DNA from: Paracoccaceae bacterium
GTDB taxonomy: Bacteria; Pseudomonadota; Alphaproteobacteria; Rhodobacterales; Rhodobacteraceae
DNA length: 51,807 bases
Direction: 5' to 3'
Assembly: GCA_020832445.1 (NCBI GenBank)
Contig: JAFIEO010000020.1
Span: 1-51,807, forward strand
The translations under genes were made by a program, and so were the position numbers. Positions within the stretch are counted from its first letter, which is position 1. The number at the start of each line of letters is the position of its first letter. The notes under the pieces were generated by a model. The model saw only the letters and a program-made list of their open reading frames with translations. It had not been told where the DNA came from and did not search any database. Positions 1 to 51,807 of this stretch are shown here, in pieces.

Positions 1-546
1 GCCGGTGGACCGCAAAGCTTTCGCGCGGGCTATACAGGCGGCACACTGACCGAAGGCTGGGGCGCGGCCCTGCATGAGAGCGTGCGCCGGAAATTCGGGC
101 GCTCATTCGAATGGGGCATCATTGGCGAGGATTTGCCAGACCCGGAAAACCGGATTGTCCTGTCCTCCAGCCTGAGTGACAGCGATGGATTGCCTGCACC
201 TGAAATCCACTACCGCATGTCCGACAACACCCACCGCATGCTGGCCTTCCACACAGCCCGCGCGGTCGAGGCCATGGAGGCAGCAGGCGCCATCGCAACG
301 GAAGTCACGCCTCTGATCCGCGATTGTGGATGGCATTTGATGGGGACGGCGGTCATGGGCACTGATCGCGAAAGATCTGTCGTAGACCCGTTCGGGCAAG
401 TGCATGATGTGCCAAATCTCTTTGTCATGGACGGAGCGACCTTTCCGACCTCTTCGGGAATGAACCCGACAGCGACCATCATGGCGGTCGCCGCGCGATC
501 CGTTCTGCACCTTATCGAAACAAGATCCGACCTGTCCCCGGCATAA
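1..546 (+). CDS. GMC family FAD-dependent oxidoreductase, C-terminal part (5' end outside window)
   Basis: The reading frame is open from base 1 and stops at TAA 544-546, so only the last 181 residues are present. They form the GMC oxidoreductase C-terminal domain. The motif GWHLMGTAVMG and the downstream SSGMNPTATIMA supply the His/Asn active-site pair of the family, and NLFVMDGATFPTS is the conserved FAD-proximal strand. GMC enzymes oxidise alcohols or sugars with a bound FAD. The gene is followed after 16 bp by a small-subunit-like gene, an arrangement typical of membrane-associated sugar or gluconate dehydrogenases in which a third, cytochrome c subunit is often nearby. The substrate cannot be read from this fragment. 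The family call is firm. Confidence 0.88.
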   Translation, partial: AGGPQSFRAGYTGGTLTEGWGAALHESVRRKFGRSFEWGIIGEDLPDPENRIVLSSSLSDSDGLPAPEIHYRMSDNTHRMLAFHTARAVEAMEAAGAIATEVTPLIRDCGWHLMGTAVMGTDRERSVVDPFGQVHDVPNLFVMDGATFPTSSGMNPTATIMAVAARSVLHLIETRSDLSPA

Positions 547-562
547 TCCACCACGAGGCCGC

Positions 563-973
563 ATGACCCTGACGCAGACAGAACGAGCCAGGCTTTCCGA
601 GTTTGCAAGGATCATGCTTCCGGGCGGATCGGGCATGGCTGGCGCGGATGATTTGCGGTTGTGGAATGATCCTGTTGACCGCGTTCTTGCCGTTGAACCT
701 GCATTAATCGAACCGATGCGCAGGATTTTAGCCACTCTTGGCTGCGTTGAAACCCTGAACGATATCGAGACCGTGGCCCGGACAGATCCAGAGGGCTTCA
801 AGGCTTTGGCGACTGTATTGGCTAACGCCTATTTCATGCATGAAAAAGTGCGCGCAGAAATCGGGTATCCGGGCCAGGAAGCTCGCGACAGTTCGCTTGG
901 GCTGAGCGAGGCCGATATAGCGCTGATCGATAAAGTGCGTTCCGCCTTCGTGACTTGGCGACGAAGCTGTTGA
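563..973 (+). CDS. Gluconate 2-dehydrogenase subunit 3-like protein, 3' end probably disrupted
   Basis: A 136-residue protein starts 16 bp after the GMC gene and is probably translationally coupled to it. The central part, with YFMHEKVRAEIGYPGQEAR, resembles the small subunit (subunit 3 family) that accompanies GMC sugar dehydrogenases and helps their maturation or export. No signal peptide or twin-arginine motif is obvious at this start. The C-terminus VTWRRSC does not look like the usual family ending, and the stop lies about 60 bp before the end of a decayed insertion sequence. I infer that the last few residues were replaced by insertion-derived sequence, so the gene may be non-functional. 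The family assignment rests on a short motif. Confidence 0.6.
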   Translation: MTLTQTERARLSEFARIMLPGGSGMAGADDLRLWNDPVDRVLAVEPALIEPMRRILATLGCVETLNDIETVARTDPEGFKALATVLANAYFMHEKVRAEIGYPGQEARDSSLGLSEADIALIDKVRSAFVTWRRSC

Positions 974-1036
974 TTGTCACTTCTGTAACAGGGCCCGACG
1001 AGTTAAGTTGGGCTCTTCACAAAAGCAAGCCCTGCT

Positions 1037-1078
1037 GTCGCGTAGCCCTTAATTGGGCTCTGCCTCACTTTGTGTGGC
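1037..1078 (+). repeat. Left inverted end of the ISL3 remnant
   Basis: The segment runs GTCGCGTAGCCC, TTAATT, GGGCTCTGCCTCA, CTTTGTGTGGC. It is the near-perfect reverse complement of 1766-1807, with differences only around the CACTTTG/CAATCTG stretch. The GGGCTCT core is characteristic of ISL3 ends. A degenerate second copy, TTAAGTTGGGCTCTTCAC, lies just outside at 1003-1020. Confidence 0.85.
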
Positions 1079-1765
1079 GCACCTATCCTGAAACTGGAAA
1101 ATTCAGGAGGGACAGTCGTGAATTCGAAGAAGCACTGGTCGCCCGGGAGCGATGTTGCCGTTCAAAACGTTGAGCGAAGTGAACCCGGCGGGTGGATTGC
1201 ATCTGGCGTCTTGGCACCCAACGGCATTTACCCAGGCTGTGGATTGCATTCACGCCGACGTCACGGCTGGCGGCGTTGGCGGCTGCAGGATTATCGCGCG
1301 CATGGAGACGAGGAAACGGCTGATCTCGCGATCTGCCGTTGGCGACGTCAGGCACCCGCTTGCCAACGTCGGTCTTTCTTAGACCAGATCAGCTCGATTG
1401 CGCGTCCATTTGCAGGTCGTGCTTCGCGTGTCGGGGAGCTTGTCAGCCATCTTGCGCATGCGACCGGCGGACGGCTTGCCGAGCGGTTGTTGCATCGTTT
1501 GGGCCTTGGGGTCAACGGTATTCCGTGTGGCCGCGAAGCAGACCCGCTCCCTGCATGGATCGACGACGCGATTGAAACCAACCTGACGCCATTCGTGCGC
1601 TTTGCAGCACATTGAACCGGGACTTCGATGCGGTCACAAACGCCATCGAGAAGCCATGGAGCAAAGGCCAAGCATAACGCCAGATCAATCGCCTGAAGAT
1701 CCTCAAACGCGCCATGTGCGACCAAGCCGGTCCAGAATTGTTGCAGGCGAGAATGCTACCGTCCC

Positions 1766-1807
1766 GCCACACAGATTGAGGCAGAGCCCAATTAAGGGCT
1801 ACGCGAC
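1766..1807 (-). repeat. Right inverted end of the ISL3 remnant
   Basis: Reverse complement of the left end at 1037-1078: GCCACACAG, ATTGAGGCAGAGCCC, AATTAAGGGCTACGCGAC. The pairing extends outside the GGGCTCT core through AATTAAGGGCTACGCGAC, so the recognisable inverted repeat is longer than a usual ISL3 terminus. No clear target-site duplication is visible. Confidence 0.85.
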
Positions 1808-2239
1808 ACCAGAAGATGACGTTTGCAATGTGATCAACAAGTTCCCGACGGCGCCGCCACGCTGACAAACACTGGGCAGTCTCCTCGCTGCGTATCGCCT
1901 GAGTGACCGCTTCGACGGCCCCTATGTCAAAGGTCGATCGGCGGCTTAGGGCCGGGCTTGTCGAGAGCCGCGCCCGTGGCGCCCGACTTTGCAAACTCCG
2001 CTTTCTGCCAACAGCCGCCGCTCGAAGAGGGCATGGCGACCGGCCGCTTTAGCCATTCGCCGCGAGTGCAACTCAGCGTGGTCAAAGTCGGTCACCGCCG
2101 CTCTCTTCGATGTCCTTGGAAATTCTGCGCCCGCCAAGACCGTCAGCAACACACAGCGTGCAGCCAGATGCAGTCACAGTAATTCAAGCGGGAAATTGAG
2201 TGCCCGGAACTGGTGCGAGGCGGCGTTTGCATCGTGGAT
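1808..2239. other. Non-coding gap between IS remnant and DUF932 gene
   Basis: About 430 bp with only short overlapping open frames on both strands. None has a plausible ribosome binding site or a recognisable product. It may be eroded accessory DNA. I see no repeat, RNA gene or second dusA-like attachment sequence in it. Confidence 0.5.
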
Positions 2240-2274
2240 CTGGGAGGCCGATGGCAAGACGTCCAGCCTCCCAG
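2240..2274 (-). terminator. Hairpin just downstream of the DUF932 gene
   Basis: CTGGGAGGC and GCCTCCCAG form a perfect 9-bp stem with a 17-base loop, starting 11 bp past the DUF932 stop on the minus strand. There is no T-run, so it could be a weak terminator or an mRNA-protecting hairpin. Confidence 0.4.
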
Positions 2275-2285
2275 CATTGCTCTGC

Positions 2286-3479
2286 TTATGCCACCTTTTC
2301 CAGCAATACTTTCGCCTTGCTCTCCATGACAAGCCGCGCATCCTGCTGTGGCTTTGACCGGGCCACCGCCGTGATCCCCTGCACGAAGTCGAAGACGCTT
2401 TCTGGAGGGCGGCCTTCCTCGGCCAGCACCGTCTCAACGATCCGCCCCGTCTCCGCCTTCGAGAACCCACGCTTGCGCAGGAACTCCTGACGGTCGTCGT
2501 CCGACCGCGCGACTATTTTCTCGCGTGATGCGCGGATGCCTTCAAGGAACGGCGCAGGCGAGGACTCGGCGAAGCGTGTCAGGGCAGGGGCGGCCTCAAG
2601 CGCGAAACGCGATGAGGCGTATTTCGAATGACGGATCGTGATCTCCTGGAAATCCTCGACGCCCCAGAGGTTGCGGTTCTGGCACACGGCGCGCAGGTAA
2701 AAGCTGGCGATGCCCAGCGTCTTGGCGCCCACCTCCGAGTTCCAACAATAGAATCCCCGGAAATAGAGGTCGGGCGAGCCGTCGGGCAACAGCCCCGCCT
2801 CGATCGGGTTAAGATCGTCGACGAGGAACAGGAACACGTCGCGGTCCGAGGCGTAGAGCGTCGTCGTTTCCTTCGTGACGTCCACGCGCGGGTTGTAGAT
2901 GCCGGTCGACCAGTCGAGCACGCCGGGGACCTTCCAGCGCGTGTCTCCTGTGCCATTGCCCGCGATGCGCTGTACTGCGGAGACCAGTTCATGGTCGTAG
3001 ATGCGGCCATAATCGGGGCCGGTCACGGCGCGCAACTCGGTGCGGCCATCGTCGGTTTCCAGCGTCTTGATCTGCTCGGCACGGTGGTTGGTCAGGCCGT
3101 ATTGCAAGTTGATCCCCGCCAGTGGTGCCGGCAACTGCCGCAGATAAGCGGCGGGCGCGCCGACGAGGCTGGCGATCTGGCCGAATGACCAATGCGTCGG
3201 CGCGATGGGGGCGTCCGTGCCCGGCAGGACCAGCCCCAGCTTCTCCGGATTGTCGCGGTGCGCCTCGACCCGGATTGAGGCGCTTTCCACCGTCCGCGTG
3301 CGGCTGCGCTCGGCGCGCCCCTTGACCGAGGCAAAGAGATCGTCAAGCGACAGATACCGCTCGTCATCCGGCCGCGAAAACCATTCCGACGATACACGGT
3401 CCACATGCGTGCCGCGCGACACATCCACCTTGTAGCCGCCGCTGGTGTCACGCCCGGCATCGATAATTTCGGTATTCAT
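2286..3479 (-). CDS. DUF932 domain-containing protein
   Basis: A 397-residue soluble protein. The body carries the DUF932 pattern: YLRQLPAPLAGINLQYGL, ELRAVTGPDYGRIYDHELV and FYLRAVCQNRNLWGV. Members are found on plasmids, prophages and integrative elements, and their biochemical role is not established. The gene is read in the same direction as the recombinase upstream of it (89 bp gap) and is probably island cargo. The C-terminal part is rich in charged helices (DDDRQEFLRKRGFSKAETGR). No signal peptide or membrane segment is present. The length is normal for the family. The start ATG at 3479 is the first in frame and is preceded on the minus strand by GGGAGAAAACCC, an acceptable ribosome binding site. 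Confidence 0.85.
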   Translation of the reverse strand: MNTEIIDAGRDTSGGYKVDVSRGTHVDRVSSEWFSRPDDERYLSLDDLFASVKGRAERSRTRTVESASIRVEAHRDNPEKLGLVLPGTDAPIAPTHWSFGQIASLVGAPAAYLRQLPAPLAGINLQYGLTNHRAEQIKTLETDDGRTELRAVTGPDYGRIYDHELVSAVQRIAGNGTGDTRWKVPGVLDWSTGIYNPRVDVTKETTTLYASDRDVFLFLVDDLNPIEAGLLPDGSPDLYFRGFYCWNSEVGAKTLGIASFYLRAVCQNRNLWGVEDFQEITIRHSKYASSRFALEAAPALTRFAESSPAPFLEGIRASREKIVARSDDDRQEFLRKRGFSKAETGRIVETVLAEEGRPPESVFDFVQGITAVARSKPQQDARLVMESKAKVLLEKVA

Positions 3480-3568
3480 GGGTTTTCTCCCGCGACGGGC
3501 GGCCGAAAGCCTCTCTCTCGACCTCCAAACCCGTCGCGGACCTGGACGGTAGCCCTCTCACTCTCTGA

Positions 3569-4657
3569 TCACTCGGCTGCGAGGTTGCCGGGTGGGGACG
3601 GCGCGCGCGCCGTGGCCAACCCGTGGAGGGCCTCCGGGCGGATATGGGTGTAGCGGCGCAGCATCTTCCAATCCTTGTGGCCTGTGACCAGTGAGACCTG
3701 TTCGATAGCGAATCCGGCCTCGAACAGGCGGCTAGTGCCTTCGTGGCGCAGATCGTGAAAATGCAGGTCCTTCACACTGACATCCTTGCAGGCCCGCCGG
3801 AAGGCGGTTCCGACTGATCTCGAATTATAGGGAAAGATCCGTCCCTTTACGTGCCCCAGATCCTTGACCTGAGCCGTGACAAGCGCCCACGCGTCGAACC
3901 CGGTGGCGGCGAAGAGCGGGATCCTCTGGTCGTTTCCTGTCTTGTTGCGCGGGTCTTTCCGGTCCCGGATCAGGAGCATGCGGCGATCAATATCGAGATC
4001 GGTCCATTCGACGCGGCAGATCTCGTCGAGCCGCATGGCCGTAGCCACCGCGAACTTGACGATCCGCGTCATCGGCAGGGTCAGGCGTTCGTTGTCATCG
4101 AAGCAGCGGAAGAGGCGGTTCAACTCGTCCGTGCCGGGGCGGCGATCCCGCTCTGTGCCCTTGCCGATCAAGCCGAGCCGCTTGAGCGCGACACGCGCCA
4201 GATCGACAGGCTCGGGTGAGATGTCGAGCCCGTGCACGGCTGCCGCATGGGTGATGATCATCTTGATCACGCCGATATCGATCCCGAGGGTCACCGGACC
4301 TGCGCCTTGCTCTGCGCGCATCTTGCCGTAGTCGATCAGCTTTTGCCGATCCAGGTGCCCAATCCGTTCCTTGCCCAGATCGCGCTTGAGCGTTGTGAGC
4401 GTGGCGGCCTTGCTGCGACGCGGCGGTTTGCCTACCTCGCACATATCGATTATGTGGATATCAATGAGGTCGCCGAAGGTGGCGAGGCGAGAGACGGACG
4501 ACTTGTTCGGCGCCAGTCCCTGATCGACCCGGGTCTCCGCCTGGCGGGCCCAGCGATGGGCGTCGTCGCGACGAAGGAACGTCTCGCTCGCGTAGCGGCC
4601 CTTGCGTCTGATCTGGACCCGGTAGGCACCGGAGGGGAGCTTGGTGATGGAGGCCAT
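3569..4657 (-). CDS. Tyrosine-type site-specific integrase of a dusA-targeting island
   Basis: The open frame reaches further upstream, but ATG at 4657 (MASITKLPSGAYRVQIRRKG) is the likely start and gives 362 residues. The N-terminal 50 residues are the usual arm-binding, three-strand region, residues 55-160 a SAM-like core-binding domain, and residues 170-345 the catalytic domain. The visible catalytic set is Arg209 (ATAMRLDEI), Lys234 or a neighbour, His301 and Arg304 (HDLRHEG), His327 (TGHKDW) and the nucleophile Tyr336 (RRYTHIR). All are intact, so the enzyme may be active. The gene ends 114 bp from the dusA start and is transcribed away from dusA. That is the placement known for integrases that recombine into the 5' end of dusA. 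The integrase identity is firm, and the target is inferred from position. Confidence 0.92.
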   Translation of the reverse strand: MASITKLPSGAYRVQIRRKGRYASETFLRRDDAHRWARQAETRVDQGLAPNKSSVSRLATFGDLIDIHIIDMCEVGKPPRRSKAATLTTLKRDLGKERIGHLDRQKLIDYGKMRAEQGAGPVTLGIDIGVIKMIITHAAAVHGLDISPEPVDLARVALKRLGLIGKGTERDRRPGTDELNRLFRCFDDNERLTLPMTRIVKFAVATAMRLDEICRVEWTDLDIDRRMLLIRDRKDPRNKTGNDQRIPLFAATGFDAWALVTAQVKDLGHVKGRIFPYNSRSVGTAFRRACKDVSVKDLHFHDLRHEGTSRLFEAGFAIEQVSLVTGHKDWKMLRRYTHIRPEALHGLATARAPSPPGNLAAE

Positions 4658-4770
4658 TTTCGTGTGCGCTGTGTGTGCAATGAGTCGTCGTAGTGGGGCA
4701 AATTCGGGGATATTGGGGCGTATTCCAGCGTAGCAGCATCCGCCGCCAACAGTTTGAAGATACACAAAAA

Positions 4771-5775
4771 ATGCAAATAAATCAACATGCTAGATTATCC
4801 TGCGCGCCGATGATGGACTGGACCGACAGGCATTGCCGGTTCTTTCATCGCCAGTTGTCGCGCCACAGCCTGCTGTATACCGAAATGGTGACAGCACCCG
4901 CTTTGGTGCGTGGCGGGGCGCTGCATTTGCTGGAACATTCGCCTGCCGAGCACCCGGTTGCATTGCAGCTTGGCGGATCTGACCCGCGCGAGCTGGCGCA
5001 GGCGGCACAGCTGGGCTGGCAGGCGGGGTACCCGGAAATCAACCTGAACTGCGGTTGCCCGTCCGACAGGGTGCAATCGGGCAGTTTTGGTGCTGTGTTG
5101 ATGGAGCATCCGGCGCTTGTGGGCGACATCTGCGCGGCCATGATTGCGGCCTCTCCGGCCGAGGTGACGGTGAAATGCCGCATTGGTGTTGATGACCAGA
5201 TCCCGCAGACAATCCTGCCTGCGTTTCTGGAAACGCTGTCACAGGCGGGCGTGCGCCGTGTGATCATTCATGCCCGCAAGGCATGGCTGCAAGGGCTTTC
5301 GCCCAAGGATAACCGCGAAATTCCGCCGCTGGATTACCCGCTGGTGCTGGCGATGAAGGCCGCGTTTCCACATCTTCATATTTCCATCAATGGGGGGATC
5401 ACGTCGTTGGCGCAGGCCTGCGCGTTGCTGGATCAGGGGCTGGACGGCGTCATGGTCGGGCGGGCGGCTTACCAACGGCCTGCCGATATTTTGCAAGATG
5501 CCGACCGCCTGATCTTCGGCGATACAGGGCCGGTCCGCGACGCGTTTGCAGTGGTGGATGCGATGCGCCCCTATATTCGGCAAGAGTTGTCCAAAGGCGT
5601 GCGGCTGGCCAGCATCACGCGCCATATGCTGGGGCTGTTCGCGGGCAGACCGGGGGCGCGCGCGTGGCGTCGCGCCCTGTCAGAGCATGCCCACCGCGCG
5701 GGCGCGGGCACCGAAGTTCTGGACATGGCGCTTGACGCGTTGCACGCATCGGCCATGCCGGACGCGACCACCTAG
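4771..5775 (+). CDS. dusA: tRNA dihydrouridine(20/20a) synthase DusA
   Basis: A 334-residue FMN enzyme that reduces uridine 20/20a in the tRNA D-loop with NADPH. Motifs in order: APMMDWTDRHCR (substrate and FMN entry), LLYTEMVTAPALVRG, VALQLGGSDP, EINLNCGCPSDRVQSGSFGA with the catalytic Cys, VTVKCRIGVDD, IIHARKAWLQGLSP (long form typical of DusA), ISINGGITS and VMVGRAAY. The longest frame begins at 4693, but the first residues are unlike DusA. ATG 4771 gives MQINQHARLSCAP, the best match to the family length. Its ribosome binding site is poor (AAGATACACAAAAA). The start codon and leader are probably island-derived, so expression may depend on the island. Confidence 0.93.
   Translation: MQINQHARLSCAPMMDWTDRHCRFFHRQLSRHSLLYTEMVTAPALVRGGALHLLEHSPAEHPVALQLGGSDPRELAQAAQLGWQAGYPEINLNCGCPSDRVQSGSFGAVLMEHPALVGDICAAMIAASPAEVTVKCRIGVDDQIPQTILPAFLETLSQAGVRRVIIHARKAWLQGLSPKDNREIPPLDYPLVLAMKAAFPHLHISINGGITSLAQACALLDQGLDGVMVGRAAYQRPADILQDADRLIFGDTGPVRDAFAVVDAMRPYIRQELSKGVRLASITRHMLGLFAGRPGARAWRRALSEHAHRAGAGTEVLDMALDALHASAMPDATT
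4796..4838 (+). other. Putative attachment site within the 5' end of dusA
   Basis: This segment encodes the conserved SCAPMMDWTDRHCR stretch of DusA, including the core GCCGATGATGGACTGGAC. Islands with dusA-type integrases are known to recombine in this first conserved block and to restore the reading frame. Upstream of it the DusA residues (MQINQH) and the AT-rich leader differ from the usual start of the gene, as expected if the island supplied them. I could not find the partner copy on the left side of the island, so the other boundary is outside the window or eroded. Confidence 0.55.
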
Positions 5776-5796
5776 GCGGGTGTGCAAAAGCCGCCT
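5774..5796. terminator. Possible bidirectional terminator between dusA and the DUF6477 gene
   Basis: AGGCGG and CCGCCT form a 6-bp stem around an 11-base loop containing AAAAG, in the 34-bp gap between two converging genes. There is no strong T-run. It is weakly supported. Confidence 0.35.
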
Positions 5797-5809
5797 TATG
5801 CTGGTCTTG

Positions 5810-6154
5810 TCAAACCGCGTCAGTGTCTGCACACACGGCCATCAAGCCTTGCAACGGCGGGGTTTGAGTGTCCCTGAGGGACCGGGTTTCAGACATCAGC
5901 GCGGCCATGACAAGAACATGATCTGCCGCGCGCCAGCCCGCCTCATGCCTGCGCCGCGCATGATCCATCATCGCTTCGATTATTGTCAGCCGCTGAACTG
6001 CATCGTGCACAGGGGGCAAGGCGCTGGCCAGGGGCAGTTCCAGCAGTTTGGGCAGAAGCGTGTCGCGCCGATACTCGCACATGGCATGCCGCGCTGCCAC
6101 AACCAACAGGCGAGGGCGGATTGTTGTTTCCAGACTGGTACGCAACGATTTCAT
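5810..6154 (-). CDS. DUF6477 family protein
   Basis: A 114-residue cytosolic protein. ATG 6154 is chosen over the TTG at 6160 because AAGGAG lies 7 bases before it. The sequence TIRPRLLVVAARHAMCEYRR and the helix with DHARRRHEAGWRAADHVLVMAALMSE fit a small, helical Rhodobacteraceae family annotated as DUF6477. Its function is not established. It is divergent from the DUF6456 regulator with about 195 bp between the two starts. The two families are often neighbours in Rhodobacterales, and an adjacent pair of genes is linked to gene-transfer-agent control in Rhodobacter capsulatus. No signal peptide or membrane segment is present. Confidence 0.7.
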   Translation of the reverse strand: MKSLRTSLETTIRPRLLVVAARHAMCEYRRDTLLPKLLELPLASALPPVHDAVQRLTIIEAMMDHARRRHEAGWRAADHVLVMAALMSETRSLRDTQTPPLQGLMAVCADTDAV

Positions 6155-6348
6155 TCCCAAACTCCTTTTTTCATCAACGGGTTTATCTTGGCATGAAATC
6201 GCAGGGTGTTGCGCCGGCGCGTTTGCAGCGCGCGATGCGTTCAGCAGGGTTTATCGTTTCATGGCCATGATCACAGGCACTCCGATTGTTTAGGAATCGG
6301 TAACCAATGCAACCTTAGGTGGTGAGGTGGAAAAGGAGCCTGATCCTG

Positions 6349-7428
6349 ATGAGAGCAAAGCCTTGCCTGCCCGCAGAATGTGCCCCCCCTTGCGCCGATC
6401 CGCTACCGGATTGGGTTCCCGAAGGGGTCAGGGTGTATCTGTCACATACGGCGGGGGGGATGTCATTGCGCGCGCTTGCGCGCAGTCGAGGGTGCCATGC
6501 ATCCACGATCATGCGGCAGGTGCGCAGGTTTGAAAACCGACGCGATGATCCGCTTGTCGATGATGCCCTAAGCCGGTTGGACGCGGCACTGCGCCGCTTG
6601 CCCAACAGCCAATGTTCAAGGGAACCTGCCATGACGATTGCCAATTCTGTGCCGATTTGCGCTGTTGCCCCAGACACCGGCGATGATGCGCAGACAATAG
6701 AGGTGCTGCGCTATCTGAAAACACCGGGCGCGGTTCTTGTGGTTGCACCGGACATGCCAAAGGCCGTGGTGATGGTGGAAACCGCCCGCGGACAGACAGA
6801 GCGTATTGCTGTGCTGGACCGCAATATTGCCGAAGTCATGGCCCTGCGCGACTGGATCAGTTGTTCGCGCCCCGGTCGCGTGTCGTGCTACAGTATTACG
6901 GCCATGGGCGAGGCTGCGTTGCTGGCGCATGGGGCAAATGACCCGCGCGCCCCGCGTATCGGCGCGCCCGATACGGGCAGGCGCGCGCGCTATGGTCAGG
7001 CCGAAAGCCCGATCAGCATATTGGCGCGCCGCCGTGAAAAATCCGGCGATCTGTTCCTGCACCCTGATCTTGTTTGCGCGGCAGAACGCCTGCGCGAAGA
7101 TTTCGTTATGGCGCAGCTGGAGAAAATGCCCCTTCAGCCGTGCGATGACTTCATCAAGGCACTGGAAGGGCGCAGGTTACAAGGCGCGAATATCGCCAAA
7201 CCGGGCACGCGGGCTGCGCGTTTGCGTGTTCTGGACATGCTGCGTGATCTGGGGCCGGGCTTGGGCGATATTGCATTGCGCTGTTGCTGTTACCTGCAGG
7301 GGGTGGAAGCGGCAGAAAATGCGCTGGGATGGTCCGCGCGCTCTGGCAAGATTGTGCTGCGTATCGCGTTGCAAAGGTTGAAATGCCGCTATGACGCGAC
7401 GGGCCGTGACGATATGTTGATTGGCTGA
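6349..7428 (+). CDS. DUF6456 helix-turn-helix regulator, probable GafA-like protein
   Basis: A 359-residue protein. ATG 6349 is preceded by AAAAGGAG with 10-base spacing, so the longer GTG start at 6319 is rejected. Residues 25-75 hold a helix-turn-helix (MSLRALARSRGCHASTIMRQ), the middle region is variable, and the last 65 residues form DUF6456 (RVLDMLRDLGPGLGDIALRC to LRIALQRLKCRYD), a sigma-region-4-like helix-turn-helix. This layout matches the GTA activation factor GafA of R. capsulatus, which binds the gene-transfer-agent promoter and works with CtrA. The family call is good. Equivalence to GafA is inference from domain layout and the adjacent DUF6477 gene. Upstream, TTAG-N6-GTAACC near 6286 is only a poor match to a CtrA site. 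Confidence 0.75.
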   Translation: MRAKPCLPAECAPPCADPLPDWVPEGVRVYLSHTAGGMSLRALARSRGCHASTIMRQVRRFENRRDDPLVDDALSRLDAALRRLPNSQCSREPAMTIANSVPICAVAPDTGDDAQTIEVLRYLKTPGAVLVVAPDMPKAVVMVETARGQTERIAVLDRNIAEVMALRDWISCSRPGRVSCYSITAMGEAALLAHGANDPRAPRIGAPDTGRRARYGQAESPISILARRREKSGDLFLHPDLVCAAERLREDFVMAQLEKMPLQPCDDFIKALEGRRLQGANIAKPGTRAARLRVLDMLRDLGPGLGDIALRCCCYLQGVEAAENALGWSARSGKIVLRIALQRLKCRYDATGRDDMLIG

Positions 7429-7563
7429 ACATGCCGGGGGTGCGCGCGTTAAACGGGGGCCGGTTTGTGGCTGCTGGCTATCTTGGCGCACTTGACCGGA
7501 AACGGCAGATTGCATAAGCGACCGTAGTTTGATGCGGCCTGATTGCGCCGCGGTTTTGAACAT

Positions 7564-7740
7564 CCCAAGGCGCGGAGCAAAGGGCTTCAGCCCGCCGCGC
7601 CATAGGTCTGGCCGTCCCGCGGCCTGCCGATTTGGCTGATCGCAGTCCAAGCCCATGATGTCGGAGTATGCAGCCTGCATAAAGTGAACTTCACCAACGC
7701 CGGATCGGCAGACCCCGGCCCACCGATGGCGCAGGCTTAC
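7564..7740 (+). repeat. Dispersed structured intergenic repeat, copy 1
   Basis: Copy 1 lies between the converging DUF6456 and ABC-F genes. Modules in order: hairpin A GGCGCGG...CCGCGCC with inner stem GGGC-TTCA-GCCC; segment B GGCCGTCCCGCGGCC then TGCCGAT; palindrome TATGCAGCCTGCATA; segment D ATCGGCAGACCCC then GGCCCACCGAT. D can pair with B across the element, although the GGTCTGG part of B has diverged in this copy. The terminal inverted ends seen in other copies are eroded here. About 106 bp separate the DUF6456 stop from the element core. The function is unknown. Confidence 0.85.
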
Positions 7741-7756
7741 CTTCCACAACGCAGCT

Positions 7757-9607
7757 TCAGGCGTTTTGCGCCCCGTCCAGTGCTTCCTGCGCGGCGACCC
7801 ACATGGTTTCGGCGCGGTCCAGCGCGTCCATCACTTCGGCGTATTTGCGTTGCCACACACCCAGATCCCCTTCGCGGCCCTGTTCATACAGTTCCGTATC
7901 GGCCAGCTTGGTGGCCAGTTTGCTGCGCATGTCTTCCAGCTTTTCGATGCGGGCTTCGGCCTTGCGCAACTCGCTGCGCAGGTTGGAAATATCTTCGCGG
8001 CTGGCGCGTTTGGGCTTGGGGGCGCTGGGTTTTTCGCGCGTGGGCTTGTCGTCATTGGACAGCAAAAACGCACGATAGCTTTCCAGATCGCCCTCATAGG
8101 GGGTGACCTTGCCGCCGGATACCAGCCACAGCCGGTCGGCGACCAGCGACAAAAGATGCATGTCATGGCTGACCAGAACTACCGCGCCGGTGTATTGTGT
8201 CAATGCATCAACCAGCGCTTCGCGCGATTCGATGTCAAGGTGGTTGGTCGGTTCGTCCAAAATCAGCATATGCGGCGCATCCAGCGTGGCCAGCAGCAGC
8301 GACAGGCGCGCTTTTTGTCCCCCCGACAGCCGCGCAACCACGGTTTCTGCCTGATCCGCCATCAACCCGAAACCGGCCAGCCGCGCGCGCAGGCGGGGTT
8401 GCGCTTCAGTTGGGCGCATGCGTTGCAGGTGTTGCAGGGGCGTCTCATCCAGTTCCAGCTCATCCACCTGATGCTGCGCGAAATAGCCCACGCGCAGCTT
8501 GTTGGCGCGCGTCACCTGACCATTGCCACCCAGCTTGTCGGCCAGCAGTTTTGACAAGGTGGATTTGCCTTCACCGTTCCGCCCCAGCAGGGCGATGCGG
8601 TCATCCTGATCAATGCGCAATTCCAGCCCGCGCAGAACGGGTGGGCCACCATACCCGACCGACACCCCGTCCAGCCGCAGAATGGGTGGCGAAAGTTCTT
8701 CGGGCGCGGGAAAGGTAAAGACATGGCGCGCAGCCTCAGAGGGCGCGGTAATCGGCGTCAGTTTTTCCAGCATTTTCAGGCGCGATTGCGCTTGCTTTGC
8801 CTTCGACGCCTTCGCGCGGAACCGGTCCACAAATTTCTGCATATGGTCGCGTTTCAGGGATACTTTCTGCGCCTCGGCGGCCAGAACGGCGCGCTGTTCG
8901 GCGCGGGTGCGCGCGAACGTGTCGTAGCTGCCTGCATAAAGCGTCAGTTTGCGGTCTTCCAGATGCAGGATATGGCTGACGGCACGGTTCAGCAAACCGC
9001 GATCATGGCTGATGATAAGGACCGTGTGCGGGTATTTCGCCAGATAGCTTTCCAGCCACAGCGCGCCTTCAAGGTCCAGATAGTTGGTCGGTTCATCCAG
9101 CAGCAGCAAATCGGGCTGCGCAAACAGCACCCCCGCCAGCGCAACACGCATCCGCCATCCGCCCGAAAAATCCGAACAGGGGCGCGCTTGTGCGGCTGTG
9201 TCGAACCCCAGGCCCTTCAGGATCGAGCTTGCACGCCCTTCGGCAGACCAGGCGTCAATATCGGCCAGGCGGGTTTGCACAGCGGCAATGCGGGCAGGGT
9301 CGGTGGTGGTTTCGGCCTCAGCCATCAGGGCTGCGCGTTCCACATCGGCTTGCAGCACCGTTTCCAGCAGCGACGTGGATGATGACGGCACTTCCTGTGC
9401 CACGCCGCCGATGCGCGCGCGCGCTGGCAGCGTGATCGCCCCCCCTTCCAGCGGCAGATCGCCACGGATCATGCGAAACAGCGTGGTTTTGCCCGATCCG
9501 TTGCGCCCGACCAGCCCGACCTTGTGGCCCGTGGGAATATTGGCCGAAGCCCCCTCGAACAGGGGCCGGCCGTCGATAGAGAATGAGATGTCGTCAATAT
9601 GCAGCAT
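7757..9607 (-). CDS. ABC-F family ATP-binding cassette protein
   Basis: A 616-residue soluble protein with two ABC modules and no membrane segments. Module 1 has Walker A GRNGSGKTT (residues 35-43), signature SDFSGGWRMRVALAG and Walker B LLLLDEPTNYLDLEG. A charged linker follows (RFRAKASKAKQAQSRLKMLE, the P-site tRNA interaction motif). Module 2 has GRNGEGKST, LSGGQKARLSLLLA and MLILDEPTNHLDIES. The C-terminal 90 residues form a coiled coil (LRSELRKAEARIEKLEDMRS). ABC-F proteins act on ribosomes with bound peptidyl-tRNA. Length and coiled coil suggest the YheS/Uup-like housekeeping branch rather than a resistance protein. The start ATG 9607 gives the standard MLHIDDIS beginning. The exact subfamily needs a tree. 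Confidence 0.92.
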   Translation of the reverse strand: MLHIDDISFSIDGRPLFEGASANIPTGHKVGLVGRNGSGKTTLFRMIRGDLPLEGGAITLPARARIGGVAQEVPSSSTSLLETVLQADVERAALMAEAETTTDPARIAAVQTRLADIDAWSAEGRASSILKGLGFDTAAQARPCSDFSGGWRMRVALAGVLFAQPDLLLLDEPTNYLDLEGALWLESYLAKYPHTVLIISHDRGLLNRAVSHILHLEDRKLTLYAGSYDTFARTRAEQRAVLAAEAQKVSLKRDHMQKFVDRFRAKASKAKQAQSRLKMLEKLTPITAPSEAARHVFTFPAPEELSPPILRLDGVSVGYGGPPVLRGLELRIDQDDRIALLGRNGEGKSTLSKLLADKLGGNGQVTRANKLRVGYFAQHQVDELELDETPLQHLQRMRPTEAQPRLRARLAGFGLMADQAETVVARLSGGQKARLSLLLATLDAPHMLILDEPTNHLDIESREALVDALTQYTGAVVLVSHDMHLLSLVADRLWLVSGGKVTPYEGDLESYRAFLLSNDDKPTREKPSAPKPKRASREDISNLRSELRKAEARIEKLEDMRSKLATKLADTELYEQGREGDLGVWQRKYAEVMDALDRAETMWVAAQEALDGAQNA

Positions 9608-9666
9608 GGCCGCGAAGTGCCTGTAAATTGGCGGGGCGTCAAGGTGGCCTTCGCATTGCAGACATG

Positions 9667-9700
9667 AAAACCCCCGGCGCGGGCAGGACCGGCCGGGGGC
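9667..9700 (-). terminator. Rho-independent terminator of the DsbA-like gene
   Basis: On the minus strand, GCCCCCGGCC and GGCGCCGGGGG form a strong GC stem followed by TTTTCATG. It starts about 25 bp after the DsbA-like stop and before the start of the ABC-F gene, so the two genes are separate transcription units. Confidence 0.75.
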
Positions 9701-9724
9701 AATGCCCGAAAGGGGGGCTGCGGG

Positions 9725-10585
9725 TCAGTCGCGCAGGTTTTCAGCAACCAGCGCCAGCGTGTCCGCAGGAACAAAGCCACGCAGGAATTCGGTTTCCATG
9801 ATGAAGCTGGGCGTGCCGCTGATTTGTAGCCGCTGCGCCAGCATGCGGTTTTCTTCCAGAATGGTGGTGATCGCGTCATCATCCAGCATGGCCAGCACGT
9901 CATCCCCGTCAAGGCCCAGATCTTCGGCCAGATCGGTCAGCATTTCGGGGGTGTAGCGCCCTTCATACTGGATCAGCGCGGAATGTGCGTCGCCATATGC
10001 CGCGTCGCCCGCCATTTGCTTGACTGCGATGGCAAAACGCGATGCCAGTTCGGAGTCCGGTCCGAGAATGGGGAATTCCTTGATGATCAGGCGCACATTG
10101 CCATCCTGTTCCAGAAAACTGGTCACTTCCGGATAGGCACGTTTGCAAAACCCGCACTGGTAATCGATGAATTCAACTAGGGTCAGATCGCCATCAGGGT
10201 TGCCGCCAACCCATGAATGCCCGTCATTGAAAATTTCGTCATAATTGGCGTCAATCAGCGCAAGGTCCATATCGGCCTGCGATGCGGTGTTGCGCATTTC
10301 ATATTCGGCGACAGCCTCGAAAATCACTTCGGGGTTTTGCAGCAGATAACTGCGCACTTTCTCGCCAAATTCGGCATCAACGGCAATGGTATCGGGCACT
10401 GGCTGTGCGCCCAGATCGGCCAATGCGGCATCTGCGCTGTCCACCTCGGTGGCAAGTGTTGCCTGATCGTCTGGAGACGGGTCCAATGCTGTGGACCCAC
10501 CGGCGCTGGACAATACCAGAACCCCAAGGGCCGCCGCCGCCATGCAGGTTCCGATCAGGGCGGTGTCGGTCACGGGAAGGGTCAT
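9725..10585 (-). CDS. DsbA family thiol-disulfide oxidoreductase, membrane-anchored
   Basis: A 286-residue protein. Residues 8-30 form a hydrophobic N-terminal segment (signal anchor or cleavable signal), then a low-complexity acidic linker to about residue 65, an alpha-helical region (EKVRSYLLQNPEVIFEAVAE) and a thioredoxin fold. The active site is Cys144-Gly-Phe-Cys147 (EFIDYQCGFCKRAYPE), and the cis-proline loop is ISGTPSFIM. It resembles the DsbA/BdbD-like proteins with a helical prefix (Com1 type) that catalyse periplasmic disulfide formation. ATG 10585 is preceded by AAGGAG at 6 bases. It is divergent from the amidase gene, with 253 bp between them. Its electron partner is not in the window. 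Confidence 0.88.
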   Translation of the reverse strand: MTLPVTDTALIGTCMAAAALGVLVLSSAGGSTALDPSPDDQATLATEVDSADAALADLGAQPVPDTIAVDAEFGEKVRSYLLQNPEVIFEAVAEYEMRNTASQADMDLALIDANYDEIFNDGHSWVGGNPDGDLTLVEFIDYQCGFCKRAYPEVTSFLEQDGNVRLIIKEFPILGPDSELASRFAIAVKQMAGDAAYGDAHSALIQYEGRYTPEMLTDLAEDLGLDGDDVLAMLDDDAITTILEENRMLAQRLQISGTPSFIMETEFLRGFVPADTLALVAENLRD

Positions 10586-10838
10586 GCGCTACTCCTTGCT
10601 AAAATGGCCGGTTCGCAATGTCTGCGCAGGCCGGAAAAACTGAACTTTGATACCTTAAACCCTGTGAAACGGTCAGAATCAACCCAAAGGGTGCGGACAA
10701 ATCGACGCTTTCGCAGAATTGATCACAGGAATGTCCGTTCAGGCGGGCAAAGGCGGTGCAAGGCGGCGAAGGGCATTTGCGAATGCCGGTGTTCGGTGTA
10801 GGATTGGACGAAACAATGACAGCTAGGCAGGCAGGGTC

Positions 10839-12113
10839 GTGAACAGGCGCAAGAACACAATTCCGCAGGGCAGGGCGGTGGCTTTGGGGTGCCTGCTTTT
10901 GCTGGTGGCGTTGCTGGTCGCCGGGCCTGCGGACGCCCAAAACCGTCTGGTTGCCCAAGCCCGCATTCTGCCCGATCAGTCCAGCCTTGACGCGGGCGGT
11001 GATGGCGGCATTGTGCTGGACGTGGCGCTTAGTCAGGCGGTTCCATACCGCGTGCGGACCCTGGGCATGCCGCCGCGGCTGGTGCTGGATCTGGGAACTG
11101 TGGACTGGGCGCAGGCAGGTGATGTGTTTGACCAACCCGTGCGCGGTGTGCGCGACATCCGCAAAGGGGCGCTTGGCAATGGCTGGGCGCGGCTGGTGAT
11201 GGACCTGACAGGTCCGTATCTGCCCGGGCAGGTTGAACAGCGCATTGACCCCGAAACAGGGCAGGCGCGTATTCATGTGACGCTGGCGCAGGTGCCGATG
11301 GACGAGTTTGAGCGCCGCGCCACGGATGAGCAGGTTTTTCTGTCGCGTAATCCGGCGGGCCTGTTGCATCCGCAATCCGCGCGCCAAACCAGTGCGGCGG
11401 ACGGACGCACAAAGCCGGTGGTCATGCTGGACCCCGGACATGGGGGCGTCGATCCGGGCGCAGAACGTGACGGCGTGCGCGAGGCCGATCTGGTGCTGAC
11501 ATTCGCGCGCATCCTGCGCGAAGAACTGCTGCGCCGTGGGCAGGTTGAGGTCGCAATGACGCGCGATGCGGACATCTTCGTGTCGCTTGACGGGCGGATA
11601 CGGGCCGCGCGGGCGGCGGGCGCCGATCTGTTCATCTCGCTGCATGCTGATGCCTTGCCCGAAGGGCTGGCCACCGGCACGGTTGTCTACTTGCTGGGCG
11701 AGGATGAAGGCGACGCCGCTGCCGCGTATCTGGCTGAACGCCATGACCGCGCGGACCTGCTGGCCGGTGTCGACCTGACACGCAACAGTGATGAAATTGC
11801 GCGCGTGCTGATGTCGGTTGCGTGGCAGGACACCGCGCCACGGTCGCGCACATTGGCCGATGCGCTGGTAAGTGAAATCGCAGCGACCGGCTTGCGGCTG
11901 CATCGCCGTCCCGTTCAGGCTGGTGCGTTCAGTGTGTTGCGCGCGCCTGACATGCCGTCGGTTCTGATGGAACTGGGGTTCATGTCCAGCCCGCGCGATC
12001 TGGCAAACCTGCGCGATCCTGAATGGACATCGCGCATGGCTGGTGCGATTGCCGATGCGGTGGAAGCTTGGCTGCTGGATGACAAGGCGCAGGGGCTTTT
12101 GCGCCGGCAATAG
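10839..12113 (+). CDS. N-acetylmuramoyl-L-alanine amidase (AmiC type, AMIN + Amidase_3)
   Basis: A 424-residue periplasmic enzyme that cleaves the amide bond between MurNAc and L-Ala in septal peptidoglycan. It starts at GTG 10839. Residues 1-33 are a signal peptide ending at PADA-QN. Residues 40-150 are an AMIN domain that targets the protein to the division site (VLDLGTVDW, IHVTLAQ). Residues 192-415 are the Zn-dependent Amidase_3 domain with His201 (LDPGHGGVDPG), Glu215 (GVREADL), His269 (SLHADALP) and catalytic Glu378 (VLMELGFMS). All are present, so it should be active. The PBP1A gene follows 130 bp downstream on the same strand, a conserved alphaproteobacterial pair of peptidoglycan enzymes. 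Confidence 0.94.
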   Translation: MNRRKNTIPQGRAVALGCLLLLVALLVAGPADAQNRLVAQARILPDQSSLDAGGDGGIVLDVALSQAVPYRVRTLGMPPRLVLDLGTVDWAQAGDVFDQPVRGVRDIRKGALGNGWARLVMDLTGPYLPGQVEQRIDPETGQARIHVTLAQVPMDEFERRATDEQVFLSRNPAGLLHPQSARQTSAADGRTKPVVMLDPGHGGVDPGAERDGVREADLVLTFARILREELLRRGQVEVAMTRDADIFVSLDGRIRAARAAGADLFISLHADALPEGLATGTVVYLLGEDEGDAAAAYLAERHDRADLLAGVDLTRNSDEIARVLMSVAWQDTAPRSRTLADALVSEIAATGLRLHRRPVQAGAFSVLRAPDMPSVLMELGFMSSPRDLANLRDPEWTSRMAGAIADAVEAWLLDDKAQGLLRRQ

Positions 12114-12243
12114 CATTGCGTGATTTGCCGCGTTTCAATGCCTATGGGCGCGTCGGCGGAAACCCGAAATCGTGAAGCACAGGTTTTTGACCTGCGTGAT
12201 GAATGCGCGTATAAGCGCGCCAACTGTTCCAAGGGGTCCACGC

Positions 12244-14799
12244 GTGCTCAGAACGATTCTATCATTTTTCGGCGGGCTTTTCAGTTTCGCGATCACCGCT
12301 GTGTTTTTTGTTGCGCTTGCCATTGGCGGCGTGTTCTGGATGTATGGGCAGGATTTGCCCAGTCATGAACAACTGGCCAATTACACCCCCCCCACAATCA
12401 GCCGCATCTATTCCGGCGAGGGGCGGTTGATCGATGAATTCGCCATTGAACGGCGGCTTTTCACCCCTGTATCAGATATTCCCGATCTGGTGAAAAATGC
12501 CTTCATCAGCGCCGAGGACAGAAATTTCTATGCCCATGCCGGTTTTGACCCGCGTGCGATTGCGGTCGCGGGCTATGAAGCGGTGGTATCGCGCGGGCAG
12601 AATGTGCGCGGGGCGTCCACGATCACGCAACAGGTGATGAAAAACTTCCTGCTGTCGGGCGACCGCACGGGCGAGCGTAAGATCAAGGAACTGATCCTTG
12701 CATCGCGCGTGGAAGGCGCCCTGAGCAAGGACCAGATTCTTGAACTGTATCTGAATGAAATTTTTCTGGGCCAGAATTCTTATGGCGTGACCGCCGCCGC
12801 GCAGACCTATTTCAACAAGACGCTGGACGAATTGGAACTGCACGAAGCCGCCTTTCTGGCAGCGCTGCCGCAGGCACCGTCGAATTATCATCCGGTGCGC
12901 AACCGCGACCGCGTGACGTCCCGGCGCAACTATGTGCTGGGGGAAATGCTGCGCAATGGCCATATTTCGCGCGAAGAGCATGATATTGCGCGCGATCAGC
13001 CGCTTCTGACTGTGCAATCGGGCGATTTTTCCAGCCCGCGCGACATTATTCCGCCGCGTGATTATTTCACCGATGAAGTGCGCCGCCAGCTTTCGGGCAC
13101 ATTCGGCGAAGAGGAATTCTTCACCGGCGGGCTAAGCATTCGCGCCACTATTGACCCCGATATGCAAACCCATGCCGCTCACGCGCTGCAACGCGCGCTG
13201 GAAAACTACGACCGCAGCCGGGGCCAGTTGCGCCCCAGCGGCGAGCGGCTGGAGGCGGAAGATCTGGTGAATGAGGAAACATGGCGCGCGGCACTGGCCC
13301 GCGTCGAGGTGGCACGCGATATTACCCTTGGCGGGCGCTGGTATCCCGCTGTCGTTCTGGCGGCTACGGCCGATCAGGTGCGACTGGGCATTGAAGCTGT
13401 GCGCAGCGATCAGGACGCGCCGCATGTCGTGGACCGCCCGGACATTAATTGGGCGCGTGGGTCGCTGTCCGATAACCTGTCGGTGGGTGATGTCGTCCAT
13501 GTGCGCCGTGTCAGCAATGAGTCCGGTGAATTCCAGCGCTGGTCCTTGCGGCAGGTGCCCGAAGTGCAGGGCGGCTTGATGGCGATGGATGTCAATACCG
13601 GCCGCGTCATTGCCATGCAGGGCGGCTTTTCCTACGAGGATTCGGTGTTTAACCGCGCCACGCAGGCGCAGCGCCAGCCCGGTTCGGCGTTCAAGCCGTT
13701 TGTCTATGCGGCTGCACTGGACAGCGGGTTCACCCCCGCCACAATCGTGATTGATGCGCCTATTGAAGTTGAAACTGTTCAGGGGATCTGGCGTCCCACC
13801 AATGCCACCAACCGGTTTTACGGCCCGACGCCTGTGCGCACGGGCATCGAGATGTCGCGCAACCTGATGACTGTGCGTCTGGCACAGGAAATCGGCATGG
13901 ATGTTGTGGGCGGCTATTCCGAACGCTTCGGGGTTTATGACCGGTCGCAACAAAATCTGGCGGCGGCGCTGGGCAGTCAGGAAACCACGCTGTTCCGGAT
14001 GGTCGCGGCCTATGCGATGTTTGCCAATGGCGGTGAACGGGTGGAACCCACACTGGTGGACCGTGTGCAGGACAGGTGGGGCAAGACAGTCTACCGCCAT
14101 GACCAGCGCAATTGTGTTGATTGCAACGAGGCCAACCTGCCCGAAGGGCGCGGGCTTTGGATCACATCGCAGCGTCAGCGCGTGATGGATGCGGTCACAG
14201 CCTATCAGTTGACCTCGATGATGGAAGGCGTTGTGCAGCGCGGCACCGCTGCGCGGACTGTCAACCTGCCGGTGCCGACCGCAGGCAAAACCGGCACCAC
14301 CAATGAAGCGCGCGATGTCTGGTTCGTGGGCTACACGTCCAATATCGTTGCGGGCTGCTACATTGGTTATGACCAGCCGCGTCCGCTGGGTCGCGGGGCA
14401 GGGGGCGGCACCATGTGCGGCCCAGTGTTCAACGAATTCATGCAAGAAGCGGTCAAGAAATACGGTGGCAGCCGCTTCCGCGTGCCGTCGGGCGGGTATT
14501 TCATCAATATCGACCGCAATACAGGCGCAAGACTGCCTGAAGGCGCAAGCGGCGCGAATGTGATTGCCGAATTCTTCCGCGAAGGTGTCGAGCCGATCTT
14601 TGGTCTGGCGGCTATTATTGACGGTGGTTTCGCACTGGGCGGGGATTTGCCGATGTTCGAGCCGGGCGAGTCGTATGAAGAATTGCAACGCGAGGATTCC
14701 GGCCGTGGGCAGTTGCCGGACGGCACCACCAGCGACGGGGGCGGCAGCACGGCCCCTTCTGCCAGCTTTGGCACAGTATCGACGGGTGGGTTGTATTAG
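12244..14799 (+). CDS. mrcA: Penicillin-binding protein 1A (class A, bifunctional)
   Basis: An 851-residue inner-membrane enzyme with glycosyltransferase and transpeptidase activity in peptidoglycan synthesis. GTG 12244 (MLRTILSFFGGLFSFAIT) is preferred over upstream starts because AAGGGG lies 7 bases before it and the protein then begins at its membrane anchor. The GT51 domain shows SAEDRNFYAHAGFDPR, RGASTITQQVMKN and LNEIFLGQNSYG. A PCB_OB insert occupies roughly residues 310-420. The transpeptidase has SAFKP (Ser nucleophile), SRN and AGKTGTTN, all intact. The C-terminus has a Gly/Ser-rich tail. It lies downstream of the AmiC-type amidase. The first repeat element on its 3' side begins 38 bp after the stop. 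Confidence 0.95.
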   Translation: MLRTILSFFGGLFSFAITAVFFVALAIGGVFWMYGQDLPSHEQLANYTPPTISRIYSGEGRLIDEFAIERRLFTPVSDIPDLVKNAFISAEDRNFYAHAGFDPRAIAVAGYEAVVSRGQNVRGASTITQQVMKNFLLSGDRTGERKIKELILASRVEGALSKDQILELYLNEIFLGQNSYGVTAAAQTYFNKTLDELELHEAAFLAALPQAPSNYHPVRNRDRVTSRRNYVLGEMLRNGHISREEHDIARDQPLLTVQSGDFSSPRDIIPPRDYFTDEVRRQLSGTFGEEEFFTGGLSIRATIDPDMQTHAAHALQRALENYDRSRGQLRPSGERLEAEDLVNEETWRAALARVEVARDITLGGRWYPAVVLAATADQVRLGIEAVRSDQDAPHVVDRPDINWARGSLSDNLSVGDVVHVRRVSNESGEFQRWSLRQVPEVQGGLMAMDVNTGRVIAMQGGFSYEDSVFNRATQAQRQPGSAFKPFVYAAALDSGFTPATIVIDAPIEVETVQGIWRPTNATNRFYGPTPVRTGIEMSRNLMTVRLAQEIGMDVVGGYSERFGVYDRSQQNLAAALGSQETTLFRMVAAYAMFANGGERVEPTLVDRVQDRWGKTVYRHDQRNCVDCNEANLPEGRGLWITSQRQRVMDAVTAYQLTSMMEGVVQRGTAARTVNLPVPTAGKTGTTNEARDVWFVGYTSNIVAGCYIGYDQPRPLGRGAGGGTMCGPVFNEFMQEAVKKYGGSRFRVPSGGYFINIDRNTGARLPEGASGANVIAEFFREGVEPIFGLAAIIDGGFALGGDLPMFEPGESYEELQREDSGRGQLPDGTTSDGGGSTAPSASFGTVSTGGLY

Positions 14800-14837
14800 G
14801 AGGAAGGTTTGGACGGGCGTTAGCGGGGTTGATCTGT

Positions 14838-15066
14838 GCCCTTTCGCGGACATCGGGAAAGCCCCAAGGCGCGGAGCAAAGGCCGCAAGGCCGCCGCGCC
14901 ATCGGCGGGCCGTCCCGCGGCCTGCCGATTTGGCCAGCGACACGCCAAGCGGTTTAAGTAAGGGATATGCAGCTTGCATAAACTGCGCGTCTCAAATGTC
15001 GGACCGGCAGACCCCGGCCCACCGCTGGCGCGTGCTTACTCCAAGCGTGAATGACTGCAAATGACC
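14838..15066 (+). repeat. Dispersed structured intergenic repeat, copy 2
   Basis: Copy 2 lies between mrcA and prfB. The left end GCCCTTTCGCGGAC matches the GGCCTTTTGCGG end of copy 4. Hairpin A reads GGCGCGG...CCGCGCC with inner stem GGCC-GCAA-GGCC. Relative to GGGC/GCCC in the other copies this is a paired, compensatory change with a GNRA-type loop. Segments B (GGGCCGTCCCGCGGCC, TGCCGAT) and D (CCGGCAGACCCC, GGCCCACCGC) can pair, and TATGCAGCTTGCATA is palindromic. It ends with GAATGACTGCAA, a diverged inverted end. Confidence 0.88.
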
Positions 15067-15214
15067 AATAACTACCATAACCGATGATGTGACCGTGGCT
15101 TCCGGCAATGAACCGGCAGCTTGCAAACAGGATCACAGCTTGGATGGCTTGCCCCTGATGCGTCGCCGCGTTATGCACAGGCCCAGCTTTCAGCTTCAGG
15201 AATGGACGATACCC

Positions 15215-16342
15215 ATGCGCGCAGAGACGCTTAGCACCATTGACGCGATCCGCAAATCACTGGCCTTGCTTGGTCAACGGATGGATATCGAAACGGCACC
15301 GCACCGGCTGGAAGAATTCGATGCGATGACTGAAAACCCCGACCTGTGGAACGATCCCGCCCGCGCGCAGGCCCTGATGCGTGATCGCCGCTTGCTGGCC
15401 GATGCGTTGGGCACCTACCGCAGCATTGCGCAGGAACTCGAAGATCAGATGGGCCTGATCGAGTTGGGAGAGGCCGAAGGCGACACCGAAATCGTGGCCG
15501 AAGCCGAAGAAGAACTGCGTAAACTGGCCAAATCCGCCGCCGCCAAGGAACTGGAGGCGCTGCTGAACGGCGAGGCGGACAGCAACGACACCTTCCTTGA
15601 GATTAACGCAGGCGCGGGCGGCACCGAAAGCTGTGACTGGGCGTCGATGCTGGCGCGCATGTATGTGCGTTGGGCCGAAAAGAAGGGGTATACTGTCGAG
15701 CTGATGTCAGAAAGCGCGGGCGAGGAAGCGGGCATCCGGTCTGTGGCTTACAAGATTTCAGGTCATAATGCCTATGGCTGGCTGAAATCGGAATCCGGCG
15801 TGCACCGTCTGGTGCGGATTTCGCCTTTTGACGGCTCGGCGCGGCGGCACACATCGTTCAGCTCTGTCTGGGTCTATCCTGTGGTTGATGAGAATATTGA
15901 GATTGACATCAACCCGTCTGACATCCGTATCGACACCTACCGGTCATCCGGTGCGGGTGGTCAGCACGTCAACACGACCGACTCGGCCGTGCGGATTACC
16001 CATATACCGACCGGCATTGTCACCACATCCAGCCAGAAATCGCAGCATCAGAACCGCGAAATTGCCATGAATGCGCTGAAATCGCGGCTGTATGAAATGG
16101 AATTGCGAAAACGCACCGAAGCGATTGAAGCCGCGCATGATGCCAAGGGCGATGCGGGCTGGGGCAACCAGATCCGGTCCTATGTGCTGCATCCCTATCA
16201 GATGGTGAAGGATCTGCGCACCGCACATGAAACGTCGGACACCCAAGGCGTTCTGGACGGCGCGCTGGACGGGTTCATGGCGGCCACGCTGGCGATGGAT
16301 GTGTCCGGCAAAACGCGCGCCGAGGCGAACGCCACCGATTGA
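15215..16342 (+). CDS. prfB: Peptide chain release factor 2
   Basis: A 375-residue class I release factor that recognises UAA and UGA and triggers peptidyl-tRNA hydrolysis. SPF tripeptide at 203-205 ([10 protein letters not shown]) is the anticodon-like codon reader. The GGQ motif at 248-250 ([15 protein letters not shown]) contacts the peptidyl transferase centre. The open frame extends upstream to 15089, but ATG 15215 gives the standard [12 protein letters not shown] start. No in-frame UGA or programmed +1 frameshift site is present near codon 25, unlike E. coli. The gene stands alone on the plus strand between a repeat element and a membrane protein gene. Confidence 0.96.
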
Positions 16343-16461
16343 CGTGCAGATCGCGCGCACCCGCATGGCCAAGGGACGAATACACCGGCGCTGCACGCTG
16401 AATTTGCTTGCATGACACATTGTCGCAGTCCTATCCTTTCCATCAGGGAATGGAGGACACC

Positions 16462-17244
16462 ATGAGCGACAATTCAAGCCATACGACCCATCTGCCACCG
16501 TCCACTATACCAGCGCCGGGAACCATTAGCGTGGCCGATCTTGGCGCCGTCCTGCGGGCGGGCTGGTCGGATTTCAGACAGGCGCCGGTGTTCGGTTTGG
16601 CATTTTCGCTGGTCTATGTGCTGGGCGGGTTGGTGCTTTATGCGGTGTTTCTGGCCTCTGGGCAAAGCTGGTGGTTCATTCCGATTGCCGTAGGTTTCCC
16701 GCTGATTGCGCCTTTTGCGGCAACCGGCCTTTATGAAGTCAGCCGCAGGATTGAACAGGGCAAAGACCTGAACTGGGGCGCGGTTGCTGGCTGCGTCTTT
16801 GCCCAACGTGACCGGCAGGTGCCATCCATGGCAATGGTCGTCATGCTGGCCTTCATGTTCTGGGTTTTTGTGGCCCACACGATTTTTGCCCTGTTTTTCG
16901 GTTTGCGTCCGATCACCAGTTCCACCTTTGATATGCTGATGTCGGGACCGGGCCTGATGATGCTGTTGGTTGGTGGCGCAATCGGGGGCAGCATGGCCGC
17001 AGTGTTGTTTGCATTGTCGGTCATAAGCCTGCCGCTGCTTCTGGACAAGGAAGTGGATTTCATCACCGCCATGATCACCTCGTTTCAGGCAGTGATGCAG
17101 AACCTGTGGGTCATGGCTGTCTGGGCCGGGATCATTGCTGCATTGCTGTTTGCGGCAATGCTGCCGTTTTTTCTGGGCCTGTTTGTTGTGCTGCCTGTGC
17201 TTGGCCACGCGTCATGGCACCTGTACCGGCGCATCCTTGCATAA
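16462..17244 (+). CDS. DUF2189 domain-containing integral membrane protein
   Basis: A 260-residue protein. ATG 16462 is preceded by GGAGG with a 5-6 base gap and is preferred over ATG 16450. About 35 N-terminal residues are Ser/Pro-rich, followed by ISVADLGAVLRAGWSDF, the start of the DUF2189 family, and then five or six hydrophobic segments (about residues 52-72, 75-98, 130-160, 170-200, 225-255). Family members are inner-membrane proteins of unknown function, sometimes near cytochrome oxidase genes. No such genes are near here. The next gene is 387 bp away, so it appears monocistronic. The topology is visible from the sequence, the function is not. Confidence 0.8.
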   Translation: MSDNSSHTTHLPPSTIPAPGTISVADLGAVLRAGWSDFRQAPVFGLAFSLVYVLGGLVLYAVFLASGQSWWFIPIAVGFPLIAPFAATGLYEVSRRIEQGKDLNWGAVAGCVFAQRDRQVPSMAMVVMLAFMFWVFVAHTIFALFFGLRPITSSTFDMLMSGPGLMMLLVGGAIGGSMAAVLFALSVISLPLLLDKEVDFITAMITSFQAVMQNLWVMAVWAGIIAALLFAAMLPFFLGLFVVLPVLGHASWHLYRRILA

Positions 17245-17631
17245 TTGACAAGATCAACAGCACTGGGGGGAATGGCTGTGCTTTGGGCCAGGTGTTCCCA
17301 GCATTCTGACGATACGAAATAGATACTGCCTAAAACTTCACCCGTTGTGTCGGGCGTTGCAAAATGGCGTAGGGTCAAAAATTGTTTCGAAGCGGGCCTC
17401 AATAAACGGAGCTGTGATTTTCTGTGCAGGTATCCGGGATAATTGTATTCATTTTGCCTTTGTAACGCGAAAGTTTGCCGCTATTATGCCACATTGTGGG
17501 TGTAACGCTGAAACTTCACAGGTATGAAATCGTTGATACCTTGTTGTTGGGGTTAATCTTTGCTTCATTCATATGTTGGATGGGGCAGGGCACGACCGGA
17601 AGACCAGTGTGCAGAATAAGGGTGACGGACA
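17245..17631. other. Intergenic region upstream of the Hint-domain gene
   Basis: A 387-bp gap without a credible open frame and with lower GC than its neighbours. It should hold the promoter of the Hint gene. TTAATCTTTGCTTCA near 17550 has one mismatch to a CtrA-type TTAA-N7-TTAA box, which is only suggestive. No repeat copy or hairpin with a T-run was seen. Confidence 0.4.
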
Positions 17632-18708
17632 ATGTCGGTGATAATCAATGACCTGATCAGGTTGGGTGGGGCTGGCGTCGATATTGACAGCTTCGGAACG
17701 GTTTTCAACTTTGATCCCGATCTTTCGGAATCCGATCTGCTTGACGTTCTGGACGGGGTGGAATTTGAACGCGACGACAGCGTCACTGACCAATCTATCC
17801 CGATTGGCTCCACCACCATCATTGACGGTGTGGAATATGAACTTACAGACGTTTATAACTTCTGGGGCACATATACAAAGATTGATCCCGACACTGGCGA
17901 GACATTTACACAATCCGGTCAGACAATCGGTTTCACGCTGACGGCAGAAGATGGATCGCAAATTTCCTTCATCTCGCCCAGCGATGTCTTTAACACAGAA
18001 GATCCATGGCGGTCGGGCGACATACAATCTGTTGAAGTTGCATCAACCCCGACGGTTGAAGACGCCATCAACGAAGATGGCAATGGCGAAAACAAGCTGA
18101 GCGGTGATGACGATGTCACCGTGCCGTGTTTCGTGGCCGGCACTTTGATCGACACCGCAGAGGGCCGCAAACCGGTCGAACAGATCAAGGCGGGTGATCT
18201 GGTCATGACCCGCGACAATGGCTATTTGCCTGTCGTGTGGTCCGGTTCGCGGGATCTGACCGCGCAGGATATGTCAGAAAAACCGGATTACAACGCGGTC
18301 ATCATTCGTGCCGGTGCGCTTGGCGACGGTATGCCGCAGCGTGACCTGCGCGTGTCGCCATGGCACCGCGTGCTGATCAGCGGGCAACGTGCAGAATTGC
18401 TGTTTGGCGAACATGAAGTTCTGGTGCCAGCGCTTCATTTGGTGGGCCAACCGGGAATTGAACGCGACGCGGCGCCGGTGACCTATGTTCATGTCATGTT
18501 CAACAGCCACCAGATTATCCGTGGCGAAGGCGCCTGGAGCGAAAGCTTCCAGCCGGGCCAGAAAACACTTGGCGGTATGGATGATATGCAGCGTGCTGAA
18601 CTTTTGGCGCTGTTTCCTGAACTTGGCAGCGTTTCCGGGCAAGATGCCTATGCGGCAGCACGTCTGACCCTGAAGGAAAGCGAAGTGCGCGCATTGCTTG
18701 CGGCCTGA
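17632..18708 (+). CDS. Hint (hedgehog/intein) domain-containing protein
   Basis: A 358-residue protein. Residues 1-160 are an acidic, beta-rich region (FDPDLSESDLLDVLDGVEFE, WGTYTKIDPDTGETF) of unknown fold. Residues 164-320 are a Hint_2 domain: Cys166 in PCFVAGTLIDTAEGRK, QIKAGDLVMTRDNG and SPWHRVLISGQRAELLFG. The leading Cys is the residue that begins autoprocessing in hedgehog and bacterial intein-like proteins, and it is present, as is the conserved His of the SPWHR block. No classical signal peptide is visible. Similar Hint proteins in Rhodobacteraceae are often large and secreted by type I systems, but this one lacks RTX repeats. Whether it self-cleaves is unknown. The start ATG 17632 follows AAGGGTGACGGACA. 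Confidence 0.85.
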   Translation: MSVIINDLIRLGGAGVDIDSFGTVFNFDPDLSESDLLDVLDGVEFERDDSVTDQSIPIGSTTIIDGVEYELTDVYNFWGTYTKIDPDTGETFTQSGQTIGFTLTAEDGSQISFISPSDVFNTEDPWRSGDIQSVEVASTPTVEDAINEDGNGENKLSGDDDVTVPCFVAGTLIDTAEGRKPVEQIKAGDLVMTRDNGYLPVVWSGSRDLTAQDMSEKPDYNAVIIRAGALGDGMPQRDLRVSPWHRVLISGQRAELLFGEHEVLVPALHLVGQPGIERDAAPVTYVHVMFNSHQIIRGEGAWSESFQPGQKTLGGMDDMQRAELLALFPELGSVSGQDAYAAARLTLKESEVRALLAA

Positions 18709-18738
18709 ATTGCTATTGTAAACGCATTGCGTGAATGT

Positions 18739-18767
18739 TGCCCTGCTGCCTGTCAGCGGGGCATTTT
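18739..18767 (+). terminator. Rho-independent terminator after the Hint gene
   Basis: TGCCCTGCTG and CAGCGGGGCA form a 10-bp stem (one G-T wobble) with a 5-base loop, followed by TTTTC. It begins 31 bp past the stop codon of the Hint gene. Confidence 0.75.
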
Positions 18768-18928
18768 CAGTTTCATCGACACGGATGAACTTGGCGGCGC
18801 GCAAACTGGTGGCAGGTCGGCCAAAAGCGATATATTTCTGTGGACCGGTAGCATAGCCTGATGCCCTTGGGGGTGGACACTGACGGCGTCCCAAGGCAAT
18901 CTGCATCAAATAAACGCGGGAGTGTATC

Positions 18929-19369
18929 ATGGCGGAAAAACAGGCGCGAAGTGTATTGGTAACCGTGTTCGGTGTTGTTGGAACAGCCTGTTTCGGGTTT
19001 CTGGCGTTGGAATATGTCATCGCGCGATACGGTGCGCTGGAAGCACTGGTAGCGCTGCCGCCGCCGCTGGGGCTGGGTGATTTTCTGGGAACCATGCCGG
19101 ATTGGTCGGCCTATGCTGTGACGTCTGGCATTTGGCTTGGCTTGTTGGGTGCTGTTTTGTTGCTGTTGGGGGACAGGGCATCTGTTCTGGTGCTTGCGCT
19201 TGCGTTCGTGGCCAGTCTGGTGGCATCGGTCTGGGGCGCTTTGGTATTCGTGCAGGGACAAGAGTTGATGACAACGATCAGGCCGCTTGAATATGTTTCG
19301 GCATTGCTGCTTGGCAGCTTCGGCTTGTGGCTGTATGCGCGCACGGCCAAACGTTACGGCCGTCTGTAG
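18929..19369 (+). CDS. Small integral membrane protein of unknown function
   Basis: A 146-residue protein with four hydrophobic segments, at about residues 8-30, 55-85, 88-112 and 120-138, and a positively charged C-terminus (ARTAKRYGRL). ATG 18929 follows GGGAGTGTATC, an acceptable ribosome binding site. I do not recognise a named family. The composition and a four-helix layout suggest an inner-membrane protein, and no catalytic or metal-binding motif is visible. It lies between the terminator of the Hint gene and cysK on the same strand, with 101 bp to cysK. That gap contains GCGGGC/GCCCGC inverted arms at 19409-19435 that may end its transcript. Confidence 0.65.
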   Translation: MAEKQARSVLVTVFGVVGTACFGFLALEYVIARYGALEALVALPPPLGLGDFLGTMPDWSAYAVTSGIWLGLLGAVLLLLGDRASVLVLALAFVASLVASVWGALVFVQGQELMTTIRPLEYVSALLLGSFGLWLYARTAKRYGRL

Positions 19370-19470
19370 ACGCGCCAAGCGTGCGCGCAGTGTAATAAGC
19401 AAGAGGCGGCGGGCGGAACGCTGACGGGTGCCCGCTACCGTGTCATTGCCTTGAATTCTGGAGAACCTTG

Positions 19471-20502
19471 ATGAACCGCTACGCAAACCTCTCAGAGGCG
19501 ATTGGAAATACGCCCTTGATCCGGCTGAACAAGGCAAGCGATGCGACAGGGTGTGAAATCCTTGGCAAGGCCGAATTTCTAAATCCCGGCCAGTCGGTCA
19601 AGGATCGCGCGGCGCTATATATTATCCGCGATGCGATTGCGCGCGGTGCCCTGAAACCGGGCGGCACGATTGTGGAAGGGACCGCCGGAAATACCGGCAT
19701 TGGGCTGGCGCTGGTGGGCGCGTCCATGGGGTTCCGCACCGTTATTGTGATTCCCGAAACCCAAAGTCAGGAAAAGAAGGATATGTTGCGTCTGGCCGGT
19801 GCCGAACTGGTCGAAGTGCCCGCAGCCCCTTATCGCAACCCCAACAATTATGTGCGCTATTCTGGTCGTCTGGCCGAAGCGCTGGCCAAAAGCGAACCAC
19901 ACGGCGCGATCTGGGCAAACCAGTTTGACAACATCGCAAACCGTCAGGCGCATGTGGAAACCACCGGTCCCGAAATCTGGGAGCAGACAGATGGCCGCGT
20001 CAACGGGTTCATCTGCGCTGTCGGGTCGGGGGGCACATTGGCGGGTGTGGCACAGGCGCTGCAGCCCAAAGGTGTGAAGATGGGGCTTGCAGACCCGATG
20101 GGGGCGGCGCTCTATAGTTTTTATACCAGTGGCGAATTCAAATCCGAAGGCGGGTCCATCACCGAAGGAATCGGGCAGGGGCGGGTGACGGCCAATCTGG
20201 ACGGGTTTACCCCTGATTTCTGCGCCCAGATCCCGGATGAAGAAGCGCTGCCCTATGTGTTCGATCTGTTGGCCGAAGAAGGGCTGTGCCTTGGCGGGTC
20301 GTCGGGGGTGAATGTGGCAGGCGCTGTGCGCATGGCGCGCGAGATGGGGCCGGGGCATGTGATTGTGACAATCCTGTGTGACTATGGCACACGCTATCAA
20401 TCCAAGCTGTTCAACCCTGAATTTTTGCGTGCCAAGGGGCTGCCGGTGCCGAACTGGATGGGGGGGGGGCACCGCACGCTTCCCACCGTGTTTGAAGCCT
20501 GA
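19471..20502 (+). CDS. cysK: Cysteine synthase A (O-acetylserine sulfhydrylase)
   Basis: A 343-residue PLP enzyme making L-cysteine from O-acetyl-L-serine and sulfide. Lys44 in NPGQSVKDRAALY is the Schiff-base lysine, EGTAGNTGIGLALV binds the substrate carboxylate, ETQSQEKKDMLRLAGAE is the regulatory helix, and GSSGVN near the C-terminus binds the PLP phosphate. It is longer than the roughly 310-residue E. coli CysK and resembles the alphaproteobacterial CysK-like branch (NPNNYVRYSGRLAEAL insert). ATG 19471 follows GGAG with 7 bases and is preferred over the TTG at 19468. The MscS-type channel gene begins 22 bp downstream, so the two are probably co-transcribed. No SAM or CysB-like site was recognised upstream. 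Confidence 0.93.
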   Translation: MNRYANLSEAIGNTPLIRLNKASDATGCEILGKAEFLNPGQSVKDRAALYIIRDAIARGALKPGGTIVEGTAGNTGIGLALVGASMGFRTVIVIPETQSQEKKDMLRLAGAELVEVPAAPYRNPNNYVRYSGRLAEALAKSEPHGAIWANQFDNIANRQAHVETTGPEIWEQTDGRVNGFICAVGSGGTLAGVAQALQPKGVKMGLADPMGAALYSFYTSGEFKSEGGSITEGIGQGRVTANLDGFTPDFCAQIPDEEALPYVFDLLAEEGLCLGGSSGVNVAGAVRMAREMGPGHVIVTILCDYGTRYQSKLFNPEFLRAKGLPVPNWMGGGHRTLPTVFEA

Positions 20503-20524
20503 TCGCGTGATAAGGGTGCCGTTG

Positions 20525-22972
20525 ATGCGGATCATCCTTCTGGCGCTGTTCTGCGCCATGGCCATAGCCACACAACCGAACGTGGTGTTCGCCCAGGCGA
20601 CTGAACAATCATCCAGCACAGCGCCTGATTATGATGCGTGGCGCAGCGTTGCCACCCAGGCAGAGCGCGTCATCGACGCAGGCATAGCAACGGATGATAC
20701 CCTGAACGAATTGCGTCAGGAACTGGTAGAGTTCCGGTCGCGTTTTCTGGCCGCGCAGGATGCCAACCAATCGCGCATTGCCAGTTTGCGCGAACAGATT
20801 TCGGCCCTTGGCCCCGTGCCAGAAGATGGCGCGACCGAAGCCCCTGAAATTGCTGATCGCCGCGCCGAATTAAGCGAGCAACTGACCGCGCTGCAATCGC
20901 CCGGAATTGCCGCACAAGAAGCGTTCCGGCGCGCGGACGGGTTGATCCGCCAGATTGATGTGATGTTGCGCGAACGGCAGGCAGAGGCGTTGCTGGAACT
21001 GTGGCCCTCGCCGTTGAACCCCGTAAACTGGGTTTCCGCAGCCGATGCGGTCTGGGGGCGCAGCTTTACCTTCTACACCCAAGTGGTCGGCGCACTGGAC
21101 GACCCCGCAGCGCTGCGTGAATTCAGGTCCAATCTTCCGATTGTGCTGCTGCTTTTCGGGTTTGCAGGTTTTGTGCTTTTGCGGGGGCGGCGCTGGATTG
21201 AACGCGCGGTTGCGCGGCTGCTACAGGAAGGGGGGACGCGCAAAAGCAAACGGGTCTTTGCCGAAGTCGCATCGCTGGCGCAGATTATCGTTCCTGTTAC
21301 GGCTGTGGTTGCGATGGCTGTTGCGCTGGATCTGACCGGTTTGATCGGGGATATTGGCAGTGACATCACCACGGCCCTGATCGGTTTCGGCATTGTTTAT
21401 TTTTCGGCGCGTTGGGCCGGAGGAGAGATTTTTCCGGTTGTTGACACCCCGCAAATGCCGCTGAAACTGCCCGAAGCACGGCGGCGTGAAGGGCGCTTCA
21501 TGTCCCATCTTATGGGGCTGATCTTTGGGGCGTCGCTGGTCATTGTTGCGTTCATAAACCCCGATGTGCAGACCGATGCTGCCAATTCCGTGATCCTGTT
21601 CCCGATCCTTGTTCTGGCGGGGATTGTGCTGGCACGGTTCGGGTCACTGTTGGTGCTGCATGCGAAACTATGCACCGAGCAGGGTGACGATCGGCGCTTT
21701 TTCGACCGGATGATAAACATCCTTGGGCGCGGGGCGATTGTCATAGGCGCAGGTGCCCCCGTTTTCGCCGCAATCGGCTATGTGCAGGCCGCCGAGGCAA
21801 TCTTGTTTCCGGCGGTCATCTCGCTGTGGCTTGTGGCCCTGCTGATCTTCATCTCGCAGATGGTATCTGATGTGTATGACATGGTCGCGGGGCGCAAGCA
21901 CGATGATCCCGATGCCCTGATCCCTGCGCTGATCAGCTTTGCTCTGGTCTTACTCTCGCTGCCGGTCTTTGCGCTGGTCTGGGGCGTGCGGATGACCGAA
22001 TTGCTGGAGGTGTGGCAGGTTCTGCGCGAAGGGTTCCGTATTGGAGAGACGCGGGTTTCCCCGACAAATATCCTGAGTTTCATCGTCATCTTCTCGATCG
22101 GGTATATGCTGACGCGGATGATGCAGGGCGCGCTTGGATCTACGGTGCTGCCAAAAACCAAGATCGACAAGGGCGGCCAGAAGGCCGTGATTTCGGGCAC
22201 CGGTTATATTGGTATCTTCATCTCGGGGCTGGTGGCCATTTCGACGGCAGGGATAGACCTGTCGGGCCTTGCGCTTGTGGCGGGGGCGCTGTCGGTTGGT
22301 ATCGGCTTTGGCCTGCAAAATATCGTGTCGAACTTCATCTCGGGGCTGATCCTGCTGATTGAACGACCTGTGGCCGAAGGGGACTGGATTGAAGTTGGCA
22401 CCACGATGGGCACGGTTAGGTCAATCTCTGTCCGCTCTACAGTCATTGAAACTTTTGACCGGACAGATGTGATTGTCCCGAATGCCGATCTGATTTCGGG
22501 AACTGTCACGAACTGGACGCGGTTCAGCCAGACAGGGCGCGTGATCATTCCAGTGGGCGTGGCCTATGGGTCGGACACCCGCAAGGTGGAACGCATCCTG
22601 AAGGAAATTGGTGACGCCCAGCCGCTTGCGCTGTTGGACCCTGCACCTGCGGTGCATTTTACGAATTTCGGTGCGGATGCGCTGGAATTCGAATTGCGCA
22701 TTATCATCAGCGATGTGGGCTTTGGCTTGTCAGTGCGCACCGAAGTGCGCCACCAGATCGCCGAGCGGTTCCAACAAGAAGGGATCGAGATTCCCTTCGC
22801 GCAGCGTGATATATGGCTGCGCAACCCCGAAGTCCTGCGCGGCGGTGCGCCTGCACCCGCTGCATCAGGCCCGGACCCCGAGCCGGCACAGCCCAAAGCC
22901 ATGCAATATGACGAGATTTCAGATACCGATGCGGGTGGTGACGTGGACCCTGACGGGCCGGACGGGCGCTGA
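20525..22972 (+). CDS. MscS-family mechanosensitive channel with DUF3772 N-terminal domain
   Basis: An 815-residue membrane protein that should act as a pressure-relief channel during osmotic downshock. ATG 20525 gives a signal peptide (residues 1-23, cleaved near VFAQA), then a periplasmic coiled-coil DUF3772 region to about residue 185, about nine or ten membrane helices, and the MscS core. The pore helix and its following loop read ALSVGIGFGLQNIVSNFISG with LILLIERPVAEGDWIEVG, then the beta domain FDRTDVIVPNADLISG and an alpha/beta C-terminus. The tail is acidic and Pro/Ala-rich. It follows cysK by 22 bp. The frame extends upstream into cysK, but the signal peptide supports the chosen start. 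Confidence 0.92.
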   Translation: MRIILLALFCAMAIATQPNVVFAQATEQSSSTAPDYDAWRSVATQAERVIDAGIATDDTLNELRQELVEFRSRFLAAQDANQSRIASLREQISALGPVPEDGATEAPEIADRRAELSEQLTALQSPGIAAQEAFRRADGLIRQIDVMLRERQAEALLELWPSPLNPVNWVSAADAVWGRSFTFYTQVVGALDDPAALREFRSNLPIVLLLFGFAGFVLLRGRRWIERAVARLLQEGGTRKSKRVFAEVASLAQIIVPVTAVVAMAVALDLTGLIGDIGSDITTALIGFGIVYFSARWAGGEIFPVVDTPQMPLKLPEARRREGRFMSHLMGLIFGASLVIVAFINPDVQTDAANSVILFPILVLAGIVLARFGSLLVLHAKLCTEQGDDRRFFDRMINILGRGAIVIGAGAPVFAAIGYVQAAEAILFPAVISLWLVALLIFISQMVSDVYDMVAGRKHDDPDALIPALISFALVLLSLPVFALVWGVRMTELLEVWQVLREGFRIGETRVSPTNILSFIVIFSIGYMLTRMMQGALGSTVLPKTKIDKGGQKAVISGTGYIGIFISGLVAISTAGIDLSGLALVAGALSVGIGFGLQNIVSNFISGLILLIERPVAEGDWIEVGTTMGTVRSISVRSTVIETFDRTDVIVPNADLISGTVTNWTRFSQTGRVIIPVGVAYGSDTRKVERILKEIGDAQPLALLDPAPAVHFTNFGADALEFELRIIISDVGFGLSVRTEVRHQIAERFQQEGIEIPFAQRDIWLRNPEVLRGGAPAPAASGPDPEPAQPKAMQYDEISDTDAGGDVDPDGPDGR

Positions 22973-23009
22973 CTCGGGTGCACGGCGTTATTGAATGTCA
23001 GGGGGAATT

Positions 23010-23229
23010 GGCCTTTTGCGGACGTTCATGCTGGGAATAAGCCCGCGCCAGCGGTGGGCCGGGGGCTGCCGATCCGACGCCAGTGAAGTTCACTTTATGC
23101 AAGCTGCATACTCCTGTGCTCAAAGGCTTGGCGTGTCGCTGGCCAAATCGGCAGGCCGCGGGACGGCCCGCCGATGGCGCGGCGGGCTGCGCCCTTGATT
23201 CCGCGCCTTTGGGTGTCAGCTTCAGGCCA
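23010..23229 (-). repeat. Dispersed structured intergenic repeat, copy 3 (inverted)
   Basis: Copy 3 has the opposite orientation to the others and lies between the converging mscS-type gene and atpC. Read on the minus strand it has hairpin A GGCGCGG...CCGCGCC with inner GGGC-GCA-GCCC, segment B, TATGCAGCTTGCATA, segment D, and a right end CGTCCGCAAAAGGCC. That right end is the reverse complement of the left end of copy 4 (GGCCTTTTGCGG), which shows that the element has terminal inverted repeats. Its edge is 37 bp after the channel stop codon. Confidence 0.88.
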
Positions 23230-23269
23230 AAAACCTCCTGCAACGCGCCATGACACGCCATTGCGCATG

Positions 23270-23304
23270 AAAAAGCCCCGCCTTGCACCATGTGCAGCGG
23301 GGCT
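23270..23304 (-). terminator. Rho-independent terminator of the atp operon
   Basis: On the minus strand AAGCCCCGC and GCGGGGCTT form a perfect 9-bp stem around a 14-base loop, followed by TTTTTC. It lies 27 bp beyond the atpC stop and ends the atpHAGDC transcript. Confidence 0.88.
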
Positions 23305-23330
23305 TCCCTTAGTGCTGTAAGAACCGGCGC

Positions 23331-23726
23331 TTATGCCATTGTAGAAATGGTCTGTGCCAGATCATCGGCGGTTTTGTTCAGCGCGTCGCGGTCGTTGCCT
23401 TGGGCAGATGCCGCCTTGGCGCGGGTTTCGTCCAGCAGGGCCTGCAAGGCATCGCGACCTTCGGGCCCCATTGGATAGGCGCGTTCGGCCAGAACAGATG
23501 TTGCTCCGGGGGTGATTTCTGCAAATCCCCCCGTCACGGCAAAACGGGTTTCCCCGTCTGCCCCGTCCACCACCAACACGCCGGGGCGCAGGGTGGTGAT
23601 AAGGGGTGCGTGATCAGGCATGGCCGTCAGGTCACCCGACGCCGCAGGAATCTGCACCGCGCGGGCCTGAACGGATGCAAGCTTCCGTTCGGGCGAGACC
23701 AGGTCGAATTGCATCATGTCAGCCAT
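23331..23726 (-). CDS. atpC: F1F0 ATP synthase subunit epsilon
   Basis: A 131-residue central-stalk subunit. The N-terminal beta-sandwich is clear: MQFDLVSPERKLASVQAR, ASGDLTAMPDHAPLITTLRPG and FAVTGGFAEITPGATSVLAERA. The C-terminal helical arm is RDALQALLDETRAKAASAQ. Epsilon couples rotation to catalysis and restrains ATP hydrolysis. It is the last gene of the minus-strand operon atpHAGDC, 10 bp after atpD, and is followed by a strong terminator. The length is normal. Confidence 0.95.
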   Translation of the reverse strand: MADMMQFDLVSPERKLASVQARAVQIPAASGDLTAMPDHAPLITTLRPGVLVVDGADGETRFAVTGGFAEITPGATSVLAERAYPMGPEGRDALQALLDETRAKAASAQGNDRDALNKTADDLAQTISTMA

Positions 23727-23736
23727 ATGGCCCCCC

Positions 23737-26051
<2,315 letters not shown>

Positions 26052-26074
26052 TCGCTGCTCCTCTTACCGCGCCC

Positions 26075-27613
26075 TTAGGCGAAGTCTTTCGCGAATTCAT
26101 CCAATGCGGCGCGAATTTTCTCTTCCAGTTCACCTTTGACCTTGCGGTCATTGACGGTGATGTCATCCAGAAGCGCCTTGTGGTTGCCGCGCAGATGGGC
26201 CAGCAGGCCTTTTTCAAAGCGGCCCACATCCTTGACTGCGACCTTGTCCAGATAGCCTTGGGTGCCTGCAAAGATCACGCAGACAATCTCGGCGTTGGTC
26301 ATGGGGGAATACTGGCCTTGCTTCATCAGCTCGGTCAGGCGCGCACCACGGTTCAGCAGGCGCTGGGTCGATGCATCAAGGTCCGACCCGAACTGCGCAA
26401 ACGCCGCCATTTCGCGGTATTGCGCCAGTTCCAGTTTCACCGGACCCGCAACCGATTTCATCGCATCGGTTTGCGCGGATGACCCCACGCGCGACACTGA
26501 CAGACCGGTGTTCACCGCAGGGCGGATGCCTTGGTAGAACAGCTCGGTTTCAAGGAAGATCTGGCCATCGGTGATCGAAATCACGTTGGTCGGAATAAAG
26601 GCCGACACGTCACCGCCTTGGGTTTCAATGATCGGCAGCGCGGTCAGCGACCCTGCACCGTGATCTTCGTTCAGCTTGGCCGAACGTTCCAGCAGACGGG
26701 AGTGCAGGTAGAACACGTCACCGGGGTATGCTTCGCGGCCCGGTGGGCGGCGCAACAGAAGCGACATCTGGCGGTAGGCAACGGCCTGTTTCGACAAATC
26801 ATCATAGATGATCAGTGCGTGGCGGCCATTGTCGCGGAAATGTTCAGCCATTGCGGTCGCGGCATAGGGGGCCAGGAACTGCATGGGCGCGGGGTCGGAC
26901 GCAGTTGCGGCCACGACGATCGAATATTCGATCGCACCGGTTTCTTCCAGCTTCTTCACCAGCTGCGCAACGGTCGAACGCTTCTGCCCGATGGCCACAT
27001 AGACGCAATACAGTTTCTTGTACTCGTCATCGCCAGCGGCTTCGTTATAGCTTTTCTGGTTCAGAATGGTGTCGAGTGCCACTGCGGTCTTGCCGGTCTG
27101 GCGGTCACCAATGATCAGTTCGCGCTGGCCGCGGCCAATCGGGATCATGGCGTCAACCGATTTCAGGCCGGTTGCCATCGGTTCATGAACCGATTTCCGC
27201 GGAATGATGCCCGGTGCCTTGACGTCGGCCACGCTGCGCGTGGTTGTCGCAATCGGGCCTTTGCCATCAATCGGGTTGCCAAGACCGTCAACAACACGGC
27301 CCAGAAGCGCATCGCCCACTGGCACGTCCACGATGGACTTGGTGCGCTTGACGGTGTCGCCTTCCTTGATGCCGCGGTCGTCACCGAAGATCACGATGCC
27401 GACATTGTCAGCTTCGAGGTTCAATGCCATGCCGCGCACACCGCCCGGAAATTCGACCATCTCGCCGGCCTGAACATTGTCCAGCCCGTGGACACGCGCA
27501 ATACCGTCCCCAACGGACAGCACACGGCCAATTTCTGCGACTTCGACATCCTGACCGAAGTTCTTGATCTGCTCTTTCAGGATCGCAGAGATCTCAGCTG
27601 CTTGGATACCCAT
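26075..27613 (-). CDS. atpA: F1F0 ATP synthase subunit alpha
   Basis: A 512-residue non-catalytic nucleotide-binding subunit. Motifs: an N-terminal beta barrel ([20 protein letters not shown]), P-loop [15 protein letters not shown], the conserved [13 protein letters not shown], the arginine finger region [11 protein letters not shown] (read as [16 protein letters not shown]), and a C-terminal helical domain. The start at 27613 is one base before the atpH stop region, so translation is coupled to atpH. It is part of the atpHAGDC operon. Confidence 0.98.
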
Positions 27614-28174
27614 TTATCCGACCTCTTTCATACTGTTCTTGAGGGCCGCGAGCTGCGCGCGGATCGACGTGTCGATCATTTGCGAGCCCACCTTGATGAC
27701 AAGACCACCGATAAGCGATTCATCGACGGCCAGTTTCAGTTTGATATCCTTGCCAATACGCGCTTTCAGCGTTTTCACAAGGTCTGTTTCCTGCGACTTG
27801 GACAGGGTCTGCGCGGTTGTCACCTCGGCGGTGACTTCGCCTTTTTCGTTGGCGATGCGCATGCGCAGTGCTGTCAGAACCTGCGGCAGGGTAAACAAGC
27901 GGCGTTTCTGGGCCATCAGCCCTAGCGCGCCAGCAACCGACTGCGACAGTTTCATTTTCTTGGCGATTGCAGTGATCGCAGTGGCAACCTGATCGCGCGA
28001 GTATACGGGCGAAGTAATAAGGTTGCGCAGATCAGCGCTTTCGGTCAGCGCGCCATCCAGCGCGTCGACATCGGCTTCAAGGGTTTTGAGTGATTTTGAC
28101 TCTTTCGCCAACTCAAAAATTGCAGTGGCATAGCGCGCAGCAATGCCGGAGGAGATCGAAGCTGGTTCGGACAC
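27614..28174 (-). CDS. atpH: F1F0 ATP synthase subunit delta
   Basis: A 186-residue stator subunit (OSCP homologue) that links F1 to the peripheral stalk. GTG 28174 is chosen because GGAAGG sits 6 bases before it and the product then starts [20 protein letters not shown], the usual Rhodobacteraceae start. The GTG at 28180 is too close to that site. The C-terminal signature [20 protein letters not shown] with [10 protein letters not shown] is intact. It is the first gene of the operon. The Fo genes (atpIBEF) are not nearby, as usual in this family. Confidence 0.95.
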
Positions 28175-28180
28175 GTCCAC

Positions 28181-28493
28181 CCTTCCATCTTGGTTTTCAT
28201 CAAGCCTCGCGCTGGCCCGATGTCATGAATGCTACAGTTACGCGGCATGTAAGGTCGGCGCGGGTTTAGCAGAGGTCCATTTCTGCCGCAACCGCGAAGG
28301 TAACCACTTCTTGAAGAACAGGGTCATAAAATTACCCTGCTTCCGGCTTTTGGGCTATGATGATGCTATCATGTCAGCCTGTTTGCGCAATCACCCACCC
28401 GATTGGTGGCATGCGCAGTCAGGCGCGCAAGGGATGATTCCCCGAAGACGTCCAAATGCGTGGCGTGTCGCAATCTGCACAGGCAGGTGCATG
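28181..28493. other. Intergenic region upstream of the atp operon
   Basis: A 313-bp gap between the minus-strand methyltransferase (which ends at 28494) and atpH (which starts at 28174 and reads away from it). It should hold the atp promoter. I see no confident -35/-10 pair, no repeat copy and no credible gene. A short stretch with ATGATGATGCTATCATG near 28357 is partly palindromic. Confidence 0.4.
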
Positions 28494-29243
28494 TCACCAT
28501 GCCGGTCGCGCGCCGGGCTGGGTAATCCCGTCCAGCACGCGCAGCGGCTTGCGTGATTTCACCACCAATCCGGTGGTGCCGGGCGTGTCGCTGACGCGCG
28601 TGGCCTGCACAATCAGAACGCCGCCCGCATGATAGCGCGACAGTTTCTGTCCGACCCGTTCCAGTGTCATTGCCCATCGCAGCCAGCGCGCATTGTCGCG
28701 CGGCGGAAAGAACATTGCGGCAAAGTGGCTTTCAAGGGCGAATCCGTGGTCGGTCAACTGTGTTTCGATCTGGCCCAGCGAATAGGGCCTGCCCAGTGCA
28801 AAAGGCGTGCCATCGCGCCGCGCCCAAAGGCCGGACCTGTTGGGCAGGACGAACACGGCCTTGGCGCCGGTTTTCATGACGCGCGCTGCGTCTTCAAGCA
28901 AGGCCGCAGGCCGGTCCGATGTTTCCAGCCCGTGCAGGAAAACCAGCCTGTCGATTGTGCCGGTGGCCAGTGGCCAGTTCGTTTCTTCAACCAGCACGGA
29001 ATGATTGGCGCTTTCCGCAGGCCAGTGCATGACGCCTTGCTGGGCGGGCATCAGGGCGGTGACGCGCGCGGCCTCGGACAGGAACGGGCGCAGCAGGGGG
29101 GCCGCAAATCCGAACCCGGCAATCGACAACCCTGTTGTGTCACCCCAGCAGGTGCGCAATCGGTCGCGCATGGCCTTCTGGGCCGCGCGTCCAAGCGAGG
29201 TCGTATAATAGAAGTCGCGCAGCGCACGGACATCGTGATGCAT
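28494..29243 (-). CDS. Class I SAM-dependent methyltransferase-like protein
   Basis: A 249-residue protein with the UbiE/type-11 methyltransferase layout: SIAGFGFAAPLLRPF replaces a canonical motif I (E/DxGxGxG), followed by RLVFLHGLETSDRPAALLED (motif II/III region) and GAKAVFVLPNRSGLWARRDG. The canonical acidic motif I is poorly conserved, so SAM binding is likely but not certain. It is divergent from gloB (95 bp between starts), a conserved Rhodobacteraceae neighbourhood. The substrate cannot be inferred. The start ATG 29243 follows GAAGGGCAGACT. Confidence 0.75.
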   Translation of the reverse strand: MHHDVRALRDFYYTTSLGRAAQKAMRDRLRTCWGDTTGLSIAGFGFAAPLLRPFLSEAARVTALMPAQQGVMHWPAESANHSVLVEETNWPLATGTIDRLVFLHGLETSDRPAALLEDAARVMKTGAKAVFVLPNRSGLWARRDGTPFALGRPYSLGQIETQLTDHGFALESHFAAMFFPPRDNARWLRWAMTLERVGQKLSRYHAGGVLIVQATRVSDTPGTTGLVVKSRKPLRVLDGITQPGARPAW

Positions 29244-29338
29244 AGTCTGCCCTTCAGCCCCTGATGATGCCTCGGTTGCACATGTCGCCCGATTGGCGCA
29301 GTCTTGACCGGACTGTAACGGATGAAAGCGAAAAGACC

Positions 29339-30106
29339 ATGCCCTTTGTGTTGCACGCGGTGCCCTGTCTGGCGGACAATTATGCCTATCTGATCAACGA
29401 CCCCGCATCTGGCGCAACCGCAGTCATTGATGTGCCTGAAGCCGCACCCGTCCGGCAGGCCCTTGCTGCGCAGGGCTGGACGCTAAGCGACATTCTGATC
29501 ACGCACCACCATGATGACCATATCGGCGGTGTGCAGGACTTGCGCGCAGCCACGGGCGGGCGCGTCTGGGGGGCGGTTGCAGATGCGCATCGGCTGCCGC
29601 CACTGGACCACGCCCTTCGCGACGGGGACAGCGTAGCCATTGGCGGCGAAACCGGCACGGTGCTGGATGTGTCGGGCCATACCTTGGGGCATATCGCGTT
29701 TTACTTTGCCGACAGCAAACTGGCCTTCACGGCGGACAGCCTGATGGCCCTTGGCTGTGGGCGCCTGTTCGAAGGCACGCCCGCGCAAATGTGGGACAGC
29801 TTGTCGAAACTGATGAATTTGCCCCAAGACACTGTCATTTGTTCAGGGCACGACTATATGAAAGGGAACGCAGCGTTTGCATTAAGTGTGGATGGCGAAA
29901 ATCCCGACTTGCAAGCGCGCATTGCCCGGTCCAGTCTGGACAGGGACAAGGGCCTGCCGATGGCGATTGCGACCCTTGCGCTGGAACTGGCGACCAACAC
30001 TTTCTTGCGGGCCGTTGACCCCCGCATGAAAACGGCACTTGGGATGGCGCGGGCCAGCGATGTGGAAACATTCACGCATCTTCGGGCGCTGAAGGACAAG
30101 TTTTGA
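29339..30106 (+). CDS. gloB: Hydroxyacylglutathione hydrolase (glyoxalase II)
   Basis: A 255-residue metallo-beta-lactamase-fold enzyme that hydrolyses S-lactoylglutathione to lactate and glutathione, the second step of methylglyoxal detoxification. The metal-binding motif THHHDDH is at residues 55-61. Further ligands are in the DVSGHTLGHIAFY and TADSLMALGCGRLFEG segments, and the glutathione-binding C-terminal domain holds CSGHDYMKGNAAFA and RAVDPRMKTALG. ATG 29339 gives the standard MPFVLHAVPCLADNYAYL start, and the longer frame from 29264 is rejected. Confidence 0.95.
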   Translation: MPFVLHAVPCLADNYAYLINDPASGATAVIDVPEAAPVRQALAAQGWTLSDILITHHHDDHIGGVQDLRAATGGRVWGAVADAHRLPPLDHALRDGDSVAIGGETGTVLDVSGHTLGHIAFYFADSKLAFTADSLMALGCGRLFEGTPAQMWDSLSKLMNLPQDTVICSGHDYMKGNAAFALSVDGENPDLQARIARSSLDRDKGLPMAIATLALELATNTFLRAVDPRMKTALGMARASDVETFTHLRALKDKF

Positions 30107-30152
30107 CCCGTGCGAACTGCTTAATCCTTGCGTGTTTTGCATATTGGGGACA

Positions 30153-30204
30153 AAGTTTAAGAGAAAACACTTGAACGGCGGAAAATAAAACCGAAGTTTA
30201 AGAG
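30153..30204 (+). promoter_or_regulatory. Two direct repeats upstream of clpA
   Basis: AAGTTTAAGAG occurs at 30153-30163 and again at 30194-30204, 41 bp apart start to start, roughly four helical turns. They lie 63 and 104 bp before the clpA start. They may be operators, or chance duplication in AT-rich DNA. Confidence 0.35.
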
Positions 30205-30266
30205 TATGAGGCGAGACTGATCCAACGGTATGGGCCAATGGATCAAACTATACAGGAGCGTCTGAC

Positions 30267-32585
30267 GTGCCATCATTTTCAGCCACACTGGAACAATCCA
30301 TCCACGGGGCCTTGGCATTGGCCAATTCCCGGCGGCACGAATTCGCAACGCTGGAGCATTTGCTTTCGTCGCTGATTGACGAACCCGATGCCAGCCGCGT
30401 GATGCAGGCCTGCAATGTCGATCTTGACGAATTGCGCAAGACCCTCAATGACTTCATCGAGGAAGAACTGACCTCCCTCGTGACCGATGTCGAAGGGTCC
30501 GAAGCGGTGCCGACTGCGGCATTCCAGCGCGTAATCCAGCGCGCGGCGATCCATGTGCAAAGCTCTGGCCGCAATGAGGTGACGGGGGCAAATGTGCTGG
30601 TCGCCATTTTCGCCGAACGCGAATCAAACGCGGCCTATTTCCTTCAAGAACAGGATATGACGCGCTATGATGCCGTGAATTTCATCGCGCATGGCGTGGC
30701 CAAGAATTCCAGCTTCTCCGAAGCGCGCCCGGTCAGCGGTGCGGATGAAGAACAAGCCAGCACATCCGGCACTGACGAAAAGCCCAAGGAAACCGCATTG
30801 GGCAAATTCTGTGTCGATCTGAACGCAAAGGCCCGCAAGGGCGAAGTAGACCCGCTGATCGGCCGCGGCCCTGAAGTGGAACGCTGCATTCAGGTTCTGT
30901 GCCGCCGGCGCAAGAATAACCCGCTTTTGGTGGGCGATCCGGGCGTTGGCAAGACAGCTATTGCCGAAGGGCTGGCCAAAAAAATCGTCGAAGGCGAAAC
31001 ACCCGAGATTTTGGCGCATTCCACGATCTATTCGCTGGATATGGGCGCACTTCTGGCGGGCACACGCTATCGCGGTGATTTCGAGGAACGCCTGAAATCC
31101 GTGATGCAGGAACTTGAAGATCACCCCGACGCGGTTCTGTTCATTGATGAGATTCACACTGTCATCGGTGCGGGTGCCACATCGGGCGGGGCGATGGATG
31201 CCTCCAACCTGCTGAAACCTGCATTGCAGGGCGGCAAGCTTCGCTGCATGGGATCGACCACCTACAAGGAATTCCGCCAGCATTTCGAAAAAGACCGCGC
31301 CTTGTCGCGGCGTTTCCAGAAAATTGATGTGGCCGAACCCACGGTTGAGGATTCGATCAAAATCCTGATGGGGCTGAAGCCGTATTTCGAGGAACACCAC
31401 GAAATCCGCTACACGAACGAAGCCATCAAGACCGCAGTGGAACTGGCCGCACGCTATATCAACGACCGCAAATTGCCCGACAAGGCGATTGACGTGATTG
31501 ATGAAGCAGGGGCTGCGCAACATTTGCTGGCGGAATCCAAGCGTCGCAAAACCATCAGCCCTAAGGAAATCGAGGCTGTGGTGGCCAAGATCGCACGCAT
31601 TCCGCCGAAGAATGTGTCCAAGGATGATGCCGAAGTGCTGCGCGATCTGGAACGCACCCTGAAGCGCGTTGTCTTCGGTCAGGGTCCGGCAATCGAGGCA
31701 TTGTCGTCCGCAATCAAGCTGTCGCGCGCTGGCCTGCGTGAACCGGAAAAACCAATCGGGAATTACCTGTTCGCAGGTCCGACCGGTGTTGGTAAAACCG
31801 AAGTGGCCAAACAGCTTGCCGACAGTCTGGGTGTCGAGTTGTTGCGCTTTGACATGTCGGAATACATGGAAAAGCACGCTGTTTCACGCCTGATCGGGGC
31901 GCCCCCCGGCTATGTCGGGTTCGATCAGGGTGGTCTGCTGACTGACGGGGTGGATCAACACCCGCATTGTGTGCTGCTTTTGGATGAAATCGAAAAGGCC
32001 CACCCGGATGTCTATAACATCTTGTTGCAGGTCATGGATCACGGCCAACTGACGGATCATAACGGGCGGACCGTGAACTTCCGCAATGTTATCCTGATCA
32101 TGACATCGAATGCGGGTGCCACCGAACAGGCGAAAGCCGCCATAGGCTTCGGTCGCGACCGGCGCGAAGGCGAAGACACTGCCGCGATTGAACGGACATT
32201 CACGCCTGAATTCCGCAACCGTCTGGATGCGGTCATCAGCTTCGCGCCATTGCCGAAATCGGTTATCGTTCAGGTTGTCGAGAAGTTCGTTCTGCAACTG
32301 GAAGCGCAGCTTATGGACCGCAACGTCACGATCGAACTGTCCGAAGAAGCGGCCGCATGGCTGGCCGACAAAGGCTATGACGACAAGATGGGGGCGCGCC
32401 CGCTGGCGCGTGTCATTCAGGAACACATCAAAAAGCCCTTGGCCGAAGAACTGCTGTTCGGCAAGCTGACAAAGGGCGGCGTTGTGCGCGTGCATGTGCT
32501 GGATGGCAAGATTTCCCTGACGGTCGAAGGGCCGGAAGCCAAGCGTCTGACGGGAAAAAACCCGCCTTTGCTGACGGCTGACTGA
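30267..32585 (+). CDS. clpA: ATP-dependent Clp protease ATP-binding subunit ClpA
   Basis: A 772-residue class 1 Clp/Hsp100 unfoldase that feeds substrates to ClpP. The N-domain repeats span residues 1-145 ([16 protein letters not shown]). AAA-1 has Walker [14 protein letters not shown] near residue 223, AAA-2 has [12 protein letters not shown] near residue 510, and the ClpP-docking type loop lies in the second module. No ClpB-type long middle domain is present, which supports ClpA. GTG 30267 follows AGGAG at 8 bases. The adaptor gene clpS, often immediately upstream of clpA, is not in the window. The upstream 160 bp hold two 11-bp direct repeats (AAGTTTAAGAG) and a CTTGAAC at 30170 that resembles an RpoH -35 without a clear -10. 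Confidence 0.96.
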
Positions 32586-32633
32586 CCATGCCAGCCCTGT
32601 GTCCCATTGGGGAACGGGCTTGATGAATGACAT

Positions 32634-32670
32634 GGCGCCCGGACATACCGTTCGGGCGCCTTCGTTTTTT
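32634..32670 (+). terminator. Rho-independent terminator after clpA
   Basis: GGCGCCCG and CGGGCGCC form an 8-bp GC stem, followed four bases later by TTTTTT. It lies 49 bp beyond the clpA stop and just before the rhomboid gene. Confidence 0.9.
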
Positions 32671-32681
32671 GGACCAGCAGC

Positions 32682-33461
32682 ATGTTAATTCCCATCCGCG
32701 ACCATAACCCTTCTGCCCGCAGGCCCTATGTGACCTATGCGCTGATTGTCGCGAATATTGTCGTGTTCATAGGGTACGCGGGCCTGTTCGCGCAGGAACG
32801 GGCCTTGATGCATTTTTTCCAAAACTGGGGAATGTTGCCCGCACGCCTTGGCATGGGCGACGGGTATGCAACGCTTCTGACGCATCAGTTCCTGCATGGT
32901 GATCTGGTGCATCTTGGGTCCAACCTGTTGTTCTTGTGGATATTCGGCAACAACATGGAAGATGTCTGGGGGCATTTCCGGTTTTTGGGGTTCTACCTGC
33001 TGTGCGGCGTGGCGGCGGCGGGCCTGCAATTTGCCGCGGACCCGACATCGGTTATTCCCATGGTGGGCGCATCGGGCGCGATTGCGGGTGTGTTGGGCGG
33101 GTATCTGTTGTTTTACCCGCGCGCGCGGGTGGATTTGTTTTTGTTCCTGATCATTATTTTCCGCGTCATACCCGCACCGGCATGGGTGGTGCTGGGGGGC
33201 TGGTTTGCGCTGCAAATTCTGGGCGGGGTTTCCGCACCGGCGGGTGTGGGCGGTGTGGCCTATTGGGCGCATGCGGGCGGGTTCATGGCCGGTGTGGCGC
33301 TTTCATTTCCGCTATGGCAGCGGCTGGGCGGACGGGCGTTCTGGTCACGTTGCCTTGGCCAGCCACCACATCCGGAAGCGCGCTATCGTTTCGTGGCATC
33401 CAATGTTCCGAAAGCGGGCAAACCGGCACGGTTCCGGCCCAACCCCTGGCGCAGAAGGTAG
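32682..33461 (+). CDS. Rhomboid family intramembrane serine protease
   Basis: A 259-residue protein with six hydrophobic segments. The catalytic Ser131 is in GASGAIAG and the catalytic His197 is in VAYWAHAGGF. HLGSNLLFLWIFGNNMEDVW gives the conserved loop 1 and helix 2 (HxxxN). Rhomboids cut transmembrane segments within the bilayer, but the substrate is not predictable here. The C-terminus is basic (RFRPNPWRRR), on the cytoplasmic side. ATG 32682 follows the clpA terminator by 12 bp, so transcription from clpA is unlikely. The next element, repeat copy 4, begins 43 bp after the stop. Confidence 0.92.
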   Translation: MLIPIRDHNPSARRPYVTYALIVANIVVFIGYAGLFAQERALMHFFQNWGMLPARLGMGDGYATLLTHQFLHGDLVHLGSNLLFLWIFGNNMEDVWGHFRFLGFYLLCGVAAAGLQFAADPTSVIPMVGASGAIAGVLGGYLLFYPRARVDLFLFLIIIFRVIPAPAWVVLGGWFALQILGGVSAPAGVGGVAYWAHAGGFMAGVALSFPLWQRLGGRAFWSRCLGQPPHPEARYRFVASNVPKAGKPARFRPNPWRRR

Positions 33462-33504
33462 CGGGCGTCAGCATGGGCTGCGGTGGGGCAGGTGGGCGGG
33501 AACT

Positions 33505-33730
33505 GGCCTTTTGCGGTCAGTGGGAATGCCCAAGGCGCGGAGCAAAGGGCGAAGCCCGCCGCGCCATCGGTGGGCCGTCCCGCGGCCTGCCGATAACCTT
33601 ATGGCAGGCCAAGCCTTTGAAGTAAGGATTGTGCAGCTTGCATAAACTGCATTCTTATAATGTCGGATCGGCAGACCCCGGCCCACCGATGACGCGGGCT
33701 TGGTTCCAATGCGAAGGGCAGCTTCAGGCC
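33505..33730 (+). repeat. Dispersed structured intergenic repeat, copy 4 (best-preserved closing stem)
   Basis: Copy 4 lies between the converging rhomboid and trpA genes. The left end is GGCCTTTTGCGGTC. Hairpin A is GGCGCGG...CCGCGCC with inner GGGC-GAA-GCCC. Segment B ATCGGTGGGCCG pairs perfectly (12 bp) with segment D CGGCCCACCGAT, and CTGCCGAT pairs with ATCGGCAG (8 bp). Between them are CCTTA/TAAGG arms and TGCAGCTTGCA. This copy shows the fullest long-range stem of the four. It ends near GCAGCTTCAGGCC at 33718-33730. Confidence 0.88.
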
Positions 33731-33751
33731 AAAAGCAGGCGCGCCTTCCGC

Positions 33752-34543
33752 CTATCCGCGATGCGCCCCATCAGCCAGGGCGCGCACATAATCCAGCACA
33801 TCCGCGACAGGTTTGCCGGACGCGATCTCCTTGACGATCGCGGACCCCACGACGCAGCCATCGGCCACGCTGGCGATATCTTGCGCTGTTTGCGGTGTTG
33901 ATATCCCAAATCCCACAATTACGGGCAGGTCCGTCTGTGCCTTGATGCGCGCGACCTCTGGTCCGACCTGTGTGGCCTGCGCGGCCGCAGCACCGGTGAT
34001 TCCGGTGATGGACACATAATAGACGAAACCGGATGTGTTTTGCAAAACCTTGGGCAGGCGCTTGTCATCCGTGGTGGGTGTGGCCAGCCGGATGAAATTC
34101 AGTCCTGCCGCCTGTGCAGGCAGGCATAATTCACTGTCTTCTTCGGGGGGCAGGTCAACGACAATCAACCCGTCAATGCCCGCATCTGTCGCCTTGGCCA
34201 GAAAACGGTCAACGCCCATGCTGTAGATCGGGTTGTAATAGCCCATCAGGACAATGGGGGTTGTGTCATTATCCGCCCTGAAACGGCGCACCATATCCAG
34301 CGTCTTGTGCAGCGTCTGTCCGCCATCAAGGGCGCGCTGACCGGCAAGCTGGATGGTGGGCCCGTCCGCCATGGGGTCGGTGAAGGGCACGCCCAGTTCG
34401 ATGACATCGACCCCTGCATCGGGCAGCCCCTGCATGATGGACAGCGAGGTTTCAAGGTCGGGATCGCCCGCCATGATATAGGCAACGAAGGCCTTGCGGC
34501 GCTCGGATTTCAGGGTGGCGAATGTTGTATCGATTCTGGTCAT
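33752..34543 (-). CDS. trpA: Tryptophan synthase alpha chain
   Basis: A 263-residue TIM-barrel enzyme that cleaves indole-3-glycerol phosphate to indole and glyceraldehyde 3-phosphate. The catalytic Glu and Asp are in [16 protein letters not shown], and the phosphate site is in GFGISTP and GSAIVKEI. The open frame runs upstream to 34618, but ATG 34543 ([19 protein letters not shown]) has AGGA 5 bases before it and the normal family start. It is transcribed alone in this window: trpB and trpF are not adjacent, and a hairpin separates it from pyc. Confidence 0.95.
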
Positions 34544-34585
34544 GTGATCCTGTCCCGAGGCTTTTGCAACGGTTTGGGCGAAATT

Positions 34586-34612
34586 GGCGCGGGAATCAAC
34601 TGCTCCCGCGCC
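34586..34612 (-). terminator. Probable terminator between pyc and trpA
   Basis: GGCGCGGG and CCCGCGCC form an 8-bp GC stem with an 11-base loop, 36 bp after the pyc stop, followed on the minus strand by AATTTC. The T-run is weak. Partial read-through into trpA is possible. Confidence 0.55.
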
Positions 34613-34647
34613 GGTCATGGCCTTTTGCGCCGCTTCTGTGCGGTCTG

Positions 34648-37600
34648 TCAGTCCTCGAACTCGACCAGCAGATCCTTCGCTTCGATCTGCGTGCCTGCTT
34701 GAACATGCACGGATTTGACCACCGCGTCGCGGTCCGCATGCAGGCCGGTTTCCATTTTCATGGCCTCGATTGTCAAAAGCAGATCGCCCGCCTTCACCTT
34801 TTGACCTGCACTGACCGCAACAGATGCAACCGCACCCGGCATTGGGGCGCCGATATGGGCGGGGTTGGCGATATCTGCCTTGGCGCGTTGTGCGGTCTTG
34901 GCCTTCACTTCGCGGTTGGGCACGCGAATTGTGCGCGGCTGGCCGTTCAGTTCGAAAAACACTTTTACATCACCATCATCACCGGTTTCGCTTACGGCAA
35001 CAACGCGGATTTCCAGTGTTTTGCCCGGTGCAATCTCGGCCGAGATTTCCTCGCCCGGTTCCATCCCGTAAAAGAAGGTCTGCGTGGGCAGGGCGCGCAC
35101 GGGGCCGTAAACGCGGTGGCGGCCCATATAATCCAGAAACACCTTCGGATACATCAGATATCCGTTCAGATCCTCGTCATCGACGGTGAAACCTTCCAGT
35201 TCCTTGCTTAACTCTGCGCGCGTGCCTTCTAGGTCGACGGGGGGCAGGCGTGCGCCGGGGCGTTCGGTCAGCGGCGCTTCATCTTTCAGGATCTTGCGCA
35301 AAATCCCTTCGGGCCAGCCGCCCGGGGGGTGGCCCAGATTGCCGCGCATCATGTCGATCACCGAATCGGGGAAACTGACATCGCGATCAGGGTTTTCGAC
35401 ATCCGCGCGCGTCAGCCCTTGCGACACCATCATCAGCGCCATGTCGCCGACCACCTTGGACGATGGCGTGACCTTGACGATATCGCCGAACATCATGTTG
35501 ACATCCGCATAGGTGCGCGCAACTTCCGGCCAACGATCTTCCAGCCCCATGGACCGCGCCTGCGCTTTCAGATTGGTGAACTGCCCGCCGGGCATTTCAT
35601 GCAGATACACTTCGGAACTGGGGGCCTGCTGCGCGGATTCGAACGCAGCATAATGCGCGCGCACATCTTCCCAGTAATCCGATATTTTGCGAATCGCGCC
35701 CATGTCCAGCCCCGTGTCGCGGTCGGTAAAGCGCAGCGCTTCCACAATCGACCCCAGCGTGGGCTGGCTGGTATTGCCCGAAAACGCATCCATCGCGGCG
35801 TCGGCGGCATCCACGCCCGCTTCGGCTGCGGCCAGAATGGTGGCGCCCGCTATGCCGCCCGTATCATGGGTGTGGAAATGGATGGGCAGGCCCACATCTT
35901 CCTTCAGTGCCTTGATCAGAATCCGCGCCGATGCGGGTTTCAGCAAGCCCGCCATATCCTTCAGGCCCAGCACATGCGCGCCTGCCGCTTTCAGGTCCTG
36001 ACCCATGCGGACATAGTATTTCAGATCATATTTTGCGCGCTCAGGGTTCAGAATGTCGCCGGTATAGCAGATCGTGCCTTCGCAAACCTTGTTCGCATCC
36101 AGCACGGCATCCATGGCGACGCGCATGTTTTCAACCCAGTTCAGGCTGTCAAAGACGCGGAACACATCCACACCGGTCTCTGCCGCCTGACGCACAAAGA
36201 ACTGCACCACATTGTCGGGGTAATTCGTATACCCCACCCCGTTTGACGCCCGCAGCAGCATTTGCGTCATCAGGTTGGGCATGCGCGCGCGCAGATCGCG
36301 CAGGCGTTGCCACGGGCATTCCTGCAAGAAGCGGTAAGCCACATCAAATGTGGCACCGCCCCAGCATTCCATGCTGAACAATTGCGGCAGCATATGCGCA
36401 TAGGCAGGCGCCACGCGGATCATGTCGATGGACCGCATGCGGGTGGCCAGAAGCGACTGGTGCGCATCACGCATGGTCGTGTCGGTCAAAAGCAGGCGCT
36501 TTTCGGCGGCCATCCAGTCAGCCACGGCCTGCGGTCCCTGTTCGTCCAGAATTTGCTTCGCGCCGCGCGGGGGCTTGCCTGTGACTGTAGGGGCCGCGGG
36601 GGTCTTGATCCCTGCGGCCGGGCGCACCCGTCCGGCCGTTTCGGGATGCCCGTTCACTGTAATGTCGGCAATATAGGTCAGAATCTTGGTGGCGCGGTCA
36701 CGGCGCTTGCGGAAATGAAACAGATCATCCGTGGTGTCGATGAATTTCGTTGTGTAGCTGTAATCCAGAAAGGTCGGGTGTTTCAGCAGGTTGATGACGA
36801 AATCAATATTGGTGCTGACACCGCGAATGCGGAATTCGCGCAGCGCGCGGTCCATCCGCGCAATGGATTCTTCGGGCGTGGCGGCCCATGCCGTGACCTT
36901 GACCAGCAGAGAGTCATAGTAGCGCGTGATCACGCCGCCCGCATAGGCAGTGCCCCCGTCCAGACGGATGCCCATGCCGGTGGCACTGCGATAGGCCGTC
37001 AGGCGGCCGTAATCGGGGATAAAATTGTTCAGCGGGTCTTCGGTCGTGATGCGGCATTGCAGGGCGTGGCCCGACAAGGTGACATCACCCTGACTGGGGG
37101 TGCCGGTGGCTTCGGACAGGGTTGCCCCTTCGGCCACGCGGATTTGCGCTTTGACAATGTCGATGCCGGTGACTTCTTCGGTGACAGTATGTTCCACCTG
37201 CACGCGGGGGTTCACTTCGATGAAGTAGAACTTGCCCTCGTCCATATCCATCAGGAATTCGACAGTGCCCGCGTTCTGATACCCTACTGCGCGCCCTATT
37301 TTCAGGCCCAACTCGCAAATCTCGGCGCGTTGCTCAGCAGTCAGATAGGGGGCAGGGGCGCGTTCAACGACCTTCTGGTTGCGGCGCTGCACAGTGCAAT
37401 CGCGCTCATACAGGTGATACAGGTTGCCATGCGTGTCGCCCAGCAACTGCACCTCGACATGGCGGGCACGCTGGATCATCTTTTCCAGATACCCTTCGCC
37501 ATTGCCAAAAGCGGCCTCTGCCTCGCGCCTGCCTTCGCGGACCTTGGCTTCCAGCTCTTCAGGGCCGTTGACCGCGCGCATGCCGCGCCCGCCACCGCCA

Positions 37601-38091
37601 TGGCTGGCCTTGAGCATCAGCGGATAGCCCACCTCGTCTGCCATCGCGCGGATTTTGTCCATGTCATCGTCCAGAACCTCGGTCGCGGGAATGACCGGCA
37701 CGCCTGCTTCAATCGCCACGCGGCGCGCGCTGGCCTTGTCGCCAAGCGCGCGCATGGTTTCTGCCTTGGGGCCGATAAAGGTGATGCCGTTTTCCACACA
37801 GGCATCAATCAGGTCGGGGTTTTCCGACAGCAGGCCATAGCCCGGATGAATGGCATCTGCGCCCGCCTGCTTGGCCACGCGGATAATCTCGTCAATCGAA
37901 AGATAGGCCGCAACCGGACCCATCCCTTCGCCAATGCGGTAGGCTTCATCTGCCTTGAACCGGTGCAGGCCCAGCTTGTCCTCTTCTGCGTAAACCGCGA
38001 CGGTGCGTTTGCCCAATTCATTTGCGGCGCGCATGATGCGGATAGCAATTTCACCACGGTTGGCGATAAGGATCTTCTGAAATTCGGCCAT
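34648..38091 (-). CDS. pyc: Pyruvate carboxylase
   Basis: A 1147-residue biotin enzyme converting pyruvate and bicarbonate to oxaloacetate. Residues 1-460 are the biotin carboxylase ([17 protein letters not shown] type start, [15 protein letters not shown] loop, [15 protein letters not shown] catalytic loop). Residues 530-800 are the carboxyltransferase ([34 protein letters not shown] with metal-binding His). Residues 850-1030 are the PYC_OADA/allosteric region. The C-terminal carrier has biotinyl Lys1112 in IEAMKMETG. All four parts are in one chain, as in the alpha4 PYC type. It probably supplies anaplerotic carbon and is divergent from no regulator here. ATG 38091 has AGAAAGG upstream on the minus strand. 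It is one of the best-supported calls in the window. Confidence 0.98.
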
Positions 38092-38177
38092 GACGGTCCT
38101 TTCTGCGGGTGCAAACCAGTCTTGTTCAACTGGATAGACCAGTTTTTACAGCTTCGTAAAGGGATTGTAAGGTTTCG

Positions 38178-39329
38178 TTAGGTTTCGGGCGCGCCTGCAA
38201 GCTGCGTTGCGGCATCGTCCACGCGGGCTATTCCCATCTGCACCATACAGCTTTTCATGTCTTCGGTCAGAATGTGGTGCAGATGTGCGGGACCGCGCGC
38301 CCCCAATGCCCCCAAAGCGTAATGCCAGCCCCGCCCCAGCATGGCGAAATCTGCCCCAAGGGCCAGCACGCGCAGGACATCCAGCCCCGACTCCAGCCCT
38401 GAATCGCAGATCAGCGGAAACTCCGGCCCGACGGCTGCGCGAATGGCGGGCAGGCAATGTATCGCAGCCGGTGCCCCGTCAAACTGGCGCCCTGCATGGT
38501 TGGATACCCAGATCGCCTGAACCCCTTCGTCGCGCAGGCGCGTTGCATCATCCGCATTCAGCACACCCTTGATTACAAGCGGCCCGTCCCATTCGTCGCG
38601 CAATGCGCGCAGATAAGCCCAATCGGGGGCCGCGCGCAGCAAATAGCCTGCATGGGCCGTGGATGGCGCATTACCGTCAAGTTTCAGATATTCTTCCATC
38701 AGGCGCAGGCGGGGGGTGCCGTGCCGCAACGTGCCAAGCGCCCAGGTTGGTCGCAACGCAATCTGTGCCAGCATCGATGGCGTCACTTTTGGCGGGATTG
38801 CAAGCTGTGCGCGCAACTGCCGTTCGCGGCGCGAAGGGCCGGGCACATCGACTGTCAGCACCAGTGTTTCAAAACCGGAGTTGCGCGCGCGGGCCAGCAG
38901 GTCGCGGCGGATTTCTGGGTCTTTGGGGGGGTATAGCTGGAACCACCCCATATCGCCTGCAATCGGTCCGATCTCTTCGGGCAGGCGTGTGGCCACTGTG
39001 CTTAGCGCATAGGGAATGCGGCTGCCCTGTGCCATTGCAGCCAGTGTCGCCTCTGCCCCCGGCCAGATCAGGCCGGACATGCCCACAGGCGCAATGCCGA
39101 TCGGGCAGGAATAGTCGCGCCCCAGAAATCGGGTGCCCAGATCCGGCGTGACAGGCCCGCGCAGGACTGCGGGGTTAAACAAAATCTGGTCCAGCGCGGC
39201 GCGGTTGCGCCCCTTGACCGATTCTGTGCCGGTTGCGCTGTCGACATATTCCCAAACGAAATGCGGCACCCGTTTCCGGCAGGCCGATTTCAGGTCTGAA
39301 AGGGCGGGATAACGCTGATCAAGGTGCAT
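38178..39329 (-). CDS. FMN-dependent alpha-hydroxy-acid dehydrogenase (LldD-like)
   Basis: A 383-residue TIM-barrel flavoenzyme that oxidises an alpha-hydroxy acid such as lactate, glycolate or mandelate. ATG 39329 (MHLDQRYPALSDLKSACRKR) gives the family start. The signature SNHAGRQFDGAPA has the catalytic His278 and Arg281, with Lys254 in LVIKGVL and the FMN site PIGIAPVGMSGLIWP. The HFVWEYVDSATG segment matches L-lactate dehydrogenase-type members. No membrane anchor is visible, but many members bind the inner membrane. It lies downstream of no transporter, so the substrate is open. It is divergent from the BLUF gene (160 bp). Confidence 0.88.
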   Translation of the reverse strand: MHLDQRYPALSDLKSACRKRVPHFVWEYVDSATGTESVKGRNRAALDQILFNPAVLRGPVTPDLGTRFLGRDYSCPIGIAPVGMSGLIWPGAEATLAAMAQGSRIPYALSTVATRLPEEIGPIAGDMGWFQLYPPKDPEIRRDLLARARNSGFETLVLTVDVPGPSRRERQLRAQLAIPPKVTPSMLAQIALRPTWALGTLRHGTPRLRLMEEYLKLDGNAPSTAHAGYLLRAAPDWAYLRALRDEWDGPLVIKGVLNADDATRLRDEGVQAIWVSNHAGRQFDGAPAAIHCLPAIRAAVGPEFPLICDSGLESGLDVLRVLALGADFAMLGRGWHYALGALGARGPAHLHHILTEDMKSCMVQMGIARVDDAATQLAGAPET

Positions 39330-39489
39330 CACATCATTCGTCCAAGGCAGGAATAAACCTAGCTGAGCACGCGCATGCACGATTGGCAAGCGCGCCATTC
39401 TGTCATTTGTGGGCAGAAGCGTGCAACCGATATACCAGATTTTAAGAGTGTGGTTATACCTTGGCCCTGTCAGCTACGGAACAGGTGCA

Positions 39490-39921
39490 ATGCGCAGAAT
39501 CGTATATCTCAGCTCGTCAAGAAAAGCGCTGGATAAAGAACAGGTTGAAGACATTTTGCGCGTGTCCCGGCGCAATAACGAACAAGCGGGCATAACCGGC
39601 TTTCTGGCGTATCATGACAGGTGCTTCTTTCAGGTTCTCGAAGGGCCGCATGCGGCGATTGACCGCGTGCTGACGCGCATTCGGGTTGATTCAAGGCATT
39701 CCGGCCTGTTGGTTTTGTCTGACACCGATGTGGAACAGCGTGCGTTCCCGCATTGGCAAATGGCGTTTGTTGCCAGATCGGAACTCGCGGGCATTCTGGA
39801 CAAGGCTGCCATTCCATTGGCTGACATCGCGCCAATGGCCAGCAGCCTTAGCGGTGACATCCGTGTGAACAAATTGTTCAAAAGCTTCCTTGGCAGCTTT
39901 CGGGATTTAACCGCCAGCTGA
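39490..39921 (+). CDS. Short BLUF-domain blue-light photoreceptor
   Basis: A 143-residue FAD-binding sensor. ATG 39490 gives MRRIVYLSSSRKALDKEQVE. Spacing matches the AppA BLUF domain exactly: Tyr6, Asn30 (SRRNNEQAG), Gln48 (FFQVLEG), Trp89 and Met91 (FPHWQMAF). These are the residues of the hydrogen-bond switch around the flavin. The domain ends near residue 100, and the last 40 residues are an amphipathic stretch without an output domain. So this is a stand-alone sensor that must act through a partner. No EAL, GGDEF or regulator gene is adjacent. The helicase gene follows but has its own LexA box, so co-transcription is unlikely to define its function. Confidence 0.92.
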   Translation: MRRIVYLSSSRKALDKEQVEDILRVSRRNNEQAGITGFLAYHDRCFFQVLEGPHAAIDRVLTRIRVDSRHSGLLVLSDTDVEQRAFPHWQMAFVARSELAGILDKAAIPLADIAPMASSLSGDIRVNKLFKSFLGSFRDLTAS

Positions 39922-39959
39922 CAGGGGCGACCATCGCCCCCGATCTTGCAATATGGCAG

Positions 39960-39974
39960 GAACGTTGGGCGAAC
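39960..39974 (+). promoter_or_regulatory. LexA/SOS box upstream of uvrD
   Basis: GAAC-GTTGGGC-GAAC is an exact GAAC-N7-GAAC, the SOS box of Rhodobacter and related alphaproteobacteria (GTTC-N7-GTTC on the other strand). It is 41 bp before the uvrD start, in the short gap after the BLUF gene. Confidence 0.72.
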
Positions 39975-40014
39975 ACGGCTTTCCCTTCGGGGCAGTTTTG
40001 GTTATTGTCGCGGT

Positions 40015-42411
40015 ATGAGTGATTTCAACACCGATCTGCCGCTGTCCGCCCGCGCCATGGCTGCGCGTCCTGCCCCTTATCTGGACGGGTTGAACCCCGC
40101 CCAACGTCAGGCGGTCGAGGCGCTGGACGGTCCTGTGCTGATGCTGGCTGGCGCTGGCACTGGCAAAACCAAGGCGCTGACGGCGCGCATTGCGCATTTG
40201 TTAAATTCCGGCCGCGCCTTTCCGTCGCAAATTCTGGCGGTGACCTTCACCAACAAGGCCGCGCGTGAAATGAAGCTGCGGGTGGGCGGTTATTTGGGCG
40301 AAGCGGTGGAAGGCATGCCATGGCTGGGCACGTTTCATTCGATCAGCGCGAAACTGCTGCGGCGTCATGCCGAACTTGTGGGCCTGAAATCCAGTTTCAC
40401 GATTCTGGACAGCGACGACCAGCTGCGCCTGCTGAAACAGCTTATTGCAGCGGCAAATATTGACGAAAAGCGCTGGCCTGCGCGTCTGCTTGCCGGAATT
40501 ATCGACCAGTGGAAGAACCGCGCATGGACGCCCGAACAGGTGCCCGCCAGCGAAGCAAATGCCTTTGACAATCGCGGGACAGAATTTTACGCGGCCTATC
40601 AGGATCGGCTGAAAACCCTGAACGCCTGTGATTTCGGGGATTTGCTGCTGCATTGCATCCGCATTTTTCAGGCCCACCCCGATGTGTTGCAAGGGTATCA
40701 GGCGCGGTTTCGCTATATTCTGGTGGATGAATATCAAGACACCAATGTGGCGCAATACCTGTGGTTGCGGCTGTTGGCGGGCGGGCACAAGAATATCTGT
40801 TGCGTGGGCGATGATGACCAGTCGATCTATGGCTGGCGCGGGGCCGAAGTGGGCAATATCTTGCGGTTTGAACGTGATTTTCCGGGCGCAACAGTGGTGC
40901 GGCTGGAACAGAATTACCGGTCTACCCCGCATATTCTGGCCGCCGCCGGCAAGGTGATCGCGGGCAATGAAGATCGCCTTGGCAAAAGCCTGTGGACCGA
41001 AGCGCAATCAGGCGAAAAGGTCCGGCTGATCGGGCATTGGGATGGCGAGGAAGAGGCACGCTGGATCGGCGAGCAGGTCGAGGATTTGCAACGTGGCACC
41101 CGTGGGCTGGACCCGTTTGCGCTGAACCAGATGGCGATTCTGGTGCGTGCAAGCCATCAGATGCGCGCGTTTGAAGACCGGTTTCTGACCATTGGCCTGC
41201 CGTATCGCGTGATCGGCGGCCCGCGGTTTTACGAGCGTATGGAAATCCGCGATGCGATGGCCTATTTCCGGCTGGCGGTCAGTCCGGGCGATGATCTGGC
41301 CTTTGAACGCGTGGTCAATACCCCCAAACGCGGGCTTGGCGACAAGGCGCAACAGACCATTCAGCGGATTGCGCGCGATGCAGGTGTGCCGTTGGTGCAA
41401 GGGGCCGCGATGGCGCTTGATCAGGGCGCGCTGGGCGGGCGCGGTGCGAAAGCGTTGCGTGCCCTGCTGGATGGAATCGCGCGTTGGCATGCTGCGGTTG
41501 GCGGCACAGTTACGGGTGCGGCGGATGATGACCTGATCGACACGCTGGACACAGCGCACCCCCACGCGCAGGTCAGTCATATCGAACTGGCCGAACAGAT
41601 ATTAGAGGACTCCGGCTACACCGAAATGTGGCTGAACGACAAAACCCCCGAAGCACCGGGGCGGCTGGACAACCTGAAGGAACTGGTCAAAGCGCTGGAA
41701 TCATTTGAAAACCTGCAAGGGTTTTTGGAACATATCGCGCTGGTGATGGACAATGACACCGATGGTGCCGATGACAAGGTCAGCATCATGACGCTGCATG
41801 GCTCCAAAGGGTTGGAATTTCCGGTGGTGTTTCTGCCCGGCTGGGAAGACGGGTTATTTCCGTCGCAACGCTCCATGGACGAAAGCGGCCTGAAGGGGCT
41901 GGAGGAAGAACGCCGCCTTGCCTATGTGGGGATTACCCGCGCCGAGCAGCTTTGCACCATCAGTTTTGCCGCGAATCGCAGGGTTTACGGCCAATGGCAG
42001 GCGCAGATGCCGTCGCGCTTTGTGGATGAATTGCCCGCAGACCATGTGGATGTTCTGACGCCGCCGGGCCTGTATGGCGGTGCTGGCATGGGCGCTGCTG
42101 CCGCGCCAAGCAATGTCGAAGATCGTGCCATGCGCGCCGATGTCTACAATTCGCCCGGTTGGCGGCGCTTTCAGGCAGCGCAATCACGCCCTGCCGCGCA
42201 GCCGCGTCAGGCGTCGGGCATGATTATAGATGCGACGGCGCTGCCGGTCTTTGAAGAAGGGGCGCGCGTTTTCCACACCAAATTCGGATATGGGCGCGTG
42301 GCATCCGTGGACGGGGACAAGCTGTTTGTCGAATTCGAAAAATCCGGCGCACGCCATATAGTCGCAAGGTTCGTGGTGCCCGCAGAACAGGCAGATGACC
42401 TTCCGTTCTGA
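40015..42411 (+). CDS. uvrD: UvrD/PcrA-type ATP-dependent DNA helicase
   Basis: A 798-residue superfamily 1A helicase that unwinds 3'-tailed DNA in nucleotide excision and mismatch repair and removes RecA filaments. ATG 40015 is chosen because the product then begins just before NPAQRQAVEALDGP (Q motif). Walker A is LAGAGTGKTKALTAR (Lys51). Further motifs: TFTNKAAREMK (Ia), LVDEYQDTNVAQYL (II), CCVGDDDQSIYGWRG (III), RLEQNYRS (IV), MTLHGSKGLEFPVVF (V), AYVGITRAEQ (VI). The C-terminal tail after residue 700 holds a Tudor-like RVFHTKFGYGRVASVDGDKL, the UvrD/PcrA RNA polymerase-contact fold. A LexA box lies upstream. Confidence 0.95.
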   Translation: MSDFNTDLPLSARAMAARPAPYLDGLNPAQRQAVEALDGPVLMLAGAGTGKTKALTARIAHLLNSGRAFPSQILAVTFTNKAAREMKLRVGGYLGEAVEGMPWLGTFHSISAKLLRRHAELVGLKSSFTILDSDDQLRLLKQLIAAANIDEKRWPARLLAGIIDQWKNRAWTPEQVPASEANAFDNRGTEFYAAYQDRLKTLNACDFGDLLLHCIRIFQAHPDVLQGYQARFRYILVDEYQDTNVAQYLWLRLLAGGHKNICCVGDDDQSIYGWRGAEVGNILRFERDFPGATVVRLEQNYRSTPHILAAAGKVIAGNEDRLGKSLWTEAQSGEKVRLIGHWDGEEEARWIGEQVEDLQRGTRGLDPFALNQMAILVRASHQMRAFEDRFLTIGLPYRVIGGPRFYERMEIRDAMAYFRLAVSPGDDLAFERVVNTPKRGLGDKAQQTIQRIARDAGVPLVQGAAMALDQGALGGRGAKALRALLDGIARWHAAVGGTVTGAADDDLIDTLDTAHPHAQVSHIELAEQILEDSGYTEMWLNDKTPEAPGRLDNLKELVKALESFENLQGFLEHIALVMDNDTDGADDKVSIMTLHGSKGLEFPVVFLPGWEDGLFPSQRSMDESGLKGLEEERRLAYVGITRAEQLCTISFAANRRVYGQWQAQMPSRFVDELPADHVDVLTPPGLYGGAGMGAAAAPSNVEDRAMRADVYNSPGWRRFQAAQSRPAAQPRQASGMIIDATALPVFEEGARVFHTKFGYGRVASVDGDKLFVEFEKSGARHIVARFVVPAEQADDLPF

Positions 42412-42455
42412 GCGAACGAAACCTGACAGATATTTTCTGATATGAAAAATAAAAA

Positions 42456-42492
42456 GGCGGCAGTCCCAGGGAGGAGGAGGGGGACTGCCGCC
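42456..42492 (-). ncRNA. Cuckoo/CcsR-type hairpin 6, also the cluster terminator
   Basis: The 12-bp perfect stem GGCGGCAGTCCC / GGGACTGCCGCC closes a loop that reads CTCCTCCTCCCT on the minus strand. The minus strand continues TTTTTATTTTTC, so this last hairpin doubles as a rho-independent terminator of the DUF1127 transcript. Confidence 0.82.
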
Positions 42493-42497
42493 AATTT

Positions 42498-42531
42498 GCC
42501 ATGACCCCAGGGAGGAGGAGGGGGCCGTTGC
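42498..42531 (-). ncRNA. Cuckoo/CcsR-type hairpin 5
   Basis: The minus-strand stem GCAACGGCCCC / GGGGTCATGGC has two mismatches and carries the CCTCCTCCC loop. It is the least stable of the six stems. Confidence 0.65.
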
Positions 42532-42561
42532 AATGTCCGGGTCAAGAGACCCGATATTCGA

Positions 42562-42601
42562 GGGATAGAGCGGCCAGGGAGGAGGAGGGCCACTTTATCC
42601 C
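42562..42601 (-). ncRNA. Cuckoo/CcsR-type hairpin 4
   Basis: GGGATAGAGCGGCC pairs with GGCCACTTTATCCC on the plus-strand sequence with two non-canonical positions. On the minus-strand transcript the loop exposes CTCCTCCTCCCT. Confidence 0.78.
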
Positions 42602-42638
42602 AACGATCACCCCTAGGGAGGAGGACGGGGCGGTCGTT
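42602..42638 (-). ncRNA. Cuckoo/CcsR-type hairpin 3
   Basis: AACGATCACCCC and GGGGCGGTCGTT pair with one wobble and one mismatch, and the minus-strand loop is GTCCTCCTCCCTA. The sequence is unlike the stems of its neighbours although the loop is kept. Confidence 0.76.
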
Positions 42639-42680
42639 TGCGTACCGGTTTCTGGCTTTCTGCCATGGCCGGAATAGGGT

Positions 42681-42713
42681 GACGGTGATTGGGGAGGAGG
42701 ATCAATCACCGTC
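42681..42713 (-). ncRNA. Cuckoo/CcsR-type hairpin 2
   Basis: A perfect 10-bp stem GACGGTGATT / AATCACCGTC, with minus-strand loop GATCCTCCTCCCC. It is the loop variant that departs most from the others at its 5' side. Confidence 0.78.
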
Positions 42714-42719
42714 GCTCTC

Positions 42720-42745
42720 GGGTCCCAGGGAGGAGGAGGGGACCC
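42720..42745 (-). ncRNA. Cuckoo/CcsR-type hairpin 1 (nearest DUF1127)
   Basis: A perfect 7-bp stem GGGTCCC / GGGACCC with loop CTCCTCCTCCCT on the minus strand, 7 bp after the DUF1127 stop. It is the first of six tandem hairpins. Confidence 0.78.
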
Positions 42746-42752
42746 AAAACCA

Positions 42753-42965
42753 TTAATTCTCGTATGCGGCCTCGTATGCCAGGCGCGTGATCATGGAGCG
42801 GCTGATGCCAAGATCATCCAGTTCACGGCTGCTGAGCCGGCTAAGTTCGTCATGGGTCCGTTTGTAGACCCGGTAGCGTGCAAACGTGTCGGCTACGCTT
42901 TCAACCCAGCCCATCAGGTAGGCTACAGGCCGTACGGAACTGACATTTGCTGTGATATGTGCCAT
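42753..42965 (-). CDS. DUF1127 small RNA-binding-type protein (CcaF1-like)
   Basis: A 70-residue protein. ATG 42965 follows GGAAGG at 7 bases, and the longer frame to 43061 is rejected. The C-terminal half, YRVYKRTHDELSRLSSRELD with DLGISRSMI, is the DUF1127 signature. In Rhodobacter sphaeroides the homologous gene (RSP_6037, CcaF1) precedes four CcsR small RNAs and its product affects their processing. Here six similar hairpins follow on the same strand, starting 7 bp after the stop. The role in stress-RNA maturation is inferred from that arrangement. An RpoH-like promoter candidate lies upstream. Confidence 0.88.
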   Translation of the reverse strand: MAHITANVSSVRPVAYLMGWVESVADTFARYRVYKRTHDELSRLSSRELDDLGISRSMITRLAYEAAYEN

Positions 42966-43018
42966 GTTGCACCTTCCGTTCAGTTGTGCGGCGTTCAGTG
43001 CCGCGTCTTCTTGAACCC

Positions 43019-43046
43019 AAGATAGCAATTTTCTGCGTCTGCACAA
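43019..43046 (-). promoter_or_regulatory. Possible RpoH-type promoter of the DUF1127/hairpin transcript
   Basis: On the minus strand TTGTGC, 16 bases, TATCTT (within GCTATCTTGG). The TTG...CTATCTT pattern resembles the RpoHI/RpoHII class that drives the R. sphaeroides counterpart. The site would place transcription start about 45 bp before the DUF1127 start codon. It is a pattern match only. Confidence 0.4.
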
Positions 43047-43180
43047 CACACGATGCTGCAATGCGGCTATGCAATAGCGTCATGTTTACGCTAGGTAAAT
43101 TTCAAAACTGCCCGAAAAACAAACCATCCGGTCCAGAAAATCACGGGCCGCGACAGCTTAACAGGTATCTGAAATTCAGA

Positions 43181-43615
43181 TTAACCGATCATGTGATTGG
43201 AAAAAATGGTAGCGATATCAGAAAGTTCCTGTGCATCTGCCTGTGGGGGCGCGCTGAACGCGTCTATGCCGTCCTGCAAGTAGGCCGCGGATGTCACGTC
43301 ATGCACATGATGCATCGGAACGACATGTGCATGGGCGTGTGGCACGTGAATTCCGGTATAAAACATTGAAACGCGGTCGACCTGATAGATTATTTTTTGG
43401 GCGCGCGCGATTTTCTGGGCGCATGTTGTGATGCGTGTTGCCAGTTTTTCGGGCAAATCTTCGAACCAGACATAGTGCGCTTTGGGAATCACCAGACTAT
43501 GGCCCGCACGGATGGGATGCAGATCCAGAAACGCAAGGATATGGTCATCTTCATATATTTTATGCGCGGGCAGGGCACCGGACGCGATTTTGCAAAACAG
43601 GCAGTCATGTTGCAT
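43181..43615 (-). CDS. HIT family nucleotide hydrolase/transferase
   Basis: A 144-residue protein. ATG 43615 follows AGGAGG at 6 bases, and the longer frame to 44278 is rejected. The N-terminal CLFCKIASGALPAHKIYED is the HIT-family start. The signature His triad is HAHAH at 93-97 (HVPHAHAHVVPM). HIT proteins cleave AMP-lysine or dinucleoside polyphosphates, and the exact substrate is not readable. It is divergent from the apbC gene (136 bp). The family and start are firm. Confidence 0.92.
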   Translation of the reverse strand: MQHDCLFCKIASGALPAHKIYEDDHILAFLDLHPIRAGHSLVIPKAHYVWFEDLPEKLATRITTCAQKIARAQKIIYQVDRVSMFYTGIHVPHAHAHVVPMHHVHDVTSAAYLQDGIDAFSAPPQADAQELSDIATIFSNHMIG

Positions 43616-43751
43616 CTGGCCCCTCCTGGGTTGTTGAATATGGCATTTTTGCATGGAACAAGGCGCAAGACAATTTGTTAGCCGACCCGTGGGCCTTGCC
43701 GATGCCGGTTGAAAAGCCCATCTGTCGACATGAAACCGGAGGGAATTTAAC

Positions 43752-44822
43752 ATGAGTGTGACACGCGAAACGGTCCTTGAGGCCCTGAAACAGATTTCCC
43801 TGCCCGATGGCGGTGATCTGGTGTCGCGCGATCTGGTGCGCGCCCTTGTGGTCGAGGGGGGGGCAGTCCGTTTCGTATTGGAAGCTGAAAGCGCGGATGT
43901 TGCCCAACGCCTTGCCCCTGTCCGGCAGGCCGCCGAAGCTGCCATCAAGGCACTGGACGGGGTAACACGGGTTTCAGCGGCGCTGACCGCGCATGGCCCT
44001 GCGCCCAAGCCGAAAGGGGATGCACCGTCGTTAAAAATCGGCGGGCATGCGCGCCCGCAGGGGGACAAACAAAGCGTGCCGGGTGTGCGCCATATTGTGG
44101 CTGTTGGGTCCGGCAAGGGCGGCGTCGGCAAATCCACAGTGGCGTCTAATCTGGCCGTGGCGCTGGCGCGGCAGGGGCTGCGTGTGGGGCTGCTGGATGC
44201 CGATATATATGGTCCCAGCCAACCCAAGATGATGGGCGTGGACCGCAGGCCCGCATCGCCGGATGGCAAGAAGATCATTCCGCTTCAGGCGCATGGGGTC
44301 ACGATGATTTCTATCGGGCTGATGCTGAAGGCCGATGATGCCGTGATCTGGCGCGGCCCGATGCTGATGGGCGCGTTGCAGCAACTTCTGACGCAGGTGG
44401 AGTGGGGCGAGCTGGATGTGCTGATCATCGACATGCCGCCGGGCACAGGTGACATTCATCTGACACTATGCCAGAAATTCGATGTGCGCGGCGCAATCGT
44501 CGTATCGACGCCGCAAGATGTGGCACTGCTGGACGCGCGCAAGGCCCTGCGCGCTTTCCAGACCCTCAAGACCCCTATTCTGGGTCTGGTTGAGAACATG
44601 TCGACCTATATCTGCCCGAATTGTGGTCATGAAGACCATATTTTCGGCGAAGGCGGGGTCCGTGTCGAGGCCGAGAAACAGGGATTGGCGTTCCTTGGGG
44701 AATTGCCGCTTAGTGTCGAGGTGCGCTTGGCGGGCGACGGCGGAATTCCGGTTGCCGCAACCGACAGCCCCGTTGCGCGCGCCTATGAACGCATGGCCAA
44801 GCGCCTGATCGAGGTGATCTAG
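43752..44822 (+). CDS. apbC: Iron-sulfur cluster carrier protein ApbC (Mrp/NBP35 family)
   Basis: A 356-residue P-loop ATPase that holds and transfers Fe-S clusters. Residues 1-80 are a MIP18/DUF59-type domain (TRETVLEALKQISLPDGGDL). The deviant Walker A is GSGKGGVGKST at 119-129. The switch region IDMPPGTGDIHLTL is present, and the cluster ligands Cys288 and Cys291 are in YICPNCGHED. ATG 43752 follows GGAGG. It lies between the HIT gene (divergent) and the tctBAC operon, with 214 bp to tctB. The length and both key motifs are normal. Confidence 0.95.
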   Translation: MSVTRETVLEALKQISLPDGGDLVSRDLVRALVVEGGAVRFVLEAESADVAQRLAPVRQAAEAAIKALDGVTRVSAALTAHGPAPKPKGDAPSLKIGGHARPQGDKQSVPGVRHIVAVGSGKGGVGKSTVASNLAVALARQGLRVGLLDADIYGPSQPKMMGVDRRPASPDGKKIIPLQAHGVTMISIGLMLKADDAVIWRGPMLMGALQQLLTQVEWGELDVLIIDMPPGTGDIHLTLCQKFDVRGAIVVSTPQDVALLDARKALRAFQTLKTPILGLVENMSTYICPNCGHEDHIFGEGGVRVEAEKQGLAFLGELPLSVEVRLAGDGGIPVAATDSPVARAYERMAKRLIEVI

Positions 44823-44997
44823 CCGCTTGGGGGCCTAGGGGCGCGTGCGTGCTGCGCATCCGGCTGGAAACGCTGTTCAAAACCTGTATATTGCGTCCTT
44901 CTGGCCATGCCGTTCGATACTGGCGCGGGCATGCTGCGCGTGTTTTTTCCGGCATGTGGGTTGCCAGTCCGACGGGTCCTGTGCAACAGTCTGTCCA

Positions 44998-45025
44998 TAA
45001 GCGACAAATATAGTCGTAAGCGACA
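44998..45025 (+). promoter_or_regulatory. Direct repeat upstream of tctB, candidate operator
   Basis: TAAGCGACA occurs at 44998-45006 and 45017-45025, 19 bp apart (about two helical turns). The second copy lies within GTCG-TAAG-CGAC and 12 bp before the tctB start. It could be a binding site for a regulator encoded elsewhere. No two-component tctDE pair is in the window. Confidence 0.4.
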
Positions 45026-45036
45026 GGGAAAATTAT

Positions 45037-45489
45037 ATGCCGAGATCAGATTTCTGGTCCGGGCTGGCTGTGGCCGGGTTCGGGCTGCTGGCTTTGCTTT
45101 GGATGATACCTAATTACGCCGGGTCTAACCCTTTTGCGCAAATGCCGCCCGAGCTTGTGCCGGGCATCGGGGCGTGGTTGATGCTGGTTTGTGGCGGTAT
45201 CGTCGCCGTCAAGGGGCTGGTTCAGATCCTGCGCGAGCGCATCTCATTCGTGACAACAGAATTCAACTGGGCGGCCGTGGGATGGGCCGCATGGCCGTTT
45301 GTGTATGTCGCGGTTGCCATCTGGTTCATGTCTTTCATCAAGATCACATGGTTCGGCGCGTTCCTGATTGCGGGCATGCTTCTACTGCTGGGCGAGCGGC
45401 GCTGGTACATGATCCTTGGCTGTTCTGTGGTTCCGGTCGTGCTGCTTTATGTTCTGTCGGTGTATATGATGCGTGTCGGGGTGGTGTAG
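45037..45489 (+). CDS. tctB: Tripartite tricarboxylate transporter subunit TctB
   Basis: A 150-residue inner-membrane protein with four hydrophobic segments, at about residues 9-30, 43-65, 78-112 and 115-145. It matches the small TctB/TTT subunit in length, topology and position just before tctA. Together with TctA it forms the secondary transporter, and TctC binds the substrate in the periplasm. ATG 45037 is preceded by AGGGAAAATTAT, a weak site. A 3-bp gap separates it from tctA. Confidence 0.85.
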   Translation: MPRSDFWSGLAVAGFGLLALLWMIPNYAGSNPFAQMPPELVPGIGAWLMLVCGGIVAVKGLVQILRERISFVTTEFNWAAVGWAAWPFVYVAVAIWFMSFIKITWFGAFLIAGMLLLLGERRWYMILGCSVVPVVLLYVLSVYMMRVGVV

Positions 45490-45492
45490 CAG

Positions 45493-47010
45493 ATGGATTT
45501 TTCAGCAGTAGGTGCCGCCGCCGCCGAAGCGTTGACGCTGGCATCCTTCATCGGCATCGGGGGCGGTGTGCTTCTGGGATATGTGGTGGGTGTTATTCCC
45601 GGCCTGTCGCGGTCGGTGGCAATATCCATCGCCATTCCCATGACATTCTACATGTCGCCCTATATCGCGATTTCCTTTCTGATCGGGCTGTCCAAGGGCA
45701 CTGCTGCGGGCAGCGCGGTTTCGGCCATCTTGCTGAATGCCCCGGGCGAGGCATCTTCTGCCGCCACTGCGCTGGACGGCTACCCGATGGCGAAACAAGG
45801 CAAGCCCAAAACTGCGCTGCAAATTGGTCTGATTGCGTCGGTCATGGGCGATATTCTGGCCACAATTATCCTGATCTTTGTGGCAATTCCCTTCGCGCGT
45901 GTGGCGCTTATGTTCGGCCCCTATGAAATGGCTGCAATTCTGGCCTTCGCGCTGGTCTTTATCGCGGGGCTGTCGGGGGGCAATATTTTCAAGGGGCTTG
46001 CCGCGGGGGGCTTGGGTATTTTGCTTGGCACTGTCGGGCTGGATAACCAGACCGGCCTGCCGCGCCTGACCTTTGGCTACACAGAACTGATGGATGGCAT
46101 GCCGTTGATTGCCGTGGCCATTGGCACGCTGGCCTTGTCGGAAATGTTCGTGCAATCCGAAAAGCTGCGCTATGAGCGGGGCACAATGTCGGTTGCGCTG
46201 AAAAAGGATGACAGTGACCGAATGACTTGGCCGATATTCCGGCGCATTCTGCCAACCATCCTGCGCGGGACTGGCGTGGGCACCTTTGTCGGTGCCCTGC
46301 CGGGTTTGGGGCCATCGGTGGGGTCGTTCATGTCCTACGGGATGGCGCAAAAGGCCGCAAAAGAACCCGAGCGGTTTGGCAAGGGCGAACCCAAGGGCAT
46401 TGCCGCTGCGGAATCGGCCGACAATGCTGTTATTCCCGCCGCGCTGATCCCGTTGTTTGGTTTGGGTATTCCCGGCAATGTTTCTGCGGCGCTGCTGATC
46501 GGGGCATTCGCCATACATGGCATAACTGTCGGTCCGCTGCTGCTGCGCGATAACCCCGAACTGCTGTATTCCATTTTCGCAGGTATGATCCTTGCATCGG
46601 TCATTATGCTGGCATTGGGCTGGTTCGGGTTGATGTTCTTTGCGCAGATCACCCGCGTGCCCCCGCATGTTGTCATTCCGGTCGTCATTTTCTTCTGTCT
46701 GGCCGGTATGATGCTGCAAGGCTATGGCACATTCGGGCTGATCATCCTGATGGGGTTTGCGCTGCTGGGGTATCTGATGAAGAAATATGACTACAGTTTC
46801 GTGACGTTCCTTGTGGCCTTTATCATCACACCCATGCTGGAGTTGAACCTGCGACAAAGCATCATTCTGTCGCGCGGAAACTGGGAAATTCTGCTGGGCC
46901 GCCCGATTGCGATGTTCTTTATCGCCTGCACGGTGCTGGCCCTTGTCACGCTGATCATCCGCACCTTTCGCACAGACAAGGCCGCAGCCGGCGCCCCGAA
47001 CTCTGAATAA
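45493..47010 (+). CDS. tctA: Tripartite tricarboxylate transporter permease TctA
   Basis: A 505-residue protein with about eleven or twelve membrane segments. Family motifs are visible: GYVVGVIPGLSRSVAISIAI near the start, LLNAPGEASSAATALDGYPM, and GALPGLGPSVGSFMSYG with ESADNAVIPAALIPLFGLGI. The TctA family carries dicarboxylates or tricarboxylates into the cytoplasm with TctB and TctC, driven by ion gradients. Substrate choice is set mainly by TctC. The gene overlaps no other and is spaced 138 bp from tctC. Confidence 0.93.
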   Translation: MDFSAVGAAAAEALTLASFIGIGGGVLLGYVVGVIPGLSRSVAISIAIPMTFYMSPYIAISFLIGLSKGTAAGSAVSAILLNAPGEASSAATALDGYPMAKQGKPKTALQIGLIASVMGDILATIILIFVAIPFARVALMFGPYEMAAILAFALVFIAGLSGGNIFKGLAAGGLGILLGTVGLDNQTGLPRLTFGYTELMDGMPLIAVAIGTLALSEMFVQSEKLRYERGTMSVALKKDDSDRMTWPIFRRILPTILRGTGVGTFVGALPGLGPSVGSFMSYGMAQKAAKEPERFGKGEPKGIAAAESADNAVIPAALIPLFGLGIPGNVSAALLIGAFAIHGITVGPLLLRDNPELLYSIFAGMILASVIMLALGWFGLMFFAQITRVPPHVVIPVVIFFCLAGMMLQGYGTFGLIILMGFALLGYLMKKYDYSFVTFLVAFIITPMLELNLRQSIILSRGNWEILLGRPIAMFFIACTVLALVTLIIRTFRTDKAAAGAPNSE

Positions 47011-47148
47011 CAGGGCGCACAAGATGCGAATGGTTCCCGAAATTTGTTGCACAAACCCGTCTTCGTGATCGCAACAAATCAATCGCCGAGTTCTGAATTC
47101 AATAGGGCCGGCACCCAGAAGACGCATGACCAACAGGAGTAGATCAAG

Positions 47149-48075
47149 ATGAAAAAGACATTTGCAGCCATTCTGGGCGCAACCATGATGACCGCGCCGA
47201 TGGCGATGGCCGATGACTGGCCCACACGCCCGTTGACCATGGTGATCGGCTTTGCGCCCGGTGGCTCGACCGACATTCAGGGCCGTGTTCTGGCGAACGT
47301 CATGGAAGAATACCTTGGCCAGCCTGTCAATGTGGTCAACCAGCCCGGTGGCGGTTCCGCCGTTGCCTTTACCCGGCTGAAAAACACCGAGGCCGATGGC
47401 AATACCTTTTTGTTTGGCGGCACCACTGCGCTGACCTTTACGCCCATCATCACGCCGGTGGAGTATGAGATTGACGATTTCGAATATCTGGCCGCTGTGG
47501 CACTTGGCCAAAATGCCATTGTGACATCGGCTGAACAACCGTTCAGCACGTTTGACGAGATCATCGCCCATGGCAAGGAAAACCAGATGACCTATGCCCA
47601 GCAAACGCCGCTGGACGAGGCCATTATGCGCGCGATTGCCGAAGAAGAAGGGCTTGACCTGGCCATCGTGCCCACAGGTGGCGGTGGCGGCATGGCCCCG
47701 CTGGTGCTGGGCCGCGAGGTTGATTTCGCCTATTCAGGCGGCACGCATGCGCAGTATACGCCCACCGGTGAAATGGTCGTTGCGGCCTTCATGTCGGCCG
47801 AGCGCAGCCCGTTCTACCCCGACACGCCGACGCTGATGGAACTGGGCTATGATTACTCGATCGAGGATTACCGCACGATCATCGTGCCCCAGGGGGTTCC
47901 GGAAAATGTGAAGGCGCGCCTGTTGGAAGCCGCCGAGTACGCCAGCGAAAGCCAGGCGTTCAAGGATATCACCGAAGGCAACACCTTCTTTCCGGTTGTG
48001 TTCATCGGACAAGAGGAAATGGAAGCCAATGTCCGCCGCATTCGTGCAGCGACAGAAGAAGTGATGGCTGACTGA
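47149..48075 (+). CDS. tctC: Tripartite tricarboxylate transporter substrate-binding protein TctC
   Basis: A 308-residue periplasmic binding protein. Residues 1-21 are a signal peptide cut after MAMA-DDWP. The mature protein shows the TTT/Bug pattern: DWPTRPLTMVIGFAPGGSTD, VVNQPGGGSAVAFTRLKN, VPTGGGGGMAPLVLGREVDF and the C-terminal FGxxI-like VVFIGQEEMEANVRRIR. The 138-bp gap after tctA is often seen in TTT operons and may allow extra binding-protein synthesis. The ligand is not readable. A 12-bp hairpin follows the stop. Confidence 0.92.
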   Translation: MKKTFAAILGATMMTAPMAMADDWPTRPLTMVIGFAPGGSTDIQGRVLANVMEEYLGQPVNVVNQPGGGSAVAFTRLKNTEADGNTFLFGGTTALTFTPIITPVEYEIDDFEYLAAVALGQNAIVTSAEQPFSTFDEIIAHGKENQMTYAQQTPLDEAIMRAIAEEEGLDLAIVPTGGGGGMAPLVLGREVDFAYSGGTHAQYTPTGEMVVAAFMSAERSPFYPDTPTLMELGYDYSIEDYRTIIVPQGVPENVKARLLEAAEYASESQAFKDITEGNTFFPVVFIGQEEMEANVRRIRAATEEVMAD

Positions 48076-48095
48076 CAGGGATAACACACCCGTTG

Positions 48096-48125
48096 CTGCC
48101 GACAGTAAAGAAATACTGTCGGCAG
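48096..48125 (+). terminator. Hairpin after tctC
   Basis: CTGCCGACAGTA and TACTGTCGGCAG form a perfect 12-bp stem with an AAGAAA loop, 20 bp after the tctC stop. There is no T-run after it, so it may stabilise the 3' end or be rho-assisted. Confidence 0.5.
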
Positions 48126-48480
48126 TGACCGCGCACTGTGCTTGAGCAAGCCATAGGCGCGGGTCATGTACGCCGCACATTTAGGACCACCACTTCACCC
48201 GAAGCGCGTCCCATCCGACTTGCGGATTATGATTTCCCTAGACGGCTTTGAAACGCCAAAAGTAAATCGCAAACTGGCCATGAATGCGCCCTAAAGAAAT
48301 CAAGGGGTTACGGGCGTTTTGCAAACCGTATTGCGGGCCTTCTGTGTGGGTCTGATAGACCTTCGAATTTGCGCAAATTGATGGAAACAAGTGCAGGCTA
48401 CGTGTAGGGATAATCCGTAACGGCTTTTCGGCAGGGCAACCTGCGCTGGCCTTGACGCGAGGCATTGCAGGATACATCCG
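48126..48480. other. Intergenic region between tctC and the glycosyltransferase
   Basis: About 355 bp without a credible gene. The second half is AT-richer and contains short direct words but no repeat copy. It probably carries the promoter of the glycosyltransferase gene. No clear -35/-10 pair is assigned. Confidence 0.4.
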
Positions 48481-49278
48481 ATGAACGATCAGCTTGTTGT
48501 GTATACGGTCCTTGTTGGTGACGGCTTCGCGCTGCCCGATACAGTTCCGACCGCTGGCGTCGAGTATATCTGCTTCACGGATAATCCGGATCTGCCCAGC
48601 AACGGCTGGACGCTGAAGCGGATTTCTCCGCTGTTCCCGTCAGACCTTATCCGGAGCTCACGCGAACCTAAAATCCGGCCACATCGATGTCTGCAAGATT
48701 ACAGCCGGTCCCTCTATATCGATACCCGAGTGCAGCTTACTGACGATCCGAACCTCATATGGAATGATCTGATCAGTTCCGACGATGTGTCATTCGGTGG
48801 ATTCTATCACTCGTTTAGGGAAAGCGTGGCGGCCGAATTCGCCTCTGTCCGCGATCTGAACCTTGACGATCCGGGGCGGGTGAAGGAACTGCAAACGATG
48901 TACGAAACCCATCTACCGGAGATATTGAAGCAACGCCCTGTCTGGGGCGGGATACTCGCGCGCCGGCACAATGCTGTCGAATGCATTGAGGCAATGGAGA
49001 TATGGTGGGCGCATGTCTTGCGCTATTCGAGGCGCGACCAACTCTCGCTGGTGCTGGCGCTGGCTTCGATACCGCCTGAAACCCTGAACGTCCTGACCGG
49101 TGACAACCACAAGGGCGATCATTTCTATTGGCCGACGACCACCGAACGGCCGGTGCGGTATTTTGATCATAGATCCTCGGTAGGCCCGATGCAGGCGATC
49201 CGGCGCGCCCTAAAGAATTTCGAGAAAACCTACCTTCGGCCGGTGCTGAAGGGCGGGAAATCAAAACTTCGGAAATAG
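48481..49278 (+). CDS. DUF616-like glycosyltransferase
   Basis: A 265-residue soluble protein. The N-terminus VVYTVLVGDGFALPDTVP and ICFTDNPDLPSNGWTLK match the DUF616/TOD1-type glycosyltransferase start, as do KIRPHRCLQDYSRSLYIDTR (a DxD-like metal site near YIDTR), PVWGGILARRHNAVE and SRRDQLSLVLAL. Such proteins are found in capsule and exopolysaccharide loci. ATG 48481 lacks a strong ribosome binding site. The gene converges with a rhamnan-synthesis-like gene, the two ends lying 7 bp apart. A function in surface polysaccharide is inferred from motif and neighbourhood. Confidence 0.78.
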   Translation: MNDQLVVYTVLVGDGFALPDTVPTAGVEYICFTDNPDLPSNGWTLKRISPLFPSDLIRSSREPKIRPHRCLQDYSRSLYIDTRVQLTDDPNLIWNDLISSDDVSFGGFYHSFRESVAAEFASVRDLNLDDPGRVKELQTMYETHLPEILKQRPVWGGILARRHNAVECIEAMEIWWAHVLRYSRRDQLSLVLALASIPPETLNVLTGDNHKGDHFYWPTTTERPVRYFDHRSSVGPMQAIRRALKNFEKTYLRPVLKGGKSKLRK

Positions 49279-49285
49279 CGGTCGA

Positions 49286-50398
49286 TCAGCTGGCTGCCTG
49301 CGTGTCCTCTGGCGTGAAATCACGCGCCATGGCGACAACCTCACTTTTCACGGCGGGTTCGAACTGCACACTGATATCGCGGTCAACCGTGATCTTGCGC
49401 TGCATCTGATAGTTGTAGCTCTTGCTCTTCTTCATCGCAGCGAAGCCGATGCCTTGAAACAGCATGCCAGGTTCACTGCCAACCACATTCCGGCTCAGTT
49501 TGCCGGAGTCCAACCCTTCAATCAGTGTCTGGCGAATAGCGGTTACATCCCCCGCGGGGATATCCTTGAACAATGCAGCGCTATGGTGCCCAATGGTATT
49601 GAGATAACTCACCGCGGCAGTGACTTCTTCGTCCGCGCAACTTTCATAATGCGCTTTCATGTCATCCGCTGAAAAGAGCCAGCCGATCTTGAAGTTCCGG
49701 CTCTCAAAATAGCGGGTCATCTTCATTTCGCTGCTGCGAATCGTCATATACCGGCTGTTCGACACTTTCATCTTTGACCAATAGTCCCGAAACTCAGGCG
49801 ATTTCAGGAAGGCAGCGCCTTTGAACATGAAGAAATAGCTCTGCACATGCGCATTTTGGCGTTTCGGGTGCGACTTCGCGAAAGAGTACCCCACCAGCTC
49901 GCCCGGCGTATCGAGCATGCGTGCCAGGTGGTCACAGTCCTTGAACACGGGAAACCAGATGCTGTCATTGATGCAGGTGATGCTGTTCAGCTCATATGGC
50001 TGTGCAGTCAAATGCAGAATCGCATCTCGATAGCCGCCAAAATCATACCCGAAATTCGGCCGCTTCATGACCAGCGCGCAATGCGCCTTCAACATTTCAA
50101 ATTCCGAGGCGTTAACAGAGGAATTCAGGACGACCAGCGTCGAGAAGCCTTCGGACTGCAGGTGCCTAAGCGTGTGAAATAGTGATGCTGCGAGGCCATT
50201 TGGTTGGTAGACGAGCAGCACGACTACATTCTTTCCTACCACATCGGCACCTTGCCGAACTTCTATGCGCGCATCCCGATCGCGATCAAAGTTGCGCTGC
50301 TGTTGCCAGTAAACCGGCCTCATCAGAAACGCCTTGAGCTGCTCTCGAACGCGTTGTGATTCGCGGACGATTTTCCATCTTGGTATCATCAAAATCAC
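49286..50398 (-). CDS. Rhamnan synthesis protein F-like glycosyltransferase
   Basis: A 370-residue protein. The middle contains KRPNFGYDFGGYRDAI, a hallmark of RgpF-type rhamnan-synthesis proteins. The segment ITCINDSIWFPVFKD, followed by AHVQSYFFMFKGAAF, fits the same domain. In streptococci RgpF adds rhamnose side groups to a polyrhamnose chain, and related proteins occur in many capsule loci. The last 60 residues (AVKSEVVAMARDFTPEDTQA) are variable. No membrane segment is visible. It lies between two other polysaccharide-type genes, which supports a role in cell-surface glycan assembly. Confidence 0.75.
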   Translation of the reverse strand: MILMIPRWKIVRESQRVREQLKAFLMRPVYWQQQRNFDRDRDARIEVRQGADVVGKNVVVLLVYQPNGLAASLFHTLRHLQSEGFSTLVVLNSSVNASEFEMLKAHCALVMKRPNFGYDFGGYRDAILHLTAQPYELNSITCINDSIWFPVFKDCDHLARMLDTPGELVGYSFAKSHPKRQNAHVQSYFFMFKGAAFLKSPEFRDYWSKMKVSNSRYMTIRSSEMKMTRYFESRNFKIGWLFSADDMKAHYESCADEEVTAAVSYLNTIGHHSAALFKDIPAGDVTAIRQTLIEGLDSGKLSRNVVGSEPGMLFQGIGFAAMKKSKSYNYQMQRKITVDRDISVQFEPAVKSEVVAMARDFTPEDTQAAS

Positions 50399-50734
50399 CA
50401 GTTCCTACATAGTTGCTTGTCAACCTGTGTCGTAGAACCGAAGCACTACCCTGTTGGGGGGGCTTAATGAAGTCTGATCTTCCGGACCGTTGTGGATTAA
50501 TGTGGAATTTAGTGTTGTGTTTCTATTCACAGAAACCGAGCTGAGGCGAGCTGATCAGTTCCATCGACAAGAGCGGCGGTATCGCTGCTTCCAGTCGAAA
50601 CGGAAATTTCTTGAGTTTTGATGAAGCATCAGGCATTTAAATGTCTTGAGGGACTTTGCATGGTGAGTATTGGCCAAATCAACTTAGGCCTTCCGTAACC
50701 CATAGGTATATTGATTGATGACAGGCCATTATAC
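50399..50734. other. Intergenic region, AT-rich
   Basis: About 335 bp between the minus-strand RgpF-like gene and the ParB-like gene. Base composition drops to a visibly lower GC than the housekeeping part. No gene, repeat copy or confident promoter is seen. Confidence 0.4.
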
Positions 50735-51400
50735 ATGATCAAAGATATTACGAGAAAAATACTACGTGCAGATATCGACGATAGCCTGATGGCGAATGTT
50801 CGTATCTTGCGTAATTTTCTACACCCTACGGACCTGCGCAATCGGGTTTTGTACGGACCTGATGCACCTCGTTATGGTGATCGTATTTTGATAGATCCGC
50901 GTTTGGTGAAGGGTGTGATGATGCCTCGTAAGTTGTTCCTTTCTGGCCAAGTGGTTGAGAGTTTTCCGCCAACTGCAGAAGCCAGAATTATCCCTTTGCG
51001 AGAACACCCCAAGATTGGGGCGTGTTTGGAGCACTGGGGAAAGGGAGTGCCCTGGTCGAAGACAAAATACTTGTCGTCCATCATAGCGGCCGGAAAAGGT
51101 AAGTATGGGGGAACGCCCGAAAGGGTTGATGCCCACTGGTCACAATATGATCGAATGCTGGACGTGGTAAAGCGCGAAGGACGACTGCGCAGGCGTGCTC
51201 AGATATACAGGCGTAATTTTCGTGAACAGCGCGGCATTCTGGTACATATAGACAAGGATGGATCACTATACCAAGGCAATAGTGGAAATCGTCGCTTTGC
51301 CATTGCATTAGTGGCAGGCTTACCGGTCATTCCGGCGCAGGTTGGGTGTGTGCATGTAGAGGCGCTAGAGAAATTCAAAGCGCTTCGTTGCACTCGCTAA
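50735..51400 (+). CDS. Hypothetical protein with a ParB/Srx-like C-terminal region
   Basis: A 221-residue protein of unknown function. ATG 50735 (MIKDITRKILRADIDDSL) is preferred over the TTG at 50711, but no strong ribosome binding site supports either. The C-terminal block ILVHIDKDGSLYQGNSGNRR followed by FAIALVAGLPVIPAQVGCVH fits the ParB-like pattern (nucleotide or cofactor-binding GNxxR). Proteins of this kind occur in polysaccharide and modification loci without an assigned role. The codon use and AT content differ from the housekeeping genes, which suggests transfer. The product name should stay hypothetical. Confidence 0.55.
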   Translation: MIKDITRKILRADIDDSLMANVRILRNFLHPTDLRNRVLYGPDAPRYGDRILIDPRLVKGVMMPRKLFLSGQVVESFPPTAEARIIPLREHPKIGACLEHWGKGVPWSKTKYLSSIIAAGKGKYGGTPERVDAHWSQYDRMLDVVKREGRLRRRAQIYRRNFREQRGILVHIDKDGSLYQGNSGNRRFAIALVAGLPVIPAQVGCVHVEALEKFKALRCTR

Positions 51401-51807
51401 CTCGTCGACAGTTGTTCTCAGACAGTTTGGAATGGGGCAGGTCGCTGGATCTGTTAAGTTTTCGTGCAGTCCCAAGAACTCGTCGGGCCGGGCGTTTGCT
51501 GCTAAATGTTGAGTGCCGCCGATGACGGCTGTAGACGACATTGATCTACAGAAAGATCGTAAGCGTATTCTGAGCGCCACCTTCCAGTCTTTGCCCTGAG
51601 CTGCGATCTCCGGCCTGATTGAAATCGGGATGGAGTTTCGCGATGGCGACTACGGATGAGTTTCTCCGTAAGCGACGGCCACGCCCCATTGATTTGTCCT
51701 GTTCCTGGCGCGTGACATGCCTGCGAGAAGGTCTGTGCGAGCAGATGGAGGTTGCGCATGGCGGATGGTGGCGACGGATTTATGGGCCGGTGTGAAATTG
51801 TTGAACC
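51401..51807. other. Window end without a supported gene
   Basis: About 400 bp with short overlapping open frames on both strands, none with a clear product. The composition suggests decayed accessory or insertion-sequence DNA, but I found no transposase motif or inverted ends. A gene that continues beyond the window is possible. Confidence 0.4.

Follow-up and report, generated by a model that had tools for sequence, protein, structure and literature searches.

Four copies of one structured sequence within a single stretch of bacterial DNA, all of them intergenic, raise two questions: is this a known kind of repeat or RNA, and is it kept by selection on the host or by its own copying? The stretch (hereafter the window) comprises the 51,807 nucleotides of contig JAFIEO010000020.1 from a Paracoccaceae bacterium (assembly GCA_020832445.1). 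The initial annotation, made from the letters of the window, suspected a large genomic family, for which about ten further copies would be the minimum. This threshold was far surpassed: in the window's own 4.08 Mb Roseinatronobacter genome (G000), a search with a 21-base core motif, tolerating no more than 3 mismatches, yields at least 114 matches, as against none in the reversed control of the same genome, so that we are dealing with a repeat family and not with chance, and the family extends beyond this genome and genus. Specifically, 248 Rhodobacteraceae genomes from 247 genera were searched with a covariance model: 105 of them, in 104 genera, carry the repeat, the copy number of a carrier ranging from one to more than 100, and the other 143 have no match at E<=1e-5; in a class-wide sample of 289 genomes, the window's own genome is the sole carrier. 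No Rfam 15 family lies, at the gathering threshold, over the element in the window or in 7 loci of relatives, and a permissive scan of the window places nothing over it either, which speaks against a known Rfam RNA and fits a repeat that is apparently unnamed. Carriage by phages or viruses was not found in the collections searched, and a search of open-licence papers by title and abstract, in itself weak evidence, returned none on this repeat family or on the kind of replacement described below. The repeat is, apparently, a large, undescribed family of folding elements across the Rhodobacteraceae.

Anatomy and two alternative folds

At full length, a copy measures about 230 bp, has inverted ends and folds back on itself in either of two ways that exclude each other; some copies are extended by outer modules. 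The module order that the initial annotation had read from the window is present in all four copies and can be followed best in copy 2 (14838-15066, plus strand; 230 bits), which is nearly full length. Here, hairpin A occupies 14868-14900 (stem 14868-14874 with 14894-14900), segment B 14901-14929, the central palindrome TATGCAGCTTGCATA 14966-14980, and segment D with its tail 15003-15032, all on the plus strand. The proposed complementarity of D to B is real: in the alternative fold, 15003-15010 (D5) pairs with B3, 15015-15026 (D3) with B5, and the tail (15027-15032) with the 3' strand of hairpin A. Three features had escaped the initial annotation. First, the copy is bounded by outer terminal inverted repeats (TIRs) with an 18 bp consensus, TGGCCTTTTGCGGTCATT / AATGACCGCAAAAGGCCA, which in copy 2 lie at 14838-14854 and 15050-15066 and have diverged from the consensus; both TIR tips are recognisable, with at most one mismatch, in 82 of 204 copies from two genomes. 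Second, segment B is itself a hairpin (14901-14912 with 14918-14929 in copy 2, position 14918 being set by pattern). Third, the GGCGCGG right after D has the same sequence as the 5' strand of hairpin A, with which it can therefore compete.

Both folds carry compensatory changes, clearly in excess of controls, so that the structured nature of the family, which low covariation would have called into question, stands. In an alignment fitted to the long B:D fold, such changes occur at 14 of 25 pairs (86 cells vs 23.4 after shuffling), and the local fold shows them at 9 of 22 pairs (44 cells vs 10.3); a MAFFT alignment made with no structure fitting yields 11 of 26 pairs for the long and 7 of 23 for the local fold. 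The covariation spans more than 30 genera in both folds, and letters in the unpaired loops are conserved in the cross-genus alignment. The mean pairwise identity of cores within the family is 82%. Departures from pairing in the long stem, read on the plus strand, are 5 G-U vs 33 A-C, equivalent to wobble pairs on the minus strand; the local fold has 23 G-U vs 12 A-C (p 0.09), and hairpin A, in three genomes, has no wobble preference (25 G-U, 40 A-C). The first core alignment excluded 20 of 132 copies with unrecognised anchors; the copies studied thereafter were 103 of at least 114 in G000, 101 of at least 109 in the close genome of Roseinatronobacter sp. S2, and 53 of at least 90 in the deeper relative HJB301.

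Gene context and orientation

Separate gene calling by codon usage agrees with the initial annotation in placing three of the four window copies between converging genes: copy 1 (7547-7747, plus strand; profile match of 182 bits, left TIR degenerate) between genes at 6631-7428 (+) and 7757-9607 (-), copy 3 (23010-23222, minus strand; 214 bits) between 20525-22972 (+) and 23331-23726 (-), and copy 4 (33504-33730, plus strand; also a profile match) between 32682-33461 (+) and 33752-34618 (-). Copy 2 has co-directional neighbours at 12301-14799 and 15089-16342. Beside copy 3, an intrinsic-terminator-like hairpin, omitted by the terminator scan, was noticed by eye at the end of the minus-strand gene, outside the element.

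This placement is general: 72 of the 95 G000 copies that could be placed (8 of the 103 lie at contig edges) are found between converging genes, an arrangement shown by 7 of the 38 pairs of neighbouring genes in the window, and so are 10 of 15 distinct annotated loci on plasmids. Together with the covariation across genera, the conserved unpaired letters and the minus-strand wobble of the long stem, such a context speaks for a structured RNA or 3'-end element that serves the host at each site, in the processing, stability or termination of converging transcripts, and is retained by host selection. However, orientation relative to tandem genes is random (10/11 in G000, 7/6 in other genera) and flips at fixed sites, as described below. 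The terminator scan found no hairpin with a T tract at any of the four window copies, and flanking 3' ends possess their own terminators about as often as control ends do (87 of 260 vs 26 of 66, p 0.39), which speaks against an intrinsic terminator. The behaviour of hairpin A and of the local fold with respect to wobble, the 143 of 248 family genomes with no match, and the drift of stems in place nearly as fast as flanks (see below) also count against a host function. Hence, of the options offered by the initial annotation, a termination element and an RNA acting for the host at each site fit less well, and we regard host selection site by site as unlikely. A repeat associated with CcrM sites has been discarded as well: GANTC is not enriched (0.47 vs 0.43 per 330 bp).

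Persistent sites, replaced content

The comparison of G000 with S2, where the flanks of the sites are about 96% identical, separates the fate of a site from the fate of its content. An element is present in both genomes at 71 of 72 comparable sites, one of the 71 being rearranged, a figure that is conditional on S2 loci having been fetched around S2 elements. Using an identity cut-off of 0.91, chosen after the values were seen, 25 of the 71 sites hold orthologous elements (>=0.91), none inverted, and 46 fall below, with 22 inverted and 24 non-inverted (Fisher p 8e-6 for orientation vs identity class). The orientation calls are clear, at about 130-240 bits forward vs at most 36 in reverse. The inverted copies match their counterparts with a median identity of 0.848, and the whole set of S2 copies with one of 0.839; only 1 of 22 is the best match of its counterpart; thus, they were replaced, not turned in place, and simple in-place inversion is ruled out. 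Among the 24 non-inverted copies of low identity, about 9 still rank in the ten best matches of their counterparts, two of them first, so that these may have been replaced in part or may simply be changing fast. Both outcomes are seen in the window: copies 1 and 2 have orthologous S2 copies in unchanged orientation (identity 0.965 and 0.991), and the S2 site of copy 3 holds an inverted replacement (0.817). Copy 4 sits at a rearrangement junction, its left flank matching S2 at about 2.543 Mb and its right flank at about 2.833 Mb, with both S2 matches adjoining elements.

The extent of replacement was judged from averaged flank identity, the X-drop boundary estimate being uninformative at most replaced sites, where the arms are alike. 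Outside the TIR tip, identity stays at 0.87-0.93 and drops only within the TIR on three of the four sides; the exception is the right side of the non-inverted class, with 0.80-0.85 already from about 50 bp outside the tip. Recent donors of whole cassettes were mostly not found in the same genome, as judged by nearest neighbours (identity above 0.95 for 11 of 103 copies in G000 and 5 of 101 in S2) and by the longest shared exact runs, whose length is much the same for copies of one genome and for copies of different genomes (63 vs 62). The scarcity of near-identical partners in G000 and the equally random orientation between HJB301 and S2 speak against an artefact of the draft G000 assembly. 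The origin of S2 from Nanopore and Illumina data, as given in PMC10508151, also counts against it.

In HJB301, 21 of 53 elements lie between the same two orthologous genes; orientation at shared sites is 10 same/9 inverted relative to G000 and 8/10 relative to S2, and identity there is 0.80, vs 0.81 for random pairs. Within G000 and S2, linkage between variants has essentially vanished at distances above about 11 bp. When 95 copies were scored at twelve variable blocks, all four combinations occurred for 64 of the 66 pairs of blocks, with r2 <=0.13 beyond neighbouring blocks. One column pair of HJB301, 61 bp apart, stays linked after correction. The family is thus near linkage equilibrium in two genomes.

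Copies that stay in place drift almost neutrally. In 24 conserved G000/S2 pairs, divergence is 3.1% in stems, 4.2% in loops and 3.8% in flanks, as compared to 7.6% in stems and 26% in loops of replaced pairs; given a p of 0.058 for the contrast of stem and loop in place, weak selection on stems at the site may nevertheless operate.

Selfish element or relic

Bacterial MITEs, such as Correia elements, ERIC/RU and Nezha, are short, non-coding, intergenic, multicopy sequences with inverted ends. The repeat is alike in all these respects, including its 18 bp TIRs, and, of the options of the initial annotation, a MITE fits best by virtue of the inverted ends, the spread over many genera and the lack of any orientation rule; neither target-site duplications (TSDs) nor a transposase were found. 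Direct repeats of 2 bp at the TIR tips occur in 2 of the 82 testable copies (of 204) vs 4.9 by shuffling, with none of 4 bp or more, although, given the outer modules, the element may originally have ended elsewhere. When the 33 remaining G000 copies were compared with S2 stretches, none of the informative sites proved cleanly empty: 4 faced full elements, 8 short forms and 3 were uninformative, 17 had an element or short form adjoining at least one matched flank or were rearranged, and one had no element near either flank, with the flanks at different S2 places. Seven extra matches to an 18-base TIR pattern in three genomes proved to be weak fragments, short forms or the element itself, and the transposase search, which covered PF01797, gave no match in G000, listed as 99.99% complete and the one of the three genomes in that sample. 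Unlike MITEs, the repeat has its content replaced at fixed sites in random orientation and adopts alternative folds, in which pairs have changed in a compensatory manner between genera.

A dead MITE family of the ordinary kind, whose copies are kept alike by ectopic gene conversion and crossovers of the RecA type and whose fold is a relic of transposition, would account for the TIRs, for short forms that read as internal deletions, for rearrangement breakpoints at elements (copy 4, and an inversion of 3 kb bounded by two elements), and for species-specific letters, which distinguish HJB301 from G000 at 11 columns (>0.45); G000 and S2 differ at none (>0.3). However, stem columns have not decayed at 82% mean identity, replacement reaches the TIRs and is inverted at 22 of 46 sites, where only TIRs and arms are alike, and neither a clean insertion nor a TSD nor a parent element came to light. 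We consider a relic rather improbable.

Other known systems are more distant. REPINs and REP-BIME with RAYT are extragenic, hairpin-forming populations, thought to be selfish units and proposed to be copied as such, according to PMC3116915. The repeat is likewise dispersed, extragenic, hairpin-forming, selfish-looking and has inverted ends, but it is longer, of other anatomy and free of a 16-base invariant run at its ends, with cores at 82% mean identity; with no Y1 match in G000, a REPIN-like element moved by a Y1 (RAYT) transposase seems highly improbable. The palindromic intergenic mosaics of other alphaproteobacteria, RIME of Rhizobium and CIR/BRUS of Caulobacter and Brucella, resemble the repeat in being palindromic and intergenic but differ, by description rather than by sequence, in that the repeat is not enriched in GANTC and its class-sample matches are confined to Rhodobacteraceae. 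Neisserial NIME/dRS3 are, as here, dispersed inverted-repeat units recombining into mosaics; NIMEs form arrays near surface-protein genes, whereas the repeat mostly stands as single copies between converging genes.

Taken together, these data point to a MITE-like, apparently selfish element that probably persists because copies replace one another regardless of orientation, and not because the host is selected to keep each of them. Old copies keep their intergenic positions, for the most part between converging genes, where an insertion would do least harm. New content would arrive not by fresh insertion but by substitution of sequence from other family members for the copy already there, over about the length from one TIR to the other, and would land in either orientation because the two TIRs are alike. 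Copying would require a single strand folded either into hairpins A and B or into the long B:D stem, so that structure would be conserved family-wide while a single copy drifts almost neutrally. As the agent of replacement, host recombination or template switching with the TIRs as anchors is somewhat likelier, a dedicated trans-acting recombinase or transposase a serious contender. More tentatively, one may envisage a selfish, fold-dependent DNA or RNA element overwriting its relatives by TIR-to-TIR, orientation-blind cassette exchange between fixed sites, carried out by a dedicated trans-acting recombination system of Rhodobacteraceae and yielding a panmictic population of about 100 loci per genome; its two folds might then distinguish donors from recipients.

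In practical terms, the repeats terminate draft contigs and contain the breakpoints of rearrangements between close genomes. A structured repeat with no Rfam match occupies 104 of 247 sampled genera of a major family of marine and soda-lake bacteria, and the comparison of two genomes reveals an unusual evolutionary mode in which occupied sites persist while their content is swapped in either orientation. Selection acting on the element can in this way be told apart from selection acting on the host, and who copies such repeats, and how, becomes a testable question.

Structure, copy number and genomic placement

The initial annotation described four copies with a common order of modules, which the window sequence confirms: they lie at 7547-7747 (+), 14838-15066 (+), 23010-23222 (-) and 33504-33730 (+). 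A copy is a fold-back repeat of about 230 bp. In the aligned copies, the element is bounded by terminal inverted repeats (TIRs; consensus left TGGCCTTTTGCGGTCATT, right its complement), which enclose two hairpins (A, then B), a central part that varies and includes a short palindrome, segment D, and lastly a tail in which the 5' strand of A recurs. In many copies, further related modules are added outside, at either end. Two mutually exclusive folds can be formed. In the local fold, A and B are each self-paired. The long fold consists of 18 pairs joining D and the tail to the 3' strand of A and the 5' strand of B, and of 7-8 pairs joining the 5' part of D to the 3' strand of B. No Rfam family matched over the element in the scanned window and relatives' loci.

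The window constitutes contig C71 of G000, a genome of 4,079,334 bases whose genus is probably Roseinatronobacter as defined by GTDB. When three mismatches are allowed, a 21-base core pattern matches at 114 places in G000 and at none in the reversed control. The same-genus genome S2 has 109, with 98 of the 100 listed on the 3.48 Mb chromosome and two on a 613 kb replicon; another, HJB301, has 90 at up to two mismatches, and the remaining 21 same-genus genomes in the sample have 0 to 8 each at that threshold. The published N50 of S2, 3,479,920, equals the length of its contig 1 (PMC10508151); contig 3 is NZ_CP121115.1. About 380 kb of the S2 chromosome (~878-1256 kb) is without a core match among the 100 of 109 listed, and the stretch contains a form reduced to hairpins A and B. 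Tandem pairs of elements, ~230-330 bp apart, occur in HJB301 (G017 C98:11075-11332, L285, and C54:281821-282168, L286) and in another genome (G140 C3:92689-93090); one of these pairs has an insertion within hairpin A. The draft G000 contigs C4, C6, C15, C25, C67, C68, C89, C92 and C96 terminate at or inside copies, which suggests that the repeats interrupt the assembly.

According to our own simple gene-calling script, trained on the codon usage of the window, 72 of the 103 G000 copies studied lie between converging genes, 21 between co-directional and 2 between diverging ones, with 8 at contig edges; the gene pairs of the window are 7 converging, 25 co-directional and 6 diverging. The 28 placeable loci from 28 other genomes, each of a different genus and one of them the window's own, gave 14 converging, 13 co-directional (divided 7 and 6) and 1 diverging, and 10 of 15 distinct loci on annotated plasmids were between converging genes. 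The orientation of the element relative to transcription is random: the 21 co-directional G000 copies comprise 10 along the gene direction and 11 opposed to it. T-tract terminators, counted by a rule of our own script, were found at 87 of 260 flanking 3' ends versus 26 of 66 control ends (p 0.39), and a terminator scan found no terminator-like sites at the four window copies.

In two other genera (L368, L375), a copy lies near the ribosomal leader L2-Alphaproteobacteria (RF03142), which may be a shared site of great age. The flanks of several elements (L015, L038, L108, L060, L117 and others) contain another dispersed palindromic repeat, TTAGAGCATGT..GAATGCGAATGAACG..ATATGCTCTAA. In the window, two to three tandem sub-threshold matches to the CcsR1/ar14 small RNA lie at 42447-42755 (-) (at most 55.6 bits; gathering score 65.3), and a 48 bp inverted repeat (1032-1079/1765-1812; 94% complementary, 685 bp apart, no called gene there) may represent the ends of a small mobile element.

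Covariation across the family

Searching plasmids with blastn revealed homologues in Salipiger and Pseudosulfitobacter; one of these, used as query in turn, led to others in Sulfitobacter and Pacificitalea. In these sequences helix letters are changed and the pairing is kept. A covariance model (CM), with up to 11 candidates scored per genome, matched 105 of the 248 genomes sampled from the family, which represent 104 of 247 genera. Of 289 genomes sampled across the class, G000 alone matched; three others listed in that sample belong to the same family.

In a MAFFT alignment of 23 sequences, made with no fitting to any structure, the long fold shows changes on both sides in 11 of 26 pairs (45 cells versus a shuffled mean of 14.9 and at most 7 when slid) and the local fold in 7 of 23 (31 versus 9.7, slid at most 2). 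Kinship among the sequences inflates such counts, and the slid controls therefore matter most. The 39 CM-aligned matches gave 14 of 25 pairs for the long fold (86 cells versus 23.4 shuffled, slid at most 14), a count biased towards its own model, and 9 of 22 for the local fold (44 versus 10.3, slid at most 12). Non-Watson-Crick pairs of the long fold on the plus strand are A-C in 33 cases versus G-U in 5 (p 4e-6, assuming independence of cells that are not independent), so that, if wobble pairs matter, it is the minus strand that forms this fold; for the local fold, G-U is found 23 times and A-C 12 times (p 0.09).

Sites and their content in related genomes

For 72 of the 103 G000 copies, both 1.2 kb flanks match one fetched S2 locus at ~96% identity, and in 71 an element is present between the matched flanks, a proportion conditional on the S2 loci having been fetched around S2 elements; one of the 71 (C2:140862) proved rearranged on closer look. 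At an identity cut-off of 0.91, chosen post hoc with the values already known, 25 pairs are conserved (0.92-0.995), all in the same orientation, and 46 fall below; of these, 24 keep the orientation and 22 are inverted. Simple inversion in place was rejected as the origin of the latter: their median identity is 0.848 to their counterpart versus 0.839 to all S2 copies, the similarity of random paralogues, and they are the counterpart's best match in just 1 of 22. The 24 same-orientation copies form a mixed set: ~15 resemble random paralogues and ~9, ranking within the counterpart's ten best matches, may have been replaced only in part. As far as the TIR tip, flank identity averages 0.87-0.93; inside the tip it falls. 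The exception is the same-orientation class, where on the right the drop begins ~50 bp outside the tip.

Among the other 33 G000 copies compared with S2, including C2:140862, no clean empty sites were seen. Four have a full element between both S2 flanks and eight a short form; all eight, when read, look like internal deletions, and in at least three the junction falls between direct repeats that are short (leaving, for example, hairpins A and B alone). One is a bare TIR hairpin. In 17, an element or short form adjoins at least one matched flank or the site is rearranged; in one, no element or short form is near either flank and the flanks lie at separate S2 places; three are uninformative. 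Rearrangement breakpoints coincide with elements: the flanks joined by window copy 4 (33504-33730) are apart in S2, near 2.543 Mb and 2.833 Mb, both next to elements, and two elements border a 3 kb segment that is inverted between the genomes.

HJB301 is more distant: its relative of the protein flanking copy 3 is 84% identical. Among the 53 HJB301 elements studied, the genes on both sides are orthologous to those around a G000 or S2 element in 21 cases, one gene is in 9 and neither is in 23. At the common sites, orientation is the same in 10 and inverted in 9 compared with G000 (8 and 10 with S2), and identity, 0.80, is at the random level (0.81).

Recombination, constraint and the nature of the element

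The copies behave as a recombining population. In 95 G000 copies, 66 pairs of variable blocks were compared: all four combinations occur in 64, and r2 stays at or below 0.13 unless the blocks are neighbours. After Bonferroni correction, no column pair more than 11 bp apart is linked in G000 or S2, and one, 61 bp apart, stays linked in HJB301. No column differs by more than 0.3 in allele frequency between G000 and S2; 11 differ by more than 0.45 between HJB301 and G000. Against this reading, near-identical partners (>0.95) in the same genome exist for just 11 of 103 and 5 of 101 copies, and the exact runs that copies share within a genome do not exceed in length those shared between genomes. 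Intact donors are therefore seldom seen, perhaps owing to short-tract mosaicism or to donors external to the genome.

In looks and in its spread over genera, the element resembles a MITE. We do not file it as such, because neither clean empty sites nor target-site duplications were seen (the latter at the TIR tips of the 82 copies, out of 204, that allowed the test) and no transposase turned up, with G000 searched for PF01797.

In 24 conserved orthologous pairs, 3.1% of positions differ in stems, 4.2% in loops (stem versus loop p 0.058) and 3.8% in nearby flanks, whereas in replaced pairs the figures are 7.6% for stems and 26% for loops. Thus, the fold seems to be kept when copies propagate, whereas constraint on copies already in place seems weak or absent. 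Mainly for this reason, we prefer a selfish element to a host RNA. In our reading, it works like a repeat population, with members overwriting each other at fixed sites.
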